Origin: Knoellia koreensis
GTDB taxonomy: Bacteria; Actinomycetota; Actinomycetes; Actinomycetales; Dermatophilaceae
DNA: 64,000 nucleotides
Assembly (NCBI RefSeq): GCF_013041615.1
Contig: NZ_JABEPQ010000002.1
Span: forward strand, 310,001-374,000
Direction: 5' to 3'
Part shown: piece by piece, positions 1-64,000 of the stretch
Layout of the letters: the number at the start of each line of letters is the position of its first letter
Position numbering within the stretch: position 1 is the first letter of the stretch
Notes under the pieces: generated by a model
Databases searched by the model: none
Told to the model about the DNA's origin: nothing
Seen by the model: the letters and a program-made list of their open reading frames with translations, nothing else
Position numbers and translations under genes: made by a program

Positions 1-1
1 C

Positions 2-283
2 GGCGACACCCTCAAAGTGCAGGAGACCCAGACCTGGAGTGGCGCGGGCAGCGACGGCAGCCGCACCGGCACCGTCGAGATGTCGGTGCCCGGCGCGCCG
101 ATCACCCTCAAGGGCAAGCTGTCCCTGAAGCCGTCCTCGGCCGGGACGGTCGAGACCTTGGACGCCGACCTCAAGGCCGGCGTGCCGCTCATCGGCGGCA
201 AGATCGAGAAGGCGGCCGCGCCCCCCATCGAGGAGGCCATCACGATCGAGACCCAGACCGCCAAGGAGTGGCTCGGCCGCTGA
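2..283 (+). CDS. DUF2505 family protein, C-terminal part (5' end outside window)
   Basis: The reading frame is open from the first bases and ends at TGA, so the start lies upstream. About 93 residues are visible. They show the C-terminal half of a DUF2505-type, START-like fold: a strand rich in QETQTW, then a VPGAPITLKGKLSLKP segment, a PLIGGKIE motif and a closing helix ending in WLGR. DUF2505 proteins are small actinobacterial proteins of unknown function, possibly binding a hydrophobic ligand. A hairpin follows directly after the stop. The family call rests on recognition of the PLIGGKIE/terminal-helix pattern and is fairly secure; function is unknown. Confidence 0.7.
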   Translation, partial: GDTLKVQETQTWSGAGSDGSRTGTVEMSVPGAPITLKGKLSLKPSSAGTVETLDADLKAGVPLIGGKIEKAAAPPIEEAITIETQTAKEWLGR

Positions 284-287
284 CCTC

Positions 288-314
288 AGCTTTTCCGCGT
301 CACGCGGGAAAGCT
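288..314 (+). terminator. Hairpin after the DUF2505 gene
   Basis: AGCTTTTCCGCG and CGCGGGAAAGCT form a 12-bp stem with one T-G wobble and a 3-base loop, five bases after the stop codon. There is no U-tract, as is usual for GC-rich actinobacterial terminators. A second exact copy of the downstream arm (CGCGGAAAAGCT) lies at 364-375. Confidence 0.6.
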
Positions 315-418
315 GGCTTCGCTCGGTCTACTAATGCGAGTGAACCTCACACTTCCAGCATCACGCGGAAAAGCTGTGGCGAGGGAAGCGGGCGAGGTGA
401 ACACGCGGCATACCCACG

Positions 419-453
419 ACAAGGCCCGGAACCGATGAGGTTCCGGGCCTTGT
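419..453. terminator. Perfect 15-bp hairpin downstream of pruA
   Basis: ACAAGGCCCGGAACC, a 5-base loop (GATGA) and GGTTCCGGGCCTTGT form a perfect stem. It sits 14 bases past the pruA stop on the minus strand and can also act on transcripts arriving from the left. A single GTATGCCG-type octamer (406-413, reverse orientation) lies just outside it. Confidence 0.8.
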
Positions 454-466
454 CGCGCGTGGGGCG

Positions 467-2095
<1,629 letters not shown>

Positions 2096-2160
2096 GGCGG
2101 ACTGGACTCCTCGGGGTTGCGAAGACATGGCGTGCCGGAGCGGTGATCCCGGCCCCACTT

Positions 2161-3021
2161 ATGGTGACACGTATGCCGACCGCCGACGAAAGCGCCACCC
2201 TCACCTACCGCTGGGCCGGCCCCGCCGACCCGGCGACGCCGACCATCGTGCTGCTCCACGGTCTCGGCGACTCCGGCGACTGTTGGCCGGACGCCGTGCG
2301 ACGGTGGTCGCCGGCACACCGCGTCGTGGGGGTCGACCTGCTCGGTCACGGGAGGTCGCCACGCTTCACACCGGAGCAGCTCACCTCTGCCGACCCGATG
2401 GAGCAGATGTATGCCGCCGCCGAGGCCACCGTCGCCCGGATCGTCGCCGACCGAGGGGGTCCGGTCGCTGTCGTCGGGCACTCCATGGGTGGCGGGGTCG
2501 CCACGGCGCTGGCTGCCCGCCGGCCGGACCTGGTCGCGGCGGCGGTGCTGGAGGACCCGGCCTGGCGCGACCCCGCGTTGCGCGTGCAGGGGCCGGACGT
2601 GATCCGTGAGCGACTGGCCGACGTGCAGGCCTGGCACGACGACCCCGACGCCCAGCTGGCCGAGGGACGCCGCGACAACCCGACCTGGCCCGAGTCGGAG
2701 TTCGGTCCCTGGGCGGAGTCCAAGACCCAGGTGGACACCGCCTTCCTGGCGCTCGGTGTCGCGTCCCTCGTGGCGCCGTGGGACGAGCTGCTGGCGTCGA
2801 TCCGGGTGCCGACGTTGGCGCTGCTCGCCGGGCGGGGCGGCCCGGTGACTCCTGACGTCCGCGAGCGGGCCGGGCGCATCGACAATCCCCACTTGGTGAT
2901 TCGCGTGGTGCCGGGTTCGGGGCACTGCATCCGCCGTGACGTGCCCGACGACTACCACGCCCTGGTCGACCCCTTCCTCGCCCGCGCCCTCACCCCTGCC
3001 GACCGCGTGACGTCTGCGTGA
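2161..3021 (+). CDS. Alpha/beta hydrolase
   Basis: Soluble alpha/beta-hydrolase-fold enzyme of about 286 residues. The oxyanion-hole motif LLHGLGDSGDCW is near residue 35, the nucleophile elbow GHSMGGG puts Ser near residue 108, and GSGHCIR near residue 254 carries the catalytic His. An acid from the GRGGPVTPDV region would complete the triad. The substrate cannot be told from sequence. The gene is divergent from pruA with a gap of about 65 bases. The start is uncertain: ATG at 2161 or 2173, the latter overlapping a GTATGCCG octamer. No strong ribosome-binding site is visible for either. Confidence 0.8.
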   Translation: MVTRMPTADESATLTYRWAGPADPATPTIVLLHGLGDSGDCWPDAVRRWSPAHRVVGVDLLGHGRSPRFTPEQLTSADPMEQMYAAAEATVARIVADRGGPVAVVGHSMGGGVATALAARRPDLVAAAVLEDPAWRDPALRVQGPDVIRERLADVQAWHDDPDAQLAEGRRDNPTWPESEFGPWAESKTQVDTAFLALGVASLVAPWDELLASIRVPTLALLAGRGGPVTPDVRERAGRIDNPHLVIRVVPGSGHCIRRDVPDDYHALVDPFLARALTPADRVTSA

Positions 3022-3052
3022 GTGGTTGCTCTAGCCACCGTTGACGCAGACG
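3011..3052 (+). terminator. Possible weak hairpin after the hydrolase
   Basis: CGTCTGCGT and ACGCAGACG form a 9-bp stem around a 24-base loop that contains a smaller TGG/CCA pair. The upstream arm overlaps the last codons of the hydrolase. The long loop makes this only a plausible terminator between convergent genes. Confidence 0.35.
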
Positions 3053-3103
3053 CAAGCAAGCGCGCGGGGTGAGGGGTCAGGGGTGAGGGATGCGGACGCC
3101 CGG

Positions 3104-3529
3104 TCAGAGGAGACGCAGGACCTCGTCGAGCTCGGTGGCGTCGTACCACAGCAGGTCGTCCAGGCCGGTGTCACCGGCGGTCTCGTCGAGGTGGAACGAC
3201 ACGATGCGGCGCAGCGGCACCGGCTCGGAGACGGTCACGGCGGACGTCTCGTCGCGGGTGCCGTCCGGCTCGACCGAGGCCGGGTCGACGTCGGCGGCCG
3301 CGATGACCCGCTTGCCGATCTCGTTCCCCTGCAACGCGAAGGCCGCCTCGGCCGCCTCCGTGAAGGCCGCGTGCTCGAGCTCCTCCTCGGCCAGGTCGGC
3401 GGGGTTGTCGCGCTCGAGCCGAGACGTCACGGCATACGCGGCAACGGGGGCGGGTCCGGCCTCGCGCGACTTCGCGAGCGCACGCAGGCCGGCGGCGGTC
3501 AGGGGCAGGTAGATCCGGGTCTGGCTCAT
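3104..3529 (-). CDS. DUF6912 family protein
   Basis: Small protein of 141 residues that starts RIYLPLTAAGLRALA, continues with YAVTSRLE and a Glu-rich EEELEHAAFTEAAEAAF helix, then RVIAAADVDP. This order is characteristic of the actinobacterial DUF6912 family, whose function is unknown. The ATG overlaps the stop of the patatin gene as ATGA, so it is the last gene of an operon with the patatin and the acyltransferase. A GTATGCCG octamer encodes Tyr-Ala in YAV. The family call is by pattern recognition. Confidence 0.75.
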   Translation of the reverse strand: MSQTRIYLPLTAAGLRALAKSREAGPAPVAAYAVTSRLERDNPADLAEEELEHAAFTEAAEAAFALQGNEIGKRVIAAADVDPASVEPDGTRDETSAVTVSEPVPLRRIVSFHLDETAGDTGLDDLLWYDATELDEVLRLL

Positions 3530-4527
3530 CCCACGTCCTCGTAGTCGGATCGGTCGGGCAGCGGCGCCGGGTCGTGCAGGGCGACCGCGGACGTGCGCAG
3601 TGAGGTCTCGATGACGCGCGGCCTGCGGGTGACGTCCATGAGGTTGGACCCTATGGCCTTGAGGTCCTCCTCGCCCGGACCCAGGATCGTCACCTCGGCG
3701 CCGTCGTGGTGCACGCGGTGCAGCTCGCGCAGCGCCCGCAGGGTCACGCGGTTGCGCCACTGTCGTTCGACGCGGGTGCGCCACTGGGTCGGAGCGTCCT
3801 TGACGAAGCTCACCTGTGGGGCCAGCACGTAGACCTCGTCGAGCCCGAGTCCTGCCATGAGGTCGAGGTTCGTCGACGACCAGGCGCCACCGTCGATGTA
3901 GCGGTGGTCCCCGATCCGGACGGGCTGGTACCAGCCGGGGATCGCGCAGGAGGCCATCACCGCGTCGCGCAGGTCGACCTGGGGAGCCCCCTCACGGCCG
4001 AAGGCGACCCGCTCACCGGTGTCGTAGTCCAGCGCCACCGCCGTGATGCCCGGCCGCTTCACCCAGCCGGTCGGGACGACGTGCCCGACCATGGCTCCGA
4101 CCGCTGCGATGCTGCCGCGCCCCTCGGGCATGATCGCCGACAGCACGGCCGTCGGCGGCAGGCTTCGCAGGTGAAGTGCGTTGCGCCGCAACAGTTCTCG
4201 CGACCCGACGCCCACCTTGGGCCAGCCGGGTCGGTCGCCGCCGGTGTCGTTGTCGTAGTCCCAGAGGAACCCCGCGAGCAGTCCGGTGTCGATGCTGCCG
4301 ACGAGCTGGTGGTGCAGCAGGTCGGCCACCGGCACGCCCGCCCCGAGCAGGGCCGCCAGCACCGAACCGGCCGACGTGCCCACGATCTGTTCGAAGTCGC
4401 GAGCGTCGACGCCCACCTCGTCCTCGAGCGCCTTGAGGGCACCCACCATCCACGCGGCGCCGAGCACGCCACCGCCCCCGAGCACGAGCCCACGACGCGG
4501 AGCCGCGGTCGACCGGCGCGGGCTCAC
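3526..4527 (-). CDS. Patatin-like phospholipase family protein
   Basis: Lipid acyl hydrolase of 333 residues with the Ser-Asp dyad of patatins. The oxyanion motif GGGGVLGAAW lies near residue 17, the nucleophile motif GTSAG near residue 50, and the DGGAWSSTN motif carrying the catalytic Asp near residue 214. The start is GTG and overlaps the stop of the upstream acyltransferase as GTGA, so the two genes are translationally coupled. With an acyl-CoA acyltransferase before it and DUF6912 after it, a role in turnover of neutral lipid or phospholipid is likely (inference). The substrate is not known. Confidence 0.88.
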   Translation of the reverse strand: MSPRRSTAAPRRGLVLGGGGVLGAAWMVGALKALEDEVGVDARDFEQIVGTSAGSVLAALLGAGVPVADLLHHQLVGSIDTGLLAGFLWDYDNDTGGDRPGWPKVGVGSRELLRRNALHLRSLPPTAVLSAIMPEGRGSIAAVGAMVGHVVPTGWVKRPGITAVALDYDTGERVAFGREGAPQVDLRDAVMASCAIPGWYQPVRIGDHRYIDGGAWSSTNLDLMAGLGLDEVYVLAPQVSFVKDAPTQWRTRVERQWRNRVTLRALRELHRVHHDGAEVTILGPGEEDLKAIGSNLMDVTRRPRVIETSLRTSAVALHDPAPLPDRSDYEDVG

Positions 4528-5951
4528 CGCTTGGACCGGTGGCTCTCGAGCAGCTCCCCGAGGGAGTCGACGATGCTCTGCCCGAGCACGTCGATGTCGG
4601 GCATCGAGTCACGATCGGCGTTGAGCCCGTAGTAGACCCCGCCGTCGTAGGACGTGAGCCCGATCGAGAGCGCCTGGCCGCGGGCGAGCGGCATCACGGG
4701 GTAGGTCGACAGCATGCGCGCGTCACCGGCATACAACGTGTGCTGGGGGCCGGGCACGTTGGTGATGACGACGTTGAACAGCCGCCGCGACACCGCCGAC
4801 CCGAGGCGGGCGCCCAGCGAGTGCAGCGTCGGCGGCGCGAAGCCCGCGAGACCGGCCAGCGACTCCGCACCCACGGCCTGCCCGCCCTCCATCTGCTGGC
4901 GCATGGCGAAGGCGATCTGGTGCAACCGCATCGACGGTCCCGGCTCCCCCACCGGCAGGTCGACGAACGAGGCGGTGAGCCGGCTGCCGACGTGACCGCC
5001 GTTGTCGTCGTAGACGCTGATCGGAACCATGGCGCGCACCGTCGTGCCGGGGTGCACGGCCTCGCCGCGGGTGAGCAGCCACGACCGGAACGCGCCGGCG
5101 ATGGTGGCCAGCACCACGTCGTTGATCGTCACGTCGTCGGCGTAGTTGCCGCGGGTCAGCTGGGTGCGGACCTTGCGGTAGTCCTTGAGGTCGGTGCCGA
5201 TCATGACGTAGCGCCGCGCCTCACCGACGGTTGCGTTGAGCGGTGACTGCGGCGCCGGCCGCGCGGCCGTCCGGGCGAGCGTCGACACGACGTCACCCAC
5301 GGCCGACAGCGCCCGCGAGCCGACCGCCTTGACGTCGACGATGCCGCCGCGGATGTTCTCGATGACCTCGCTCGGTCGCCGCACGACGTCGACGAGCGCG
5401 CCGGTGAGCAGCTCGACGTCGCTCGGCTCGCGCGACGGACGCCATGTGTCCGTCACCAGCCCCTCCGCCGCCGGGTCTCCGTCGACGATGACGTGGGCGA
5501 TGTCGACGGCGTTGATGCCGTCGACGAGCGCCTGGTGCGACTTGGTGACGATCGCGAACCGCCCCTGCGCCAAACCCTCGACGAGGTAGACCTCCCAGAG
5601 CGGTCGGTTGCGGTCCAGGGCGCGCGGCTGGATCCGCGCGACGAACTCCTGCAGCTGCTCGTCGCTTCCCGGCTTCGGCAGGGCGGACCGGCGCACGTGG
5701 TAGGTCACGTCGAAGTTCTCGTCGTCGACCCACACCGGGTTCGCCAGCCGGCCCGGGATCTGCCGCACCCGCTGGCGGTAGCGCGGGACGAACGCGATCC
5801 GCGTCGAGATCAGCTGCACCAGCCGGTCGTAGTCGAACCCGTCGCTCGGCGGGTCGAACACCATGACCGACCCGACGTGCATCGGGGTCGTCGCCTCCTC
5901 GAGATAGAGGAACGACGCGTCGAGCGAGTTGAGGCGGTCGGGCACCCCCAC
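4524..5951 (-). CDS. WS/DGAT/MGAT-family O-acyltransferase with altered active-site motif
   Basis: Bifunctional wax ester synthase/diacylglycerol acyltransferase family protein of 475 residues. Family members transfer acyl-CoA to fatty alcohols or diacylglycerol to make storage lipid. It starts LNSLDASFLYLEEATTPMHVG, the usual N-terminus, and has NDVVLATIAGAFRSWL and the C-terminal VITNVPGP block. The active-site motif, normally HHxxxDG, reads HQALVDG at residues 139-145, so the second His is Gln. The start is GTG at 5949-5951 and a second in-frame GTG follows two codons later. It is the first gene of the operon with the patatin and DUF6912. Only 34 bases separate it from the divergent lipoprotein gene. 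Confidence 0.88.
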   Translation of the reverse strand: MGVPDRLNSLDASFLYLEEATTPMHVGSVMVFDPPSDGFDYDRLVQLISTRIAFVPRYRQRVRQIPGRLANPVWVDDENFDVTYHVRRSALPKPGSDEQLQEFVARIQPRALDRNRPLWEVYLVEGLAQGRFAIVTKSHQALVDGINAVDIAHVIVDGDPAAEGLVTDTWRPSREPSDVELLTGALVDVVRRPSEVIENIRGGIVDVKAVGSRALSAVGDVVSTLARTAARPAPQSPLNATVGEARRYVMIGTDLKDYRKVRTQLTRGNYADDVTINDVVLATIAGAFRSWLLTRGEAVHPGTTVRAMVPISVYDDNGGHVGSRLTASFVDLPVGEPGPSMRLHQIAFAMRQQMEGGQAVGAESLAGLAGFAPPTLHSLGARLGSAVSRRLFNVVITNVPGPQHTLYAGDARMLSTYPVMPLARGQALSIGLTSYDGGVYYGLNADRDSMPDIDVLGQSIVDSLGELLESHRSKR

Positions 5952-5985
5952 ATGGTGTCAGAAGTGGCCCCCTAGACTTCGATTC

Positions 5986-6456
5986 GTGACGAAGACCTCT
6001 CGACGTGCCGTGTCGTATGCCGCCGGGCTGGCCCTCGTGACCGCCCTCACCGCGTGTGGAGGTGGCGACCCGGCGGGCGGTGGCGGCGCCACGTCGTCGA
6101 GCTCCACGTCGTCGAACCCGACGTCGTCCGGCAGCCCCACCAGCAGTGCCACGTCGACCACCTCCGCGTCGAGCTCGTCGACATCGACGCCGGCCGGCCG
6201 CACAGTCGAGGTCACCATCACCGGCAGGAAGGTCGACCCGGCACCGGCCACCGTCAAGCTCGGGGTGGGCGAGAAGCTCACCCTGACCGTGACGAGCGAC
6301 CACGACGACGTGCTGCACATCCACGGCTTCGACATCGAGAAGAACCTCAAGGCCGGTCAGCCCACGACCGTCGAGCTCACGGGTGACGCCCCCGGTGTCT
6401 ACGAGGTCGAGACCCACGAGCCCGAGCTGCGGCTGCTGAAGATCGCGGTCCAGTGA
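5986..6456 (+). CDS. Cupredoxin-like lipoprotein
   Basis: Exported lipoprotein of 156 residues. The signal peptide ends in a lipobox (LTAC followed by GGG). A Ser/Thr linker of about 45 residues comes next, then a cupredoxin-type beta domain (TVEVTITGRKVDPAP to the C-terminus). His residues in DVLHIHGFD and ETHEPELR are candidate copper ligands, although a classic type-1 Cys ligand is not visible. The GTG start at 5986 is the one that gives a short n-region before the hydrophobic core. The stop overlaps the next gene as GTGA. A role in metal or redox handling at the outer face of the membrane is inferred. Confidence 0.75.
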   Translation: MTKTSRRAVSYAAGLALVTALTACGGGDPAGGGGATSSSSTSSNPTSSGSPTSSATSTTSASSSSTSTPAGRTVEVTITGRKVDPAPATVKLGVGEKLTLTVTSDHDDVLHIHGFDIEKNLKAGQPTTVELTGDAPGVYEVETHEPELRLLKIAVQ

Positions 6457-7775
6457 CCCTCGGCGTCCTCGCCGCCCTTCCGGCACACGGCGTCGGGTCC
6501 CGCGAAGACCTGCCCCTCCCGTTCTCCTACCTGCTGGTCGGCGCCGGGCTCGCCCTCGTCATCTCGTTCGTCGCGTTGGGCGCGCTGTGGAAGACACCAC
6601 GGCTGCGCGACACCGACGGGCGGCTCGTGCCCAAGACGCTCGCCCTGGCCCTCGACTCCCCCGCGTTGCGCGGGATCGCCGTGCTGGCAACGCTTTTCGT
6701 CGCAGCCTGGACGCTCATGTCACTTGTCTTCGGGAAGGACAACGCCAACAACCCCGTGGCCAGCGTGGTCTACGTCTGGCTGTGGGTGGGCCTGGCCTTC
6801 CTGTCGATGCTGGTAGGCGGGGTGTGGCGCCTCGTCAACCCGTTGCGCTGGCTGCACGCCGGCCTGTTGCGGCTCGCCCGCGTCGAACCCGACTTCGCCC
6901 TGGCCGAGTACCGCCTCGGCTACTGGCCCGCCGCGGTCGGCCTGGCCGCCTTCGTGTGGCTCGAGCTGATCGCACCGGACAACGCCGACCTGCCCGTGCT
7001 GCGGGTGGCGGTCTTCGGCTACCTGCTCGTCGGCGTCATCCTTTCGCTCGTCTTCGGCCGCCCCTACCTGCGCCGTGGTGATGCGTTCACGGCGTGGTCG
7101 TCCCTCTACGGCACGCTCAGTCCCCTGGGGCGCCGGGCCGACGGGCGGTGGGTCTGGCGCACACCGCTGCACGGACCGCTCCAGGTCGGGTTCGACCGCG
7201 GACTCCTCGCGGTGTGCGCGGTCCTGCTGGGCACCACCGCGTACGACGGGTTCTCGGGCGAGTCCCGCTGGTACGGCTTCGTCCAGGGCCGCTCGTTCCC
7301 GAGGCTCTGGGAGACCGCCGGCCTGCTCGGGGTGTGCCTCGTCGTCGCCGGGTCGCTGGCCCTCGCGGCCTGGCTGTCGGCCCGGCTCGCCAGGGTGTCG
7401 TGGCACGGCGTGGCCAGCGCGTTCGCCCCGTCACTCATCCCCATCGCGGCCGGCTACCTCATCGCCCACTACTGGTCGCTGTGGGTCTGGGAGGGCACCA
7501 ACGGCCTGTCCAAGTTCTCCGATCCCCTTGGTACGGGCGGGAACTGGCTCGGCACGGCAGGAGTGACCCCTGCGGCCGCTCTCATCACGCCGAGCCTCGT
7601 GGCCGCCATCCAGGTTGTCGCCATCATCACCGGGCACGTGCTCGGTGTGGTCGTCGCGCACGAGCGCGCGCTCGCGCTGTTCCCGCGCCGGGCCGCCGTG
7701 GCCGGTCAGGTGCCGCTACTGGTGCTCATGGTCATCTACACCGTCGGCGGGCTCACCCTGCTCTTCAGCTCCTGA
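6453..7775 (+). CDS. Polytopic membrane protein paired with the cupredoxin lipoprotein
   Basis: Protein of 440 residues with roughly ten hydrophobic segments, for example PFSYLLVGAGLALVISFVALGALW near the start and VPLLVLMVIYTVGGLTLLF at the end. I recognise no catalytic motif. The GTG start overlaps the stop of the lipoprotein gene (GTGA), so the two are almost certainly translated together, and a shared job such as metal or redox transport across the membrane is possible. It ends six bases from the convergent CpaE-like gene with no hairpin between them. Confidence 0.7.
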   Translation: MTLGVLAALPAHGVGSREDLPLPFSYLLVGAGLALVISFVALGALWKTPRLRDTDGRLVPKTLALALDSPALRGIAVLATLFVAAWTLMSLVFGKDNANNPVASVVYVWLWVGLAFLSMLVGGVWRLVNPLRWLHAGLLRLARVEPDFALAEYRLGYWPAAVGLAAFVWLELIAPDNADLPVLRVAVFGYLLVGVILSLVFGRPYLRRGDAFTAWSSLYGTLSPLGRRADGRWVWRTPLHGPLQVGFDRGLLAVCAVLLGTTAYDGFSGESRWYGFVQGRSFPRLWETAGLLGVCLVVAGSLALAAWLSARLARVSWHGVASAFAPSLIPIAAGYLIAHYWSLWVWEGTNGLSKFSDPLGTGGNWLGTAGVTPAAALITPSLVAAIQVVAIITGHVLGVVVAHERALALFPRRAAVAGQVPLLVLMVIYTVGGLTLLFSS

Positions 7776-7781
7776 CGCGGC

Positions 7782-9041
7782 TCAACGCCCCAGCCGCACC
7801 CGGCCGCGCTCTCGTCGCGAAACCGGCTGTGCGGCATACCGATCGGCGAGGCTGGTCACGGCTCGCCGCAAGGGCGACTGGGGTGCGTGCTCGGCCAGTG
7901 ACGTGCCCGCCAACATGGCCCCGTCGACCGCGGCCGGGTCCCACGGGAGGAAGACGACGTCGTCCATGCCCGCGAACCGGCCGAGCGCCTCACTGATGCG
8001 CCGCTCGGGGTGCGACCCGACCGCCGCGGCGCGTACCTTGTTGACCACGACAACCCGCGACGCCGGCGTGGGGACCACACCGAGGTCCTGCACCCCTCGC
8101 ACGAGTCGCTGGAGACCGACGGGGTCGCCGGCACCGACGACCACCAGCTCGTCCGCCTCCTCGAGGGTCGTGAGCGTGGTGGCGTTGCGGCGTGGAGCGA
8201 TGGTGTCGTAGGACAGCTCCTCGTCGTCCTCGATGCCGAACCCGCAGTCGACGACGACGAAGCGCACGAGCTGCCGGGCAAGGGTCAGCACGTGGGCGAC
8301 GGAGGGGGCGCGCAACTCGGTCCAGCGGTGGGCGCGCGGTATGCCGGTGAGGATGCGCAGTCCGCCGCCCACCTCGGGTGCCAGGCGGGCGAGCGCCGGC
8401 AGGTCGAGCGTGCCCTGGTCGGCGGCTCGACAGGCTGCCGCGACGCCCGGGGCCTCGTCGAGCAGCCCCAGCGCCTGGGCCTGCGACGAGCCGTAGGTGT
8501 CGAGGTCGACCAACAGGGTCGGGGCGCGCGAGGCGAGCTCGACCGCGAGGTTCAGGGCGACCGTGCTGCGCCCGGGCGCACCCGTCGGGCCCCAGACGGC
8601 GAGCACGCGACCCGGTTCGGCGTCGGGGTCGGCTGCTGGCAGCTCCTCGGGTGGTGGCTCGTCGTCGGGGCTGAGGCCGGTGCCGGCGCCCTCGGTCAGC
8701 TCGTCGAGCCGGTCCTGCAGGTCGGGCGCCGGGGTGTCGGCGACGACCACGACCTCGAGCCCGAGCTGGCGCAGCCGCCGCTCCCCCATCTCGTCGCCCG
8801 GGGCGACCACTCCCGCGACCAGCACCGAGTGCTGGGTCAGCTCGTGCAGGGCCGCACGGTCCAGCGCTCGCAGGTCGGCCGACACCAACGCCACCTCGCC
8901 GAGGCCGGCGGCGGCCGCAGCGAGCAGGTCGGGCAGGTCCGCGCATCGGCGCACCACGGCATACCCGTCCGTGCCCTCGACGGTCGTGACGAGGTCGGAC
9001 TCCCACGGGCCCGGAACCGCGGTGAGGACGGTCCGGCTCAT
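7782..9041 (-). CDS. CpaE/MinD-like P-loop ATPase with altered P-loop
   Basis: Protein of 419 residues. The N-terminal third resembles a receiver-like domain ([19 protein letters not shown] and VVVVADTPAPDL). A MinD/ParA-type ATPase domain follows at about residues 145-400, with TLLVDLDTYGSSQAQAL and RFVVVDCGFGIED. The deviant Walker A motif, usually KGGxGKT, reads TGAPGRST, so both lysines are missing. CpaE/TadZ proteins place tad pili at the cell pole. This one is encoded with a SAF protein (ATGA overlap), 15 kb away from the main tad operon, which has its own CpaE with an intact P-loop. The substrate or partner is unknown. Confidence 0.72.
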   Translation of the reverse strand: MSRTVLTAVPGPWESDLVTTVEGTDGYAVVRRCADLPDLLAAAAAGLGEVALVSADLRALDRAALHELTQHSVLVAGVVAPGDEMGERRLRQLGLEVVVVADTPAPDLQDRLDELTEGAGTGLSPDDEPPPEELPAADPDAEPGRVLAVWGPTGAPGRSTVALNLAVELASRAPTLLVDLDTYGSSQAQALGLLDEAPGVAAACRAADQGTLDLPALARLAPEVGGGLRILTGIPRAHRWTELRAPSVAHVLTLARQLVRFVVVDCGFGIEDDEELSYDTIAPRRNATTLTTLEEADELVVVGAGDPVGLQRLVRGVQDLGVVPTPASRVVVVNKVRAAAVGSHPERRISEALGRFAGMDDVVFLPWDPAAVDGAMLAGTSLAEHAPQSPLRRAVTSLADRYAAQPVSRRERGRVRLGR

Positions 9042-9706
9042 CCGGCTTTCCCGTCGGCGGACACGACCGGGACCACCGTGATGCGGGCGCCGGCGTCGAC
9101 GTCGCCGATGATGCCCTTGATGCGGTCCGTGGGTGCCATCACCTGGATGGCGCGGTCGCCACCGCTGGAGCCGAGGCTGCCGGAGGAGTCGGCGACGCCG
9201 GCCACCGAGACACCGCTGAGGGCCAGCTCCGGACCGCGGTAGGAGCGGGTGCCGCCCGAGGAGCCACGGTCGACCGGGTTGACGTAGACGTCGACCCGGG
9301 TGCCGACCCGCAGCGTGGCCGCCGACCCGGCGTCGACGCTGAGCGTCAGCGGCTGGACGTCGACCTGGTCGCGCCCACCGACGGCGGACAGGGGGACGAG
9401 CTCGCCGGCCGGCACCTCCCGCAGGACGAACCGGTCCGCGGGCAGTCCGGAGGTCGCGGAGACGTAACGCGCATCCTGCGAGCCGAGCTGGACGTCGACC
9501 CGGACCAGGTCGTCCTCGCTGAGCGGCTGGCCGGGCACCAGTGGTTTACCTGCGGCGAAGACGGGTACCCGGTCGTCGGCCCGTGACACGACGTACGAGC
9601 CCATGGCCACGGAGGCGAGCACCAGTACCAGACCGATCAGCAGGCGTGTGTCACGCCACCCCGGCTTGCGCAGGCGGTTGGCAGTGGGCACGGGCAGATC
9701 CGTCAC
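9038..9706 (-). CDS. SAF domain protein (CpaB/FlgA-like)
   Basis: Protein of 222 residues with a cytoplasmic N-terminus, one membrane helix near residues 22-42 (TRLLIGLVLVLASVAMGSYVV) and an extracytoplasmic SAF domain that begins VPVFAAGKPLVPGQPLSEDDL. SAF domains of this type occur in RcpC/CpaB pilus proteins and in FlgA. It lacks clear further domains. Its stop overlaps the start of the CpaE-like gene as ATGA. Together they could be a minimal or divergent pilus or secretion module. It precedes a 264-base divergent intergenic region. Confidence 0.7.
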   Translation of the reverse strand: MTDLPVPTANRLRKPGWRDTRLLIGLVLVLASVAMGSYVVSRADDRVPVFAAGKPLVPGQPLSEDDLVRVDVQLGSQDARYVSATSGLPADRFVLREVPAGELVPLSAVGGRDQVDVQPLTLSVDAGSAATLRVGTRVDVYVNPVDRGSSGGTRSYRGPELALSGVSVAGVADSSGSLGSSGGDRAIQVMAPTDRIKGIIGDVDAGARITVVPVVSADGKAG

Positions 9707-9970
9707 GGTTCGTCCCCCTTGGTCCTGGTCTGGTGGCGGCCACCTCGCGGTGGTGCGGGCCCATCATGGCGCACCGACGTGGTCCAGCGTGGTGCGAATC
9801 CACAGCGGCGGGGTCATCCACAGGGCCAAAGTCGCAGGCGTCCTCGACCAATGTTTCTGAGAGAATTTCGTGTTCGACCGGACGTGAACGCAAGATCATG
9901 GTAAAAAGTTGGTCAAGAGCAGGTATGACCCCCGTCAAGCAGGGTGGGGATCAGTCGAGAGGGGTTGGCT
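9707..9970. promoter_or_regulatory. Divergent intergenic region between the SAF gene and the HTH gene
   Basis: This 264-base gap must hold the promoters of two divergent genes. It is more AT-rich than its surroundings around 9850-9920. It has two ATCCACAG words (about 9798 and 9818) that resemble parts of DnaA boxes, but no cluster. I see no clear -10/-35 pair, hairpin or riboswitch. Confidence 0.4.
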
Positions 9971-10195
9971 GTGGCCAAGCGCTTCATCCAGTTGTCCGAG
10001 GTGTCCGAGGTGCTGGACATCTCCTCCGCACAGGCGTACGCCCTGGTGCGGTCCGGCGAGCTGCCCGCGATCAAGGTCGGCGGGCGCGGCCAGTGGCGGG
10101 TCGAGGTCGCGGAGCTCGAGAGCTACATCCAGCGGATGTACAACGAGACCAAGAACTTCGTCGCCGCGCACCCGTTCGGTCAGGGCCAGGACTGA
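9971..10195 (+). CDS. Small helix-turn-helix protein (excisionase/MerR-like fold)
   Basis: Protein of 74 residues that is almost entirely one winged HTH of the excisionase/BldC type: FIQLSEVSEVLDISSAQAYALVRSGELPAIKVGGRGQWRV, followed by a helix LESYIQRMYNETKNFV. Proteins of this exact type are widespread in Actinobacteria and probably bind DNA; targets are unknown. I chose GTG at 9971 because GAGAGG lies 6-10 bases upstream. A GTG at 9944 in the same frame would add nine residues with no better support. A strong hairpin follows. Confidence 0.82.
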   Translation: MAKRFIQLSEVSEVLDISSAQAYALVRSGELPAIKVGGRGQWRVEVAELESYIQRMYNETKNFVAAHPFGQGQD

Positions 10196-10210
10196 CCGAC
10201 AACATCTGTT

Positions 10211-10249
10211 CACCGGGGTGGCCCACGACGGGGGTGGGCCACCCCGGTG
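10211..10249. terminator. Perfect 15-bp hairpin after the HTH gene
   Basis: CACCGGGGTGGCCCA, a 9-base loop and TGGGCCACCCCGGTG form a perfect stem 16 bases past the stop of the HTH gene and before the convergent gene at 10380. It can serve both strands. Confidence 0.8.
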
Positions 10250-10379
10250 GCTCTTGGTGGGGGCTCTCCCGGGGCCATGTCACGGGCACCCGCAGGCGAC
10301 CCCGCGCGTCGCCGCCGGCGTGGGTCGGCAGCCCCACCTGACGGGTTGCCCCCGGTGCCGCGGCACGGTCGCCGGGCCG

Positions 10380-10928
10380 TCAGGCAGGGCGCACCAGGAC
10401 CAGCGCGGTGAACGGCACGACCCGCCGACCGGTGACGTTCTCGGGACGTCGCGGCAGGTCAGCGGCATGTTCGGCGAGTTCCAACGCATCCGACCAGACG
10501 GCGTCGATCGTGCCCGTGGTGACCGCGCCGGTGAGGTCCGTGACGGCGACGACCGCCCGGTCCCGGCTCAGCCCGCGCAGCACGTACCCCAGGCCGAACG
10601 ACCGGCCCATCCCCTGGCCCGCGGCCCGCGGCCGGAGGCCGACGAGCGAGACCAGCGCCCCGAACGGCACCACCATCGGCTGCGCCGACGGCCGCGGGTC
10701 CGACAGCAGGACCCACCCGTCCCCGACATCGGCGACCGGCCCGCTGACCCGTACTCCGGAGACCAGGACGGCATCGACCTGCTCGCCCCGGGCAGCCGAG
10801 AGCCGCTCGTAGAGCCCGATCGCGGCGCGTTCGCGCCGGGTGCGGTCGGCGACCTCGGCGTCGAGCTCGCGGCGCTGCTCCGCATCCCACTGCGACTCCA
10901 GGTCGGAGAACAGGTCCTCCCAGCGCAT
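10380..10928 (-). CDS. Conserved actinobacterial hypothetical protein
   Basis: Protein of 182 residues that starts MRWEDLFSDLESQWDAEQRRELDAEVADRTRRERA, a charged amphipathic helical N-terminus. A small beta-rich domain follows with repeated short strands (VLVSGVRVSGPVADVGDGWVLLSD and AVVAVTDLTGAVTTGTIDAVWSDALEL), which look like two Sm/SH3-like barrels. I recognise no catalytic residues. GAAGGAG seven bases before the ATG supports the start. It is convergent with the HTH gene and divergent from the LysM gene. Confidence 0.7.
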   Translation of the reverse strand: MRWEDLFSDLESQWDAEQRRELDAEVADRTRRERAAIGLYERLSAARGEQVDAVLVSGVRVSGPVADVGDGWVLLSDPRPSAQPMVVPFGALVSLVGLRPRAAGQGMGRSFGLGYVLRGLSRDRAVVAVTDLTGAVTTGTIDAVWSDALELAEHAADLPRRPENVTGRRVVPFTALVLVRPA

Positions 10929-11036
10929 CCGGTCGCTCCTTCGAACTGTCCGGCTCCGTGGGCGGTCCGGGTGTCGGCGAGCCTAGCGAGATCCTCAGGC
11001 TTGCGCAGTCAACCAAGGCTGGCTAGCCTCAGTCAC

Positions 11037-11068
11037 ACGCAAACGAACGCAAACAGCCATATTGGCTG
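11037..11068. promoter_or_regulatory. Direct repeat and gapped palindrome before the LysM gene
   Basis: Two ACGCAAAC words, two bases apart, run into CAGCCA-TAT-TGGCTG (11054-11068), a perfect 6-bp gapped palindrome ending 13 bases before the likely ATG. Just upstream, AGGCT-GGCT-AGCCT is another inverted repeat. These look like operator sites controlling the LysM/Rv3235 operon. The binding protein is unknown. Confidence 0.4.
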
Positions 11069-11081
11069 AATGGGGGCCACC

Positions 11082-11969
11082 ATGACGACCACGGACCGCA
11101 CACCCACCCGCGTCCTCACCACCGCACTGGCCGCGCTCGTGGCCACGGGGCTGGCGATCCTCGCCCTCGGCGCCCTCACGCGCTCGCTCTGGGACCGGGT
11201 CGCCGCCCCTGGCCCGAGCAGCCTCGACGAGGTCGTTGCCGCGCTCGCCGCGGCGACCGCCCTTGCCCTGGCCGTGTGGCTCGGCCTCGGTCTGGTCATC
11301 GGGGTGCTCGGCCACCTGCCCGGTCGGGTGGGCGCGCTGGCCCGCGCGGCGAGCGGCCGGTGGACCCCGGTCGTGACCCAGCGGCTGGCCGCCGTGCTCG
11401 TGGGGGCCGTGGTCGGCGCCGTGGCAGCGCCCGCCAGCGCGGTCGGCGACTCGGTCGTCCCCGCCCCGGGGTTCAGCGCGTCCGCCGCTGCCTCGTCGAC
11501 GCCATCCGCGACCGCCACGACCGCGATGCCCCTCCCGCCCGCGGGTCCGGGCTTCACCTCGACGGCGCCGACGAGCGCGCCGACCAGTGCAGCGACCACC
11601 GGGCCGACCAGCGAGCCGACCAGCGAGCCGACGCCGGCCGCGACGTCGCCGGTCGCCCCGACGAGCGACATCGCTCCACCGGGGTGGACGCCGACCCGCC
11701 CCCTGGTGCGACCTCAGCCCTCACCCGAGCTGGTCACCGGACGCGTCGCGGACGGCGCCGAGGAGGGATCGGTGGTCGTGCGACGTGGCGACAGCCTGTG
11801 GGCCATCGCGGCTCGGCACCTCGACGCCGGAGCCAGTGACGCCGAGATCGCCCGCGCGTGGCCCCGCTGGTATGCCGCCAACCGCGACGTCATCGGTGAC
11901 GACCCTCATCTGCTCCACCCCGGAATGGTCCTGCAGGTCCCCGGCAGCCGGACGGCGGTGACCCGATGA
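11082..11969 (+). CDS. LysM peptidoglycan-binding domain membrane protein
   Basis: Protein of about 295 residues. The N-terminal half has two or three membrane segments (VLTTALAALVATGLAILALGAL; LALAVWLGLGLVIGVLGHL; LAAVLVGAVVGAVAAPASA). A long Pro/Thr/Ser linker with TSEPTSEP repeats follows, then a C-terminal LysM-type domain, VVRRGDSLWAIAARHL through LLHPGMVLQVPG. LysM binds N-acetylglucosamine chains of the cell wall, so the C-terminus should sit outside the membrane. I prefer ATG at 11082 (MTTTDRTPT) over the ATG at 11070. The stop overlaps the next gene as ATGA. Confidence 0.82.
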   Translation: MTTTDRTPTRVLTTALAALVATGLAILALGALTRSLWDRVAAPGPSSLDEVVAALAAATALALAVWLGLGLVIGVLGHLPGRVGALARAASGRWTPVVTQRLAAVLVGAVVGAVAAPASAVGDSVVPAPGFSASAAASSTPSATATTAMPLPPAGPGFTSTAPTSAPTSAATTGPTSEPTSEPTPAATSPVAPTSDIAPPGWTPTRPLVRPQPSPELVTGRVADGAEEGSVVVRRGDSLWAIAARHLDAGASDAEIARAWPRWYAANRDVIGDDPHLLHPGMVLQVPGSRTAVTR

Positions 11970-12499
11970 GCGCCCAGGGGCAGCTGCGACCCATCCGCAT
12001 CCTGCCTGCGCCCCGTCAGCGCCCGCCGGTGATCCCCGATCCCGAGTGGTCACCGTCGGACGCCGCACCGTCCCCGTACATCCAGGACGCCCTCGCGGTC
12101 GACTTCACGACCCTCACCGACGAGCAGCTCTTCGGCGCCCAGCCGACCCGACGCGACGACCTGCCCGACCCGCAGGAGTGGGGCGCCCATGTCGCACAGG
12201 CACTGGTCGAGGTGATGGCCGGCTCCCGGCCCGCGCCGCAGCTCCTGCGATGGACCGTGCCCGAGGTGTATGCCGTGGTCGCGCGGCGCGCGGTCGTGTC
12301 GGCCCGGCGGGCGGGCTCGCGCCGGACGGGCAGCGAGGTGCGCCGCACCGTCGTGCGCCGGGTGCGGGTCTGCGAGCCCGCCGACGGGGTTGCCGAGGTC
12401 AGCGCGGTCGTGGTCGACGGCAGCCGGGTGCGCGCCGTGGCGTTCCGGATGGTCGGGCTCGACGGGCGCTGGCGTGTCGAGGCACTCCAGGTGGGCTGA
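11966..12499 (+). CDS. Rv3235-family protein
   Basis: Protein of 177 residues encoded next to secA, as in mycobacteria. It has a Pro-rich N-terminus, then an alpha/beta domain with EWGAHVAQALVEVMAGSRPAPQLLRWTVPEVYAVVARR and ends VRAVAFRMVGLDGRWRVEALQVG. This is the Rv3235-type layout, related in shape to the small SecA accessory-like folds. Function is not established. It is translationally coupled to the LysM gene by an ATGA overlap and is convergent with secA. Confidence 0.75.
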   Translation: MSAQGQLRPIRILPAPRQRPPVIPDPEWSPSDAAPSPYIQDALAVDFTTLTDEQLFGAQPTRRDDLPDPQEWGAHVAQALVEVMAGSRPAPQLLRWTVPEVYAVVARRAVVSARRAGSRRTGSEVRRTVVRRVRVCEPADGVAEVSAVVVDGSRVRAVAFRMVGLDGRWRVEALQVG

Positions 12500-12550
12500 C
12501 CGCGGGAGCCAACCACGCGGCATACCGAATCGTGGTGCGGCACAACGCGA

Positions 12551-12586
12551 AGCGGCCGGTGCGAGGCCTCCCCCGCGCCGGCCGCT
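12551..12586. terminator. Hairpin between the Rv3235-family gene and secA
   Basis: AGCGGCCGGTGCG and CGCGCCGGCCGCT form a 13-bp stem with one T-G wobble and a 10-base loop, 19 bases past the secA stop on the minus strand. It lies between convergent genes. A single reverse-oriented GTATGCCG octamer (12518-12525) is just outside it. Confidence 0.75.
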
Positions 12587-12605
12587 CGTGCTTCTGCCTG
12601 CTGGC

Positions 12606-15572
<2,967 letters not shown>

Positions 15573-15743
15573 GAAGTCTCTCCTGGATGGTTCACGGCCG
15601 ACGCCATCCCTGTGGCGCAGCCCGACCTAGGCTAGTCGACTCGTTCACCCCGGGTGACCAGCACCGGACGGCGCCGCCGCGAGCGGGCGCCTACCCCAGC
15701 CGAACGCTTGGTGAGGCGCCCCTGTTCCGTCCCTGCGAGCGCC
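15573..15743. promoter_or_regulatory. Region upstream of secA with two inverted repeats
   Basis: TCACCC-C-GGGTGA (15645-15657) is a compact 6-bp inverted repeat about 75 bases before the secA start, a possible operator. GGGCGCCT and AGGCGCCC (15685-15692 and 15714-15721) form an 8-bp stem with a 21-base loop just past the stop of the GNAT-like gene and look like its terminator. No clear -10/-35 pair is visible. Confidence 0.45.
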
Positions 15744-16031
15744 TCAGGTGGCGAGGAGGTCCTGGTAGTCGGGGTGCTTGTCGATCCACGCGGCGATGAA
15801 GGGGCAGAGCGCGACGACCTGGCGGTCCCCTGCCGCGCGCACCTGGTCGAGCGCGCCGCGCGCCAGGGCGCCGCCGACGCCCTGGCCACCGTACGCGTCG
15901 TCGACCTCGGTGTGGGTGAAGACGATGCGCCCGTCGCTGAGCCGGTATGCCGCGAAGCCCGCGACCTCGCCGTCGACCTTGGCCTCGAAGCGGCTCTCGT
16001 CGGGGTTGTCGATGACCTCGATGTCTGCCAT
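15744..16031 (-). CDS. GNAT-like N-acetyltransferase (YjdJ-type, short)
   Basis: Protein of 95 residues with the compact GNAT fold of the Gcn5-like YjdJ/GTLH3 group: EVAGFAAYRL, then VFTHTEVDDAYGGQGVGGALARGALDQVR, where GGQGVGG is the acetyl-CoA pyrophosphate loop, then VVALCPFIAAWIDKHPDYQDLL. The CPF and terminal PDY motifs are typical of this short family. The acceptor substrate is unknown. The ATG at 16029-16031 is preceded by a purine-rich stretch. It lies 28 bases downstream of the MFS gene on the same strand. Confidence 0.85.
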   Translation of the reverse strand: MADIEVIDNPDESRFEAKVDGEVAGFAAYRLSDGRIVFTHTEVDDAYGGQGVGGALARGALDQVRAAGDRQVVALCPFIAAWIDKHPDYQDLLAT

Positions 16032-16059
16032 GTCCACCACCCTCTCACCCGGGCGCCGG

Positions 16060-17430
16060 TCAGGCGACGGCTGCGACGTCGGTCTCCTCGTGGTCGGGGT
16101 TCCACAGGCCACGTTGCGGGGTGCGGGTGATCGCAAGACAGGCCAGGGCGGCGAAGAGGCACAGGCCGCCGGCGGTGAGCCACGCGGTGTCGTACGACCC
16201 GGTCCCCTGGCGCACCCACCCGGCATACGAGGCCGCGACGCCCGCCCCGACCATGTGCGCCGCGAAGACCCAGCCGAAGACGACGCTCGACCGCGCGACG
16301 CCAAAGTGCCTGCGGCACAACGCGATCGTGGGCGGGACGGTGGCGACCCAGTCGAGCCCGTAGAACACGATGAAGAGGAACAGGCTCGGGTGGATGTCGG
16401 GTCCGAGCAGCGCGGGGACGAACAGCAGCGACAGCCCGCGGAAGCCGTAGTAGCCGCACAGCAGGAAGCGTGGGTCGACCTTGTCGGTGAGCCACCCCGA
16501 GGCGATCGTGCCGACGAGGTCGAAGACGCCGACCAGCGCGAGCAGTCCGGCGGCGGTCGTCTCCGGCATGCCGTGGTCGTGGGCGGCAGGGATGAAGTGG
16601 GTGCCGATGAGGCCGTTGGTCGACCAGCCGCAGATCCAGAAGGTGCCGAACAGGATCCAGAAGACCGGCGAGCGGGCGCTGTCGCGCAGTGTTCGCAGGG
16701 CGAGCCGCGCGGGCCCGGGGCCGGTGACGGTGGGGTATGCCGAGTGGTCACCGCCGGCGGTCCCGGTCGCCGGGGCGCCGAACGGGCGCAGGCCGACGTC
16801 GGCCGGGCGGTCACGCACGACCAGCAGGACGATCGGCGCGAGCAGCAGTGCCGCGCCGGTGACGACGAGGGCTGCCCACCGCCAGCCGGGCCCCGTTGCG
16901 AGGGCGGCGATGCCGGGGAGGAAGACGAGCTGGCCTGCCGCCCCTGCGGCGGAGAAGATTCCGGTGACCAGCCCGCGGCGCGCCTCGACGAACCAGCGGT
17001 TGGCGACGACAGAGCCGAGGACGAGCGCCATGGCCCCAGTGCCGATGCCGACGGCCAGGCCCCACAGCAGCCAGAGCTGCCACGCCTGCGTCATGACGGT
17101 GGTGAGGCCGGAGCCGACAGCGACGAGCAGCAGTGAGGAGACCACGACCCGGCGGATGCCGAAGCGCTCCATCAACGCCGCCGCGAAGGGCGCGGTGAGG
17201 CCGTAGACCACGAGGTTGGCCGTGACCGCACCGGAGGTGGTGGCCCGCGACCAGCCGAACTCGGTCTCGAGCGGCACGAGCAGCGCACCGGTCGAGGAGC
17301 GGAACCCCGCGGCGGCCACCAGCGCGCCCAGGACCACGAGGGCGACCCACCAGGCGCGGTGGATCCGGGGCGTGTGGCGGGCTGGCGCTTCCGTGGTGTC
17401 AGCCGCAGCACCGGCGGCAGGAACGGTCAC
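16060..17430 (-). CDS. MFS transporter
   Basis: Major facilitator superfamily permease of 456 residues with about twelve membrane segments. The first loop carries AALMERFGIRRVVV, a version of the conserved MFS motif between helices 2 and 3. The N-terminal GFRSSTGALLVPLETEFGWSRATTSGAV is like that of monocarboxylate/oxalate-formate-type MFS proteins. The transported compound cannot be told. The start is GTG. Neither neighbour gives a functional clue. Confidence 0.88.
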   Translation of the reverse strand: MTVPAAGAAADTTEAPARHTPRIHRAWWVALVVLGALVAAAGFRSSTGALLVPLETEFGWSRATTSGAVTANLVVYGLTAPFAAALMERFGIRRVVVSSLLLVAVGSGLTTVMTQAWQLWLLWGLAVGIGTGAMALVLGSVVANRWFVEARRGLVTGIFSAAGAAGQLVFLPGIAALATGPGWRWAALVVTGAALLLAPIVLLVVRDRPADVGLRPFGAPATGTAGGDHSAYPTVTGPGPARLALRTLRDSARSPVFWILFGTFWICGWSTNGLIGTHFIPAAHDHGMPETTAAGLLALVGVFDLVGTIASGWLTDKVDPRFLLCGYYGFRGLSLLFVPALLGPDIHPSLFLFIVFYGLDWVATVPPTIALCRRHFGVARSSVVFGWVFAAHMVGAGVAASYAGWVRQGTGSYDTAWLTAGGLCLFAALACLAITRTPQRGLWNPDHEETDVAAVA

Positions 17431-17485
17431 GGTCGCACGCTATCTGCCACGATGCCCGGCCGGACATGCGCGAAACGGCCAGCCG

Positions 17486-18706
17486 TCAGCCAGATCCCGC
17501 CACACACCCTGCAACGACCCCGGTGAGGCCGAGCCAGCCGGCCATCGCCTCGAGCTCCCCCTCGAGCGCCGGCCGGGCCTCGGGCGGCGCACCCGGCTCC
17601 CAGTGGACCGCGTGCACCCGCAGCACCCCGGCGACGCGGTCGGCCTTGAGGTCGCAGCGCGCGACGAGGTGTTCGCCGAAGAGGAACGGCAGGACGTAGT
17701 AGCCGTGGACCCGTTGCGGTGCAGGCACATAGATCTCGAGCCGGTAGTCGAACCCGAACAGCGCGGCGGTCCGGTCCCGCTGCCAGATGAGCGAGTCGAA
17801 GGGGCTGAGCAACGCCTGCGCGCGCACCTTGCGCGGTCGCCGGGCCAAGGGGTCGAGGTATGCCGGTCGGCGCCACCCCTCGATCGTGGCCGGCACGAGC
17901 GCCCCCTCGGCGACGAGCGACTCGATGGCCGGTCTGGCCTGCTCCGGCTTGAGCCGGAAGTAGTCACGCAGGCACTGCTCGGTGCCGACACCGTGCGCCC
18001 GGGCCGAGAGCCGGATCAGCTCACGGAAGGCCACCTCGTGGGGCGGGCGGTCCTGCGCCCGCTCGGCCACGTCGAGGACGGGACGCGGGAGCACGCGTGA
18101 CAACGCGGCATACCGGCGCTCGAACTGACTGGTGCGCCCCGCGGACGTGATGCGACCACCCCAGAAGAGGTGCTCGAGAGCGTTCTTCACGAGCGACCAG
18201 TTCCAGCCCCAGTTGTCCTTGGCGCGCGGGAGGTCGTGCTCAAGCGCGGCCTCGAGCTGGCGCGAGGTGATGGGGCCGCGGCGCTGCACCTCGTCGAAGA
18301 CCGCCTCCACGAGCTCGGGGTGGTTGCGGGCCACGGCCTGCATACCGCCCCAGGCGTCGGCGTGGGCGCGCTGCATGCGGAAGTCGAGCAGTGGCCACGT
18401 CGTCGGGGGCACGAGCGACGCCTCGTGGGCCCAGTACTCCACGAGCCGGCGGGGCGCGCGGTCGCGAGCCCGGTCGAGCAGCGCCGTGTCGTAGGGGCCG
18501 AGGCGGGAGAAGAACGGGAGGTACTGGCTGCGGGTGAGAACGTTGACGCTGTCGATCTGCACGACCTGCACCCGGTCGATGACCCGTTGGAGGTGGCGCA
18601 TGGTCGCCTCGCCCGGAGCGGGGCGCGGGTCGAGGAAGCCCTGGGCCGCGAGCGCGATGCGCCGGGCCTGGGCCTTGGTGAGTCGGACGGGTGCGGGCCC
18701 CGTCAT
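17486..18706 (-). CDS. YcaQ-type winged-helix DNA glycosylase family protein
   Basis: Protein of 406 residues of the HTH_42/YcaQ family. Members open interstrand DNA cross-links by glycosylase activity in E. coli, while AlkX/YcaQ paralogues in actinomycetes can give resistance to specific alkylating products. Family marks are QVVQIDSVNVLTRSQYLPFFSRLGPYD, EYWAHEASLVPPTTWPLL and the C-terminal LLSPFDSLIWQRDRTAALFGFDYRLEIYVPAPQRVHGYYVLPFL block. The ATG overlaps the stop of the response regulator gene (ATGA), which is odd for a repair enzyme but suggests co-transcription. The precise lesion is unknown. Confidence 0.85.
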   Translation of the reverse strand: MTGPAPVRLTKAQARRIALAAQGFLDPRPAPGEATMRHLQRVIDRVQVVQIDSVNVLTRSQYLPFFSRLGPYDTALLDRARDRAPRRLVEYWAHEASLVPPTTWPLLDFRMQRAHADAWGGMQAVARNHPELVEAVFDEVQRRGPITSRQLEAALEHDLPRAKDNWGWNWSLVKNALEHLFWGGRITSAGRTSQFERRYAALSRVLPRPVLDVAERAQDRPPHEVAFRELIRLSARAHGVGTEQCLRDYFRLKPEQARPAIESLVAEGALVPATIEGWRRPAYLDPLARRPRKVRAQALLSPFDSLIWQRDRTAALFGFDYRLEIYVPAPQRVHGYYVLPFLFGEHLVARCDLKADRVAGVLRVHAVHWEPGAPPEARPALEGELEAMAGWLGLTGVVAGCVAGSG

Positions 18707-19407
18707 TCGTCCGGTTCGAGGAGGTTCTCGCGGACGGCGTACATCGCCGCCTCCATCCGCGAGTGGAGCTGGAGCTTCTCGAGGATGTTGCGGACGTGGT
18801 TCTTGACGGTGTTCTCCGAGATGAACAGCTCGGCCGCGATCTCCTTGTTGGCCAGGCCGCGCGCGACGAGCCGCAGCACCTCGAGCTCTCGCTCGGTGAG
18901 GCGGGGCGCATCCACGGATGCGGGGCGGTCGTTCTGCCGGCGGCTCATCAGCGCGAACTCGGCCAGCAGCTTGGACGCCATCGACGGCGAGATGAGCGAG
19001 TCACCGCTCTGGACGGCGCGGATGCCGTCGGCGATCTCCTCACCGGGGACGTCCTTGAGCAGGTAGCCGTTGGCGCCCGCCTTGACCGCCTCGTAGAGGT
19101 CGGACTCCTCGTCGGACATCGTGAGCATGATGATCTTGGTCGAGGGCACGAGCTCCTTGATGCGGGCGCAGGCCTCGATGCCGGAGGTGTGCGGCATACG
19201 CACGTCCATCAGGACGACGTCGGGCAACAGCTCGACCGTGCGGTCGATGGCCTCCTTGCCGTCCCCGGCCTCCCCCACGATGTCGATGTCGTCGTCCTGC
19301 GACACGACCATCTGCAGACCCCGTCGGTACAGCACGTGGTCGTCGGCGATCACCACCCTGATGGGATCGCCCGACACACCTTCCCCTTGCTCCCTCACGC
19401 CGGTCAT
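18703..19407 (-). CDS. NarL/LuxR-family response regulator
   Basis: Two-domain regulator of 234 residues. The receiver domain starts IRVVIADDHVLYRRG; the phosphoacceptor Asp is near residue 68 in VVLMDVRMPH. The C-terminal LuxR-type HTH reads LTERELEVLRLVARGLANKEIAAELFISENTVKNHVRNIL. No histidine kinase gene is adjacent, so it is an orphan here. The start may be the ATG at 19405-19407 or the in-frame GTG at 19375-19377, which begins just before the receiver domain. The downstream YcaQ-type gene overlaps by four bases. Confidence 0.9.
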   Translation of the reverse strand: MTGVREQGEGVSGDPIRVVIADDHVLYRRGLQMVVSQDDDIDIVGEAGDGKEAIDRTVELLPDVVLMDVRMPHTSGIEACARIKELVPSTKIIMLTMSDEESDLYEAVKAGANGYLLKDVPGEEIADGIRAVQSGDSLISPSMASKLLAEFALMSRRQNDRPASVDAPRLTERELEVLRLVARGLANKEIAAELFISENTVKNHVRNILEKLQLHSRMEAAMYAVRENLLEPDE

Positions 19408-19477
19408 CTTGTCACGCTGCGGTGACGGCGGAGTACGTCTTTCGCCGTGGACGTCCCGCGAATCCCGGACGCGCCGT

Positions 19478-19515
19478 CACCACCTCGGTCACCACTGCCG
19501 GCGACCGAGGTGGTG
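19478..19515 (-). terminator. 13-bp hairpin after hpf
   Basis: CACCACCTCGGTC and GACCGAGGTGGTG pair perfectly around a 12-base loop, 22 bases past the hpf stop on the minus strand. It should separate hpf from the downstream response regulator. Confidence 0.75.
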
Positions 19516-19536
19516 AAGCCGTCTGCGGGTGACGCG

Positions 19537-20202
19537 TCAGGAGACGCGTTCGGTCGCGCCGGCCGGTTCGACGTCGAGGTGGATGACTCCGTAGGACCAG
19601 CCGCGCCGGCGGTAGACGACGCTCGGCTGCCCGGTCTCCTCGTCGTAGTAGAGGAAGAAGTCGTGGCCCACGAGCTCCATCTCGCGGACAGCGTCGTCGA
19701 GGGCCATCGGCGCGCTGGCGTGGACCTTCTCGCGGACCTCGATGGGCGAGTTGCCCTGCGCGCCGAACTTGTCGTCGTCGAGGGGCGTGGCGTCGTGGTC
19801 GTGGTTCTCGGAAGTCGCGTCGAGGTCACCGGCGCCGTTGCTGCGCGCCGTCGCGAACGCCACCGACTCGGGCGTGCGGCGGCCGCGGTGCACGCGGCGG
19901 CGGTCCTGGGCGCGGCGCAACCGCTCCATGAGCTTGTCGAGAGCCACGTCGAGCGCGGCGTACTTGTCGTCGAGGCACGCCTCGGCCCGGACCACGGGCC
20001 CCTTCACGTGGCAGGTGATCTCGACCCGCTCGCAGGCCTTGGCCTGGCGGCGGTTCGGCTCGTGACTGACCACGACGTCGATCCGTTGCACGCGCGGGGC
20101 GAGCTGCGGCACCTTCGAGAGCTTCTCGTCGAGGTGGGCACGGAATCGATCGGAGACCTGCATGTGGCGTCCGGTGACGACAATTTCCACGGTGTCCTCC
20201 AT
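19537..20202 (-). CDS. hpf: Long-form ribosome hibernation promoting factor
   Basis: Binds the 30S subunit in stationary phase or under stress and, in the long form, pairs ribosomes as 100S dimers. The protein has 221 residues. The N-terminal HPF/YfiA domain runs from EIVVTGRHMQVSDRFRAHLDEKLSK to about residue 100. A charged linker follows, then the C-terminal dimerisation domain with MALDDAVREMELVGHDFFLYYDEETGQPSVVYRRRGWSYGVIHL. I chose ATG at 20200-20202; an upstream in-frame GTG at 20236-20238, preceded by AAAAGG, is possible. Position between secA and comF is the conserved actinobacterial order. Confidence 0.95.
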   Translation of the reverse strand: MEDTVEIVVTGRHMQVSDRFRAHLDEKLSKVPQLAPRVQRIDVVVSHEPNRRQAKACERVEITCHVKGPVVRAEACLDDKYAALDVALDKLMERLRRAQDRRRVHRGRRTPESVAFATARSNGAGDLDATSENHDHDATPLDDDKFGAQGNSPIEVREKVHASAPMALDDAVREMELVGHDFFLYYDEETGQPSVVYRRRGWSYGVIHLDVEPAGATERVS

Positions 20203-20298
20203 GGGTTTCGGCGGTGTTGGGAGGTTGGGGTGGCACACCCCTTTTCAACCGCGGCACCACCTCCCCGACTCGCCGGGGAGCCGCCCCGCCCTGCTCGA

Positions 20299-20343
20299 CA
20301 GGGCGCCGTTCGGACCGGGTCCGAGGCGCCCTGGAGTCGTGTC
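20299..20343 (-). terminator. Two-part hairpin between comF and hpf
   Basis: CAGGGCGCC and GGCGCCCTG (9 bp) enclose a second perfect stem, TCGGACC-G-GGTCCGA. It lies about 80 bases past the comF stop and about 100 bases before hpf, so it is most simply the comF terminator. A role in the hpf leader is the alternative. Confidence 0.6.
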
Positions 20344-20420
20344 CTGCACACGGGCCAGGGGGGCCATGAACCGACGGTAGACCACCGGGGCGCGTTGCGA
20401 CAGGCGGCCTGACCCAACGT

Positions 20421-21215
20421 TTACCGTGAGTATGCCGAGTGCAGGCTGGAAGTGGTCGCGCCGCCGCGTCGCTGGGTGGCGCACACGACGGCACACCGCA
20501 CCTCGCTTGCCCCCGCTCGGCGCAGCGCCCTGGCCGCCTCGACGAGGGTGGCGCCGGTGGTGAGCACGTCGTCGACGACCAGGCACAGCGCGCCGGGCAC
20601 GGCGTGCTGCCACCGCGACGCGACCTGCATCGAGTGCTCGAGGTTGACCGCGCGCTGGGTGGCGGACAGACCGGCCTGGTCGGCCACCCGACGCCGCGGT
20701 CGGAGCAGGTCGGTCAGCATGACCTCGGTCGGGGCGTAGTCGCAGACCGCGTGAGCGGCGAGCAGCGTCATCGGGGCGTCACCCCGGCGTCGCCGGGCGG
20801 CACGTGAAGAGGGAACGGGGACGACGAGGACCGGGCCGGCACGGTCCCGCCAGGCGGCCTGCGCTGCCGGCCACTGCAGGAGTGCCGCGTCCACCGCCTC
20901 GCCGAGCAGGTCCCCCAGGACCGGCACGAGGTCACGCCGGTCGTCGTCCTTGGCGGCCGCGACCAACCGGGCGAGCGCACCGGCATACCTGCCGGTCGAG
21001 GTGACCGGCGGGAGGCCCGGCGGTCGAGGGTCCGGGCTGGACCAGCGGGGCCCTCCCGCCCAGAGGGCGTCCCGGGCGTCGGCGGAGCAGCGCGCACAGA
21101 CGCCCGGGCCGGGCTCGCGGCAGGCGGCGCACGACGACGGGAGGGCCAGCTCGGCGAGCGCTCGCAACGACTGCGTGAGGGGTGCGTGCATCCCGGGACG
21201 TATCGGTGCAAACAT
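20421..21215 (-). CDS. comF: ComF-family phosphoribosyltransferase-like protein
   Basis: Protein of about 264 residues. The N-terminus has a zinc-finger pair (CAAC and CARC near residue 30). The C-terminal type I phosphoribosyltransferase fold has the PRPP loop CLVVDDVLTTGATLVEAA. ComF is needed for handling incoming single-stranded DNA during natural transformation in several bacteria (established), and the family is also kept in bacteria not known to be competent. It sits between hpf and the tad locus in this window. The start is uncertain: ATG at 21215 or 21191, neither with a strong ribosome-binding site. Two GTATGCCG octamers lie in the gene. Confidence 0.88.
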   Translation of the reverse strand: MFAPIRPGMHAPLTQSLRALAELALPSSCAACREPGPGVCARCSADARDALWAGGPRWSSPDPRPPGLPPVTSTGRYAGALARLVAAAKDDDRRDLVPVLGDLLGEAVDAALLQWPAAQAAWRDRAGPVLVVPVPSSRAARRRRGDAPMTLLAAHAVCDYAPTEVMLTDLLRPRRRVADQAGLSATQRAVNLEHSMQVASRWQHAVPGALCLVVDDVLTTGATLVEAARALRRAGASEVRCAVVCATQRRGGATTSSLHSAYSR

Positions 21216-21333
21216 GACGAGATGGTTGCGTTCGCGGGGGAAGCCGTCGATTTGCCGGCCCGAACCTGTGGACACGACTACGCTGTGGCTCGCCTTGTGG
21301 ACAACGCTGCGCGGGTCAGAGAGGGGTGAGCGG

Positions 21334-22947
21334 ATGCGCTGGCTGCCTCAGCTTGCCGTCTCCACGCGTCTGCGGATCGCCCTGGCCCTGCTCGCCGGCC
21401 TCTTCGCCTACATCACGCACGAGCTCGTCACCGCGCTGCCCTGGATCCTGCTCGTGATGGTGCTCGACCTCGCGGCGTCCGGGCTCGCGGCGCTCTCGGG
21501 GGACGACGGACGTGGGCGGCGCCTGCAGGTGCTGGGCCTGGTCCTCGCCGCCGCACTGGTCGCGGGCATCGCGATGGGGTATGCCGGCGCCTGGGCAAAG
21601 CTGCTGATCCTCATCCCGGCGTACCACGCCGGGTTGCGCTTCTCGCATCGTGGCGCCGTGCTGGCGCCGGCCGCCACCATGGCGACGGCAGTGCCTGCGG
21701 CCTGGCAGCTCGACCACCTCGACGGAGCCGAGGGACTGGCACTGGGATTCAGTGCCCTCATGGGGCTGTTGTTCGGGATGCTCGGGGCGTGGTCGGCGAA
21801 GCTCGAGCCCGAGGTGAAGGTCGTCGACACCAACCATGCGGCCGAGGCGGGGCTGTTGCTGCGACGGCTGCACGAGCTGGCGGACACGCTCGAGACCGGC
21901 TTCGACGCGCCCGCGTCGGCCGAGATGGCCCTGCAGGACCTGGCCGCGCGGATGCGCTCGACCCGCAGCGCCATCCTTGTGGGGTACGGCTCGGACCCCG
22001 CGGTCCCGCTGGCGATCCGAGGGGCCGACCGGACGCCGTGGCCGGACCCCACGGAGACCGGCTCGGTGCTTGCCCCGGCCTGGCACGACCGGGTGGCCAC
22101 CATGACCGACTGGGCCGAGGACCTCGTGGGCCGCTCGGTGATCGCCGTGCCCATGACCAACAACAACGGCGAACGCCTCGGTGTTCTCGTCGCCGACCGG
22201 CCGCTCGTCACTCCCTTCACCGAGGACGACCTGGAGTCGGCCGCCGAGGTGGCCACGCGGCATTCGACGAACATCGACCTGGCCGTCCTGTTCGCCTCAC
22301 TGCGCGAACGCGCCGGCCTCGAGGAACGGGAGCGGCTCGCGCGCGAGATGCACGACGGCATCGCGCAGGAGATGGTCGCGCTCGGTTTCAACATCGACGC
22401 ACTGCGGCACGCCGCGCGCAAGCAGGAGTCGCCGATGGCCGCCGACCTCGACGGGCTGCGCGAGGAGGTGTCGCGAGTGCTCGCAGACCTGCGGCTGCAC
22501 ATCGCGGACCTGCGGATCGCGGTGCGCCCGGACACGGGACTTGGTGCGCTGATCGGTGCGCGCCTCCAGAACTTCGGCTCGACCTCGGGCGTCACGACGC
22601 GAATGCACTTGACGGAGAACGGATTCCGGTTGCCAGCACACACCGAGGTGCTGATCTACCGTCTGTTCCTGCAGGTGCTCGCAGACGCTCGGCACTCCCT
22701 CGACGCGACAGATGTCGAGGTGCGGCTCAACGTCGCAGCGCCGAAGGCAGAGCTGTGGGTGTCGCACAACGGCACCAGCTCGTTGACGAGCCGGGACTTC
22801 AGCGAGAACCCACTGACCGGGTTGGGCGGCGAGATCACCGTCGAATCCCGTGTGGGCACTGGCATCATCGTCCGCATGCGCATGAGGGCACGAGGGGCGG
22901 CGTCGTCCGCCACGCTCTCCAACGAAAGGATCCCCCAACCGTCATGA
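21334..22947 (+). CDS. NarL-type sensor histidine kinase with weak ATPase motifs
   Basis: Protein of 537 residues. About six membrane segments occupy residues 10-150, a GAF-like domain about residues 170-320, and the HisKA_3 dimerisation helix EERERLAREMHDGIAQEMVALGFNID places the phosphoacceptor His near residue 340. The ATPase domain is poor: the N-box reads VLADARHS instead of an N..H pattern, and the D-x-G-x-G box reads VSHNGTSS. It could still be active or may signal without ATP. ATG at 21334 is preceded by GAGAGGGG. It overlaps its response regulator by ATGA and converges on tadC. Confidence 0.85.
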   Translation: MRWLPQLAVSTRLRIALALLAGLFAYITHELVTALPWILLVMVLDLAASGLAALSGDDGRGRRLQVLGLVLAAALVAGIAMGYAGAWAKLLILIPAYHAGLRFSHRGAVLAPAATMATAVPAAWQLDHLDGAEGLALGFSALMGLLFGMLGAWSAKLEPEVKVVDTNHAAEAGLLLRRLHELADTLETGFDAPASAEMALQDLAARMRSTRSAILVGYGSDPAVPLAIRGADRTPWPDPTETGSVLAPAWHDRVATMTDWAEDLVGRSVIAVPMTNNNGERLGVLVADRPLVTPFTEDDLESAAEVATRHSTNIDLAVLFASLRERAGLEERERLAREMHDGIAQEMVALGFNIDALRHAARKQESPMAADLDGLREEVSRVLADLRLHIADLRIAVRPDTGLGALIGARLQNFGSTSGVTTRMHLTENGFRLPAHTEVLIYRLFLQVLADARHSLDATDVEVRLNVAAPKAELWVSHNGTSSLTSRDFSENPLTGLGGEITVESRVGTGIIVRMRMRARGAASSATLSNERIPQPS

Positions 22948-23594
22948 CCATCAACGTCGTGGTGATCGACGACCACACGCTCGTGCGTGAGGCCGTCTGC
23001 CGGATGATCGACAGCGAGGAGGACCTGGCCGTGGTCGGCCAGGCCGGAGGGATCGCCGAGGGCAAGGCGGTGCTGGCCGCCAACCTCATCCACGTGCTCG
23101 TGGTGGACGTGTCCATGCCGGACGGCTCGGGGCTCGTGCTCGCGCGGGCTGCCCGTGAGGCGTCCCCCCGGTTGGGCATCGTCGTCCTGACGATGCACAA
23201 CGACGACGAGACGCTGTTGGAGGCGCTCGACCTCGGGGCGTCGGCGCTGGTGCTGAAGTCGGCGCCGTCGGACGAGGTCATCGCGGCCGTCCGGCGGGCG
23301 GCTGTGGCCCCTGACGCGTTCATGGCGACCGGCCTCGCAGAAGCGTTGCGGCGCAGGGACTCCAGCGACAAGCCGAGGCTCACGCCCCGCGAGTCCGAGG
23401 TGCTCGACCGGCTCGTCGCCGGCGACTCGATCGCGGCGGTGGCGAAGCGCCTCTACATGAGCGAGTCGACCGTCAAGACCCACGTGTCGAAGGTCTACGA
23501 GAAGCTCGGCGCCCACAACCGTGCATCAGCGGTGATGGCGGCCCTGCGGCTCGGTCTGGTGAAGACCGACGCCGTCGGGCACGCCCGCCGCTGA
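22944..23594 (+). CDS. NarL/LuxR-family response regulator, partner of the adjacent kinase
   Basis: Regulator of 216 residues. The receiver domain begins INVVVIDDHTLVREA; the phosphoacceptor Asp is residue 55 in VVDVSMPDG. The LuxR-type HTH reads LTPRESEVLDRLVAGDSIAAVAKRLYMSESTVKTHVSKVYEKL. It is coupled to the kinase gene by an ATGA overlap, so the two form one system. It ends 14 bases from the convergent end of the tad operon with no hairpin between. Control of pilus expression is a reasonable guess from position only. Confidence 0.92.
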   Translation: MTINVVVIDDHTLVREAVCRMIDSEEDLAVVGQAGGIAEGKAVLAANLIHVLVVDVSMPDGSGLVLARAAREASPRLGIVVLTMHNDDETLLEALDLGASALVLKSAPSDEVIAAVRRAAVAPDAFMATGLAEALRRRDSSDKPRLTPRESEVLDRLVAGDSIAAVAKRLYMSESTVKTHVSKVYEKLGAHNRASAVMAALRLGLVKTDAVGHARR

Positions 23595-23608
23595 CCCTGC
23601 GCGACCGG

Positions 23609-24532
23609 TCAGCCCATCCCGCTGAACGTGTCGACGATGCGGATGGCGCCGGGGCCGATGATCACGATGAACAGTGCGGGGAAGATGCACAGCAGCATCG
23701 GGAAGAGGATCTTCACGGGCACCTTCTGCGCCTTCTCCTCCGCACGCTGACGACGCACCAACCGCATCTGCACGGACTGCTCACGCAGGACGTTCGCGAT
23801 GGGCAGACCGAGTCGGTCCGCCTGCACGAGGGCGCTCACGAAGTTCTTGGCCTCGGGCACCGTGGTTCGTTCGGCCAAGGATGAGAATGCCGCGCCGCGG
23901 GACTTGCCGATCTGGATCTCGGACAGCACACGGGCGAACTCGCCTGCGATGGGGCCGTCAACCGAACGCGCGACCTGGAGCAGCGCCGCGTCGAAGCCTT
24001 GGCCTGCCTCGACACAGACGGTGAGCATGTCGAGGGCATCGGCAAGGCCCCGCTGTAGCTCGTCCTGACGCTTCAAGCCCTGGTTGTAGAGCAGCAGGTC
24101 CGGCAGGAAGAAGAGGAGCGCGGCGCCGGCGGCCGCGTAGAGGAGGCCACGAAGGCTGATCCCGCCGATGACCAACCCGAGGGCAACGCCGATGAGGACG
24201 CCGACGCCCTTGCCGGTCATGATCCTCTCGGCAGTCCAGCCGGCCGGGTTGCCTGCGAGGTCGAGGCGCCGCTGCAGCTTCTCGGAGGTGCCGTTCGGTG
24301 AGAGCCGGAACGCGAAGCCGCGCAGCGCGCGCATGACGGGCAAGGCCAGCCGCTCGTAGGCGGGCAGCTCGGCGCGGCCCACCTCGCGCGTGTCGACACC
24401 ATGCTCGATGAGGGCCAGCGAGCGGGCCACGCCGGTCGCCTCGCCCGCACCGTAACCGAAGGCCAGCACGAGCAGCGCGAGGGCTGAGCCGATCGCGACG
24501 ACGCCCAGGATCAACAAGACAGAGCCCATCAT
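23609..24532 (-). CDS. tadC: Tad pilus assembly platform protein TadC (T2SSF family)
   Basis: Inner-membrane platform protein for Flp/Tad pilus assembly, 307 residues. Two N-terminal membrane segments and a middle pair precede the T2SSF domain, which starts near residue 160 (RQDELQRGLADALDMLTVCVEAGQGFDAALLQVA). The C-terminal membrane helix is FPMLLCIFPALFIVIIGPGAI. This is the TadC-like half of the usual TadB/TadC pair. The ATG shares one base with the stop of the upstream VWA-TadB gene (TGATG). It is the last gene of the tad operon. Confidence 0.88.
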   Translation of the reverse strand: MMGSVLLILGVVAIGSALALLVLAFGYGAGEATGVARSLALIEHGVDTREVGRAELPAYERLALPVMRALRGFAFRLSPNGTSEKLQRRLDLAGNPAGWTAERIMTGKGVGVLIGVALGLVIGGISLRGLLYAAAGAALLFFLPDLLLYNQGLKRQDELQRGLADALDMLTVCVEAGQGFDAALLQVARSVDGPIAGEFARVLSEIQIGKSRGAAFSSLAERTTVPEAKNFVSALVQADRLGLPIANVLREQSVQMRLVRRQRAEEKAQKVPVKILFPMLLCIFPALFIVIIGPGAIRIVDTFSGMG

Positions 24533-26532
24533 CACACCTGCACATCCACGACTTTGCGCATCCAGTAGACGCCTATCACCAGACTCACGACCCCCATGCC
24601 CAACATGGCCAGCCCCAAGGGGCGGGTCCACAAGAGCTCCACGTACTCCCGGTTGGTCTGCATGGTGTAGAGGAAGATGCCGATCGGCAGCGCGATCAGG
24701 ATGTATGCCGACAGGCGTCCCTCGGCGGACAGCGCGCGCACGTGCCGTTTGAGCGACTCGCGCTCGCGCAGGGTGGCCGCGGTGGTCCGCAGGGTCTCGG
24801 CCAGGTTGCCACCGACCTCACGCTGGATGCGGATGGCCATCACGGTCCAGCGCATGTTGCTGCTACCGGTGCGCTCGGACAACCTCTCCAACGACTCTCC
24901 GATGTCCGCGCCGATGCGGGTCTCCGCCAGCGCCCGGCTGAACTCCTTAGCCGCGGGCTCGGCTGCGTCCTTCGAGACCGCGTCCAGGGCTTGGAGGAGC
25001 GAGAAGCCGGTGGAGAGGCTCGAGGCCACGAGGGTGAGGACATCCGGCAGCTGCGCCTCGAACTTCTTGGAGCGCCGCTTGGCGAGGAAACGCAGCACGA
25101 ACGCTGGAAGGACCAGGCCGAAGCCGACCCCGAGCAGCATGGCGAACAGCGTCGTCAGTGGACCGCCCCGCAAGAGCAGCATCGACGTGGCAGTCGTGGC
25201 GAACACCGCCACGATCCGCAGCACCCACCACTCCCCCGCCCGCAGCGGGAGGTCCGCACGCTCGATGAGGGCCATGGTCTTGCTCGTCGACTCACGGCCT
25301 TCCATGACGCGGTCACCGATGTTGACCAGGTTGGCAGAAAGGCTTGCAGCGCTCACACCGCTCGAGCCTGCGTAGGGCACGGAGGTGGTCGGGTTCACGT
25401 AGCGCTCGATCGCATCGACGCGCTTGGACCTGCGCGAGCGGAGCGTGGGAGCCAAGAGCGCCAGGGCGAGCACCATCAGGCCCAGGAACATGGCACCGAC
25501 GGCGATGAACACCATCGTGTTGCTCTGGCTCAGGGCGTTGAGACGGGCCAGCGGCGGATGCGGCGCGGAGGGGTTCGACACGGGCGGCGCAGCGACCGCC
25601 GGCGTACTCGACGGCTTCGGAGCAGGAGCGCCGAAGTCGAATGTCGTCCTGACCGAGAACGGCCGGTCGCCCGCCATGCCCGTCAGCGTCACGGGCAGCA
25701 CCGAGGAGAGCCCGGGCTCCGGTCGAATCGTGAAGTTGACCTGCGAGTCCAGGACCTTGGCGGCGGCCTCGAACGCGGCCTTGACCGCCTCGGCGTTTCC
25801 GGCAGCTGCCACGCTGCCACCGCCCGCCTGCGCGAAGTCCTTGAGCACCGAGGCATCGGCTTCGGCGCTCTTGAAGGCGATCGCCTCGGTACGGACCCCG
25901 TACTTCTTCACGGCGGCCGTGGCCGACGCCTGGTCTGCCTTCCGGCTGGCCGTGTCGCCACCGTCGCTCAGGAGGATGACACTGCGGTCGTCGTAGCCCT
26001 GGAGGCTCGCGGCAGCCAGTGCCACGGCGTCGTACAGCGACGTCTCTCCCTTGGACACCAACGAGTTCACGGCCTGCTGGACGGCTGCACGGTTGGTCGT
26101 GGGTGCGACGTCGATGCCCGCCGTGCCGGAGAACGACACCAGTCCGACCGCGACATCCTTGGGCGCATCCGCAAGGAACGCAGCAACGGACGCACGGACG
26201 GTCTGCATGCCGCTGGCACCCATCGAGCCGCTGGTGTCGACGACCAGCATGTTGGCCCGCTTCGTGGTCGCCACAGGCCGCGTGGACACGGGGTAGTCCT
26301 TGCCAGCGACGGTGGAGCGAAGACTGCCCGGATCGACCGTCAGGACCTCCTGCCCACCACGCACGGTGAGGACACCCGTGAGGTTGTCCGCGGCATACGC
26401 CATCGACCCGACGGAGGCGGGCACCGGCTCACCCGCGGCGCTGGAGGCGCCGGAGACCGTGACCCCCAACGAAGCCGCGAGCACCACTGCGAGCAGACCC
26501 CGAACAGGTCCGAACGGCATACGGATGGCCAC
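24532..26532 (-). CDS. VWA domain fused to TadB-type pilus platform protein
   Basis: Protein of 666 residues with an unusual build. It has a signal-peptide-like N-terminus, then an extracytoplasmic von Willebrand A domain with a MIDAS motif DTSGSMG at residue 99 and LLSDGGDT further on. A Pro-rich stretch leads into a membrane helix around residues 345-370. Three or four further membrane segments surround a T2SSF domain (KFEAQLPDVLTLVASSLSTGFSLLQALDAVSKDA to the RLSAYILIALPIGIFLY helix). The second half is a standard TadB. The fusion suggests that the platform has an external, metal-dependent adhesion or sensing module. It lies between cpaF and tadC. Confidence 0.88.
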   Translation of the reverse strand: MAIRMPFGPVRGLLAVVLAASLGVTVSGASSAAGEPVPASVGSMAYAADNLTGVLTVRGGQEVLTVDPGSLRSTVAGKDYPVSTRPVATTKRANMLVVDTSGSMGASGMQTVRASVAAFLADAPKDVAVGLVSFSGTAGIDVAPTTNRAAVQQAVNSLVSKGETSLYDAVALAAASLQGYDDRSVILLSDGGDTASRKADQASATAAVKKYGVRTEAIAFKSAEADASVLKDFAQAGGGSVAAAGNAEAVKAAFEAAAKVLDSQVNFTIRPEPGLSSVLPVTLTGMAGDRPFSVRTTFDFGAPAPKPSSTPAVAAPPVSNPSAPHPPLARLNALSQSNTMVFIAVGAMFLGLMVLALALLAPTLRSRRSKRVDAIERYVNPTTSVPYAGSSGVSAASLSANLVNIGDRVMEGRESTSKTMALIERADLPLRAGEWWVLRIVAVFATTATSMLLLRGGPLTTLFAMLLGVGFGLVLPAFVLRFLAKRRSKKFEAQLPDVLTLVASSLSTGFSLLQALDAVSKDAAEPAAKEFSRALAETRIGADIGESLERLSERTGSSNMRWTVMAIRIQREVGGNLAETLRTTAATLRERESLKRHVRALSAEGRLSAYILIALPIGIFLYTMQTNREYVELLWTRPLGLAMLGMGVVSLVIGVYWMRKVVDVQV

Positions 26533-27908
<1,376 letters not shown>

Positions 27909-27912
<4 letters not shown>

Positions 27913-29093
27913 GAACGACCACTCCTTCCGAGGCTCCACCGACGCTGAGTGGCGGCTTCGTTCTTGGTTTCGGGGATCACCGGCCGACCCACGACACGGA
28001 CGTACTTGTCGGTCAGCTCCTTGAGGGCTGCGCTCACCGGGTGGCGTGGCTCGTCGATGACGATCGGGACGCCCTTGTTCACCGAGGCAGGCACCTGCGA
28101 GCTGGTCGGCACCGTCAGGGCGATGTCCTGACGGATCGCGGTGACGACGTCCTCAGCGCGCAGGCCCACCTTGGCGTCCGACCGGTTGAGGACGACGAGA
28201 CGCGACTCCTTGGGCGTGCCCAACAGGTCGAGCGTGTCGAGGCTGAGCCGCAGGTTCTTGACCGCCGGGATGTCGAGGGTGGCGATGAGGATGAGCAGGT
28301 CACTGTTGTCGAAGGCCGCGAGCACGTGCTCGGTGAAGGCTGGCGGCGTGTCGATGATGACGAAGTCGTAGACCGTCTTGGCGACTCGCAGCATCTCGTG
28401 GATCGTGCTGCCCGGAATGCGGTCAGCGTCGCTGGGGTCGGGGGGCGCGGCGGCGGCGTCGAGACCACTGGTGTGGCGAGTGACCACCGAGGCCAGACCT
28501 TGGGCATCGATGTGGCCGGCCATGCCGACCAGGCTCATGATCGAGTTCTGAGGGAGCATCTGCAGGCTGATCGCGACGTCACCGAAGGCGAGGTCGAGGT
28601 CGACGAGCAGGACCTTCGAGCCACTCGTGGCGAGGTATGCCGCGATGTTGGTCGCGAAGGTCGTCTTGCCCACTCCGCCCTTGGCCGAGAAGACCGTGAT
28701 GACCTTGCCGTCGCGGCTTCCCTCGTTCGTGGTGTGGCCGGCGACCCGCTGGGAGATCTCGCGGCTGCGGCGCGCCGCGTCGGCCAGAGAGGTGAGGTCG
28801 TCGGCCTGGACGACCTCCCGGACACCGGCGCGCAACGACTGCGCCAACACGGTCATGTCGACGCGGCGGCGCAGCAGGATCACGCCCAGCTCGGGCCGTT
28901 CGAACCGCATCGCCTCGCTGAAGGTGCACGCAGTGCCGAACTCCACATCGGGGCCGATGACGACGAGCTGCTCACCGGGATCGGCGTCGAGGGCCCGGCT
29001 GATCGCCGTCGGTGAGTCGAGACGGTCGACATCGCCGAGCGCGACGCGGAAGCTCTCGATCGAAGCCGGGTCGTTGTCCCAGAGGATCGTCAC
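27909..29093 (-). CDS. cpaE: CpaE/TadZ-like pilus localisation ATPase
   Basis: Protein of 394 residues. The N-terminal domain is receiver-like (QLVVIGPDVEFGTACTFSEAMRFERPELGVILLRRRVDM). The C-terminal MinD/ParA-type ATPase has an intact deviant Walker A, SAKGGVGKTTFATN, near residue 140, then VLLVDLDLAFGDVAISL and VIIDTPPAF. TadZ/CpaE proteins mark the cellular site of pilus assembly. It overlaps both neighbours by four bases (cpaB upstream, cpaF downstream). Compare the second CpaE-like protein at 7782-9041, which lacks the P-loop lysines. Confidence 0.92.
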
Positions 29094-29896
29094 TTCAGCA
29101 CTCCCCTCAGGTCCACCAGGTTGGTGTCGTCCACCCGGGTCACGGTGCCCATCTTCAGGTCGGAGCTGCGCAGGCCTGCGTAGAGGTTGCCCTTCTGGAT
29201 GGCGTGCACGAGCTTGACCGAGTCCTGGGGCTTGACGGCGACGGTCACGAGGAAGGCAGGGGCACCGGTGTTGGCGGCCGGCTTCGCTTCGCTGTCGGCC
29301 ACGGTGGCGACCGGCGCTCCGGGCGTGAGGGCGGCGTCGCCCATGCCGATGACGAGGACGTCGTCCATGATCATGCTGGTGCCGCTGATCCCAGCTGCGT
29401 TGAGTGCCTTGGACTTGCTGTCGTCACCAATCGACTTGATCTGGTAGGTGTCGTAGATCGCGATGCGGCTGCCCGGTGTCACGAAGCTGCCGACGTGGGC
29501 GGGGTCGGACAGGCTGACCGAGATGGCGATCATCCCCTGCGGCACCTCGATGGCCTTCGCGCCCGTGGGCGTAGTGCCGAAGCGAGATGCCTGGAGGTAT
29601 TCGCCGGGTGCGATATCGGTCAGGGCGAGGAGGTTCTCGTTCTTGGTGTCCACGTTGGTCAGGACGCCGACCGGTGCAGCCTTGGCCGGCACCTGGGTGC
29701 GGACGATGAGGCCGGACCGGACGGCATCCTTCAGCGTGGTTGACGTGGGCACCATCGCGGTCGACACGTAGACCGTCGTCGGCTGGTTGGCCGCGACCGC
29801 GCGGCTGTCAGCGCCGCGGGCGTAGAGGAACACTGCCACCACGCCCACGAGGGCGATGAGGGCTGCAGCGAAGATGGCAATGATACGACGTCCCAT
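29090..29896 (-). CDS. cpaB: Flp pilus assembly protein CpaB/RcpC
   Basis: Protein of 268 residues with one N-terminal membrane helix (IIAIFAAALIALVGVVAVFLYAR), a SAF-like domain from about residue 40 (TVYVSTAMVPTSTTLKDAVRSGLIVRTQVP) and an RcpC-type domain (VPQGMIAISVSL, GSRIAIYDTY, MIMDDVLVIGMG). CpaB acts outside the membrane in pilus assembly. It ends in an ATGA overlap with cpaE. The ATG at 29894-29896 gives the expected short cytoplasmic start; the frame is open upstream to 29959 but that would overlap the TadG-like gene. Confidence 0.9.
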   Translation of the reverse strand: MGRRIIAIFAAALIALVGVVAVFLYARGADSRAVAANQPTTVYVSTAMVPTSTTLKDAVRSGLIVRTQVPAKAAPVGVLTNVDTKNENLLALTDIAPGEYLQASRFGTTPTGAKAIEVPQGMIAISVSLSDPAHVGSFVTPGSRIAIYDTYQIKSIGDDSKSKALNAAGISGTSMIMDDVLVIGMGDAALTPGAPVATVADSEAKPAANTGAPAFLVTVAVKPQDSVKLVHAIQKGNLYAGLRSSDLKMGTVTRVDDTNLVDLRGVLK

Positions 29897-29912
29897 GATG
29901 AAGTCAGATTCC

Positions 29913-31172
29913 TTAGCCGAGGGGTCCGACCTGGGTGAGCCCGTAGTTGGGCGCACCACCGCCGGGTGGGTTGGTGAGTTGCTGGAGTTGGGCGGCGGTG
30001 ATCAGGTCCTTGGTGAACCAACCACTCATGCACCTGTCACCGCCGGTGCAGGGCACGTTTCCCGTAACGATGGATGCCTTGGTGCTGCTGGAGAAGTACC
30101 AACCCGTCAGGTAGAAGGCCGCGTATCCCGACACGTGGTAGTACGTGTTGTTTCCATTGCCCGAATTGCAGTTCGTCGCTGGGTCAGTGGGATCGACGGA
30201 CGTGGTGTTCGTCATGCAGTCGAAGATCGGCAGGTAGACGATCGTGCCCACAAGCGTGTTGAAGCTGGCATCGGGGCAGGGCGTCGAGTTGCCGGGCTGA
30301 CCGTGGTACCAGTCGCCGTTGGTGGTGGCGACACTGCACGTCGTGACAGTGTCCAACTGCGAGAAACCACCCGGAGCGGTGTGCCCATTCCACGTCGGAC
30401 AGGTCCCGATGGCCCCCTTGGTGTAGATGGTCTTCTCCCAGCTCGTCGACCAGGGGTTGCCAGGGCCGTAGCCGTACGGCGTGATGCTCCCATCCGGGCT
30501 CGGCGGGTAGACCGCTGGTGGCCCCGGAGGAGGTTTGTAACCAGTCTGTCGCGCCCATTCGCAGTACGACACGACGATCGGTAGCACGTTGAGTGTGGTG
30601 GGGTTGACGGGCCCCCAGCCTGCTCTGGCGCAAGCCACGACGGTGGATTGAGAGGTCCCCCCGACCAGCATCCGAGCGAACTTGTTCGAGATGGTCGACG
30701 TGCCCGCTGGTGTCTTCGTCTCGGTCCTCGCCTCGAGGTACGGCAGACCAGCGGCTCCGGTGGGAACCGTTGGGCAGTCGGTTACGCCTGGTGTCGCATT
30801 TGATGGGCAGGGAGTGAGCGTCGCGGGGCTCAGCGCAACCGCGGCCGCGCTGCCACACACCGACCGGACCCTGCTGACTCCGTCGTTGGCGTTCGCGTTG
30901 TCGATGGTGTCGAGATTGCTCCCGGCGGCGGCGCTGGGCGAGCAGGCGGTCGGGGCATCGGCGCACTTCTGTGCGGCCAACATAACGGTGGCGTCAGCAC
31001 CGTTCTGGAGCTGACGACGCTCCCACATGAGGTTGCCCACATCCACACTCAGGGCCGCCGCACCGAAGAGCACAGGGACGAGAAGGATCACCGTGAGCAC
31101 CGCAGAGGCGCCTCGCTCCCGCGACGAGCGGGACCTCGCGGACAGCCCAATGCAGTGCTTGCTCATGCGCAT
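29913..31172 (-). CDS. TadG-like pilus-associated protein
   Basis: Protein of about 419 residues. The N-terminal TadG-like segment, RERGASAVLTVILLVPVLFGAAALSVDVGNLMWERRQLQNGADATVMLAAQ, has the pre-pilin-like hydrophobic helix. A long Cys-, Gly- and Pro-containing extracellular region follows with no recognised domain (paired Cys suggest disulphides). TadG-type proteins are pseudopilins or surface parts of the Tad system. It is coupled to the upstream TadE gene: ATG at 31166 gives an ATGA overlap, ATG at 31172 a 10-base overlap. Base composition is lower in G+C than in the core genes around it. Confidence 0.85.
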   Translation of the reverse strand: MRMSKHCIGLSARSRSSRERGASAVLTVILLVPVLFGAAALSVDVGNLMWERRQLQNGADATVMLAAQKCADAPTACSPSAAAGSNLDTIDNANANDGVSRVRSVCGSAAAVALSPATLTPCPSNATPGVTDCPTVPTGAAGLPYLEARTETKTPAGTSTISNKFARMLVGGTSQSTVVACARAGWGPVNPTTLNVLPIVVSYCEWARQTGYKPPPGPPAVYPPSPDGSITPYGYGPGNPWSTSWEKTIYTKGAIGTCPTWNGHTAPGGFSQLDTVTTCSVATTNGDWYHGQPGNSTPCPDASFNTLVGTIVYLPIFDCMTNTTSVDPTDPATNCNSGNGNNTYYHVSGYAAFYLTGWYFSSSTKASIVTGNVPCTGGDRCMSGWFTKDLITAAQLQQLTNPPGGGAPNYGLTQVGPLG

Positions 31173-31582
31173 GTCATCGTCGCCGTTCCCTTGATCGCCG
31201 GCTTGGGAAGACCCGGCACGAACTTGAGGACCGTGTAGTCATACGGAGCCGCGACCGTCACCGTGATCTGGGATCCCGGACCCGCCGAACAGTCCCAAGC
31301 TGTCGAGCTGACGGTCAACGATCCGGAGGTCAGAGGGCTGGCGGCGTTCCTGATGCGTCCGTCGATGTAGCCCTGGCTCCAGCCGGTCGCCACCGAGGCG
31401 TTGGTGACGACCATGCGCGCCCCGTCACGGGCTGCATTGGTGAGGAGGATCTGCTTGTTGAACATGATCCCGAAGTCGATGATGCCACCGACAAGCAAGA
31501 GCAGAACGGGCAGGATCAGCCCGAATTCCACTGCGGCAGCGCCTCGTTCGCGACGCGACAGCCGCACTTGACGAGTTCGCAT
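31163..31582 (-). CDS. tadE: TadE-family pseudopilin
   Basis: Protein of 139 residues. The TadE-like N-terminus reads RRERGAAAVEFGLILPVLLLLVGGIIDFGIMFN, with the cleavage-type G-A-A-A-V-E-F pattern. A short extracellular domain with two Cys (AWDCSAGPG and the terminal TMTCA) follows. TadE proteins are minor pseudopilins that need prepilin peptidase processing. The ATG shares one base with the stop of the preceding pilin-like gene (TGATG). Confidence 0.9.
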   Translation of the reverse strand: MRTRQVRLSRRERGAAAVEFGLILPVLLLLVGGIIDFGIMFNKQILLTNAARDGARMVVTNASVATGWSQGYIDGRIRNAASPLTSGSLTVSSTAWDCSAGPGSQITVTVAAPYDYTVLKFVPGLPKPAIKGTATMTCA

Positions 31583-31824
31583 CACAAAGCGCTCGACGGC
31601 ACGTTGAACAGCTCGATCATGTTCTGGCCGAACAGTGCCACGGCGCCGACGATCACGACGGCGATGAGACTCACCATCAGCGCGTACTCGACGGCTGTCG
31701 CCCCGTGGTCGGCTCGGTTGGTCCCGAGCCGACCACGGGAACCACCCGCCGGAGAATCGAAGCACCAGATCACGTTGACCGGCATATCGACGACGACCGA
31801 ATCGCTGTACTGATCCTGGTTCAT
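31582..31824 (-). CDS. Flp-type pilin-like protein with long leader
   Basis: Protein of 80 residues. The last 40 residues are a Flp/type IVb pilin (G-ATAVEYALMVSLIAVVIVGAVALFGQNM), with cleavage expected after the Gly of the HGATAVEY motif near residue 41. The leader before it, about 41 residues, is far longer than the 10-20 residues of normal Flp pilins and contains CFDSPAGGSRGRLG. The ATG is well supported by AAGGAG six bases upstream, so the long leader is real. It may be a minor pilin. It lies between two short pilins and TadE. Confidence 0.82.
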   Translation of the reverse strand: MNQDQYSDSVVVDMPVNVIWCFDSPAGGSRGRLGTNRADHGATAVEYALMVSLIAVVIVGAVALFGQNMIELFNVPSSAL

Positions 31825-31876
31825 CCAACTCTCCTTCTGGCGCGTGGCATCCGACCCGTCGGTGCCTCCGTGTTGC

Positions 31877-32041
31877 TCAGACGCTGGTGGCGACCGTGTT
31901 GAACAGGTTCTGGAGGTTGCCCCCCAGCAGGGTGACGGCGACGATGATCACGATCGCGATTAGGGCCACCATCAGGCCGTACTCGACCGCAGTGGCACCC
32001 TGCTCACTACGAAGCATCATCCTGCGAATACGCGTGGTCAC
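31877..32041 (-). CDS. Flp family type IVb pilin (second copy)
   Basis: Pilin of 54 residues: short basic leader (VTTRIRRMMLRSEQ), then GATAVEYGLMVALIAIVIIVAVTLLGGNLQNLFNTVATSV. The prepilin peptidase would cut at the Gly before ATAVEYG. The GTG start is supported by GAGGAG five bases upstream. It is nearly identical in the mature part to the pilin at 32107-32280 (GGNLQN versus GNNLKN), a recent tandem duplicate. Confidence 0.93.
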   Translation of the reverse strand: MTTRIRRMMLRSEQGATAVEYGLMVALIAIVIIVAVTLLGGNLQNLFNTVATSV

Positions 32042-32106
32042 TGGTACTCCTCTGCGGATGGGGCCGCAGGCCCGGTTGCGGCGGGCTTGCGACTCGAGTG
32101 AATTCG

Positions 32107-32280
32107 TCAGACCGAGGTCGCGACGGTGTTGAAGAGGTTCTTGAGGTTGTTGCCCAGGAGGGTGACGGCAACGATGATGACGATCGCGATGAGGGCGACC
32201 ATCAGGCCGTACTCGACCGCGGTCGCGCCCTGCTCGCGAAGGGCGAGACGGGTCTGCAGCTTGGCGATGAACTTGGTCAT
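32107..32280 (-). CDS. Flp family type IVb pilin (first copy, likely major pilin)
   Basis: Pilin of 57 residues: leader MTKFIAKLQTRLALREQ, then GATAVEYGLMVALIAIVIIVAVTLLGNNLKNLFNTVATSV, the standard Flp pilin. ATG is preceded by AAAGGA nine bases upstream. It is the first gene of the tad operon and so probably gives the major pilin subunit. No prepilin peptidase (TadV/CpaA) gene is found in this window. The next gene upstream, on the other strand, begins at 32476. Confidence 0.94.
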   Translation of the reverse strand: MTKFIAKLQTRLALREQGATAVEYGLMVALIAIVIIVAVTLLGNNLKNLFNTVATSV

Positions 32281-32475
32281 GGGTGTGAGTCCTTTCGAGA
32301 CCTACGGTGGACAGACGGGCGTCTGCGGCGACAACACTCCCAGCGGCGGGACGCAGGCAAATCCACTGAGAAGGCACACCGCCCTCCCACCTTCGATCGG
32401 CCCACATCAGACGAACGGTCGATGACCTGCGAGCCGGCTTGCCCCTGAGGTGCCTCAGCCGAGAAGGTGGCGCCC
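32281..32475. promoter_or_regulatory. Divergent promoter region between the tad operon and the glycosyltransferase-like genes
   Basis: This 195-base gap must drive the pilin operon leftwards and the polytopic genes rightwards. CTGAGG-TG-CCTCAG (32445-32458) is a perfect 6-bp inverted repeat about 20 bases before the rightward ATG and could be an operator. I cannot assign a -10/-35 pair with confidence. Confidence 0.45.
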
Positions 32476-33882
32476 ATGTTCCGCTTGCCCAGATTGCGGA
32501 GCTTGCCCGAAACGGGCTGGATCATCGTGGCGGCCGGCTTGCTCCTGTCCTGCGCCTTGACCGTACGAGCGATCTCCGACCCCAGTCCTTGGTTGCACCT
32601 GAAGGTAGGAGAGTTCCTCCTCGACGGTGGCCGATTCGGCGCCGCTGACCCGTGGGCGCCCTACGCGCAAGGGCACTACGAACCGACGCAGTGGTTGCCG
32701 TCCGTGGTCGTGGCCAAGATCTACGAGTGGTGGGGTCTTCCAGCCGTCGCATGGTCGCGCACTGCGGGCATCACCTTGCTGGCGCTGGGACTGCTTCTGT
32801 CGCTTCGAACGATTGCGCGGTTGCCGGTCGCTCTCGTCGCAACGGCGCTGGCCATCGTGTGCGCGTGGCCGAGCCTGACCGAGCGACCCCAAGTGGGCGG
32901 TTTCGTCCTGCTCGTCCCTGTGATCGCTGCCTGGTGGCGCACCGCCGTCGACGGAAGGGTCCGGTGGTGGCTCGTTCCGCTCACCTGGCTGGCAGCTTGC
33001 GTGCACGGCATCTGGTCGCTCGGTCTCGGCACAGGCTTGCTGGTGGTCGCAGGACTGGTGGTGGAACGTCGATTCACGACCAGCCAGCGGGTCCGGATGA
33101 TCGCCTGCCTTGCTGGGTGCCTGGCCGTGACAGCCCTGACTCCGCTGGGCCCCCGGCTCACGCTCGCCCCATTCACAGTGGGAAGTAACGCCCGGCAGTT
33201 CGTCTCCGAGTGGATGCCCTCGTCGGCACGCACTCCGGCCGTGGCTGTCACACTGCTCGCCCTGGCCGTGGTGTTCTGGCTCTGGTCGCGCAGGAGCGCG
33301 CGCCCCCAGCTTTGGCAACTCTTCCTCTGGCTGGCCGCCCTCGGCCTCACTCTCTTCATGCGGCGCACGGTCCCTGTCGGCGGCTTCCTCGCGGCATACC
33401 TCCTGGCCGACGCGTGGGCGACGCGTGGAACGTTGGCACCAGTGCGCTTTCGCCCCTCCCGGCACGAGGTCATCACGTTCGTGGCGGCGGCGCTAGCCAC
33501 CCTGCTCGTGGCGATCCCCTTGGCACGAACCAGGGGTGACCTAACGCCGGGCCTGCCGACGCGCCTGGAGCATGAGCTGCGAGCCCTCCCCGCTGGCACC
33601 CACGTCATCTCCGACGGTGACCTGTCGGGATGGCTGATGTTCACCGCCCCCAATGCCCACCCGGTCTTTGACATCCGCGTCGAGGCCTACACGCCGGCCC
33701 ATGTCCGCGGCTTCATCGCCGCGCTTCGCGCCGAACCATCGTGGCGGGAGTACCTGTCGCGAACGGGGACCCGAGCGGCCCTGCTCAAGGACGACAGCGC
33801 TCTCACCTCCGCCCTCACCGACCAGTGGCGCTGGCGCGTCGCCGGCCGCGACAGCGGGTACGTCCTGCTGGTGGTGCCATGA
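32476..33882 (+). CDS. Polytopic GT-C-like membrane protein, paralogue 1
   Basis: Protein of 468 residues with about ten membrane segments and a soluble C-terminal part of about 110 residues. The first loop holds SDPSPWLHLKVGEFLLDGGRFGAADPWAP, a variant of the DPDxWWHLxxGxxLL loop seen in GT-C-like bacterial membrane proteins, but the WW pair is WL. The C-terminal region has HVISDGDLSGWLMF. It is the first of three tandem paralogues, each coupled by ATGA. ATG at 32476 is preceded by GAGAAGG. A glycosyltransferase role is suggested by fold and context, not shown. Confidence 0.7.
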   Translation: MFRLPRLRSLPETGWIIVAAGLLLSCALTVRAISDPSPWLHLKVGEFLLDGGRFGAADPWAPYAQGHYEPTQWLPSVVVAKIYEWWGLPAVAWSRTAGITLLALGLLLSLRTIARLPVALVATALAIVCAWPSLTERPQVGGFVLLVPVIAAWWRTAVDGRVRWWLVPLTWLAACVHGIWSLGLGTGLLVVAGLVVERRFTTSQRVRMIACLAGCLAVTALTPLGPRLTLAPFTVGSNARQFVSEWMPSSARTPAVAVTLLALAVVFWLWSRRSARPQLWQLFLWLAALGLTLFMRRTVPVGGFLAAYLLADAWATRGTLAPVRFRPSRHEVITFVAAALATLLVAIPLARTRGDLTPGLPTRLEHELRALPAGTHVISDGDLSGWLMFTAPNAHPVFDIRVEAYTPAHVRGFIAALRAEPSWREYLSRTGTRAALLKDDSALTSALTDQWRWRVAGRDSGYVLLVVP

Positions 33883-35318
33883 GCAACGAGCCCTCGCCGA
33901 CTCGGCAGACACCAGCATTCCTCACGGTCACCGCAATCGCCCTCGTGTTCGTGGTGGCCCTCGCGCGGGGCCTTGGTTCCGTCGAGGAGCCGGACACCTG
34001 GTGGCACATCAGGGTGGGCGAGTACCTCCTCGACACGCGTCGGCTCGTGTGGCCGGACCCGTGGGCTCCGTTCACCGACAAGCCTTACGTGGCAACCCAA
34101 TGGCTACCCGAAGCGATTGCCGCACAGCTCTACCGCTGGTTCGGCTTGGGCGGTGTCCTATGGTTGCGTGCAGTGGCCGTGGTGGCCCTGACCCTGGTCG
34201 TGTATGCCGCGTGCCGCCGGTTCGGTGGCCGTCTCGCGGCAGCCCTCGGGGCCGGCGTCGCCATCGTGGGAGCCAGTGCCAGCCTGAACCCACGCCCACA
34301 GCTCGTGAGCTTCGTGCTGTTCGCCGTGGTCGTCGGTGCGTGGATCGACACGGCTCGCGACCGACGTGCTCGCTGGTGGCTGGTCCCGCTGTTCTGGCTG
34401 TGGGCCTGCAGTCACGGACTGTGGATGTTCGGGGTGCTGGTCGGGGTCGTCACCACCGTGGGTCTGCTCCCCGAGGCCGTCCGGGCCGGCGAGCTCCGCC
34501 CGTTCCTGCGGCGGTTCGCCGCCTTGCACCTCGCCTGCGTCCTCGCCCTGCTCGTCACACCGCTCGGGCCTCGACTGATCCTGGCTCCATTCACCGTCGC
34601 GGCGAATGCGGCGGGCATCGCAGAGGAGTGGGCGCCGACACCGGTCAACAATGCCTTCTCCTTCATCACCATGACGGCCATCGTCGGCATCGCGACCTGC
34701 TGGCTCCTTCGGCCGCGACGCCGACCGATGTGGATGTACCTCTGGCTGGCCCTGTCGGCGGGCCTCACGCTCTACATGTGGCGGCTCGTGCCGCTCGGGG
34801 TCATCCTCGTCGCGCCACTGCTCACCGACGCCCTGCAGGAGCTCGTGACCGGAGCCCGGGAGCGCGTGAGCCGTCCGGAGCGCCGAGCCCTCGTGGGCGC
34901 GACGGTCGCTGCTTTGCTCATCGCAGCCGGGGTCTGCGCCACCCCGCACGGACGGACGGCATTCGGCTACCCCGACCGGATGGGTGCGATCAGCGCCGCC
35001 CTGGACCAGACACCGGCGGGATCGGTCGTGATGCCCGACTTCGGTGTGAGCGGATGGTTGATCTACGCACACCCTGAGCTGGCGCCCGCCGCGGACCTTC
35101 GGATGGAGTCGTACTCCCCCATCTACTTCCAGCGGTACCTCGACGCAGGGAACGCCCAACCGGGCTGGCAAGACTTCGTCCGTGACGTCCGGGCCCGATA
35201 CGCGCTGGTCGAGCGCACCTCGGCCCTGGCCGACGCCCTCGTGCGGGAGGCCCGCTGGCAACTGGTAGCAACCAGTCCCCAGTTCGTGCTGCTGCGCGCA
35301 CCCGCGGCGGGGTCATGA
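33879..35318 (+). CDS. Polytopic GT-C-like membrane protein, paralogue 2
   Basis: Protein of 479 residues with the same layout as its neighbours. The first loop reads VEEPDTWWHIRVGEYLLDTRRLVWPDPWAPF, with the full DTWWH form that is the likely acceptor or metal-binding loop in GT-C-like proteins. The RPQLVSFVLFAVVVGAWIDTA segment and the C-terminal VVMPDFGVSGWLIY motif match the other two copies. The start codon overlaps the preceding stop as ATGA. GC-rich codon use is slightly relaxed relative to core genes. Confidence 0.7.
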   Translation: MSNEPSPTRQTPAFLTVTAIALVFVVALARGLGSVEEPDTWWHIRVGEYLLDTRRLVWPDPWAPFTDKPYVATQWLPEAIAAQLYRWFGLGGVLWLRAVAVVALTLVVYAACRRFGGRLAAALGAGVAIVGASASLNPRPQLVSFVLFAVVVGAWIDTARDRRARWWLVPLFWLWACSHGLWMFGVLVGVVTTVGLLPEAVRAGELRPFLRRFAALHLACVLALLVTPLGPRLILAPFTVAANAAGIAEEWAPTPVNNAFSFITMTAIVGIATCWLLRPRRRPMWMYLWLALSAGLTLYMWRLVPLGVILVAPLLTDALQELVTGARERVSRPERRALVGATVAALLIAAGVCATPHGRTAFGYPDRMGAISAALDQTPAGSVVMPDFGVSGWLIYAHPELAPAADLRMESYSPIYFQRYLDAGNAQPGWQDFVRDVRARYALVERTSALADALVREARWQLVATSPQFVLLRAPAAGS

Positions 35319-36706
35319 TCGACGCCCAGCCACGCCGCCTCATCCTGCTCGCGTCGACCGGCTTGGCCGTTGCCACGGCCGTGGCGGGCATCGGCCCGCT
35401 CTCGGACCCGGATGCATGGTGGAACCTGCGCGCGGGTCAGTACCTGCTCGCCACCGGCCGGTTCGACGGTCCCGACCCCTGGAGCCGGTTCTCTTCGCAC
35501 GACTTCGTCCTCACCGAGTGGCTCGGCTCCGTCGTCGCAGCGCGGGCATACGACCTGGCCGGGCCACCAGCCCTGGTCTGGTTGCGGACTCTGGGTGCCG
35601 TAGTCGTCGTGGCGGTGCTGCTCCTGACGTGTCGCGAGATCGCCCCCGTGCCCACCGCGGTGTCCGGGGCGTTGGTGGGCCTCGTCGGGCTGAGTGGGAG
35701 CCTGGCCGAGCGCCCCCAGACGCTCGGGCTGGCCTTGTATGCCGTGAGCCTGCTCGGGTGGCGACATGCCGCCCTGCGCTCGCGCGCGGCTACGTGGTGG
35801 ATGGTCCCGCTGACGTGGGTGGCGGCTGCCAGCCACGGCTACTGGATCCTGGGCATCGCGGTAGGGCTGGCCACGACAGCGGGCCTGGCATTGGACGATC
35901 GGTCGCGGGATCGGTTGGGGCACAACGCTTTGGTGCTCGTCGCCTCGGTAGCCGCTGCTGGGCTGACCCCGGTGGGCCCTCGGCTGTTGACCATGCCCTT
36001 CAAGGTCCACGGTGCCGCTGCCGGACTGGTCGGCGAGTGGGACCGTGCATCCCTCGACCACCCGCTGGTCCTCATCTCGCTCGGGACCATCGCCGCGGTG
36101 TGCCTACTCTGGGTGCGGACGGGTACATCGTGGTGGCAGGCGAGCCACCTCGCCCTTGCGCTCGCCTTCACCGCCACGTACAGCCGTTTGACCGCGCCCG
36201 CGATGCTACTCGCGGCTCCCCTGCTCGCGGAGAGCTTGAATCGCCTGCTCAACCCGAGCCGCAAGGGCGTGGACAAGCCGGATCCGTGGGAGCGGAAGGC
36301 ATTCGCCGTCGCGGCGATGGCCGTGCTGCTGCTCGGCGCGGCGCTGGCGCCGAGCACTGCTCGCGACCTTCGGCACACCCCGACGGCACTGGCAGCCACC
36401 CTTGCCGCGATCCCCGCAGGAACGGTGGTCTTCAATGACTACAACGTCTCGAGCTGGATGCTGTACCACGACCCGGACCTCCAGCTCGTGATCGACAGCA
36501 GGTTGGAGGTCTTCAGCGACGACTGGGTCAAGGCCTACTCGAACGCGCTCTCGGCCGGCCCGGGATGGCAAGACTTCGTCGGCTCGACTGACGCCAGTGA
36601 GGCCGTGCTGCGCTCAGACCGCCCCCTCGTCGCGCGACTGGTCAACCAGGGCTGGCTCGAGGTCGCTGCCGCCGACGGCTATCTTGTTCTGAGGAAGCCA
36701 GGATGA
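35315..36706 (+). CDS. Polytopic GT-C-like membrane protein, paralogue 3
   Basis: Protein of 463 residues. The first loop reads LSDPDAWWNLRAGQYLLATGRFDGPDPWSRF and the C-terminal soluble motif reads VVFNDYNVSSWMLY, parallel to SGWLIY and SGWLMF in the other two copies. Both ends overlap neighbours by ATGA (35315 and 36703), so the four genes from 32476 to 37959 form one operon. Divergence among the three copies is high, so the triplication is old. The sugar donor and acceptor are unknown. Confidence 0.7.
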   Translation: MIDAQPRRLILLASTGLAVATAVAGIGPLSDPDAWWNLRAGQYLLATGRFDGPDPWSRFSSHDFVLTEWLGSVVAARAYDLAGPPALVWLRTLGAVVVVAVLLLTCREIAPVPTAVSGALVGLVGLSGSLAERPQTLGLALYAVSLLGWRHAALRSRAATWWMVPLTWVAAASHGYWILGIAVGLATTAGLALDDRSRDRLGHNALVLVASVAAAGLTPVGPRLLTMPFKVHGAAAGLVGEWDRASLDHPLVLISLGTIAAVCLLWVRTGTSWWQASHLALALAFTATYSRLTAPAMLLAAPLLAESLNRLLNPSRKGVDKPDPWERKAFAVAAMAVLLLGAALAPSTARDLRHTPTALAATLAAIPAGTVVFNDYNVSSWMLYHDPDLQLVIDSRLEVFSDDWVKAYSNALSAGPGWQDFVGSTDASEAVLRSDRPLVARLVNQGWLEVAAADGYLVLRKPG

Positions 36707-37959
36707 GCCAACCACGAACGGCGCTGGCCGATCTCCGCGACGAAAGAGGAACCCAAACCGCACGCTGGAGGGCACGGTCGCGGGTGGTGCTGTTCCCCTT
36801 GGCCGCCTACGTCGCGACGAGAGCTCTCGTGCTGCTGGTGATCGTGTTCGGGCCCCACCGCCAGGTGCGCGTCGAGGACGTCGCTGGATACAAGCAGACA
36901 AGCTCCCCCGCGACACCGGGAAGTCTCCTCGACGTGCTGACCTCCTGGGACGGGCAGTGGTACTGGGACATCGTCATCCACGGATACGCGGCCTCGGCAA
37001 CGAACTCCGTCGGGCAGCCGGTGCAGACGAACCTGGCCTTCTTCCCTCTGTTCCCTCAGTTGGTCAGCTGGACCATGGACCTCACGGGTGCAGCCTTCGC
37101 GCCGGCTGCGGTTGCCACGAGCACGGCGCTGGGGGCGTTGGGGGTCACCATGGTGCACCTCTTGATCCGGACCATCGTTGATGAGCGACGGGCACGGGGG
37201 TGCGTGCTGCTCCTGTGCACCTTTGCGTCGTCACCCATTCTCAGTGCTGCGTACACCGAGAGCCTCGCACTGGTTCTGGTGGCCCTGATTCTCCTGCTCC
37301 TGCACCGACGGGCCTATCTATGGGCAGTCCCGGCCGTGCTGCTCCTCGGCCTGACGCGCAACGTCGTTCCCCCGCTGTTGGTCGTGGTCCTCGTGCACTG
37401 GGTCCTGCAGGTACGCAGACACGGCAGGGACCACCGGCGGGACCTGCGACTGGCACTCCTGACGGCCGCCGGCATCGTCGCTGTGGGGCTGTGGCCAGTC
37501 CTCGCCGCCTTGCACACCGGAGAACCCACGGCTTACACCTCGACCCTCAGTGCATGGCCGGGCTTCACTGGCAGCATCTTCCGGCCGGCATGGGTCTCCA
37601 CGGCGATGCGCTATCCAGCCGTGGGAGTCCTGCTCGCCATAGGAGGACTCGGGCTCTGGCTGGCTACTCGGCTCCTCCCGGGACGTCGCCGCTGGGGGCC
37701 CGAGCTCGCAACGTGGGCGATCGCCTATCCGGCCTACCTGCTCGCGACCACTAGCCCGTCATTCAGCATCCTGCGGTATCTGATTCTCGCCTTTCCCCTC
37801 GGCCTCCTATGGCTCCCTGATGCTTCCTCGGGGGCCCAGCTCCGTCGACAGCGCTTTGCGCTCTGGGGCCTGGCCGCGACAGGCCTGGTGGGTCAGTGGT
37901 TCTGGGTGACCAAACTGCTCGTGTACGCCGGAGCACACGGGGGTTGGGGCTACCCCTAG
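36703..37959 (+). CDS. PIG-V-like mannosyltransferase family membrane protein
   Basis: Polytopic protein of 418 residues. The first loop carries SWDGQWYWDIVIHGY, followed by NLAFFPLFPQLV, the hallmark of PIG-V/GT76-like and related GT39-type bacterial mannosyltransferases that use a lipid-linked sugar outside the membrane. AYTESLAL further on is also conserved. A second protein of the same family is encoded at 46512-47741 (NWDGQWY, AFYPLFP, GYAESL). It ends the operon, and its stop codon overlaps the stop of the convergent lpqB gene in the shared word CTAG. Confidence 0.8.
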   Translation: MSQPRTALADLRDERGTQTARWRARSRVVLFPLAAYVATRALVLLVIVFGPHRQVRVEDVAGYKQTSSPATPGSLLDVLTSWDGQWYWDIVIHGYAASATNSVGQPVQTNLAFFPLFPQLVSWTMDLTGAAFAPAAVATSTALGALGVTMVHLLIRTIVDERRARGCVLLLCTFASSPILSAAYTESLALVLVALILLLLHRRAYLWAVPAVLLLGLTRNVVPPLLVVVLVHWVLQVRRHGRDHRRDLRLALLTAAGIVAVGLWPVLAALHTGEPTAYTSTLSAWPGFTGSIFRPAWVSTAMRYPAVGVLLAIGGLGLWLATRLLPGRRRWGPELATWAIAYPAYLLATTSPSFSILRYLILAFPLGLLWLPDASSGAQLRRQRFALWGLAATGLVGQWFWVTKLLVYAGAHGGWGYP

Positions 37960-39728
37960 GGCAACGCACCCGCGGGAACGATCAGGTCCGTTGCGGCCCC
38001 GATCCGCTGCCAGCGGTTGCCGGCTCGCAGCAGGACCTGGTGCTGGTCCGTCGTGGCCACGAGACCCCGTTCGCCGTTCACGGTGGTAATCGCTTGTGCC
38101 CCAGCGAGTTCCGGCCCAGCGCTGATCGGTCCGCCCAAGGGGACGAACCACGGCCGCACGACCTGGGCAGAGGTCTTGCGCCCCAGCACGGCCAGCTCGG
38201 TCTCGTCGACCCACACGACGTCTCGCATGAGCGAGAGGCTGGGCGCCAGGGTGAGGGGCTCTGCCAGCGACGCCGGCACGCCGCTGGCCTCGCGTTGGAT
38301 CCCGGCCACCTGCAGGCGCGGGCTCTTGCCCTGCGGATCGGTCGACACGACCGCGAGGCGCTGACCGTCCGGCGAGACCTTCTGCGCGACGATGCGGCGC
38401 CCAGTCAGCCAGGATGCCTTGACCGTCACGGGACGTTGCGTGTCGGCCGAGTCACCGGCGGTGTTGATGGCCCACATGGCCGTCCGTCCGCCCGTGACAC
38501 CGGAGAACCACAGGACGGCCAGCCGGTCGTACGTGGGCTGGGTGAGCAATGAACCCGGCCCGATCACCTGCACCTGCTCGCGGCCACGCCAACGGCTGAG
38601 CTGTTGCCGGTCGCCACTCACCGCCGCAAGCTCGTTGCCCGCGGCCGAGAGCGCCGGGAAGGCCCAGCCGAGCTGCAACGTGGGCAGGTCGTCGCTGCGC
38701 TGGCTCGCCGGGCGTCGATCCGGGTCGCTGAGCTGGTCCTTGTCGATGACCGTCAGTGACGTTCCGGTCCGCAGCAACGGGCGGCCCGTCGGGTCCGGCC
38801 GGGCGCCGAAACCCAATGACGCCAAGGAGTCGATCTCCCTCGGGGCACCGGGCACCTGGAGGTCTGCACCCTCGAGCTCCAGTGCAACGCGGTCCACACC
38901 GGGCGCCTGCGTGACGGTGTTGTAGAACTGTGCCGCGAGGTTCTGCCGGCGTTCCGGGTCACTGCCAAGTCCCTTGGTGGACAAGTCAACCCGCGCAATT
39001 CCCGAGTCGATGGTGACGGCGTCCACGGCCAGCCGCGTGCCTGCCGGCACGTCAGTGCGCACGGCTCCGTTGAGGTATGCCGGCACGCCCGCCAACAGCG
39101 CACGTGCCAGTCGCGTGGCCAGGCCCGTTCCCAAGGGGAACCACCGGATGTCGGGGACGAGCTGGCGTTCGACCGCCGACAGGAAGTAGATGCGGAACGG
39201 GTCGTAGAGGCGCTCGAGGTCGGCGCTGCTGAGCCACGACCCGAAGCCCTCCGGAAGCTGGGTGATGCGCCACTCGCCGTCGAGCTTGCCGACGCCGAAC
39301 GAGGCCTGCATCGTCGTGTTGTCGGGCAGTTCGTGGTACCGCCCGTCCCCGTCGATGCGAGCCGTCGCGGTCACGACCGCGGTCACGGTGTCCGGACCGG
39401 TGGCCTTGATCTCCACCTGGTCCGAGGATGTGAAGACCACGACGGAGTTGTCGGGTCGCCACGAAGATGCCTGGCGTGGCCCGAGGAAGGAACGCGCCAC
39501 CTGGTACTGGTCGTCGCTCGCGGCCGCGGCGCGGATGAAGCCGTTGACGACCTGCACCGGCGTCGAGCCCGGCGCGACCGGGTTGGCCTCGACCTTGACC
39601 TCGTTCTCGGGCGCGCTGCCGACCTCGAGGCCCGGGCGGACGGTGGACGAGGTGGACAGGCCGCCGCAGGCGGTCAGCAGCGCACACACCACCGCGCCGA
39701 CCGCCCCGACCAGGACACGGCGTCTCAC
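37956..39728 (-). CDS. lpqB: Lipoprotein LpqB
   Basis: Membrane-anchored lipoprotein of 590 residues that works with the MtrA-MtrB two-component system in Actinobacteria. The signal peptide ends in a lipobox LTAC followed by GG near residue 20. A sporulation/GerMN-type domain lies in the middle (AVRTDVPAGTRLAVDAVTIDSGIARVDLSTKGLG) and a beta-propeller-like LpqB C-terminal domain follows. The GTG start at 39726-39728 overlaps the mtrB stop as GTGA and gives a short n-region. This is the conserved mtrA-mtrB-lpqB order, but the usual next gene, comF, is 17 kb away. Confidence 0.95.
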   Translation of the reverse strand: MRRRVLVGAVGAVVCALLTACGGLSTSSTVRPGLEVGSAPENEVKVEANPVAPGSTPVQVVNGFIRAAAASDDQYQVARSFLGPRQASSWRPDNSVVVFTSSDQVEIKATGPDTVTAVVTATARIDGDGRYHELPDNTTMQASFGVGKLDGEWRITQLPEGFGSWLSSADLERLYDPFRIYFLSAVERQLVPDIRWFPLGTGLATRLARALLAGVPAYLNGAVRTDVPAGTRLAVDAVTIDSGIARVDLSTKGLGSDPERRQNLAAQFYNTVTQAPGVDRVALELEGADLQVPGAPREIDSLASLGFGARPDPTGRPLLRTGTSLTVIDKDQLSDPDRRPASQRSDDLPTLQLGWAFPALSAAGNELAAVSGDRQQLSRWRGREQVQVIGPGSLLTQPTYDRLAVLWFSGVTGGRTAMWAINTAGDSADTQRPVTVKASWLTGRRIVAQKVSPDGQRLAVVSTDPQGKSPRLQVAGIQREASGVPASLAEPLTLAPSLSLMRDVVWVDETELAVLGRKTSAQVVRPWFVPLGGPISAGPELAGAQAITTVNGERGLVATTDQHQVLLRAGNRWQRIGAATDLIVPAGALP

Positions 39729-41476
39729 CGGGGCCCCACCTGGGCGCTCCACGGGCCCGTACCCGGGGCCAGGGACACGGGTCGTGGGTTCAGCAGGGGT
39801 TCGTCGGGCACGGGCGGAGCGTCGTTGGGCCGCAACGGCAAAGGCGATTCCGCGATCGGCGTACCTGCCCGCCGTGGCAGGGTCAGCCGGAACAACGACC
39901 CCTGCCCCGGCTCGCCCCACGCCTGCAGCCAGCCCTCGTGCAGCCGGGCATCCTCGAGCGAGATCGCGAGGCCGAGTCCGGTCCCACCCGTCGTGCGGGC
40001 GCGAGCCGGGTCCGCCCGCCAGAAGCGGTTGAACACCAGGGCCGCTTCTCCGGGCCGCAGGCCGACACCGTGGTCTCTTACCGTGACGGCGACAGCGGTG
40101 TCGTTGCCTGCGATGGCCACGTCGACCGGTCGCCCCTCACCGTGCTCGAGAGCGTTGACCACCAGGTTGCGCAGGATCCGTTCGACGCGTCGGGCGTCGA
40201 TCTCGGCCTCGGTCGGCCCGTGGTTGCTGACCGTGACCGCGCTCCCCCACCGTTCGGCAATGGGCCGTGCGGCCTCCACGGCCCGCGCGACCGAGTCACG
40301 CAGGTCGGTCGCGTCGACGTCCAGAGCGGCGGCACCCGCGTCGAAGCGACTGATCTCCAGCAGATCCGCCAGCAGCTCCTCGAAGCGGTCCAGCTCGCCC
40401 CGCAGCAGCTCGGCGGACCGCGCCACGGCGGGCTCGAAGCCGGATCGGGAGTCGTGGATGAGGTCGACAGCCATCCGGATGGTCGTGAGCGGCGTACGCA
40501 GCTCGTGTGACACGTCGGAGACGAACCGCTGCTGGACCCGGGACAGTCCTTCGAGCTGACGGATCTGGGTCTGCAGGCTGTCCGCCATCTCGTTGAACGA
40601 CTTCGCCAGGAGCGCCAGGTCGTCCTCCCCACGGGCGCGCATGCGTTCGTTGAGTCGCCCCGAGGACAGGCGTTCGGCGACGATCGCGGCGCGCCGCACC
40701 GGGTTGACCACCTGGCGGGTGACGACCCACGCGATGGCTCCCACGAGGAGGACGAGCACCAGCCCACCGATGGTGAACGTGCGGGTGATGAGCGCGAGCG
40801 TCGACTCCTCACGCTCCATGGGAAACACGGCATACAGGTCGTAACGGCCGGCGAGGGGCACGTCGACGACCGAGCCGACCACGACGGCCGGGACGGTCGA
40901 GTCACCTTGGGCACTGGGTATGCCGATCAAGGTCACCTGCTGGTGCCGCGGGTCGTCCCGCACGGCCTGCCGCAACTCGACCGGGACGCTGGTCAGGCGC
41001 ACTCGGCCGGTGTATGTCGTCGGCACCACGTTGGAGTTGGTGTTGCCGAGGCCGCGCGTGAAGATGAGGAACCGCTCGGTATCGCCACCCGGACCCGCTG
41101 CGCTGATAATGGCTTGCTGCGCAAGGAGATTCAGGTCAGCGGAGGTGGTCCTGTCGCTGCCCTCGAAGGTCGCCTGCACCTCCGAGGTGAGCCGCGAGGC
41201 CTCGATCTTCGCCGACTCGGTGCGGTCGGCCTCGAGGCCGTCACTGATCGTCGAGAAGAGGTAGGAACCGAGCATCACCACGACCACGAGGCCGAGCAGC
41301 ATCGTCGAGGTGACCACCCGGAACTGCAGCGACCCACGCCACAGGTGGGCGACCCGGCGGGTGCCGCTGACGACCCAGCCGCGCAGGATGGTCAGGATGG
41401 TCCGCACGTCCGGACCGGACCGGTCGGTCGTGTGCGGTTGCGCCCGGGGGCTTGCCGGGCGGACCCGCTCGGACAT
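39725..41476 (-). CDS. mtrB: Sensor histidine kinase MtrB
   Basis: Membrane sensor kinase of 583 residues for cell-envelope and division control. There are two membrane helices (residues about 50-75 and 230-255) around an extracytoplasmic sensor, a HAMP domain, then the phosphoacceptor His near residue 324 in FVSDVSHELRTPLTTIRMA. The ATPase domain shows NLVVNALEHGEG, VRDHGVGLRPGEAALVFNRFWRADPARARTTGGTGLGL. The ATG lies two bases past the mtrA stop. In the membrane part a GTATGCCG octamer forces the rare Ile codon ATA in GIPSAQ. Confidence 0.96.
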   Translation of the reverse strand: MSERVRPASPRAQPHTTDRSGPDVRTILTILRGWVVSGTRRVAHLWRGSLQFRVVTSTMLLGLVVVVMLGSYLFSTISDGLEADRTESAKIEASRLTSEVQATFEGSDRTTSADLNLLAQQAIISAAGPGGDTERFLIFTRGLGNTNSNVVPTTYTGRVRLTSVPVELRQAVRDDPRHQQVTLIGIPSAQGDSTVPAVVVGSVVDVPLAGRYDLYAVFPMEREESTLALITRTFTIGGLVLVLLVGAIAWVVTRQVVNPVRRAAIVAERLSSGRLNERMRARGEDDLALLAKSFNEMADSLQTQIRQLEGLSRVQQRFVSDVSHELRTPLTTIRMAVDLIHDSRSGFEPAVARSAELLRGELDRFEELLADLLEISRFDAGAAALDVDATDLRDSVARAVEAARPIAERWGSAVTVSNHGPTEAEIDARRVERILRNLVVNALEHGEGRPVDVAIAGNDTAVAVTVRDHGVGLRPGEAALVFNRFWRADPARARTTGGTGLGLAISLEDARLHEGWLQAWGEPGQGSLFRLTLPRRAGTPIAESPLPLRPNDAPPVPDEPLLNPRPVSLAPGTGPWSAQVGPR

Positions 41477-41478
41477 GG

Positions 41479-42156
41479 CTAGCTCGGGCCTGCCTTGTAC
41501 CCCACCCCGCGGACCGTCACGACGATCTCAGGGTGCTCGGGGTCGTGCTCGATCTTGGAGCGGAGTCGCTGGACGTGGACGTTGACCAGTCGCGTGTCGC
41601 CGGCGTGTCGGTAACCCCAGACCTGTTCAAGCAGGACCTCGCGCGTGAAGACCTGCCAGGGCTTGCGGGCCAGCGCGACCAGCAGGTCGAACTCGAGCGG
41701 CGTCAGTGACAAGGCCTGCCCATCGCGCTTGACCGAGTGGCCGGCGACGTCGATCACGAGGTCGCCGATCTCCAGTCGCTCCGGCTCCGGCTCGTCCCCA
41801 CGGCGCAACCGCGCCCGCACGCGGGCGATCAGCTCCTGCGGCTTGAACGGCTTGACGACGTAGTCGTCGGCGCCGGACTCGAGACCCACGACGACATCGA
41901 CCGTGTCGGTACGGGCGGTGAGCATCACGATGGGCACCCCGGACTCGGCCCGGATCCGACGGCATACCTCCATGCCGTCCAGACCTGGGAGCATCACGTC
42001 GAGCAGGACGAGGTCGGGGCGGGTGTCACGGAAGGCCTGGACCGCGCTGGCACCGTCAGCGACATGCGTGACGTCGAGCCCCTCGTTGCGCAGGACGATG
42101 CCGAGCATCTCCGCCAACGCGAGGTCGTCGTCGACGACCAGCACACGACCGTTCAC
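41479..42156 (-). CDS. mtrA: Response regulator MtrA
   Basis: OmpR/PhoB-type regulator of 225 residues. The receiver domain begins RVLVVDDDLALAEMLGIVLR, with the phosphoacceptor Asp at residue 53 in LVLLDVMLPGLDG and KPFKPQELIARV. The winged helix has LTPLEFDLLVALARKPWQVFTREVLLEQVWGY and ends RGVGYKAG, a signature of MtrA. It controls cell-wall hydrolase and replication genes in Actinobacteria. The start is GTG (MNGRVLVV). The promoter must lie in the 35-base gap after the GT87 gene or inside that gene. Confidence 0.97.
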   Translation of the reverse strand: MNGRVLVVDDDLALAEMLGIVLRNEGLDVTHVADGASAVQAFRDTRPDLVLLDVMLPGLDGMEVCRRIRAESGVPIVMLTARTDTVDVVVGLESGADDYVVKPFKPQELIARVRARLRRGDEPEPERLEIGDLVIDVAGHSVKRDGQALSLTPLEFDLLVALARKPWQVFTREVLLEQVWGYRHAGDTRLVNVHVQRLRSKIEHDPEHPEIVVTVRGVGYKAGPS

Positions 42157-42191
42157 CTGTGTCAGCCCTTCCCCAGAGGTTGGTCAAACTT

Positions 42192-43472
42192 TCACAACGA
42201 ATCATCACACATGCGGTATCGCTCGGACGTTGTCCTTCCCGCGGTGCGTCGCCGCGGGAATCGACTTCTTTCCGGTGGCATCTCCGCTGGATCCACCACG
42301 GACACACGCCGCCGTCCCCATCCGAGTGCGACTAGCCATGACACCGCCCACACCACGAAGGCAGCGCTGATGACTAGCTCGCCCGGGGAGTAGCCCTGCT
42401 GGTCATCGGGCCGTGAGTGCAGCACCCACATAGGGGGCACATAGAAGAGACCGGCTGTGAGCCCGGCGCCCCACCACCAGCGCCTCTGAACCATGACCAC
42501 CAGGGCCGGCACCACCCACACCCAGTGATGGGTCCAGGACACCGGTGAGATCAGCAGTCCGAAGATGGCCACTGCCGTGAATGCCGACAGCCACTGACTC
42601 GATTGCAGCTGCGCTTTCGCTGCGTGAACGGTGAGCAGGAAAAGACCCAGCGCGGCGGGCGCCACGAACGCCACGCGCGCCCACCCCGGCGCCTGACTGC
42701 CTTGGAGGGCTCGCCGAGCGAGCGCATCCAGCGACTGGTTGCCCCAGAGCACGACCTCGGGTCCGAATTGACTCATCGAACCCAGCCCTTCAAACCAGAA
42801 TCGCGCGGAGTCGTGGGGCATGACCAGCCATGCGGCCACGACAGTCCCGACCGCTGCGACGACCAGACGCCCGGCGCTCGACCAGTCCCGCCGTAGGACG
42901 AAGTACATGAGGAAGATCGCGGGAGTGAGCTTGATCCCGGCGGCCAACCCCGTCAACAGCCCTCGCCATCGACGGGGCAACAAGAACGCATCAATCATCA
43001 CCAGCGCTGCCAGGATCAGGTTGACCTGTCCGAACAGGAGGGTTCGCTGCACGGGCTCCAGGGTCAGGGCGACCAGAACGACAAGAAGGGTTCCGCGTGC
43101 CCCGATGCCTACCGACCGTGCCGCTACGGCAGCCACGACACCAAGGGAGGCCAGCGACATCATCGCCATGAGGACCCCGGCGCACGAAGTGCTCAGCGCA
43201 GTCAACGGAGCGAAACACAGGGCGGCAAAGGGGGGATAACTGAACTCGAGGAGTCCACCATGACCGTTACTGACAGAAACCGAGTAGAGCTCATCACCGG
43301 TCAAGGCTGCTCGAGCCCCGGCGAGATAGACCCCGAGGTCGACATTGCTCCAAGGCACGGCCCACCACCTGGCCCACAGAGCGAACCCGAGTACGACCAG
43401 ACCCACTGTGTTCACGGCAGCCCCCATGAACGGGACCGCACGCGCGTCGACGCAAGCGCGGGGTGAAGGCAC
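42192..43472 (-). CDS. GT87-family alpha-1,2-mannosyltransferase-like membrane protein
   Basis: Polytopic protein of 426 residues of the DUF2029/GT87 type (PimE-related). The first loop has NVDLGVYLAGARAALTGDELY, with the conserved D in DLGVY as the likely catalytic residue of GT-C enzymes. SYPPFAALCFAPL, KLTPAIFLMYFVLRRDW and PVSWTHHWVWVVPALV also match the family. The polymer acted on is unknown. Start choice is open: ATG at 43472 or an internal ATG (MGAAVNTVGL). It is co-oriented with mtrA and divergent from the GT2 fusion gene. Confidence 0.85.
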   Translation of the reverse strand: MPSPRACVDARAVPFMGAAVNTVGLVVLGFALWARWWAVPWSNVDLGVYLAGARAALTGDELYSVSVSNGHGGLLEFSYPPFAALCFAPLTALSTSCAGVLMAMMSLASLGVVAAVAARSVGIGARGTLLVVLVALTLEPVQRTLLFGQVNLILAALVMIDAFLLPRRWRGLLTGLAAGIKLTPAIFLMYFVLRRDWSSAGRLVVAAVGTVVAAWLVMPHDSARFWFEGLGSMSQFGPEVVLWGNQSLDALARRALQGSQAPGWARVAFVAPAALGLFLLTVHAAKAQLQSSQWLSAFTAVAIFGLLISPVSWTHHWVWVVPALVVMVQRRWWWGAGLTAGLFYVPPMWVLHSRPDDQQGYSPGELVISAAFVVWAVSWLVALGWGRRRVSVVDPAEMPPERSRFPRRRTAGRTTSERYRMCDDSL

Positions 43473-43615
43473 GAACCAAGGCTAGTGAAGCAATGCCGCG
43501 GTGACGCCCAGCGGCCGGGCAGCTGCCCCCGGACAACCCTTCCGTCCCGATCTGGGTCATCCGAACGGTCGGCTCCTGGCCGGACCTCCTGACACCACCG
43601 GGCGTCCGGCCCACC
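43473..43615. promoter_or_regulatory. Divergent intergenic region between two glycosyltransferase genes
   Basis: Gap of 143 bases with the perfect 12-base palindrome GGGCAGCTGCCC at 43517-43528, flanked by CCGG-rich sequence. It may be an operator or a chance GC palindrome. No promoter hexamers can be assigned with confidence. Confidence 0.35.
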
Positions 43616-45106
43616 ATGGTCAACGTGAACCGCCGGCCTCGCCTCCTCATCCTGATCGTGGCGTACAACGCGGAGACGACGCTGGGTGCCGTCCTGGACC
43701 GCATCCCGAACTCGGTGCTCCTCGACCTCGACTGCGAAGTGCTCGTGATCGACGACGCCTCGACCGACAACACGTTCGACGTAGGCCGGGCATACCGGGC
43801 TGGCCGACCGATGTTGCCCCTCGTTGTCCTGCGCAACGCGACCAACCAGGGCTACGGCGGTAACCAGAAGATCGGCTACCACTACGCGAGCAAGGAGGGC
43901 TTCGACTTCGTCGCCCTCGTGCATGGCGACGGCCAGTACGCACCCGAGGAGCTTCCGAGGCTCCTCGAACCGCTGCTATGCGGCGAGGCTGATGCCGTCT
44001 TCGGCAGCCGGATGATGGTCAAGGGCGCAGCGCGACGTGGCGGGATGCCGCTGTACAAGTTCGTGGGCAACAAGGTCCTGTCCGCCACCCAGAACTTCTT
44101 GGCTGGCGTGGAGCTCAGCGAGTGGCACAGCGGCTACCGCCTGTACCGTGTCTCCACTCTGGAGAACGTTCGGTTAGCCTCGAACGCGAACGACTTCAGC
44201 TTCGACAGCCAGATCATCCTTCAGCTGATCGCATCCGACGCGCGGATCCGGGAGCTTTCCATTCCCACGTTCTACGGCGATGAGATTTGTCGTGTGAACG
44301 GAATGAAGTACGCGGGTCAGGTCTTTCGTGAGGGCGTCCGGCACCTCTTCCACCGCTGGGGCCTGCTCCAGCAGCACTGGCTGCGGCCGGTGAGGCCCTC
44401 GGCACCCCACTATGCGGTCAAGATCGGCTACGACAGCAGCCACACCCAAGCGTTGAGCCGAATTCCCGCCGGCACGAGCGTCATGGACCTGGGAAGTGGA
44501 GACGGGGCGTTCGCCTCGATGCTCGCAGGCCGGGGATTGAACGTCACGGCCGTGGACATCGCGCCGCCGGTCGTGCTGGACCCTCAGGTCGCCACCATCC
44601 GAGCGGACTTGAACCAGCCACTGGACCTGCCCTTGGACGACGTCGACTGCATCACCCTGCTCGATGTCCTCGGTCACCTCGACTCGCCTGAGTCGTTCGC
44701 AGAAGAGCTCCGGCACGGACTCGGCGCCACCCCTCGCCTCGTCATCGTGACCACCGCCAACGTTGCCTTCGTCGTGACTCGCCTGATGCTGCTCATGGGA
44801 CAGTTCAACTACAGCGATTACGGCGTGCTCGACCGTCAACACAACCGGCTCTTCACGTTCCGGACGCTGCGGAGCCTGCTGGAGCACGCTGGCTACGACG
44901 TGTTGGAGGTGAAGGGCATCCCTGCACCCTTCCCGCGTGCGCTGCGGACCAGATGGTTGGCCAACCTGTTGCTCACCGTGAACCGTGCGCTCATTGGTGT
45001 GGCGCCACGGCTCTTCAGCTTCCAGGTGATGGTCGTGGCGAGGAGCCGGCCGCATCTGGACGAGCTCTTGGCAATCGCTCGCTCCAGTGCGGACGTCGCC
45101 GCCTGA
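43616..45106 (+). CDS. GT2 glycosyltransferase fused to a SAM-dependent methyltransferase
   Basis: Two-domain protein of 496 residues. Residues 1-240 are a DPM1-like GT2 domain: LLILIVAYNAETTLGAVL, VLVIDDASTDNT, NQGYGGNQKIGYHYA, and LVHGDGQYAPEELPRLL with the metal-binding DGQ motif. Residues about 270-450 are a class I methyltransferase with SVMDLGSGDGAFASMLAGRGLNVTAVDIAPP and DVDCITLLDVLGHLDSPE. Such a protein may both transfer and methylate a sugar or polyprenyl-linked product. It starts an operon with two polytopic proteins (TGATG and GTGA junctions). Confidence 0.88.
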   Translation: MVNVNRRPRLLILIVAYNAETTLGAVLDRIPNSVLLDLDCEVLVIDDASTDNTFDVGRAYRAGRPMLPLVVLRNATNQGYGGNQKIGYHYASKEGFDFVALVHGDGQYAPEELPRLLEPLLCGEADAVFGSRMMVKGAARRGGMPLYKFVGNKVLSATQNFLAGVELSEWHSGYRLYRVSTLENVRLASNANDFSFDSQIILQLIASDARIRELSIPTFYGDEICRVNGMKYAGQVFREGVRHLFHRWGLLQQHWLRPVRPSAPHYAVKIGYDSSHTQALSRIPAGTSVMDLGSGDGAFASMLAGRGLNVTAVDIAPPVVLDPQVATIRADLNQPLDLPLDDVDCITLLDVLGHLDSPESFAEELRHGLGATPRLVIVTTANVAFVVTRLMLLMGQFNYSDYGVLDRQHNRLFTFRTLRSLLEHAGYDVLEVKGIPAPFPRALRTRWLANLLLTVNRALIGVAPRLFSFQVMVVARSRPHLDELLAIARSSADVAA

Positions 45107-46515
45107 TGACTTCATCCAGCGCCCGCCTTGCCCTGGGCGGGGTCGTGGTGCTCGTCGCGGCGGTGATCGGGACCCGGATGCCCCACCTCGCGCCCCTCTG
45201 GGTTTGCACGATGGCGCTCGGAGTGCTGCTTGGCCTTCGAGGCGCGAAGGTGCCTGTCACCACCGCCGAGTACCGCGGCTGGCGGTACTTTCTGACCGCC
45301 ACTGTGGCTCTTTCCTCGGTCCTCACCCTGCGCGAGACGCTTGGCGGGCACCCCGCAGTTTTTGTGGGCGGTGCGATAGCCGCCACCGCGCTAGCCCTCG
45401 CGGCGGGCGAACCGCGCTCACCGTCTCGCCTGTCAACCGCAGGTTTTGTCGGGCTCCTCGCCATCGAGGCCTTCGGCCTGATCAGGTTGGCATCCTTCGG
45501 GGATGGCGCCCACATCGACGTCCTGGTGTTCCTGAACGAGGGCTCGCACCGAATGGTGTCCGGTATCGACCCGTACCTGCCCGGTTACCCGAACATCTAC
45601 GACCCCCGCGTCAGCCCGCAGCTCTACGGTCCCGGGATCGTCGGCCCGGACAACCGCCTAACCGTGGGCCTCCCCTATATGCCCGTCACCCTGGTAGCCA
45701 CGGTGCCCGCCTACCTGCTCGGGGACGCCCGTTTCGCAGCAGTGGCTCTCATCCTCGCCGCCTCGGCATTGATGTTTTGGAGCGGGCCGGTGAACGCTCG
45801 CCCTGCCGCCATCCTGCTGGCATACGCTCCCGGTCTGGGACAGATGGTCCTCAACGGCTGGACCGAGACGATGATCGTCGCGGGGTTCGCTTTCGCAGTG
45901 GTCGCGGCTCGTTGTCGACGGTGGTTGCTGGCCGCGGCCCTGCTAGGGGTAGCTTTCGCCTCGAAGCAGTACTTCGTGGTTGCCGTTCCGTGCCTGTGGC
46001 TCCTTCGCCCCTACGCGACCAGGCAACGCATCGCGGCCTTTGTCACCGTTCCTCTGGTCGTCACTCTTCCCTTCCTCCTGTGGCACCCCCGAGCCTTCTG
46101 GCGTTCCATCGTGGAGTTCCAGCTGCTGCAGCCCCTCCGAGAGGACTCACTGTCGTTCCTGACCTGGTCGGTGTCGGAGTTCGGATGGTCCGGGTTCACC
46201 GCGGCTGCTCCCTTGTCGCTGGGTGCGGGCGTAGCCTGCGCCGCGGTCTTGGCCTGGCGATCGCGCCCGGGTGCCGACACCTTCCTGCTGGCGACGGGCG
46301 TGAGCCTCTTTGTCACGACAGCCCTCTCCAAGCAGGCATTCCTCAACTACTACTTCCTGGTCGGTGGGTTGCTGCTCCTGTCAGGTTGGGCACGTGCGGC
46401 GGCCAGAGGGTCCGAGGAGGCATCGTTACCCCACCATGACGGGTTCACGGAACCCTCGGCACCCACCATCGACGGACGTAGCGGCACGTCGTTGACCTTC
46501 GCAGCCAACCGGTGA
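45106..46515 (+). CDS. Polytopic glycosyltransferase-like membrane protein
   Basis: Protein of 469 residues with about eleven membrane segments. A loop near residues 140-180 reads GAHIDVLVFLNEGSHRMVSGIDPYLPGYPNIYDP, and YGPGIVGPDNRLTVGLPYMPVTL follows, as in GT87/DUF2029-type enzymes. The FASKQYFVVAVPCLWLL helix is another match. A short disordered C-terminus follows. The ATG shares one base with the stop of the GT2 fusion gene. Enzyme class is inferred from layout, with no catalytic residue proven. Confidence 0.72.
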   Translation: MTSSSARLALGGVVVLVAAVIGTRMPHLAPLWVCTMALGVLLGLRGAKVPVTTAEYRGWRYFLTATVALSSVLTLRETLGGHPAVFVGGAIAATALALAAGEPRSPSRLSTAGFVGLLAIEAFGLIRLASFGDGAHIDVLVFLNEGSHRMVSGIDPYLPGYPNIYDPRVSPQLYGPGIVGPDNRLTVGLPYMPVTLVATVPAYLLGDARFAAVALILAASALMFWSGPVNARPAAILLAYAPGLGQMVLNGWTETMIVAGFAFAVVAARCRRWLLAAALLGVAFASKQYFVVAVPCLWLLRPYATRQRIAAFVTVPLVVTLPFLLWHPRAFWRSIVEFQLLQPLREDSLSFLTWSVSEFGWSGFTAAAPLSLGAGVACAAVLAWRSRPGADTFLLATGVSLFVTTALSKQAFLNYYFLVGGLLLLSGWARAAARGSEEASLPHHDGFTEPSAPTIDGRSGTSLTFAANR

Positions 46516-47741
46516 GGCGGGCGAACCGGATCACGCCGGATGCGCAGGCCCTATTGGCGCGCTACCGCCAGGACCTCGTGGCCGTTTCCGCCTTCCTCGT
46601 CTTGCGGGCAGTCGGCGCGGTTCTCATGGCGACGGCCGGTCGGGGGCAGGTGGCCCTCGAGACCTCGTCACCGGCGTACCACGTCTTCGCGCCCACGCCC
46701 GCTGCGCCGGACTACCTGGGCCTGCTCGGCAACTGGGATGGCCAGTGGTACCAGCAGATAGCGACGGACGGGTATCCCGGCGTGACGACCACGGGCCAGA
46801 GCAGCTGGGCCTTCTACCCGCTCTTTCCCTTCTTGTGCCGGCTCCTCATGACGCTCGGGTTCGGCTTCGGGGCGGCAGCCACCATGGTCAACCTCGTCGC
46901 CGGGGTGGTGTCGACGGTGCTCCTTAACCGCATGGTGCGCGAACGGGGAGGGCCCTTCACGGCAATCGCCGTCGTGGTCGCCTTCAACTCCTTCGTGGCT
47001 GCGCCCATACTCCAGGCCGGCTACGCCGAGAGCCTCACCATCGCCTTGGTCCTCGCCTGTCTGCGCCTCCTCCAGTGCGGCCGATTCGCTCTGCTCTGCC
47101 TGAGCTTGGCCCTCCTGGGCCTTGCACGACCCGTAAGCCTCCCCATGGCCGTGGTCGTCAGCGTTTGGGTGGCCGGGGCCAGGTGGTCGCGGGCGGATCG
47201 GGCAGCTGGCCCTCGCACTCCGCCGTCGGCTTGGGCTGCGACCGGGGTCGCGTGGCTGGCCGTCGGGCTTTGGCCGGGCGTAGTCGGCCTGGCGAACGGA
47301 TCCCTCGGCTCCTACCTCCAGACGCAGTCAGCGTGGCCGGTCAACGGCGGGTTGGACGCCGGATGGGCGAACTGGGTGTACCAGGGAGCCCGCAGCACTC
47401 CTGTCACGGTGCTCTGCGGGCTCATTCTGGTGGGCACGGCTGTGACAGTCGCGGCACGTCCAGCGGCCCGGGCATGGGGTGGCGAGCTTCGCGCATGGGC
47501 GGTTGCCTACCCCTTGTTCATCCTGCTGGCCACCCGGCCAGGACCGAGCGTGGCCCGACTGCTTCTGCCCGCCGTGGTCATCTTCTGGCCCTGGCCCACG
47601 CCAGACAGCCAGGTCCGTGTCTCGATGCGGCTGTGGATGCCCCTGGGAGCCGTGGCAGCCGTCGGCATCGTCTGCCAGTGGTGGTGGGTCGGTCACGTCT
47701 TCACGATCAGCACGAGCCCGGAGGTCCAGCCATACCCGTGA
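46512..47741 (+). CDS. PIG-V-like mannosyltransferase family membrane protein
   Basis: Polytopic protein of 409 residues with the first-loop motif GNWDGQWYQQIATDGYP and then WAFYPLFPFLCRLL, plus GYAESLTIALVL and GLARPVSLPMAVV. It is homologous to the protein at 36703-37959. The two flank the lpqB-mtrB-mtrA block, one on each side, in the same direction. The GTG start overlaps the preceding stop as GTGA. It ends four bases before a hairpin built from a GTATGCCG inverted pair. Confidence 0.82.
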   Translation: MRRANRITPDAQALLARYRQDLVAVSAFLVLRAVGAVLMATAGRGQVALETSSPAYHVFAPTPAAPDYLGLLGNWDGQWYQQIATDGYPGVTTTGQSSWAFYPLFPFLCRLLMTLGFGFGAAATMVNLVAGVVSTVLLNRMVRERGGPFTAIAVVVAFNSFVAAPILQAGYAESLTIALVLACLRLLQCGRFALLCLSLALLGLARPVSLPMAVVVSVWVAGARWSRADRAAGPRTPPSAWAATGVAWLAVGLWPGVVGLANGSLGSYLQTQSAWPVNGGLDAGWANWVYQGARSTPVTVLCGLILVGTAVTVAARPAARAWGGELRAWAVAYPLFILLATRPGPSVARLLLPAVVIFWPWPTPDSQVRVSMRLWMPLGAVAAVGIVCQWWWVGHVFTISTSPEVQPYP

Positions 47742-47745
47742 AATA

Positions 47746-47781
47746 GGTATGCCGCCCGCTTCGGTGAGCGGGCGGCATACC
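47746..47781. terminator. Terminator hairpin made of an inverted GTATGCCG pair
   Basis: GGTATGCCGCCCGCT, a 6-base loop TCGGTG and AGCGGGCGGCATACC form a perfect 15-bp stem. It lies between the convergent mannosyltransferase and ahcY genes, where a two-way terminator is expected. Both arms begin with the octamer that is repeated across the window, as in Neisseria and Haemophilus, where paired uptake sequences serve as terminators. Confidence 0.85.
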
Positions 47782-47823
47782 CAACGCGGTGCAGTGAGTC
47801 GGGGACGAGGAGCCCCGGGTGAC

Positions 47824-49260
<1,437 letters not shown>

Positions 49261-49366
49261 GCGACATCTCCGTTTGAGTCTCGATGGTGTGGGACCCGGC
49301 GCAGCCCATCTGGGCGTCACTTCAGTGCGGGGCATCTCCCGCGCCGGCGGTGCCCCAGTCTAACGG

Positions 49367-49398
49367 GGTATGCCGCGTGGCCCGCCACGCGGCATACC
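49367..49398. repeat. Hairpin made of an inverted GTATGCCG pair between divergent genes
   Basis: GGTATGCCGCGTGG, a 4-base loop CCCG and CCACGCGGCATACC form a perfect 14-bp stem. Its neighbours, ahcY (leftward) and a small acidic protein gene (rightward), diverge, so a terminator is not expected here. It may affect promoters or leaders, or act as an uptake or recombination signal. See the finding on the octamer. Confidence 0.9.
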
Positions 49399-49462
49399 TC
49401 GCCCGAAGTGCGCAGGAGTGCCGTTGCCCCTAGGAATGGAGGGACGACGAAGGGAGCGGGAC

Positions 49463-49741
49463 ATGTCTGAGCCGAGTAGCGCAGTGCCCAAGGAGATCGC
49501 CGACGCCGACGTCGAGGACCGCGGTGACGAGGCACCGGAGAAGGTCGAGCTCGATGTCGACGAGGAGAAGCTGAAGGCTTGGGACGAGGTCAAGAGCGAC
49601 TACGAGGTCGACCCGGGCGGCGAGCCGGTCCCCAACAGCCAGGAGGAGTCGGCCCCCAGCGCTCGTGCCGACGACGGTGAGCCAGCCGGCGGACGCGACG
49701 AACCCTCGGCAGACGACGAAGACGCCGCGGAACGCCACTGA
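49463..49741 (+). CDS. Small acidic hypothetical protein
   Basis: Protein of 92 residues that is very rich in Asp and Glu (EIADADVEDRGDEAPEKVELDVDEEKLKAWDEVKSDYEVD) and probably disordered. AAGGGAG seven bases before the ATG supports the start. I recognise no domain. It precedes a DUF808 gene by 86 bases. It could be a stress or nucleoid-related acidic protein, but nothing in the sequence shows that. Confidence 0.7.
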   Translation: MSEPSSAVPKEIADADVEDRGDEAPEKVELDVDEEKLKAWDEVKSDYEVDPGGEPVPNSQEESAPSARADDGEPAGGRDEPSADDEDAAERH

Positions 49742-49827
49742 CCTGCACTGCGCTGGCGGATCGGTAGGATTTCGGCCATGTCCGCAACGCCTGCGCCCAG
49801 CACCGACCGACGCGACGGGACCCTCTG

Positions 49828-50796
49828 ATGGCCGGCGGGCTCTTTGCCTTGCTCGATGACGTCGCGGTGCTCGCCAAGGCGGCTGCGGCATCGGTTGACG
49901 ACGTAGCCGCCGCCTCGGGGCGGGCCAGTGCCAAGGCCGCCGGCGTCATCGTCGACGACACGGCGGTCACTCCGCGTTACGTGCAGGGCCTGGAGCCGGC
50001 CCGCGAGCTGCCGATCATCAAGAAGATCGCGATCGGCTCGCTGCGCAACAAGCTCCTCTTCATCCTCCCCGCGGCTCTGCTGCTCAGCCAGTTCCTGCCC
50101 TGGGCCCTCACTCCCCTGCTGATGCTCGGCGGCACCTACCTGTGCTTCGAGGGGGTCGAGAAGATCTGGGAGCGGGTCAGCGGCCACGCGGAGGGCGCCG
50201 CCGACCAGGCCCACGAGGAGGGCAAGGTCGCGAACGAGGACGACATCACCAGCAGCGCGATCCGCACCGACTTCATCCTGTCGGCCGAGATCATGGTGAT
50301 CTCGCTCAACGAGGTGGCGAGCGAGCCGTTCGTCAGTCGGGCAGTCATCCTGGCGCTGGTCGCGGTCGGCATCACGGTCCTCGTGTACGGCGTCGTGGGC
50401 CTCATCGTGAAGATGGACGACGTCGGCCTGCACCTGTCGCAGCGTGAGTCCGGCTTTGCCCGCACGGTCGGCAACGGGCTCGTCAAGGGCATGCCGGGAC
50501 TGCTCAGCACCCTGTCCGTCGTCGGCGTCGCCGCGATGATCTGGGTCGGTGGACACATCCTGCTCGTGGGCTTCGACGAACTGGGGTTCACCGCCCCCTA
50601 TGACCTCGTCCACCACGCCGAGGTGGCCGTCAAGGACGCGACCGGTGCGCTTGGCGGGATCCTCGGCTGGATCACCAACACCATCGGCTCAGCCCTCCTG
50701 GGCCTCATCGTGGGCGCCATCGTGGTCGCAGTGGTCAGCGTCTTCCACCGCTCCAAGGGTACGGAAACCGAAACCGAGGCAGCCGCCTCACACTGA
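49828..50796 (+). CDS. DUF808 family inner-membrane protein (YedI-like)
   Basis: Membrane protein of 322 residues that starts MAGGLFALLDDVAVLAKAAAASVDDVAAASGRASAKAAGVIVDDTAVTPRYVQG, the DUF808 signature. KIAIGSLRNKLLFILPAALLLSQFLPWALTPLLMLGGTYLCFEGVEKI follows, with several more helices to about residue 315. Function is unknown; the E. coli member YedI is a conserved inner-membrane protein. It stands alone, convergent with nothing nearby. Confidence 0.92.
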   Translation: MAGGLFALLDDVAVLAKAAAASVDDVAAASGRASAKAAGVIVDDTAVTPRYVQGLEPARELPIIKKIAIGSLRNKLLFILPAALLLSQFLPWALTPLLMLGGTYLCFEGVEKIWERVSGHAEGAADQAHEEGKVANEDDITSSAIRTDFILSAEIMVISLNEVASEPFVSRAVILALVAVGITVLVYGVVGLIVKMDDVGLHLSQRESGFARTVGNGLVKGMPGLLSTLSVVGVAAMIWVGGHILLVGFDELGFTAPYDLVHHAEVAVKDATGALGGILGWITNTIGSALLGLIVGAIVVAVVSVFHRSKGTETETEAAASH

Positions 50797-50832
50797 CGGC
50801 TCCCGGTGGGGCACCAGGGCTAACGTCGGGTC

Positions 50833-51366
50833 ATGGCTACACCCGAAGGAACGCTGACCTGGGAGCCGGCCGACCGGCATCCCGACCTGCTGGCCGCACC
50901 GGTCGCGGCAGCCCTCGCCCAGGTGCCGGGTGCACAGGTCGCACCGATCGACCCAACGCTCGCCGACACGGCCGCCTTCTGCGAGGCGTACGACAGCGAC
51001 CCCGCCCACTCGGCCAACTGCGTCGTCGTGGCGGGCAAGCGCGGCGGTGAGGTGCGACGCGCGGCGGTGCTGGTGCTCGCCACCGACCGCGCCGACATCA
51101 ACGGCGTCGTGCGCCGGCACCTCGACGTACGCAAGATCAGCTTCGCCCCCATGGACGAGGCGGTTGAGCTGACGGGCATGGAGTACGGCGGCATCACGCC
51201 CGTCGGGCTGCCTGCCGACTGGCCGGTGCTCGTCGACGAAGGCGTCGTGGCGGCCGGTCGGGTCGTCATCGGCAGCGGCATCCGGGCGAGCAAGCTGCTC
51301 ATCGCCGCGGCGGACCTCGCCGGCCTTCCCACTGCGGAGACCGTCGCCCTCGCACTCCCGCGCTGA
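50833..51366 (+). CDS. YbaK/EbsC-family aminoacyl-tRNA deacylase-like protein
   Basis: Protein of 177 residues with the YbaK fold: NCVVVAGKRGGEVRRAAVLVLATDRADINGVVRRHL, then KISFAPMDEAVELTGMEYGGITPVGLPADWPVLVDEGV and GSGIRASKLLIAA. This order and the GGITPVG segment are standard for the family, which removes wrong amino acids from tRNA (Cys-tRNA-Pro in some members). It ends just before a pair of palindromic operators. The exact substrate is unknown. Confidence 0.9.
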   Translation: MATPEGTLTWEPADRHPDLLAAPVAAALAQVPGAQVAPIDPTLADTAAFCEAYDSDPAHSANCVVVAGKRGGEVRRAAVLVLATDRADINGVVRRHLDVRKISFAPMDEAVELTGMEYGGITPVGLPADWPVLVDEGVVAAGRVVIGSGIRASKLLIAAADLAGLPTAETVALALPR

Positions 51367-51372
51367 TCCTAC

Positions 51373-51428
51373 TTGAACATGTTCAACTCTTGGCGCTATG
51401 GTCATGCCATCGAGTTGAACACGTTCAA
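51373..51428 (+). promoter_or_regulatory. Two palindromic operators of the TetR operon
   Basis: TTGAACATGTTCAA (51373-51386) and TTGAACACGTTCAA (51415-51428) are 14-base near-identical palindromes of the form TTGAAC-NN-GTTCAA, centred 42 bases apart (about four helical turns, same face). The second ends three bases before AAGGAG of the first gene. They are likely bound by the TetR-family protein encoded at the end of the operon. A promoter probably lies between them (TTGAAC or TTGGCG as -35, TATGGT as -10; uncertain). Confidence 0.8.
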
Positions 51429-51442
51429 AAAAGGAGTATGCC

Positions 51443-51871
51443 GTGGACCTCACCGTCGTCACCTACCTCACCTACCTGGCCATCGCCGTCCCCCTCACGA
51501 TCTGGGTCGCCCGCACGCTGTCCCGCAACGGCAAGGTCTTCCTCGTCGACGTCTTCGAGGGCAAGGACGAGCTCGCCGCAGCGGTCAACCAACTGCTCGT
51601 CGTCGGGTTCTACCTGCTCAACATCGGCTTCGTCGCGCTCTACCTGCGCGTCGGCGACACGGTCTCGACCAGCCGCCAGCTGGTCGAGACGCTCAGCGTC
51701 AAGCTCGGCGTCGTGCTGCTCGCCCTCGGTGTCATCCATCTGACCAACGTCTGGGTCTTCACCCGCATCCGCCGGCGCCACACCATGGACAGCCTGCGCA
51801 CTCCCCCGGTGCCGCCGCAGTTCACGGCGCCGGTCGCGCCCCAGCCCTTCCCTGCCCCGCCGACCGCATGA
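51443..51871 (+). CDS. Small membrane protein, first gene of the TetR operon
   Basis: Protein of 142 residues with about three membrane helices (VVTYLTYLAIAVPLTIWVARTL; LLVVGFYLLNIGFVALYL; VKLGVVLLALGVIHLTNVWVF) and a Pro-rich tail. I recognise no family. The GTG start has AAGGAG six bases upstream. The gap between that site and the GTG is filled by a GTATGCCG octamer, the last base of which is the first base of the start codon. It is coupled to the next gene by an ATGA overlap. Confidence 0.75.
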   Translation: MDLTVVTYLTYLAIAVPLTIWVARTLSRNGKVFLVDVFEGKDELAAAVNQLLVVGFYLLNIGFVALYLRVGDTVSTSRQLVETLSVKLGVVLLALGVIHLTNVWVFTRIRRRHTMDSLRTPPVPPQFTAPVAPQPFPAPPTA

Positions 51872-52281
51872 CCAGGGTCCAGCGCGCGTTGCTTGTAGCC
51901 GCGGCAGTGTGGTCCACACTCCTCCTCGTGGGCGCCTACACAGTGCCTGTCTACCGCGGCGTGACCATGACCACCGACGACGCGGGGCGCACCACCGAGA
52001 CCGCCACCACCGACACCCTTATCGGCCAGAACGGCACGGGAGTCCTTGTGCCCGTGACGATTCCGCTCGTCGCCACCGCCGCGTCCGTGGTCTTGCTGGC
52101 GCTGGCCGGGCGCCACAGGTGGGCCGAGTGGGCAGCCTGGGCTCCCGTAGCAGTGACCGCCGCGCTGACGCTGCTGGGAATGCTCACTATCGGCATCTTC
52201 ATCGCCCCGGTCGCGGTCGCTCTCGCCGTCGCCACCGCCCTCAACCATCGACCAACCACCCTCCCAGGACGACCAGCGTGA
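51868..52281 (+). CDS. Small membrane protein, second gene of the TetR operon
   Basis: Protein of 137 residues with four hydrophobic helices (VQRALLVAAAVWSTLLLVGAYTVPVY; VPVTIPLVATAASVVLLALAG; WAAWAPVAVTAALTLLGML; IFIAPVAVALAVATAL) and an extracytoplasmic loop rich in Thr. No family recognised. Overlaps both neighbours by four bases. Possible partner of the DCC-type protein that follows. Confidence 0.7.
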   Translation: MTRVQRALLVAAAVWSTLLLVGAYTVPVYRGVTMTTDDAGRTTETATTDTLIGQNGTGVLVPVTIPLVATAASVVLLALAGRHRWAEWAAWAPVAVTAALTLLGMLTIGIFIAPVAVALAVATALNHRPTTLPGRPA

Positions 52282-52691
52282 ACCACCTCTACGTTCTCTA
52301 CGACGCCGGTTGCTCCCTGTGCACCCGCTTCCGCGAGTGGCTCGAGGGCCAGCCCCAGCTCGTCCCGGTGACCACGCTCGCGGCCGGCTCGGCCGCGGCA
52401 TACCGGCTCCTGCCGGGACTCGACCACGACGCCACGCTGCGCGAGGTCACGGTCGTCAGCGACGCCGGCGAGGTCTGGACCGGGCCGCGCGCATGGGTCG
52501 TGACGCTCTGGGCGACCGCGTCCCAGCGCGCCCTCGCCGAACGCCTCGCCACCCCGGCCGGGCTCCCGGTCGCCCGGGCGATGGCGTATGCCGCGGCCGG
52601 CCTGCGCGAGGCCCTCGCGACCGCGGACACCACGCCGAGGGGCGGTGACTACATTGGCCGGTGTGACCAAGGCTGCGCCCACCCCGCCTGA
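52278..52691 (+). CDS. DCC1-like thiol-disulphide oxidoreductase family protein
   Basis: Protein of 137 residues with the DCC signature at its start: LYVLYDAGCSLCTRFREWLEG, where CSLC is the redox motif. The GPRAWVVTLWAT segment is also typical. Members of this thioredoxin-like family are of uncertain function. The GTG start overlaps the preceding stop as GTGA. The 3' end overlaps the TetR gene. Confidence 0.82.
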   Translation: MNHLYVLYDAGCSLCTRFREWLEGQPQLVPVTTLAAGSAAAYRLLPGLDHDATLREVTVVSDAGEVWTGPRAWVVTLWATASQRALAERLATPAGLPVARAMAYAAAGLREALATADTTPRGGDYIGRCDQGCAHPA

Positions 52692-53358
52692 GTCGACCCG
52701 CTCCGAGAAGGGTGAGGCGACCCGCGCCGCCATCGCCGCCGCCGCGCAGGACCTCTTCATGGAGCGCGGCTACGACAAGACGACGATGCGCGCCGTCGCC
52801 GAACGCGCCGGGGTGTCGCTGGGCAACGCCTACTACTACTTCGCATCCAAGGAACACCTCGTCCAGGCCTTCTATGACACGGTGCAGCGCGACCACGCCG
52901 CAGCGGTCGACCAGGCGCTGGGCGACGCCACCGACTTCGCCGACCGCCTGCGCATCACCCTCGAGTGCTGGATCGACGTGGCCGCACCGATGCGTGACTT
53001 CGCCGGCAAGTTCTTCAAGGTGGCGGCCGAGCCGACGAGCCCGCTGTCGCCGTTCAGCGAGGAGTCAGCGCCCGCCCGCGAGGCCAGCATCGGCCTCTAC
53101 CGACGCGTGGTCGACGGCTCGGACCTCAAGGTGCCTGCCACGATCCGCAGTGAGCTGCCCGAGCTGCTGTGGCTCTACCAGATGGGGGTCGTGCTGTTCT
53201 GGGTCTACGACCGCAGCGATGACAACAAGCGTGCCCGCACCCTCGTGCGACGCTCGGTTCCGTTGGTGGACAAGCTGATTCGGCTCACCCGGGTGCCTGG
53301 CGTCAAGGGCGTCGCCGAGGACGCCATCGGCCTCGTGCGCAGCCTGCGCACCCTCTGA
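52645..53358 (+). CDS. TetR/AcrR-family transcriptional regulator
   Basis: Regulator of about 231-237 residues. The N-terminal HTH reads RAAIAAAAQDLFMERGYDKTTMRAVAERAGVSLGNAYYYFASKEHLVQAFYD, a classic TetR domain; the C-terminal ligand-binding part is family-specific. It is the last gene of the operon that begins with two TTGAAC-NN-GTTCAA palindromes and probably represses that operon, including itself (inference). The start is uncertain: GTG at 52645 (AGGGG a few bases upstream) or GTG at 52663, both inside the end of the DCC gene. Confidence 0.92.
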   Translation: MTTLAGVTKAAPTPPESTRSEKGEATRAAIAAAAQDLFMERGYDKTTMRAVAERAGVSLGNAYYYFASKEHLVQAFYDTVQRDHAAAVDQALGDATDFADRLRITLECWIDVAAPMRDFAGKFFKVAAEPTSPLSPFSEESAPAREASIGLYRRVVDGSDLKVPATIRSELPELLWLYQMGVVLFWVYDRSDDNKRARTLVRRSVPLVDKLIRLTRVPGVKGVAEDAIGLVRSLRTL

Positions 53359-53394
53359 CCGGGGCACACCGGCGACGTATGCCGCGCGGCCGGG

Positions 53395-54603
53395 TCAGCG
53401 GTCGCCGCGGCCCGTGCGGTCGGCCAGGTCGGCGACGTGCGGTGACACCGCCGGGTCGAGCCCGAGCCCGATCGCGAGGTAGGTCGCGGCGAAGTCGGTC
53501 GTGGCCATCAGCCCAGCGAGCCGCGTGACCGGTGCGCCGGGCTGCGCCGTTACCTCCGACACGGTGGCGCCCGCGTCGCGCGCGCCGCGCACGACGGCGT
53601 CGGTCAGGCCAACGGCCGCCGCCTGTTCCGGCGTGCTGGGCTCCTGCGGGGGCGCGTCGCGCAGCACGACGAGCGAGAGCCGCGGCGCGGGAGGTCCGTC
53701 GAGGTAGGGATCGGCGAAGATGTCGTCCACCGGCCGCCCGGCACCGACCGCACCCTCCTCCCCGCCGCCGAAGCTCGCAGTGAACGGCCCGTCGAAGCAG
53801 GCCACCACCTGGGCGGCGTCGTCGGGCAGCTCACCGGTGGTCGCCGGCATACGCGCCGTGCGGGCGAGCATCGAGGCGGCGCGGCCGGCAGCGACACCCG
53901 CGAGTGGTCCGTCGCCGAGCACCATCGGCACCCCGGCCGCGACGTCGGCCGCCAGCACCTTGGCCGGGTTGACGAACGACTCCGAGCTGGGGCGGCACGC
54001 CTCGGCCACTTCGTCGAGCCGGTCGGCGGTCGCGTGGAGCACCTGCTCGTCGACGTCGACGATCCCGAGCCGGCCGGCGCCCAGGAGTGCGGGGGCGAGC
54101 ATCGACCACATCGCCGTCCGGGACGAGGTGCGCCCTCGGCCGCTGTCGATGTGCACGCCGCGCGCCTGCGCCGACACCTCGGCGAGCGGCGAGTGCGCGG
54201 CTCCCACGGTCAACAACGACGCACCGCGCCGCGCGGCCTCGGCGGCCAGCGCCAGCGGGCCAGCGGCCCGGCCCGACAACGACACGGCGATGACGAGGTC
54301 GAGCGGGCCGACCCACCCCGGCAGGGGGACGTTGCGCCGCACCGAGACCGGCACGGGTGACCCCGGCTCGGCCAGCAGGTCGAGCACGTCGCACACGACG
54401 GCAGACCCACCGAGCGATGCCACGAGCACCGACCGCGGGCGCTCTCCCCCGGCGACGCGGTCGATGCCAGCCTCGAGGGACAGGTCGACGGCCTCACGCA
54501 CCTGGGCGCCGGCGGTCGCCAGCGCCCGCAGCGTCTGCCGCGAATCCAGGGCCGCGATCGAGTCCTCGCTGTCCATGCGGGCCTCGTCGAGGAAGGGAGC
54601 CAT
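53395..54603 (-). CDS. SIS-domain phosphosugar isomerase family protein (Rv3256c-like)
   Basis: Protein of 402 residues with a double SIS fold of the bifunctional phosphoglucose/phosphomannose isomerase group. The first SIS motif is VLVASLGGSAVVCDVLDLL; VIAVSLSGRAAGPLALAAEAARRGASLLTVG is the phosphosugar-binding loop; LGDGPLAGVAAGRAASMLA marks the second domain. It is encoded after manB and a Trm112-like gene, the same order as in mycobacteria (manB-Rv3256c). A role in mannose-phosphate supply for mannolipids and glycoproteins fits the glycosyltransferases in the window. Confidence 0.82.
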   Translation of the reverse strand: MAPFLDEARMDSEDSIAALDSRQTLRALATAGAQVREAVDLSLEAGIDRVAGGERPRSVLVASLGGSAVVCDVLDLLAEPGSPVPVSVRRNVPLPGWVGPLDLVIAVSLSGRAAGPLALAAEAARRGASLLTVGAAHSPLAEVSAQARGVHIDSGRGRTSSRTAMWSMLAPALLGAGRLGIVDVDEQVLHATADRLDEVAEACRPSSESFVNPAKVLAADVAAGVPMVLGDGPLAGVAAGRAASMLARTARMPATTGELPDDAAQVVACFDGPFTASFGGGEEGAVGAGRPVDDIFADPYLDGPPAPRLSLVVLRDAPPQEPSTPEQAAAVGLTDAVVRGARDAGATVSEVTAQPGAPVTRLAGLMATTDFAATYLAIGLGLDPAVSPHVADLADRTGRGDR

Positions 54604-54614
54604 GGCGGCGTGGG

Positions 54615-54821
54615 TCAGGCCGGCTTGCGTGCTTCGTCGATGAGCAGCACCGGCACACCGTCGTCGATGCGGTACTGCAGCCGGCACTCGGGGTTGGTGC
54701 AGTGCAGCTCAGCCCCCGTCTCACCCGTCGCGTCGCTGAGCTCGGACCGGCACGCGGGGCACCGCAGGATCTCCCGCAGCCACGGCTCGATCTGGGCATC
54801 CTGCCCGGGCTGGCTCGTCAT
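54615..54821 (-). CDS. Trm112-like zinc-binding protein
   Basis: Protein of 68 residues. It has the two Cys pairs of the Trm112/YcaR fold, LREILRCPACRSEL and LHCTNPECRLQYRIDDGVPVLLIDEA, with the DGVPVLL motif. In bacteria such proteins often partner enzymes of sugar or lipid metabolism, but here the partner is not proven. The ATG overlaps the manB stop as ATGA. It is 11 bases from the SIS gene. Confidence 0.9.
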   Translation of the reverse strand: MTSQPGQDAQIEPWLREILRCPACRSELSDATGETGAELHCTNPECRLQYRIDDGVPVLLIDEARKPA

Positions 54822-56266
54822 GCGCCTTCTCCTCTCACCAGGGCGAGGACATCGTCCCGCACCTTTGCCATCGTGTCCTCGTCAGCCGCCTCGACGTTGA
54901 GCCGCAGCAACGGCTCGGTGTTGGAGGCGCGCAGGTTGAACCACCACATCGGGTCACCGTCGGTGCCGTCCCCGGCGTGGGTCGCGGTGAGCCCGTCGAG
55001 CTCGTCGAAGGTGCACCCACGCTCGCCCGCCCACGCCTTCACCTTCGCAGTGGCCGCGGGCACGTCGGTGACGGTCGAGTTGATCTCGCCCGACGCGGCA
55101 TACCGGCTGTATGCCGCCGCGAGCCGGCTGAGCGGCTCGGGCTGGCCGCCGAGGGCGGCCAGGACGTGCAGGGCCGCGAGCATGCCGGTGTCGGCGAACC
55201 AGAAGTCGCGGAAGTAGTAGTGGGCGCTGTGCTCCCCGCCGAAGATGGCGTCCTCGCGGGCCATCTCGGCCTTGATGAAGGAGTGCCCTACGCGGGTGCG
55301 GATGCCGCGCGCGCCCTCCTCGGCAATGACCTCGGGGACCGCGGCGGAGGAGATGACGTTGTAGACGATGCCCACGTCGGAGGCGTCGCGGCCCGCGGCC
55401 GTCTCGCGGGCGATCTCGCGGGTGGCGACGAGTCCGGTGATGGCGCTGGGGCTGACCGGTTCGCCGCGCTCGTCGATGACGAAGCACCGGTCGGCGTCGC
55501 CGTCGAAGGCGAGCCCGATGTCGGCACCGTGCTTGACGACGGCCACCTGGAGGTCGCGCAGGTTCTCCGGCTCCAGCGGGTTGGCCTCGTGGTTGGGGAA
55601 GGTGCCGTCGAGTTCGAAGTAGAGCGGCACGACCTCGAGCGGCAGCTCGGGCAGGCGGGCGGCGGTGCCGAGGACCGCCGGCACGGTGTGGCCGCCCATG
55701 CCGTTGCCGGCGTCGACGACGACCTTGAGGGGGCGGATCGTGGAGAGGTCGACGAGGCCACGCAGGAACGACGCGTAGTCGGCGAGCACGTCGCGCTCGG
55801 TGACCGTGCCGGGGGTGACACCGGCAGGTCCGGCGCTGACGCCGGCGTCGAGCAGGGCCTGCGCGTCGTCACGCACCGTGGCGAGCCCCGAGTCCTGCCC
55901 GACCGGGCGGGCGCCGGCGCGGCAGAGCTTGATGCCGTTGTACTGCGCCGGGTTGTGGGACGCCGTGAACATGGCGCCGGGCAGGTCGAGGGCGCCGCTG
56001 GCGTAGTAGAGGCCGTCGGTGCTGGCCAGCCCGATGAGGGTGGCGTCGAGTCCGTGAGCGGTCACCCCGGCCGCGAACGCGCGGGAGAGCTCGGGCGAGG
56101 ACGGCCGCATGTCGTGGCCGATGACGACCCCTGTGGCCCCCTCGCCACCGACGAGACGGGCGAATGCCGCGCCGAGGGCCCAGGCCACGTCGACGTTCAG
56201 CTGGTCCGGAACGACACCGCGGACGTCGTAGGCCTTGACGAAGTCGGCGAGTACAGGTGCGGGCAC
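54818..56266 (-). CDS. manB: Phosphomannomutase/phosphoglucomutase
   Basis: Converts mannose-6-phosphate to mannose-1-phosphate for GDP-mannose. The protein has 482 residues. Visible are KAYDVRGVVP at the start, the phosphoserine loop TASHNPAQYNG near residue 105, the Mg-binding DGDADR near residue 255, the sugar-binding GGEHSAHYYFRDF region and the phosphate-binding RASNTEPLLRLNVEA. I chose GTG at 56264-56266 because it gives the family's usual start (VPAPVLADFVKAYDVRG). The frame is open upstream to 56383. In Mycobacterium the orthologue precedes the SIS gene in the same way. Confidence 0.95.
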   Translation of the reverse strand: MPAPVLADFVKAYDVRGVVPDQLNVDVAWALGAAFARLVGGEGATGVVIGHDMRPSSPELSRAFAAGVTAHGLDATLIGLASTDGLYYASGALDLPGAMFTASHNPAQYNGIKLCRAGARPVGQDSGLATVRDDAQALLDAGVSAGPAGVTPGTVTERDVLADYASFLRGLVDLSTIRPLKVVVDAGNGMGGHTVPAVLGTAARLPELPLEVVPLYFELDGTFPNHEANPLEPENLRDLQVAVVKHGADIGLAFDGDADRCFVIDERGEPVSPSAITGLVATREIARETAAGRDASDVGIVYNVISSAAVPEVIAEEGARGIRTRVGHSFIKAEMAREDAIFGGEHSAHYYFRDFWFADTGMLAALHVLAALGGQPEPLSRLAAAYSRYAASGEINSTVTDVPAATAKVKAWAGERGCTFDELDGLTATHAGDGTDGDPMWWFNLRASNTEPLLRLNVEAADEDTMAKVRDDVLALVRGEGA

Positions 56267-56425
56267 CTGCAGAACCCTAGCGTCGTCGCCTCTGCGGCCC
56301 ACGGCGTGGGCCGTTCGGACCACCACCTGCTCCGCCGTTTCGTTCGAACGACGCGTCCAGGGTTCGCAGCCAGCGCTGGTCACGAAATGCTGAGCATGCC
56401 CGATCCCTCCACGTCAGGACTGCAC

Positions 56426-57145
56426 ATGTCGACCGCAAGCCAAACCGCCGGCTCGACATCGGCCACTGCCCCAGAGGCACGGCGAACCTCCCCCTTCCGG
56501 GGCATGGACATGGGTCGGCTCGTGGGCATCCCGCTGATGAGCGGACTACTGGTGCTCAACGCACTGAGCCTCGTCGACCAAGTTCGGGACGACCGGTCCT
56601 GGGCCTCGCGCGGCGCCGGTCTGTTGACCACGACGCTGTCGGTCGCGTTCTACTCCCTGCTGATCGCTGCCTTCGCGCGACGCTCACCTGCCAAGGCGAC
56701 GAACTCGTCCCGGCCAGCGGCCGTCGCAGCCTTCGTGGCCACCTGGATTCCGTTCTCGCTGCCTCTCCTGCCGCACGGCCGGCCGGGGGTCGGCCTCATG
56801 GTGATGTCGAGCATCCTGCTGGTCGTCGGCCTGGCCTTCTCCGTTTGGTCGATTCGCTTCCTGGACCGCAGCTTCAGCATGATGGCGCAGGCCCGAGCCG
56901 TCGTGCGTCAGGGCCCGTACCGATATGTGCGCCATCCGCTCTACACAGGTGAGCTCGTGGCGCTCGCCGGCACGGTTCTTGCCCGGCCGAGCTGGTGGAC
57001 GGCTCTCGTGTGGGCGTCCGTTCTCGGGCTCCAGGCATATCGGGCCCACCACGAGGAGGCGGTGTTGTCCGCCACCCTGCCGGAGTACGGCGAGTACCAG
57101 AAGTCGACTCCCCAGCTCATCCCGTCCGTTCTACGGCGCCGCTGA
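56426..57145 (+). CDS. Isoprenylcysteine carboxyl methyltransferase-like (ICMT/phospholipid methyltransferase) family protein
   Basis: Membrane protein of 239 residues with about five helices. The family motif RYVRHPLYTGELVALAG near residue 165 and the C-terminal HHEEAVLSATLPEYGEYQKSTPQLIP match the ICMT/PEMT-like methyltransferases that act on lipid or small substrates in the membrane. Which substrate is unknown. I chose ATG at 56426, preceded by AGGA six bases upstream; ATG at 56387 or 56396 would lengthen a disordered N-terminus. It is divergent from manB. Confidence 0.82.
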   Translation: MSTASQTAGSTSATAPEARRTSPFRGMDMGRLVGIPLMSGLLVLNALSLVDQVRDDRSWASRGAGLLTTTLSVAFYSLLIAAFARRSPAKATNSSRPAAVAAFVATWIPFSLPLLPHGRPGVGLMVMSSILLVVGLAFSVWSIRFLDRSFSMMAQARAVVRQGPYRYVRHPLYTGELVALAGTVLARPSWWTALVWASVLGLQAYRAHHEEAVLSATLPEYGEYQKSTPQLIPSVLRRR

Positions 57146-57167
57146 GCTCACCGGGTCCAGCGCGGGG

Positions 57168-57554
57168 TCAGCCGTCGCGCAGGACGCGCAGGTGTCCCCG
57201 GCGGCCGGTCTCGATCGCGCCGGTGTCGGCCTCGGTGGCGCGTCGCGCCGGCTGTGCCGCCACCTGCTGGTCACCCATCCGTGGGCGGCCGGCCTCGCGC
57301 ACGGCGTTGGCCAGGGCGAGGAGGTCGTCGTGCGAAGGCTCGGGCTCGACGTACTCGCCCGCGAGCCGCACGATCTCCCAGCCACGCGGCGCCGTCAGCC
57401 GCTCCGCGTGCTCGGCACACAGGTCGTAGGTGTGCGGCTCGGCGAACGTCGCCAGCGGTCCCACGACCGCGGTCTGGTCGCGGTAGACGTAGGTGAGCGT
57501 CGCGATCGCCGCGTGGGGGCAGGCGGTGCGGGAGCACCTTCTCGACAAGCTCAC
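57168..57554 (-). CDS. DUF3499 family protein
   Basis: Small actinobacterial protein of 128 residues. It starts MSLSRRCSRTACPHAAIATLTYVYRDQTAVVGPLATFAEPHTYDLCAEHAERLTAPRGWEIVRL, the DUF3499 pattern with three conserved Cys and His residues that look like a metal site. Function unknown. The position next to manB and the metallopeptidase-family gene is conserved across Actinobacteria (Rv3258c). The start is GTG. It is convergent with the ICMT-like gene, 22 bases apart, with no hairpin. Confidence 0.92.
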   Translation of the reverse strand: MSLSRRCSRTACPHAAIATLTYVYRDQTAVVGPLATFAEPHTYDLCAEHAERLTAPRGWEIVRLAGEYVEPEPSHDDLLALANAVREAGRPRMGDQQVAAQPARRATEADTGAIETGRRGHLRVLRDG

Positions 57555-57645
57555 GCGGGGACTCTATGCCAGCTCACCGACGCCACCGACTCGGCGCGCC
57601 GTACGGCTTCGGTCGGGCTCGAACCGTGACCCGTACGATCCCGCC

Positions 57646-59292
57646 ATGGCAGCTGAGGCGGCGGGGTCGCTGCGGGACAGGTCCCGCCAGCCCGGGCCCG
57701 GCGAGCGCCGTCGGCGGCCGGGCGACGGGGCACGGCTGGCGACGGTGGCATACGGCGTCATTGCGGCAGTGCTCGTGGTCTTCCAGCTGGTGGTGCTCGC
57801 CCGTCGCCAGTGGGTGAGCGACTCGTGGATCCACCTCGGCACGGTCGCCGAGGTGGTGGCTCGCCCGCTCGACCCGCGCGAACCACTGACCGGTGAGGCC
57901 GTCGACTTTCCCTACTACTCCCCCTGGGCCATGGTGCTCGGCTGGACCGCGCGGCTCACGTCGGTCGGCCCGGGCGTCGTCCTCGCCGTCGCGGGCACCA
58001 TCTCGACCGTCCTGTTCCTGCTCGCCCTGTACGCCCTGGTGCGACGCCTCACCCGCCAGGTCTGGGCGCCCGTCATCGCCCTGCTCACGCTGCTGCTCGT
58101 CCACGGGACGCAGCAGTTCTTCTGGAGCGGCTTCGTCAGCCTGAACACCTTCTCGGTCGGCTCGACCTGGCCCTGGGTGCCGGCGGCGGCGGGGTGGTTC
58201 TGGCTCTGGCGTTGCACCCTCCCGCCGCCGCCGCCGGTCTCGCCGCTGCCGCCCCACCCGTCGCCCAGCTCAGCGGAGACCGCACCTGCAGTCACGACGA
58301 CGGACTCGACGACGGTTTCGCCGACACCCGCGCGACGACCTCGCACCCCGTGGGCATTCCTCGTCCTGCCCGGACTGGTCCTGCTGGTCCACCCGTTCAC
58401 CTTCGCAATCGCCGCGCTCTCGTGCGCGGTCACGGCGCTGGCGACGCGGCCGTGGTCCTGGACGTGGCGGGTGGGGCTGCTGTCCCTGGTGTCCGTATGC
58501 CTGACCTTGCTGTGGCCGTGGCAGGCGCTCTCGGGCCTGCTGGGCGACCCCGCCGGGTTCGACGGCTACCACGCGTTCTTCTACCGGGCGACGATGGCCA
58601 AGGTCGGGCTGTGCCTGCTCGCCGTTCCCGCCCTGGTCACCCGGTCGGTGCGGCTGCGCGGCCGGGACCCCCTGACGTGGTGCTTCGTCGCCGGGTGGGT
58701 CGTGTTCGGCGCCGGCTGGGCCATCGGGCTCGAGTCCCTCGCGCGGGTCCTGCCCCTCAGCGAGGTGAGCGCCGCACTGGCCCTCGCGGTGACCCTGACC
58801 GCCCGGGCGCGGGTTCTCCGGTACGGCCTGCGACTGGTCACCGTCGCCGCCCTGCTGGCCGGTTCGCTGGGCCAGCTGCCGGCCCTGACCCGGCTGGTGA
58901 CGACCGAGGACGGCGCCCCGCCCGCGCGGATGCTCGTCGCGCCCTACCCACGGCTCGACGTGCTGTGGCGCCATGCGCGACCCGACGACGTGGTGATCAG
59001 CAACAACCCGATCGTCGCCCGCGAGTTCTCCTCCCACCGCCTGCGCGCGGTGGCACCGCAGTGGCCGAGCCCCGGGGTGGCCGACGCCGCGACCCGCATC
59101 GCGGACCAACGCGCCATGCTCGCCCGGGGCACCACCACGGCCAGGCGTGCAGCCCTGTTGGACCGGTACGACGTGCGGTGGATCGTGTGGCGGGGCCGCA
59201 CCGTGCCGGCCTGGCTGGGCGACTCCACCTCCGTGGTCGAGCGGGGTCGTGACGACACGATCCTGCTCAGGGTCGACCGCCCGGCCACCTAG
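57646..59292 (+). CDS. Polytopic membrane protein of unknown function
   Basis: Protein of 548 residues with about ten membrane segments. An extracytoplasmic loop after the first helix reads VSDSWIHLGTVAEVVARPLDPREP and may be a GT-C-like first loop. A Pro-rich insertion (LPPPPPVSPLPPHPSPSS) separates two halves, and a soluble C-terminus of about 120 residues ends RVDRPAT. I recognise no family. The ATG at 57646 sits just after the DUF3499 promoter region. It is followed by the metallopeptidase-family gene 10 bases downstream. Confidence 0.7.
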   Translation: MAAEAAGSLRDRSRQPGPGERRRRPGDGARLATVAYGVIAAVLVVFQLVVLARRQWVSDSWIHLGTVAEVVARPLDPREPLTGEAVDFPYYSPWAMVLGWTARLTSVGPGVVLAVAGTISTVLFLLALYALVRRLTRQVWAPVIALLTLLLVHGTQQFFWSGFVSLNTFSVGSTWPWVPAAAGWFWLWRCTLPPPPPVSPLPPHPSPSSAETAPAVTTTDSTTVSPTPARRPRTPWAFLVLPGLVLLVHPFTFAIAALSCAVTALATRPWSWTWRVGLLSLVSVCLTLLWPWQALSGLLGDPAGFDGYHAFFYRATMAKVGLCLLAVPALVTRSVRLRGRDPLTWCFVAGWVVFGAGWAIGLESLARVLPLSEVSAALALAVTLTARARVLRYGLRLVTVAALLAGSLGQLPALTRLVTTEDGAPPARMLVAPYPRLDVLWRHARPDDVVISNNPIVAREFSSHRLRAVAPQWPSPGVADAATRIADQRAMLARGTTTARRAALLDRYDVRWIVWRGRTVPAWLGDSTSVVERGRDDTILLRVDRPAT

Positions 59293-59302
59293 AGTTTGTC
59301 CC

Positions 59303-59743
59303 GTGACGCCCAGCAACGGACCCCTCGGCGGGTCGCGCCGACCGGCCCGGGACCGCCGTGGCCGCGGTGTGCGCGGACCGCTGGCGTGGCCGGCCGTCCC
59401 GGCCATGACCTCGCGCCGGCAGCGGTTCGACGACCTCGTCCTCGACAGTGCGGCCCGGCTGGAGAGCACGCTCGGCAACCGGCTCGACCAGGTCGAGTTC
59501 GCCGTCGAGGACGTGCCGCCGGCCGATCCGGCACCGTGGGAGTCCGGCGGGGTGCCCCTGGGTCGCGCCTTCCCCGCCCACGGCCGCACCCCTGCCCGGG
59601 TCGTCGTCTACCGGCGCCCGGTGGAGAGCCGCGCCGAGAGCCAGCGCGAGCTGTCGCTGATCGTCCAGGACATCGTCGTGGAGCAGGTGGCCGGCCTGCT
59701 CGGCATGTCGCCGGAGGACCTCGACCCGCGTTACGAGGAGTAG
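59303..59743 (+). CDS. Metallopeptidase-family protein with lost HExxH motif
   Basis: Protein of 146 residues. The core from about residue 40 to the end follows the actinobacterial metallopeptidase family (Rv3259 group): RFDDLVLDSAARLESTLGNRLDQVEFAVEDVPP, RVVVYRRPVESRAES, and a C-terminal helix. Where an active member has HExxH, this protein reads IVVEQVAGLLGM, so both His are missing; ending DLDPRYEE is typical. It is probably catalytically dead or has a structural role. The GTG start at 59303 gives a basic disordered N-terminus. It ends seven bases from the convergent DUF5719 gene. Confidence 0.75.
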   Translation: MTPSNGPLGGSRRPARDRRGRGVRGPLAWPAVPAMTSRRQRFDDLVLDSAARLESTLGNRLDQVEFAVEDVPPADPAPWESGGVPLGRAFPAHGRTPARVVVYRRPVESRAESQRELSLIVQDIVVEQVAGLLGMSPEDLDPRYEE

Positions 59744-59750
59744 GCCGCGC

Positions 59751-61250
59751 TCAGCCCAGCGGCTCCCGGCGCACCGTCACCGCGTCGGTACGCAGCGTGA
59801 CCTCGGTCAGGGCCGTCGTCGTGACGAGCGTGCCGTCGGCGTCGTCGGCCCACGTCAGCACCGCGGCCCGGACCTCGCCGGCACCCGCGACCCGGCGCAC
59901 CCACACCGAGGTGGCGTTCCCCGGCAGCACCGCGTTGGACACGCCGTCCACGCCGAGCTTGATCTGCTGCCTGATGGTCTTGCCCGAGGTGTCCACGGTG
60001 ACCACCTCGGCAGTGGCCTGGTCCTTGGCGGAGGTCAGGAGGAGCTGACGCTTCAGCCCGCTGGAGTCTCCCGACGGCGTCGGCACGGCGGTCCCGGCGA
60101 GCGCGCCGACCGGCATACTGCTCGCCGACCACGCGAAGTCGCCGGGCCGACCGGGCTGGCTCCGCTCGACCATCGCACCAGCCACGACCGGGCGATCGGC
60201 ACGCACCTGCACGGCATACCAGCCGGGTTTGACCCCACTGAGGTCGATGTCGCGGACCGTCCCGCCGCCGACGCGCACCACACCGTCCTTGGGCAGCGCA
60301 CGCGGCCCGTCCGGCGTGAGCAGGCGCGCCTGGACGACGGCCTCGTCGGGCCCGGGCACCACGACCCGCAACCGGGCCGCACCCGCGATGGCGACACCAG
60401 GCACCACCTGGTCGCGCGAGGGAGCCGCGGTGGGCCCGACGGTGTCGGAACCCGCGGCACGCACCCCGTCGAGCCAGGAGTCGTTGAGCGCCGCACCGAC
60501 GACGCCGCCGTTGGCGACGACGTGGATCGCCGGGGAGTCGATGTCGGGGGCGATCGAGTCGACGAGGTATGCCGTGCGGCCGTGGGCCGGCACGACGATC
60601 CCCTCGCCCGCCCCGGAGGCGACCTTGCCGTCGGGGCCGTGGAGCGTGACGTCGACCGTGACGGGGTTGCCACCGGGGTTGGTCAGGACGAGCCGCTCCT
60701 GCCGGCCGGGTGCCCCACCGCCGGCGAGGAGCCACAGGTCGGTGCCCGGGCGGGTGCACGAGGTCGAGGCGAGGGCGCGCCGGTCGCCCGACCGCACCCA
60801 CCAGGCCTGCGCGGCCGCGAGCCCGGGCGCGAGGGACTTGCTCGCGGTGACCTCCACGCCCACGGCACGCCCGGCGGCGCCCTGGACGCGGGCGCCCCGC
60901 TGCGACCCGGCGGCGGTGAGCGGCTTCCCGGCCATGGTGTTCAGCTTGACGGAGCCCTTGTCGCCGGAGGGCCGCAGGTCGCCCAGCACCGAGTCGGGTG
61001 CGGTCACGCCCGCCACCTGCGTGTCGGTGGGGATGTCGTCGACCCCCGGCACGCCGGACAGCTCCGACCCCGGGCAGACCAGCGACGCCGAGGTGACCGC
61101 GGCGCCGGTGGCTGCGGGGGCGGTGTCGGTCCGCTGCGGCTGCGAGCCCAGTGCGACCGAGCCCTCGACCTGCGTCGCGGCGAAGACGAGACCGGCACCC
61201 GCCGCCGCGACGACGCACGTGCGGGCGAGCCCGGCAATGGAGACCTTCAT
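59751..61250 (-). CDS. DUF5719 family exported protein
   Basis: Protein of 499 residues with an N-terminal signal-anchor (GLARTCVVAAAGAGLVFAATQV), then a beta-rich extracytoplasmic region made of repeated Ig- or adhesin-like strands (RQERLVLTNPGGNPVTVDVTLHGPDG; ARLRVVVPGPDEAVVQARLLTPDG). DUF5719 proteins are encoded directly after a large GT2 membrane glycosyltransferase in many actinomycetes, as here (ATGA overlap). Together they probably act on the cell envelope. Exact role unknown. The gene carries three GTATGCCG octamers. Confidence 0.88.
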   Translation of the reverse strand: MKVSIAGLARTCVVAAAGAGLVFAATQVEGSVALGSQPQRTDTAPAATGAAVTSASLVCPGSELSGVPGVDDIPTDTQVAGVTAPDSVLGDLRPSGDKGSVKLNTMAGKPLTAAGSQRGARVQGAAGRAVGVEVTASKSLAPGLAAAQAWWVRSGDRRALASTSCTRPGTDLWLLAGGGAPGRQERLVLTNPGGNPVTVDVTLHGPDGKVASGAGEGIVVPAHGRTAYLVDSIAPDIDSPAIHVVANGGVVGAALNDSWLDGVRAAGSDTVGPTAAPSRDQVVPGVAIAGAARLRVVVPGPDEAVVQARLLTPDGPRALPKDGVVRVGGGTVRDIDLSGVKPGWYAVQVRADRPVVAGAMVERSQPGRPGDFAWSASSMPVGALAGTAVPTPSGDSSGLKRQLLLTSAKDQATAEVVTVDTSGKTIRQQIKLGVDGVSNAVLPGNATSVWVRRVAGAGEVRAAVLTWADDADGTLVTTTALTEVTLRTDAVTVRREPLG

Positions 61251-64000
61251 GCTCGCCTCCGGGACGCGCGGTTGCCGAACGGGATGGCGAGGAAGGCCAG
61301 GACGAGCAGCGTGATCCCCTGCGCCCAGCGCCACCACTGGTCGCCCGGGAGGACGTCCACCGTGACCGTGTGGGCGCCGGCCGGCAGCCGGTATGCCGCC
61401 TGCTCACCGGTCGGGGCCAGGACCGTTCCGTCGCTGGTCACCTTGGCGTGCCGGGTCCAGGCGGGCGGCTCGGCGAGCACGAGGCTGGCACCGGCCGGCA
61501 CGTTCAGACGCTCGCTCAGGGTGCCGTGCGGCCCGTTGGACAGGACGACCTGCTCGCCCTTGGCGGTGACCAGGCGGGCGCGTGAGGGAGCGACGCTGTC
61601 CTCGGCGGTGCCGCCACCGGGCAGCACCCGCCAGAAGAGCGTGCCCTCGTGCTCGCCCAGCCGGCTGAGGCCGGCGGTGGCGTCGAGGGTGCGGACCCGC
61701 GCGTCGTCCTCGGTGGTGCGCAGGCCCACGAACCCGACCGCCTGGTCGGACAACGCCTTCGCCGGGGTCGCACCGGCACCCGACTCGGCGTCGGCGAACA
61801 GCGCGCCCAGCGTGCTGGTGAGGCGGCCGTCGTCGGAGGAGTCGGCGGGACGTGGTGGCAGGGTGCGGGCGACGTCTCCGGGCTCACGACCGAGCAGCGA
61901 GTAGGTGTAGCCGGACCCGGCCGGGGTCAGGAGCACCATCCGGTTGGCGAAGCCGTTCCCGGCCTGGTCGATGGCCACCGCCGGTCGCGGGTCGGTGAAC
62001 GCACCGACCTCGTCACCCGTGGTGCGGACCGCGGTCCAGCCTGCGCTGAGCAGGACGGCGGCGATGAGCGCGACCCCGACCGGCCAACGTGTCAACGCCA
62101 CCCAGCCTCCGCGCGTCCGGCTGACCGGCAGGCCGTCCGCGGCGAGCAGGGCCATCGCGACGAGGGCGAGCGCCCACACGAGGAGCCCCGTGCCGGCCCA
62201 GGCGGTGACGGGCTCACCGGCGCGCGCCAGCCCACCCGGCACGGTGCCGAGCTCGAGCCGCGGTGCGAGCACGGCATACGCGAGCCCGATGAGCCCCACG
62301 ACCGCGACGAGCGAGGCGGCACGACCACGTCCGCCCACGCGGACGAGGCCCAGCAGGCCGGCGAGGACCAGCGGTGCCGACAGCAGGACGGGGTAGGAGC
62401 CGGGGCCGCCGGGGTGCAGGAGCGCGAGCTGCCACGGCAGCGCCTGCGGCGTGCCCCAGACGGACAGGCCGGGGCCGGTGAGGACCAGCTCGGGTCGTTC
62501 GAGCAGGGTCGCGACCCAAGGACCCAGCAGCACCAGCGGCAGCACCAGGAGGGCGAGCCCGCGCCACCGGGCCGAACCGCGACCGGCGACGACGAGGACG
62601 AGCGCCACTAGGAGCGCGAGGGCGGCCAGGGCCGGGACGAAGGCGCCGAGCACGGCGATGGCGATCGCGGTCGCCGCGGAGCTCGTCGTGGTGCCGCCCC
62701 GGCGCCCGGCGAGGGTGAGGCCCGCCGCCACGAGCGGCAGCAGGATCGCGGCCACGACGGCCCCGATGCGGCCGACCGCCACCGCCGTGACGAGCACGGC
62801 CGACGTCGCCCAGGCGAGCGCCGCGAGCGCGCGGGGCCACCGTGAGTGGGTGACGACGCGGGCGGCGAGGTATGCCGCGAGCGTCGCAAGCGGCAGCGCG
62901 AAGGTGAGCAGGAGGGTCACCACCGCACCGGCGGGTGACGCGGGTGCGGCGACGAAGGGCACGTGCGTGACGAGCCAGGCCAGCCCCGCCAGCACCGGTA
63001 GGTGCGGCCCGGCCTCGGCGGCGCTGCCGAGCCCGGCACCATGCCACCCGTCGAGCCAGCCGTGGAACAGCGCGCCCGGGCCGGCGGTGACGCCCTGGAG
63101 CTCTCCGCCGGTGACGCCTTGGTCGACGCGGGCGGCGAAGGTGCCACCCATCGCCCGGGTGGCGACGACGCTGACGACCGTCATCAGGACCACGGCGACG
63201 AGGCCGGGGTTGCGGATGGCGCGGGTCAGCCAGGTCTCGCCGAGGACGTTGAGGTCCTCGGCCTCGTCGGCCACGGGCCCGGACTCGCCGGAGGGGTCGG
63301 TCGGGCGGGTGACGGCCTGCGGGTCGTCGTCGAGGGTGACCTGGTCGTGGATGAGGTCGGCCGTGTGGCGCAGGACCACTCGCCGGGGCACGAACAGCCC
63401 GGTGAGGTCGCGGCGGCGCACGGCCCGGGTGCCGCGGGAGCGCCAGCGGGCGCCGAGCACGCGGCCGGGCGTGAGGACGGCGCCGATGTCGGCCAGCTCG
63501 GCCCAAGCAGCGCGGGGGCGCTTGGCCACGAGCAGGGCGAGTGCGGCCAGGACGCTCGACACGACCAGCCACAGCGCGAGGAACGGCAGGGCCAGCCACG
63601 AGCAGCGGGCGAGGGCGGCCCGGCGGGCCTGACGACGCACGCGGTTGACCGGGTCGGTGGGCGGGGCAGGGAGGTCGGTCTCGTCGTCCTCGCGGACCGG
63701 GGCGCCGGTGCGCAGGGTCGCACGCGGCACGACCACCACACGGCGGCCGGACTGCTGGGCCCGCCAGGAGAAGTCGACGTCGGCGCCGAAGTCACCGAGG
63801 GCACGGTCGGGACCGCCGAGGGAGCCGAAGAGGGAGCGCTCGACCAGCATGCCGGTGGCGGGGACCGCGAGGACGTCGGTGCGGCGGTCGTACTGGCCCT
63901 GGTCCGGCTCGCCGGGTGCCGGTGAGGGGATGACGCGGCCCGTGCGGGTCAGCTGCACCCCTACCGACCGCAGGCCGGTGGGGGCGTCCCACTCCATGAG
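61247..64000 (-). CDS. Large GT2-family membrane glycosyltransferase, N-terminus beyond window
   Basis: The frame is open to the last base, so the start lies outside. The visible 918 residues begin inside a GT2 catalytic domain (VPATGMLVERSLFGSLGGPD and GDFGADVDFSWRAQQSGRRVVVVPRA, the acceptor-side DxDxxxR-like motif). A linker follows and then about fourteen membrane segments with large loops up to a short cytoplasmic tail (NRASRRRA). This is the actinobacterial polytopic GT2 that pairs with DUF5719. It is likely to make or export a cell-wall polysaccharide (inference). Three GTATGCCG octamers lie in it. Confidence 0.88.
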   Translation of the reverse strand, partial: LMEWDAPTGLRSVGVQLTRTGRVIPSPAPGEPDQGQYDRRTDVLAVPATGMLVERSLFGSLGGPDRALGDFGADVDFSWRAQQSGRRVVVVPRATLRTGAPVREDDETDLPAPPTDPVNRVRRQARRAALARCSWLALPFLALWLVVSSVLAALALLVAKRPRAAWAELADIGAVLTPGRVLGARWRSRGTRAVRRRDLTGLFVPRRVVLRHTADLIHDQVTLDDDPQAVTRPTDPSGESGPVADEAEDLNVLGETWLTRAIRNPGLVAVVLMTVVSVVATRAMGGTFAARVDQGVTGGELQGVTAGPGALFHGWLDGWHGAGLGSAAEAGPHLPVLAGLAWLVTHVPFVAAPASPAGAVVTLLLTFALPLATLAAYLAARVVTHSRWPRALAALAWATSAVLVTAVAVGRIGAVVAAILLPLVAAGLTLAGRRGGTTTSSAATAIAIAVLGAFVPALAALALLVALVLVVAGRGSARWRGLALLVLPLVLLGPWVATLLERPELVLTGPGLSVWGTPQALPWQLALLHPGGPGSYPVLLSAPLVLAGLLGLVRVGGRGRAASLVAVVGLIGLAYAVLAPRLELGTVPGGLARAGEPVTAWAGTGLLVWALALVAMALLAADGLPVSRTRGGWVALTRWPVGVALIAAVLLSAGWTAVRTTGDEVGAFTDPRPAVAIDQAGNGFANRMVLLTPAGSGYTYSLLGREPGDVARTLPPRPADSSDDGRLTSTLGALFADAESGAGATPAKALSDQAVGFVGLRTTEDDARVRTLDATAGLSRLGEHEGTLFWRVLPGGGTAEDSVAPSRARLVTAKGEQVVLSNGPHGTLSERLNVPAGASLVLAEPPAWTRHAKVTSDGTVLAPTGEQAAYRLPAGAHTVTVDVLPGDQWWRWAQGITLLVLAFLAIPFGNRASRRRA

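Follow-up and report, generated by a model that had tools for sequence, protein, structure and literature searches.

To our knowledge, Neisseriaceae and Pasteurellaceae are the only families in which strong DNA uptake sequences have been described. The uptake sequences (DUS) of Neisseriaceae are reported to occur in thousands of copies, in genes and in the gaps between them, including inverted pairs capable of forming hairpins; their dialects are described as following phylogeny, with two dialects possible in one genome, and their sites as highly conserved and missing from recently acquired genes (PMC3630211, PMC2397512). Uptake through the USS of Haemophilus is reported to be independent of orientation (PMC1939737). 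In cyanobacteria, the octamer HIP1 (GCGATCGC) reportedly occurs at low frequency in exceptional genomes, in which other HIP sequences are present (PMC4390886). For Micrococcus luteus, in which the comEA/EC locus was tested alongside the tad loci, deletions in either tad locus are reported to abolish transformation, in part only for one tadB (PMC4322843).

Here we describe a dispersed octamer, GTATGCCG, of the actinobacterium Knoellia koreensis that shares with the reported DUS its abundance, its placement in genes and gaps, inverted pairs, dialects, co-existing dialects, site conservation and absence from acquired DNA. It differs from the DUS in that its host is a monoderm actinobacterium, in that the word is an 8-letter core compared with 10–12 letters in Neisseriaceae, and in the mutual repulsion of copies in the same orientation. 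No earlier description of this word was found in the literature searched. We consider it probable that GTATGCCG forms the core of an uptake sequence used by naturally transformable members of a single actinobacterial family.

Abundance in the window and the genome

The window is a 64-kb stretch of DNA, in which a preliminary description had counted 50 exact copies of GTATGCCG, 27 forward and 23 reverse. Our recount gives the same totals, spanning positions 406 to 62877. The same description had expected two to three copies, a 20-fold excess; dinucleotide shuffling of the window (n = 100) yields a mean of 0.75 and a maximum of 3, so that the earlier expectation was too high and the excess is about 67-fold. 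Of the chance models used, only this shuffle was replicated; the Markov figures given below are point estimates. The octamer excess is thus confirmed as real. The word stands apart from its neighbours in sequence: of 75 GTAT tetramers in the window, 50 continue into complete GTATGCCG, and its one-mismatch variants occur 0–8 times each. The copies, in window coordinates, are as follows.

406–413, minus strand, exact copy
1691–1698, plus strand, exact copy
2171–2178, plus strand, exact copy
2409–2416, plus strand, exact copy
3430–3437, minus strand, exact copy
4727–4734, minus strand, exact copy
6015–6022, plus strand, exact copy
7832–7839, minus strand, exact copy
8339–8346, plus strand, exact copy
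8957–8964, minus strand, exact copy
11870–11877, plus strand, exact copy
12268–12275, plus strand, exact copy
12518–12525, minus strand, exact copy
15945–15952, plus strand, exact copy
16221–16228, minus strand, exact copy
16735–16742, plus strand, exact copy
17858–17865, plus strand, exact copy
18106–18113, minus strand, exact copy
19192–19199, minus strand, exact copy
20430–20437, plus strand, exact copy
20981–20988, minus strand, exact copy
21579–21586, plus strand, exact copy
24703–24710, plus strand, exact copy
26391–26398, minus strand, exact copy
26515–26522, minus strand, exact copy
28635–28642, plus strand, exact copy
33392–33399, minus strand, exact copy
34202–34209, plus strand, exact copy
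35737–35744, plus strand, exact copy
39075–39082, plus strand, exact copy
40828–40835, minus strand, exact copy
40918–40925, plus strand, exact copy
41960–41967, minus strand, exact copy
47747–47780, intergenic hairpin from two words (47747–47754 plus, 47773–47780 minus) between converging called genes, fold −29.4 kcal/mol
49368–49397, intergenic hairpin from two words (49368–49375 plus, 49390–49397 minus) between diverging called genes, fold −24.7 kcal/mol
51436–51443, plus strand, exact copy
52396–52403, minus strand, exact copy
52586–52593, plus strand, exact copy
53377–53384, plus strand, exact copy
53845–53852, minus strand, exact copy
55096–55116, close pair in reverse order (55096–55103 minus, 55109–55116 plus) within a called gene
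60111–60118, minus strand, exact copy
60212–60219, minus strand, exact copy
60567–60574, plus strand, exact copy
61391–61398, plus strand, exact copy
62272–62279, minus strand, exact copy
62870–62877, plus strand, exact copy

The whole-genome count is far above expectation, with 3,986 copies in 4.28 Mb (1,983 plus, 2,003 minus) against 114 (54/60) of the reversed word in the same genome. In 344 kb of this genome, no other 8-mer has as high a z-score for over-representation as GTATGCCG (288 copies compared with 7.0 under an order-2 Markov model, an excess of about 40-fold). The balance of orientations noted earlier holds both by stretch (chi2 3.6 on 14 df across 14 stretches) and by genome (across the 110 genomes of the family in which the word occurs 300 times or more, the strand z-score averages −0.07, sd 0.77), the replication origin being unmapped. 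The earlier statement that no wider repeat surrounds the word was nearly right: its flanks hold little information and their preferences vary from genus to genus, but a weak extended consensus, gga..gGTATGCCGcgtggttg, is present in this genome, where GTATGCCGCGTG occurs 34 times compared with about 0.04 expected.

Gene context and orientation-dependent spacing

Within genes, the word overrides codon choice. In the context G TAY GCC G, tyrosine is encoded by TAT in 115 of 125 cases, compared with 70 of 1,735 elsewhere, and the synonymous TAC correspondingly in 10 of 125 and 1,665 of 1,735. That the word merely reflects the usage of codons or dipeptides (Tyr-Ala), or stems from a dispersed repeat family, might be read from the 115 of 241 coding copies that encode Tyr-Ala in the sense frame; this explanation, to which we give almost no credence, is refuted by the preference for TAT, by the spread of coding copies over four main frames and by an excess in gaps, and the scant flank information also speaks against it. 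Intergenic copies number 81 compared with 39 expected, a share that is approximate because genes were called by a simple codon-model script rather than a standard gene finder. The preliminary description, which had placed copies within genes and gaps and in several frames, is borne out. Most of the 327 sites examined stand singly, and eight of the ten word pairs within 60 bp are ordered plus then minus, able to form stem-loops.

Spacing is more regular than random (CV 0.85), which, together with the dispersal of the word, would suit some other strand-read chromosome signal, such as a site bound by a protein of the nucleoid or of chromosome segregation. We judge this very unlikely: KOPS are expected to show a strand bias that is not seen here, and mobile-looking stretches and whole genera without the word, as well as two dialects together in single genomes (see below), argue against it.

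The spacing depends on orientation. Within 1 kb, 179 same-orientation pairs are found compared with 326.1 expected, whereas opposite-orientation pairs show no depletion, and the word therefore seems to act strand-specifically. This count leaves out a 21.7-kb stretch (L090) that duplicates DNA in L076/L077, and its Poisson p-values treat pairs as independent. Among 100 control 8-mers with enough pairs, GTATGCCG itself included, the next two lowest after the word (0.29 and 0.33) both overlap it, and the lowest unrelated 8-mer stands at 0.425; in the dialect genomes by themselves, sites were too few for the effect to be demonstrable. As far as we know, orientation-specific spacing is a new observable bearing on the polarity of uptake. 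It is not what would be expected of a tag like that of Haemophilus, for which uptake is reported to be orientation-independent (PMC1939737), whereas here only same-orientation copies repel, which hints indirectly at dependence on orientation.

The main rival of the uptake reading, in our view unlikely, is a Chi-like recombination signal, at which a helicase-nuclease (candidate types being AdnAB, AddAB and RecBCD) would stop degradation in one orientation; the word would then be needed about every 2 kb per strand and wordless DNA would be destroyed. Like Chi, GTATGCCG is short and asymmetric and may be read on a single strand. A strand-read signal would be expected to make same-orientation copies repel each other below 1 kb and to leave opposite orientations unaffected; near-absence from mobile-looking DNA also fits. 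Known Chi sites, however, are biased toward the direction of replication along the replichore, a bias with no counterpart in the strand counts above, and some 4,000 copies, genus dialects, loss from whole genera and intergenic hairpins would be unusual for Chi.

An iterated octamer of the HIP1 kind, linked to DNA methylation or mismatch processing and maintained by a mutational or modification bias with no receptor, is a further explanation that we regard as improbable. Cyanobacterial HIP1 is likewise reported to abound in a single bacterial group while being rare in some of its members (PMC4390886). Yet HIP1 is palindromic and tied to orphan methyltransferases whereas GTATGCCG is asymmetric, and a strand-blind process would not yield repulsion in one orientation.

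Distribution, dialects and retention in the family

Abundance of GTATGCCG is limited to one family, whose word-bearing genomes have from hundreds to thousands of copies each. In a survey of 186 actinobacterial genomes of the family, 108 carry at least 0.1 copies per kb, 67 fewer than 0.045 per kb and 11 lie between, while 22 genomes of the order outside the family hold 2–167 copies. Carriers include Intrasporangium oryzae, Phycicoccus elongatus, Knoellia remsis, Ornithinimicrobium, Terrabacter and Humibacillus. The word has been lost in whole genera and, within genera, in G065, G127 and G151.

One-letter variants serve four genera as dialects: GAATGCCG (3,135 copies in G022 compared with 9–352 in 57 other genomes), GGATGCCG (3,816 in G026 and 3,838 in G071 compared with 447–1,336 in 30 others), GTATGCGG (511–1,204 in all four g21 genomes compared with 7–459 in 28 others) and GTATGACG (1,557 in G013, 834 in G014 and 597 in G021 compared with 7–344 in 29 others). 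Dialects follow phylogeny, being present in both g17 genomes and all four g21 genomes, with g13 and g4 represented by one genome each; G013 and G022 carry two dialects side by side. The highest count of GGATGCCG among non-g17 genomes is that of G011 (1,336), a possible user of this dialect. We do not claim GTACGCCG or GGCGTACG as further dialects; both are frequent outside the family too.

Between species, the word appears to be kept in place by selection. Sites are retained above same-frame flanking 8-mers in G001 (19 of 29 compared with 20.6%, p = 7e-7), above flanking 8-mers in G008 (13 of 18 compared with 14.6%, p = 3e-7) and in G027, of another genus (4 of 5 compared with 9.1%, p = 9e-4), and more weakly in G002 (p = 0.007), G006 (p = 0.049), G009 (p = 0.11) and G010 (p = 0.058), with p < 0.05 in five of seven comparisons. 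Two stretches that resemble mobile elements are almost free of the word: no copy occurs in the 20 kb of contig C14 that were read (ParA, SSB, restriction-modification, transposase), and one occurs in a 20-kb stretch with a relaxase and a transposase. Whole-genome excess, site retention, dialects, codon override and this near-absence establish the octamer as a genome-wide signal, as the preliminary description had proposed. The genome count, the scan of related genera and the strand comparison, checks suggested in that description, all favour its interpretation, which is supported in part.

Competence genes and proposed uptake mechanism

DNA uptake appears to fit best, and the machinery known from M. 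luteus is present: G000 carries ComEA, ComEC and two tad loci, as identified by homology only. Over-representation, strand balance, inverted pairs, site conservation, dialects and these competence genes are all found, as in DUS and USS systems; the replichore bias of Chi and the palindrome of HIP1 are not.

The gene correlate of the word is weak. In 11 of 35 word-poor genomes, compared with 0 of 12 word-rich ones, the tadA of tad-1 is missing or reduced to a remnant (p = 0.024, for 47 genomes of our choosing with kinship ignored and some incomplete, such as G116 at 83% and G135 at 89%), and this association fades once interruptions and pilin losses are included (14 of 35 compared with 2 of 12, p = 0.13). 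G064 and G160 have kept the word although tadA is interrupted; many word-poor genomes retain intact tad-1, ComEA and ComEC; and ComEC is split in word-rich G004 and appears split in G028. In G065 and G151, which lack the word, the readable sequence shows no visible damage to the machinery: ComEC of G151 looks truncated only because the contig stops there, and the ComEA gene of G065, seemingly truncated by tblastn, is intact. ComEC presence, being universal (57 of 58 genomes and 47 of 47), was rejected as a correlate.

No receptor gene for the word was found among the competence and tad genes compared, and neither the tad-2 proteins nor the minor pilin-like proteins encoded in tad-1 differ cleanly between word-rich and word-poor genomes. 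A candidate between degV and comEA (in 15 of 31 relatives) was dropped, as it is presumably PlsY, judging by its motifs. A type IV pilus link was likewise rejected, PilM (PF11104) occurring in 13 of 58 genomes and, within the family, only in G030 and G035. The cognate DUS receptor, ComP, is a type IV pilus minor pilin, whereas none of the 11 genomes of genus g1 searched has the pilus marker PilM, which makes a ComP-type minor pilin an unlikely receptor here.

We propose that a putative surface or membrane receptor of the Tad-pilus/ComEA–ComEC machinery would bind the word, leading to preferential import of kin DNA, and that recombination of the imported fragments would maintain and spread the word, whether by drive, by selection for kin DNA or by the two together. 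The restriction of repulsion to same-orientation copies makes polar uptake probable, in which a word would control the entry of a single strand, or of the DNA on one of its flanks, over about 1 kb. The fuller picture—an uptake sequence outside Proteobacteria, in a monoderm family, with polar Tad-pilus uptake, a putative receptor, dialects that partly isolate gene pools and a spacing rule of about 1 kb reflecting the range of the word—is one that we think could equally well prove right or wrong. If true, it would represent a third independent origin, in monoderms without type IV pili, implying that sequence-specific 'sex' evolves repeatedly, and there would be a new receptor to find. Selection and molecular drive would become testable against each other across the more than 100 genomes of a single family that are rich in the word, with the dialects and the losses within genera (G065, G127 and G151) serving as natural experiments.

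Abundance, placement and codon override

An exact recount returns the 50 window copies of the octamer GTATGCCG (hereafter the word) reported in the preliminary description, 27 forward and 23 reverse, spanning positions 406 to 62877; dinucleotide shuffles of the window contain 0.75 copies on average and 3 at most. Its 75 GTAT tetramers narrow to 62 GTATG, 57 GTATGC, 55 GTATGCC and 50 full words, and one-letter neighbours of the word occur 0–8 times each. The proposed whole-genome count (4.28 Mb, 15 contigs) gives 1,983 forward and 2,003 reverse copies, bearing out the near-equal orientations claimed from the window, versus 54 and 60 for the reversed control (the word read backwards). In 344 kb of this Knoellia koreensis genome the word is the top 8-mer by z-score (288 copies versus 7.0 under an order-2 Markov model), and the extended form GTATGCCGCGTG occurs 34 times versus about 0.04 expected.

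A simple script based on a codon model called 313 genes in 341 kb (88% coding), and 327 words were placed against these calls; as first described, they lie in genes, in several frames, and in gaps. Fully intergenic words number 81 (39 expected), and the 241 genic words read as Tyr-Ala in sense (115), Ala-Tyr in antisense (72), Met-Pro (24), Gly-Ile (23) or otherwise (7). Words hold 115 of the 185 TAT codons and 23 of the 37 ATA codons in called genes. Tyrosine within G-TAY-GCC-G is encoded by TAT 115 times and TAC 10 times, versus 70 and 1,665 elsewhere (Fisher p ~1e-120). The word overrides codon choice, and this skew, with the share of TAT and ATA codons inside words, therefore places the signal at the DNA level.

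Gaps between words average 1,000 bp with a coefficient of variation of 0.85, somewhat evener than random. Adjacent pairs within 60 bp number 10 among the 327 words versus 18 expected at random; 8 of the 10 run forward then reverse (binomial p 4e-4), yielding stem-loops, in agreement with the hairpin pairs first noted.

Hairpins of a forward and a reverse word in the window
47747–47780; between converging genes; fold −29.4 kcal/mol
49368–49397; between diverging genes; fold −24.7 kcal/mol

Because its flanking genes diverge, the hairpin at 49368–49397 is not a plain terminator.

Orientation-dependent spacing

Among adjacent words separated by more than 60 bp, 218 of 316 pairs in K. koreensis are opposed in orientation (p 1e-11). 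Eleven further word-rich genomes, taken together, give 243 of 379 (p 4e-8), G022 being scored by its own dialect (a one-letter variant of the word). Second neighbours in K. koreensis, opposite in 147 of 311 cases, do not alternate. Pair correlation indicates that adjacent words alternate because same-orientation pairs are scarce at 60–1000 bp: 64 versus 140.1 expected in K. koreensis (0.46, p 5e-13), 115 versus 186.0 in the other genomes (0.62, p 1e-8) and 179 versus 326.1 combined (0.55). At 150–500 bp such pairs fall to 0.26–0.27 of expectation in K. koreensis, and inside one called gene 13 of 73 pairs 60–1000 bp apart face the same way. Convergent (203) and divergent (197) pairs, each with 177.5 expected, are if anything in slight excess, and at 1.5–5 kb every pooled pair class lies within 5% of expectation. 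For 99 control 8-mers with enough pairs, the same-orientation share below 1 kb averages 0.53 (sd 0.07), versus 0.27 for the word; the nearest controls (0.29 and 0.33) are fragments of the word, the lowest unrelated one being 0.425. Taken singly, dialect genomes give samples too small to show or dismiss the pattern, with opposite neighbours in 13/29 (G026), 24/43 (G022) and 16/27 (G013) cases.

We read this as strand-specific action of the word over roughly 1 kb. A Chi-like signal, the main rival to a DNA uptake sequence, would likewise be read on one strand, but the lack of strand bias and the hairpins weigh against it. The orientation-dependent spacing is apparently a new rule; within the literature searched, which covered few subscription journals and no preprints, there was no report of the word or of this rule, and no uptake sequence reported for Actinobacteria, PMC6370729 included.

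Relatives, dialects and site retention

Word-bearing genomes belong to a family that we take to be Dermatophilaceae/Intrasporangiaceae. In a 58-genome set, all 11 genomes of the K. koreensis genus carry 625–3,986 copies, and other family genera are mostly either rich or poor; 22 genomes from other families of the order have 2–167 copies, a ratio of 0.5 to 3.6 to the reversed control in the same genome. The scan of related genera suggested at the outset found at least 0.1 words per kb in 108 of 186 family genomes, less than 0.045 in 67 and intermediate values in 11. At the 0.1 per kb cut, 25 of 53 family genera lie at or above it throughout, 22 below throughout and 6 are mixed. Lone poor genomes occur inside rich genera (G065 in g50, G127 in g26, G151 in g68); the other 30 genomes of g68 carry 394–1,901 copies each.

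A ComEC-based scan of named genomes (best 80 of 585) showed that the word is frequent near comEC in Phycicoccus elongatus (21 in 21.7 kb), Knoellia remsis (11 in 14.7 kb), Humibacillus (15 and 13), Terrabacter sp. Root85 (12), Intrasporangium oryzae (10) and three Ornithinimicrobium (15, 7 and 7). The corresponding region has no copy in P. jejuensis, I. flavum, Janibacter indicus or Dermacoccus abyssi. Separately, 21.7 kb of Actinokineospora sp. NBRC 105648 (L162) contains AGTGCCGC 32 times and CTGCGGCA 34 times versus about 2 expected, which points either to a further enriched word or to repeats arrayed locally. The GTACG-containing 8-mers GTACGCCG, GTACGTCG, CGTACGCG and ACGTACGC exceed expectation about 5–13 fold in stretches L112, L125, L135, L137 and L140, from several further actinobacteria (a Frankiaceae MAG, Kribbella, Nocardioides and Hamadaea).

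Variants first emerged from de novo counts around comEC in 32 genomes of the family; whole-genome counts then upheld four dialects, all single-letter changes at position 2, 6 or 7.

Dialects and their whole-genome copies
GAATGCCG; G022, 3,135; other 57 genomes, 9–352
GGATGCCG; both g17 genomes, 3,816 and 3,838; other 30 genomes, 447–1,336
GTATGCGG; all four g21 genomes, 511–1,204; other 28 genomes, 7–459, the upper end being larger genomes
GTATGACG; G013, 1,557, raised too in G014 (834) and G021 (597); other 29 genomes, 7–344

G022 and G013 carry GTATGCCG (1,025 and 2,288 copies) besides their own variants, so two dialects co-exist; letters flanking the word vary between genera. Such genus dialects, and the losses of the word, also weigh against a Chi-like signal, which we consider unlikely. 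In word-poor G012, GTATGCGG occurs 17 times consecutively at 60–61 bp spacing (C17, 129291–130273), as either a CRISPR-like or a tandem repeat array.

Retention was scored for K. koreensis words against same-frame flanking 8-mers in aligned comEC and tad-1 regions (tad-1 being one of its two Tad-pilus loci), with the comEC region alone for G002 and G009.

Sites retained exactly versus flanking 8-mers (Fisher p)
G001; 19/29; 20.6%; 7e-7
G002; 9/15; 25.7%; 0.007
G006; 6/19; 14.0%; 0.049
G008; 13/18; 14.6%; 3e-7
G009; 5/18; 14.1%; 0.11
G010; 6/20; 13.8%; 0.058
G027 (another genus, 73% identity); 4/5; 9.1%; 9e-4

Word-poor G011 retains 0 of 17 sites versus 6.4% of flanking 8-mers. Two of the 14 K. 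koreensis stretches of 20 kb first read are nearly or wholly without the word. L022, the first 20 kb of the 37.6-kb contig C14, has 0 words and encodes ParA, SSB, a XamI-type restriction enzyme and methylase, a Mu-type transposase and a P-type ATPase; C14 is probably a plasmid or integrated element. L017 (contig C9) has 1 word and encodes a relaxase and a Mutator transposase, though KdpA and genes of fatty-acid metabolism lie there as well. Collectively, the data establish a genome-wide, conserved, dialect-bearing word with orientation-dependent spacing that is lacking in two mobile-looking stretches.

Competence machinery and the proposed uptake role

K. koreensis encodes ComEC and a ComEA in which SLBB and helix-hairpin-helix parts were recognised by eye. 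It also has two tad loci of Micrococcus luteus type (tadA-tadB-tadC-pilin-minor pilins). In M. luteus, according to PMC4322843, the comEA/EC locus was assayed beside tad deletions, and deletions in either tad locus abolished transformation (one tadB only partly). The type IV pilus protein PilM was found in none of the 11 genomes of the genus. A third Tad/Flp-like locus occupies 23609–32280 of the window and also has a CpaB-like and a TadE-like gene (labels by eye).

Genes of the third Tad/Flp-like locus
26533–27939; TadA-like ATPase
31582–32280; three small Flp-pilin-like genes, two near-identical (labels by eye)

Among 47 hand-chosen genomes (12 word-rich, 35 word-poor), tad-1 tadA was compared for presence with the word. 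Each of the 12 word-rich genomes gives a high-scoring match, though the gene is split by insertions in G064 (13 kb) and G160 (37 kb); of the word-poor genomes, 10 lack it, G134 has a remnant and G138 a split copy. G127 and G202 show loss or reduction of tad-1 pilin genes, and comEC of G127 is also frame-broken. As raw counts uncorrected for kinship and genome completeness, tadA is gone in 11/35 word-poor versus 0/12 word-rich genomes (p 0.024), and any tad-1 damage affects 14/35 versus 2/12 (p 0.13). In full loci read, a sample biased for both groups as most were fetched via their tadA, all seven tad-1 genes are kept in 15/18 word-poor and 15/15 word-rich genomes. Because tad-1 is intact in most word-poor loci read, competence loss can account for the word's disappearance in only part of the cases.

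The DNA inserted in tadA is mobile-looking: that of G160 (L243–L244, C7) encodes a tyrosine integrase close to its junction and shows a direct repeat of 10 bp, that of G064 (L245, C1) carries transposases, and that of I. flavum (G138; L207–L208, C23) comprises about 35 kb, its ends having been read. Prophages sit in competence genes of other bacteria, and the tadA insertions recall these.

The Haemophilus uptake signal also has a spacing of about 1,000 bp (PMC7811141), but uptake there is reportedly independent of its orientation (PMC1939737), whereas spacing of the word is orientation-dependent. If the word is a DNA uptake sequence, its orientation-dependent spacing suggests polarity, either of uptake or of the choice of strand. 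We propose that the Tad/Com machinery would recognise the word during DNA uptake and that recombination of imported kin DNA would maintain it.
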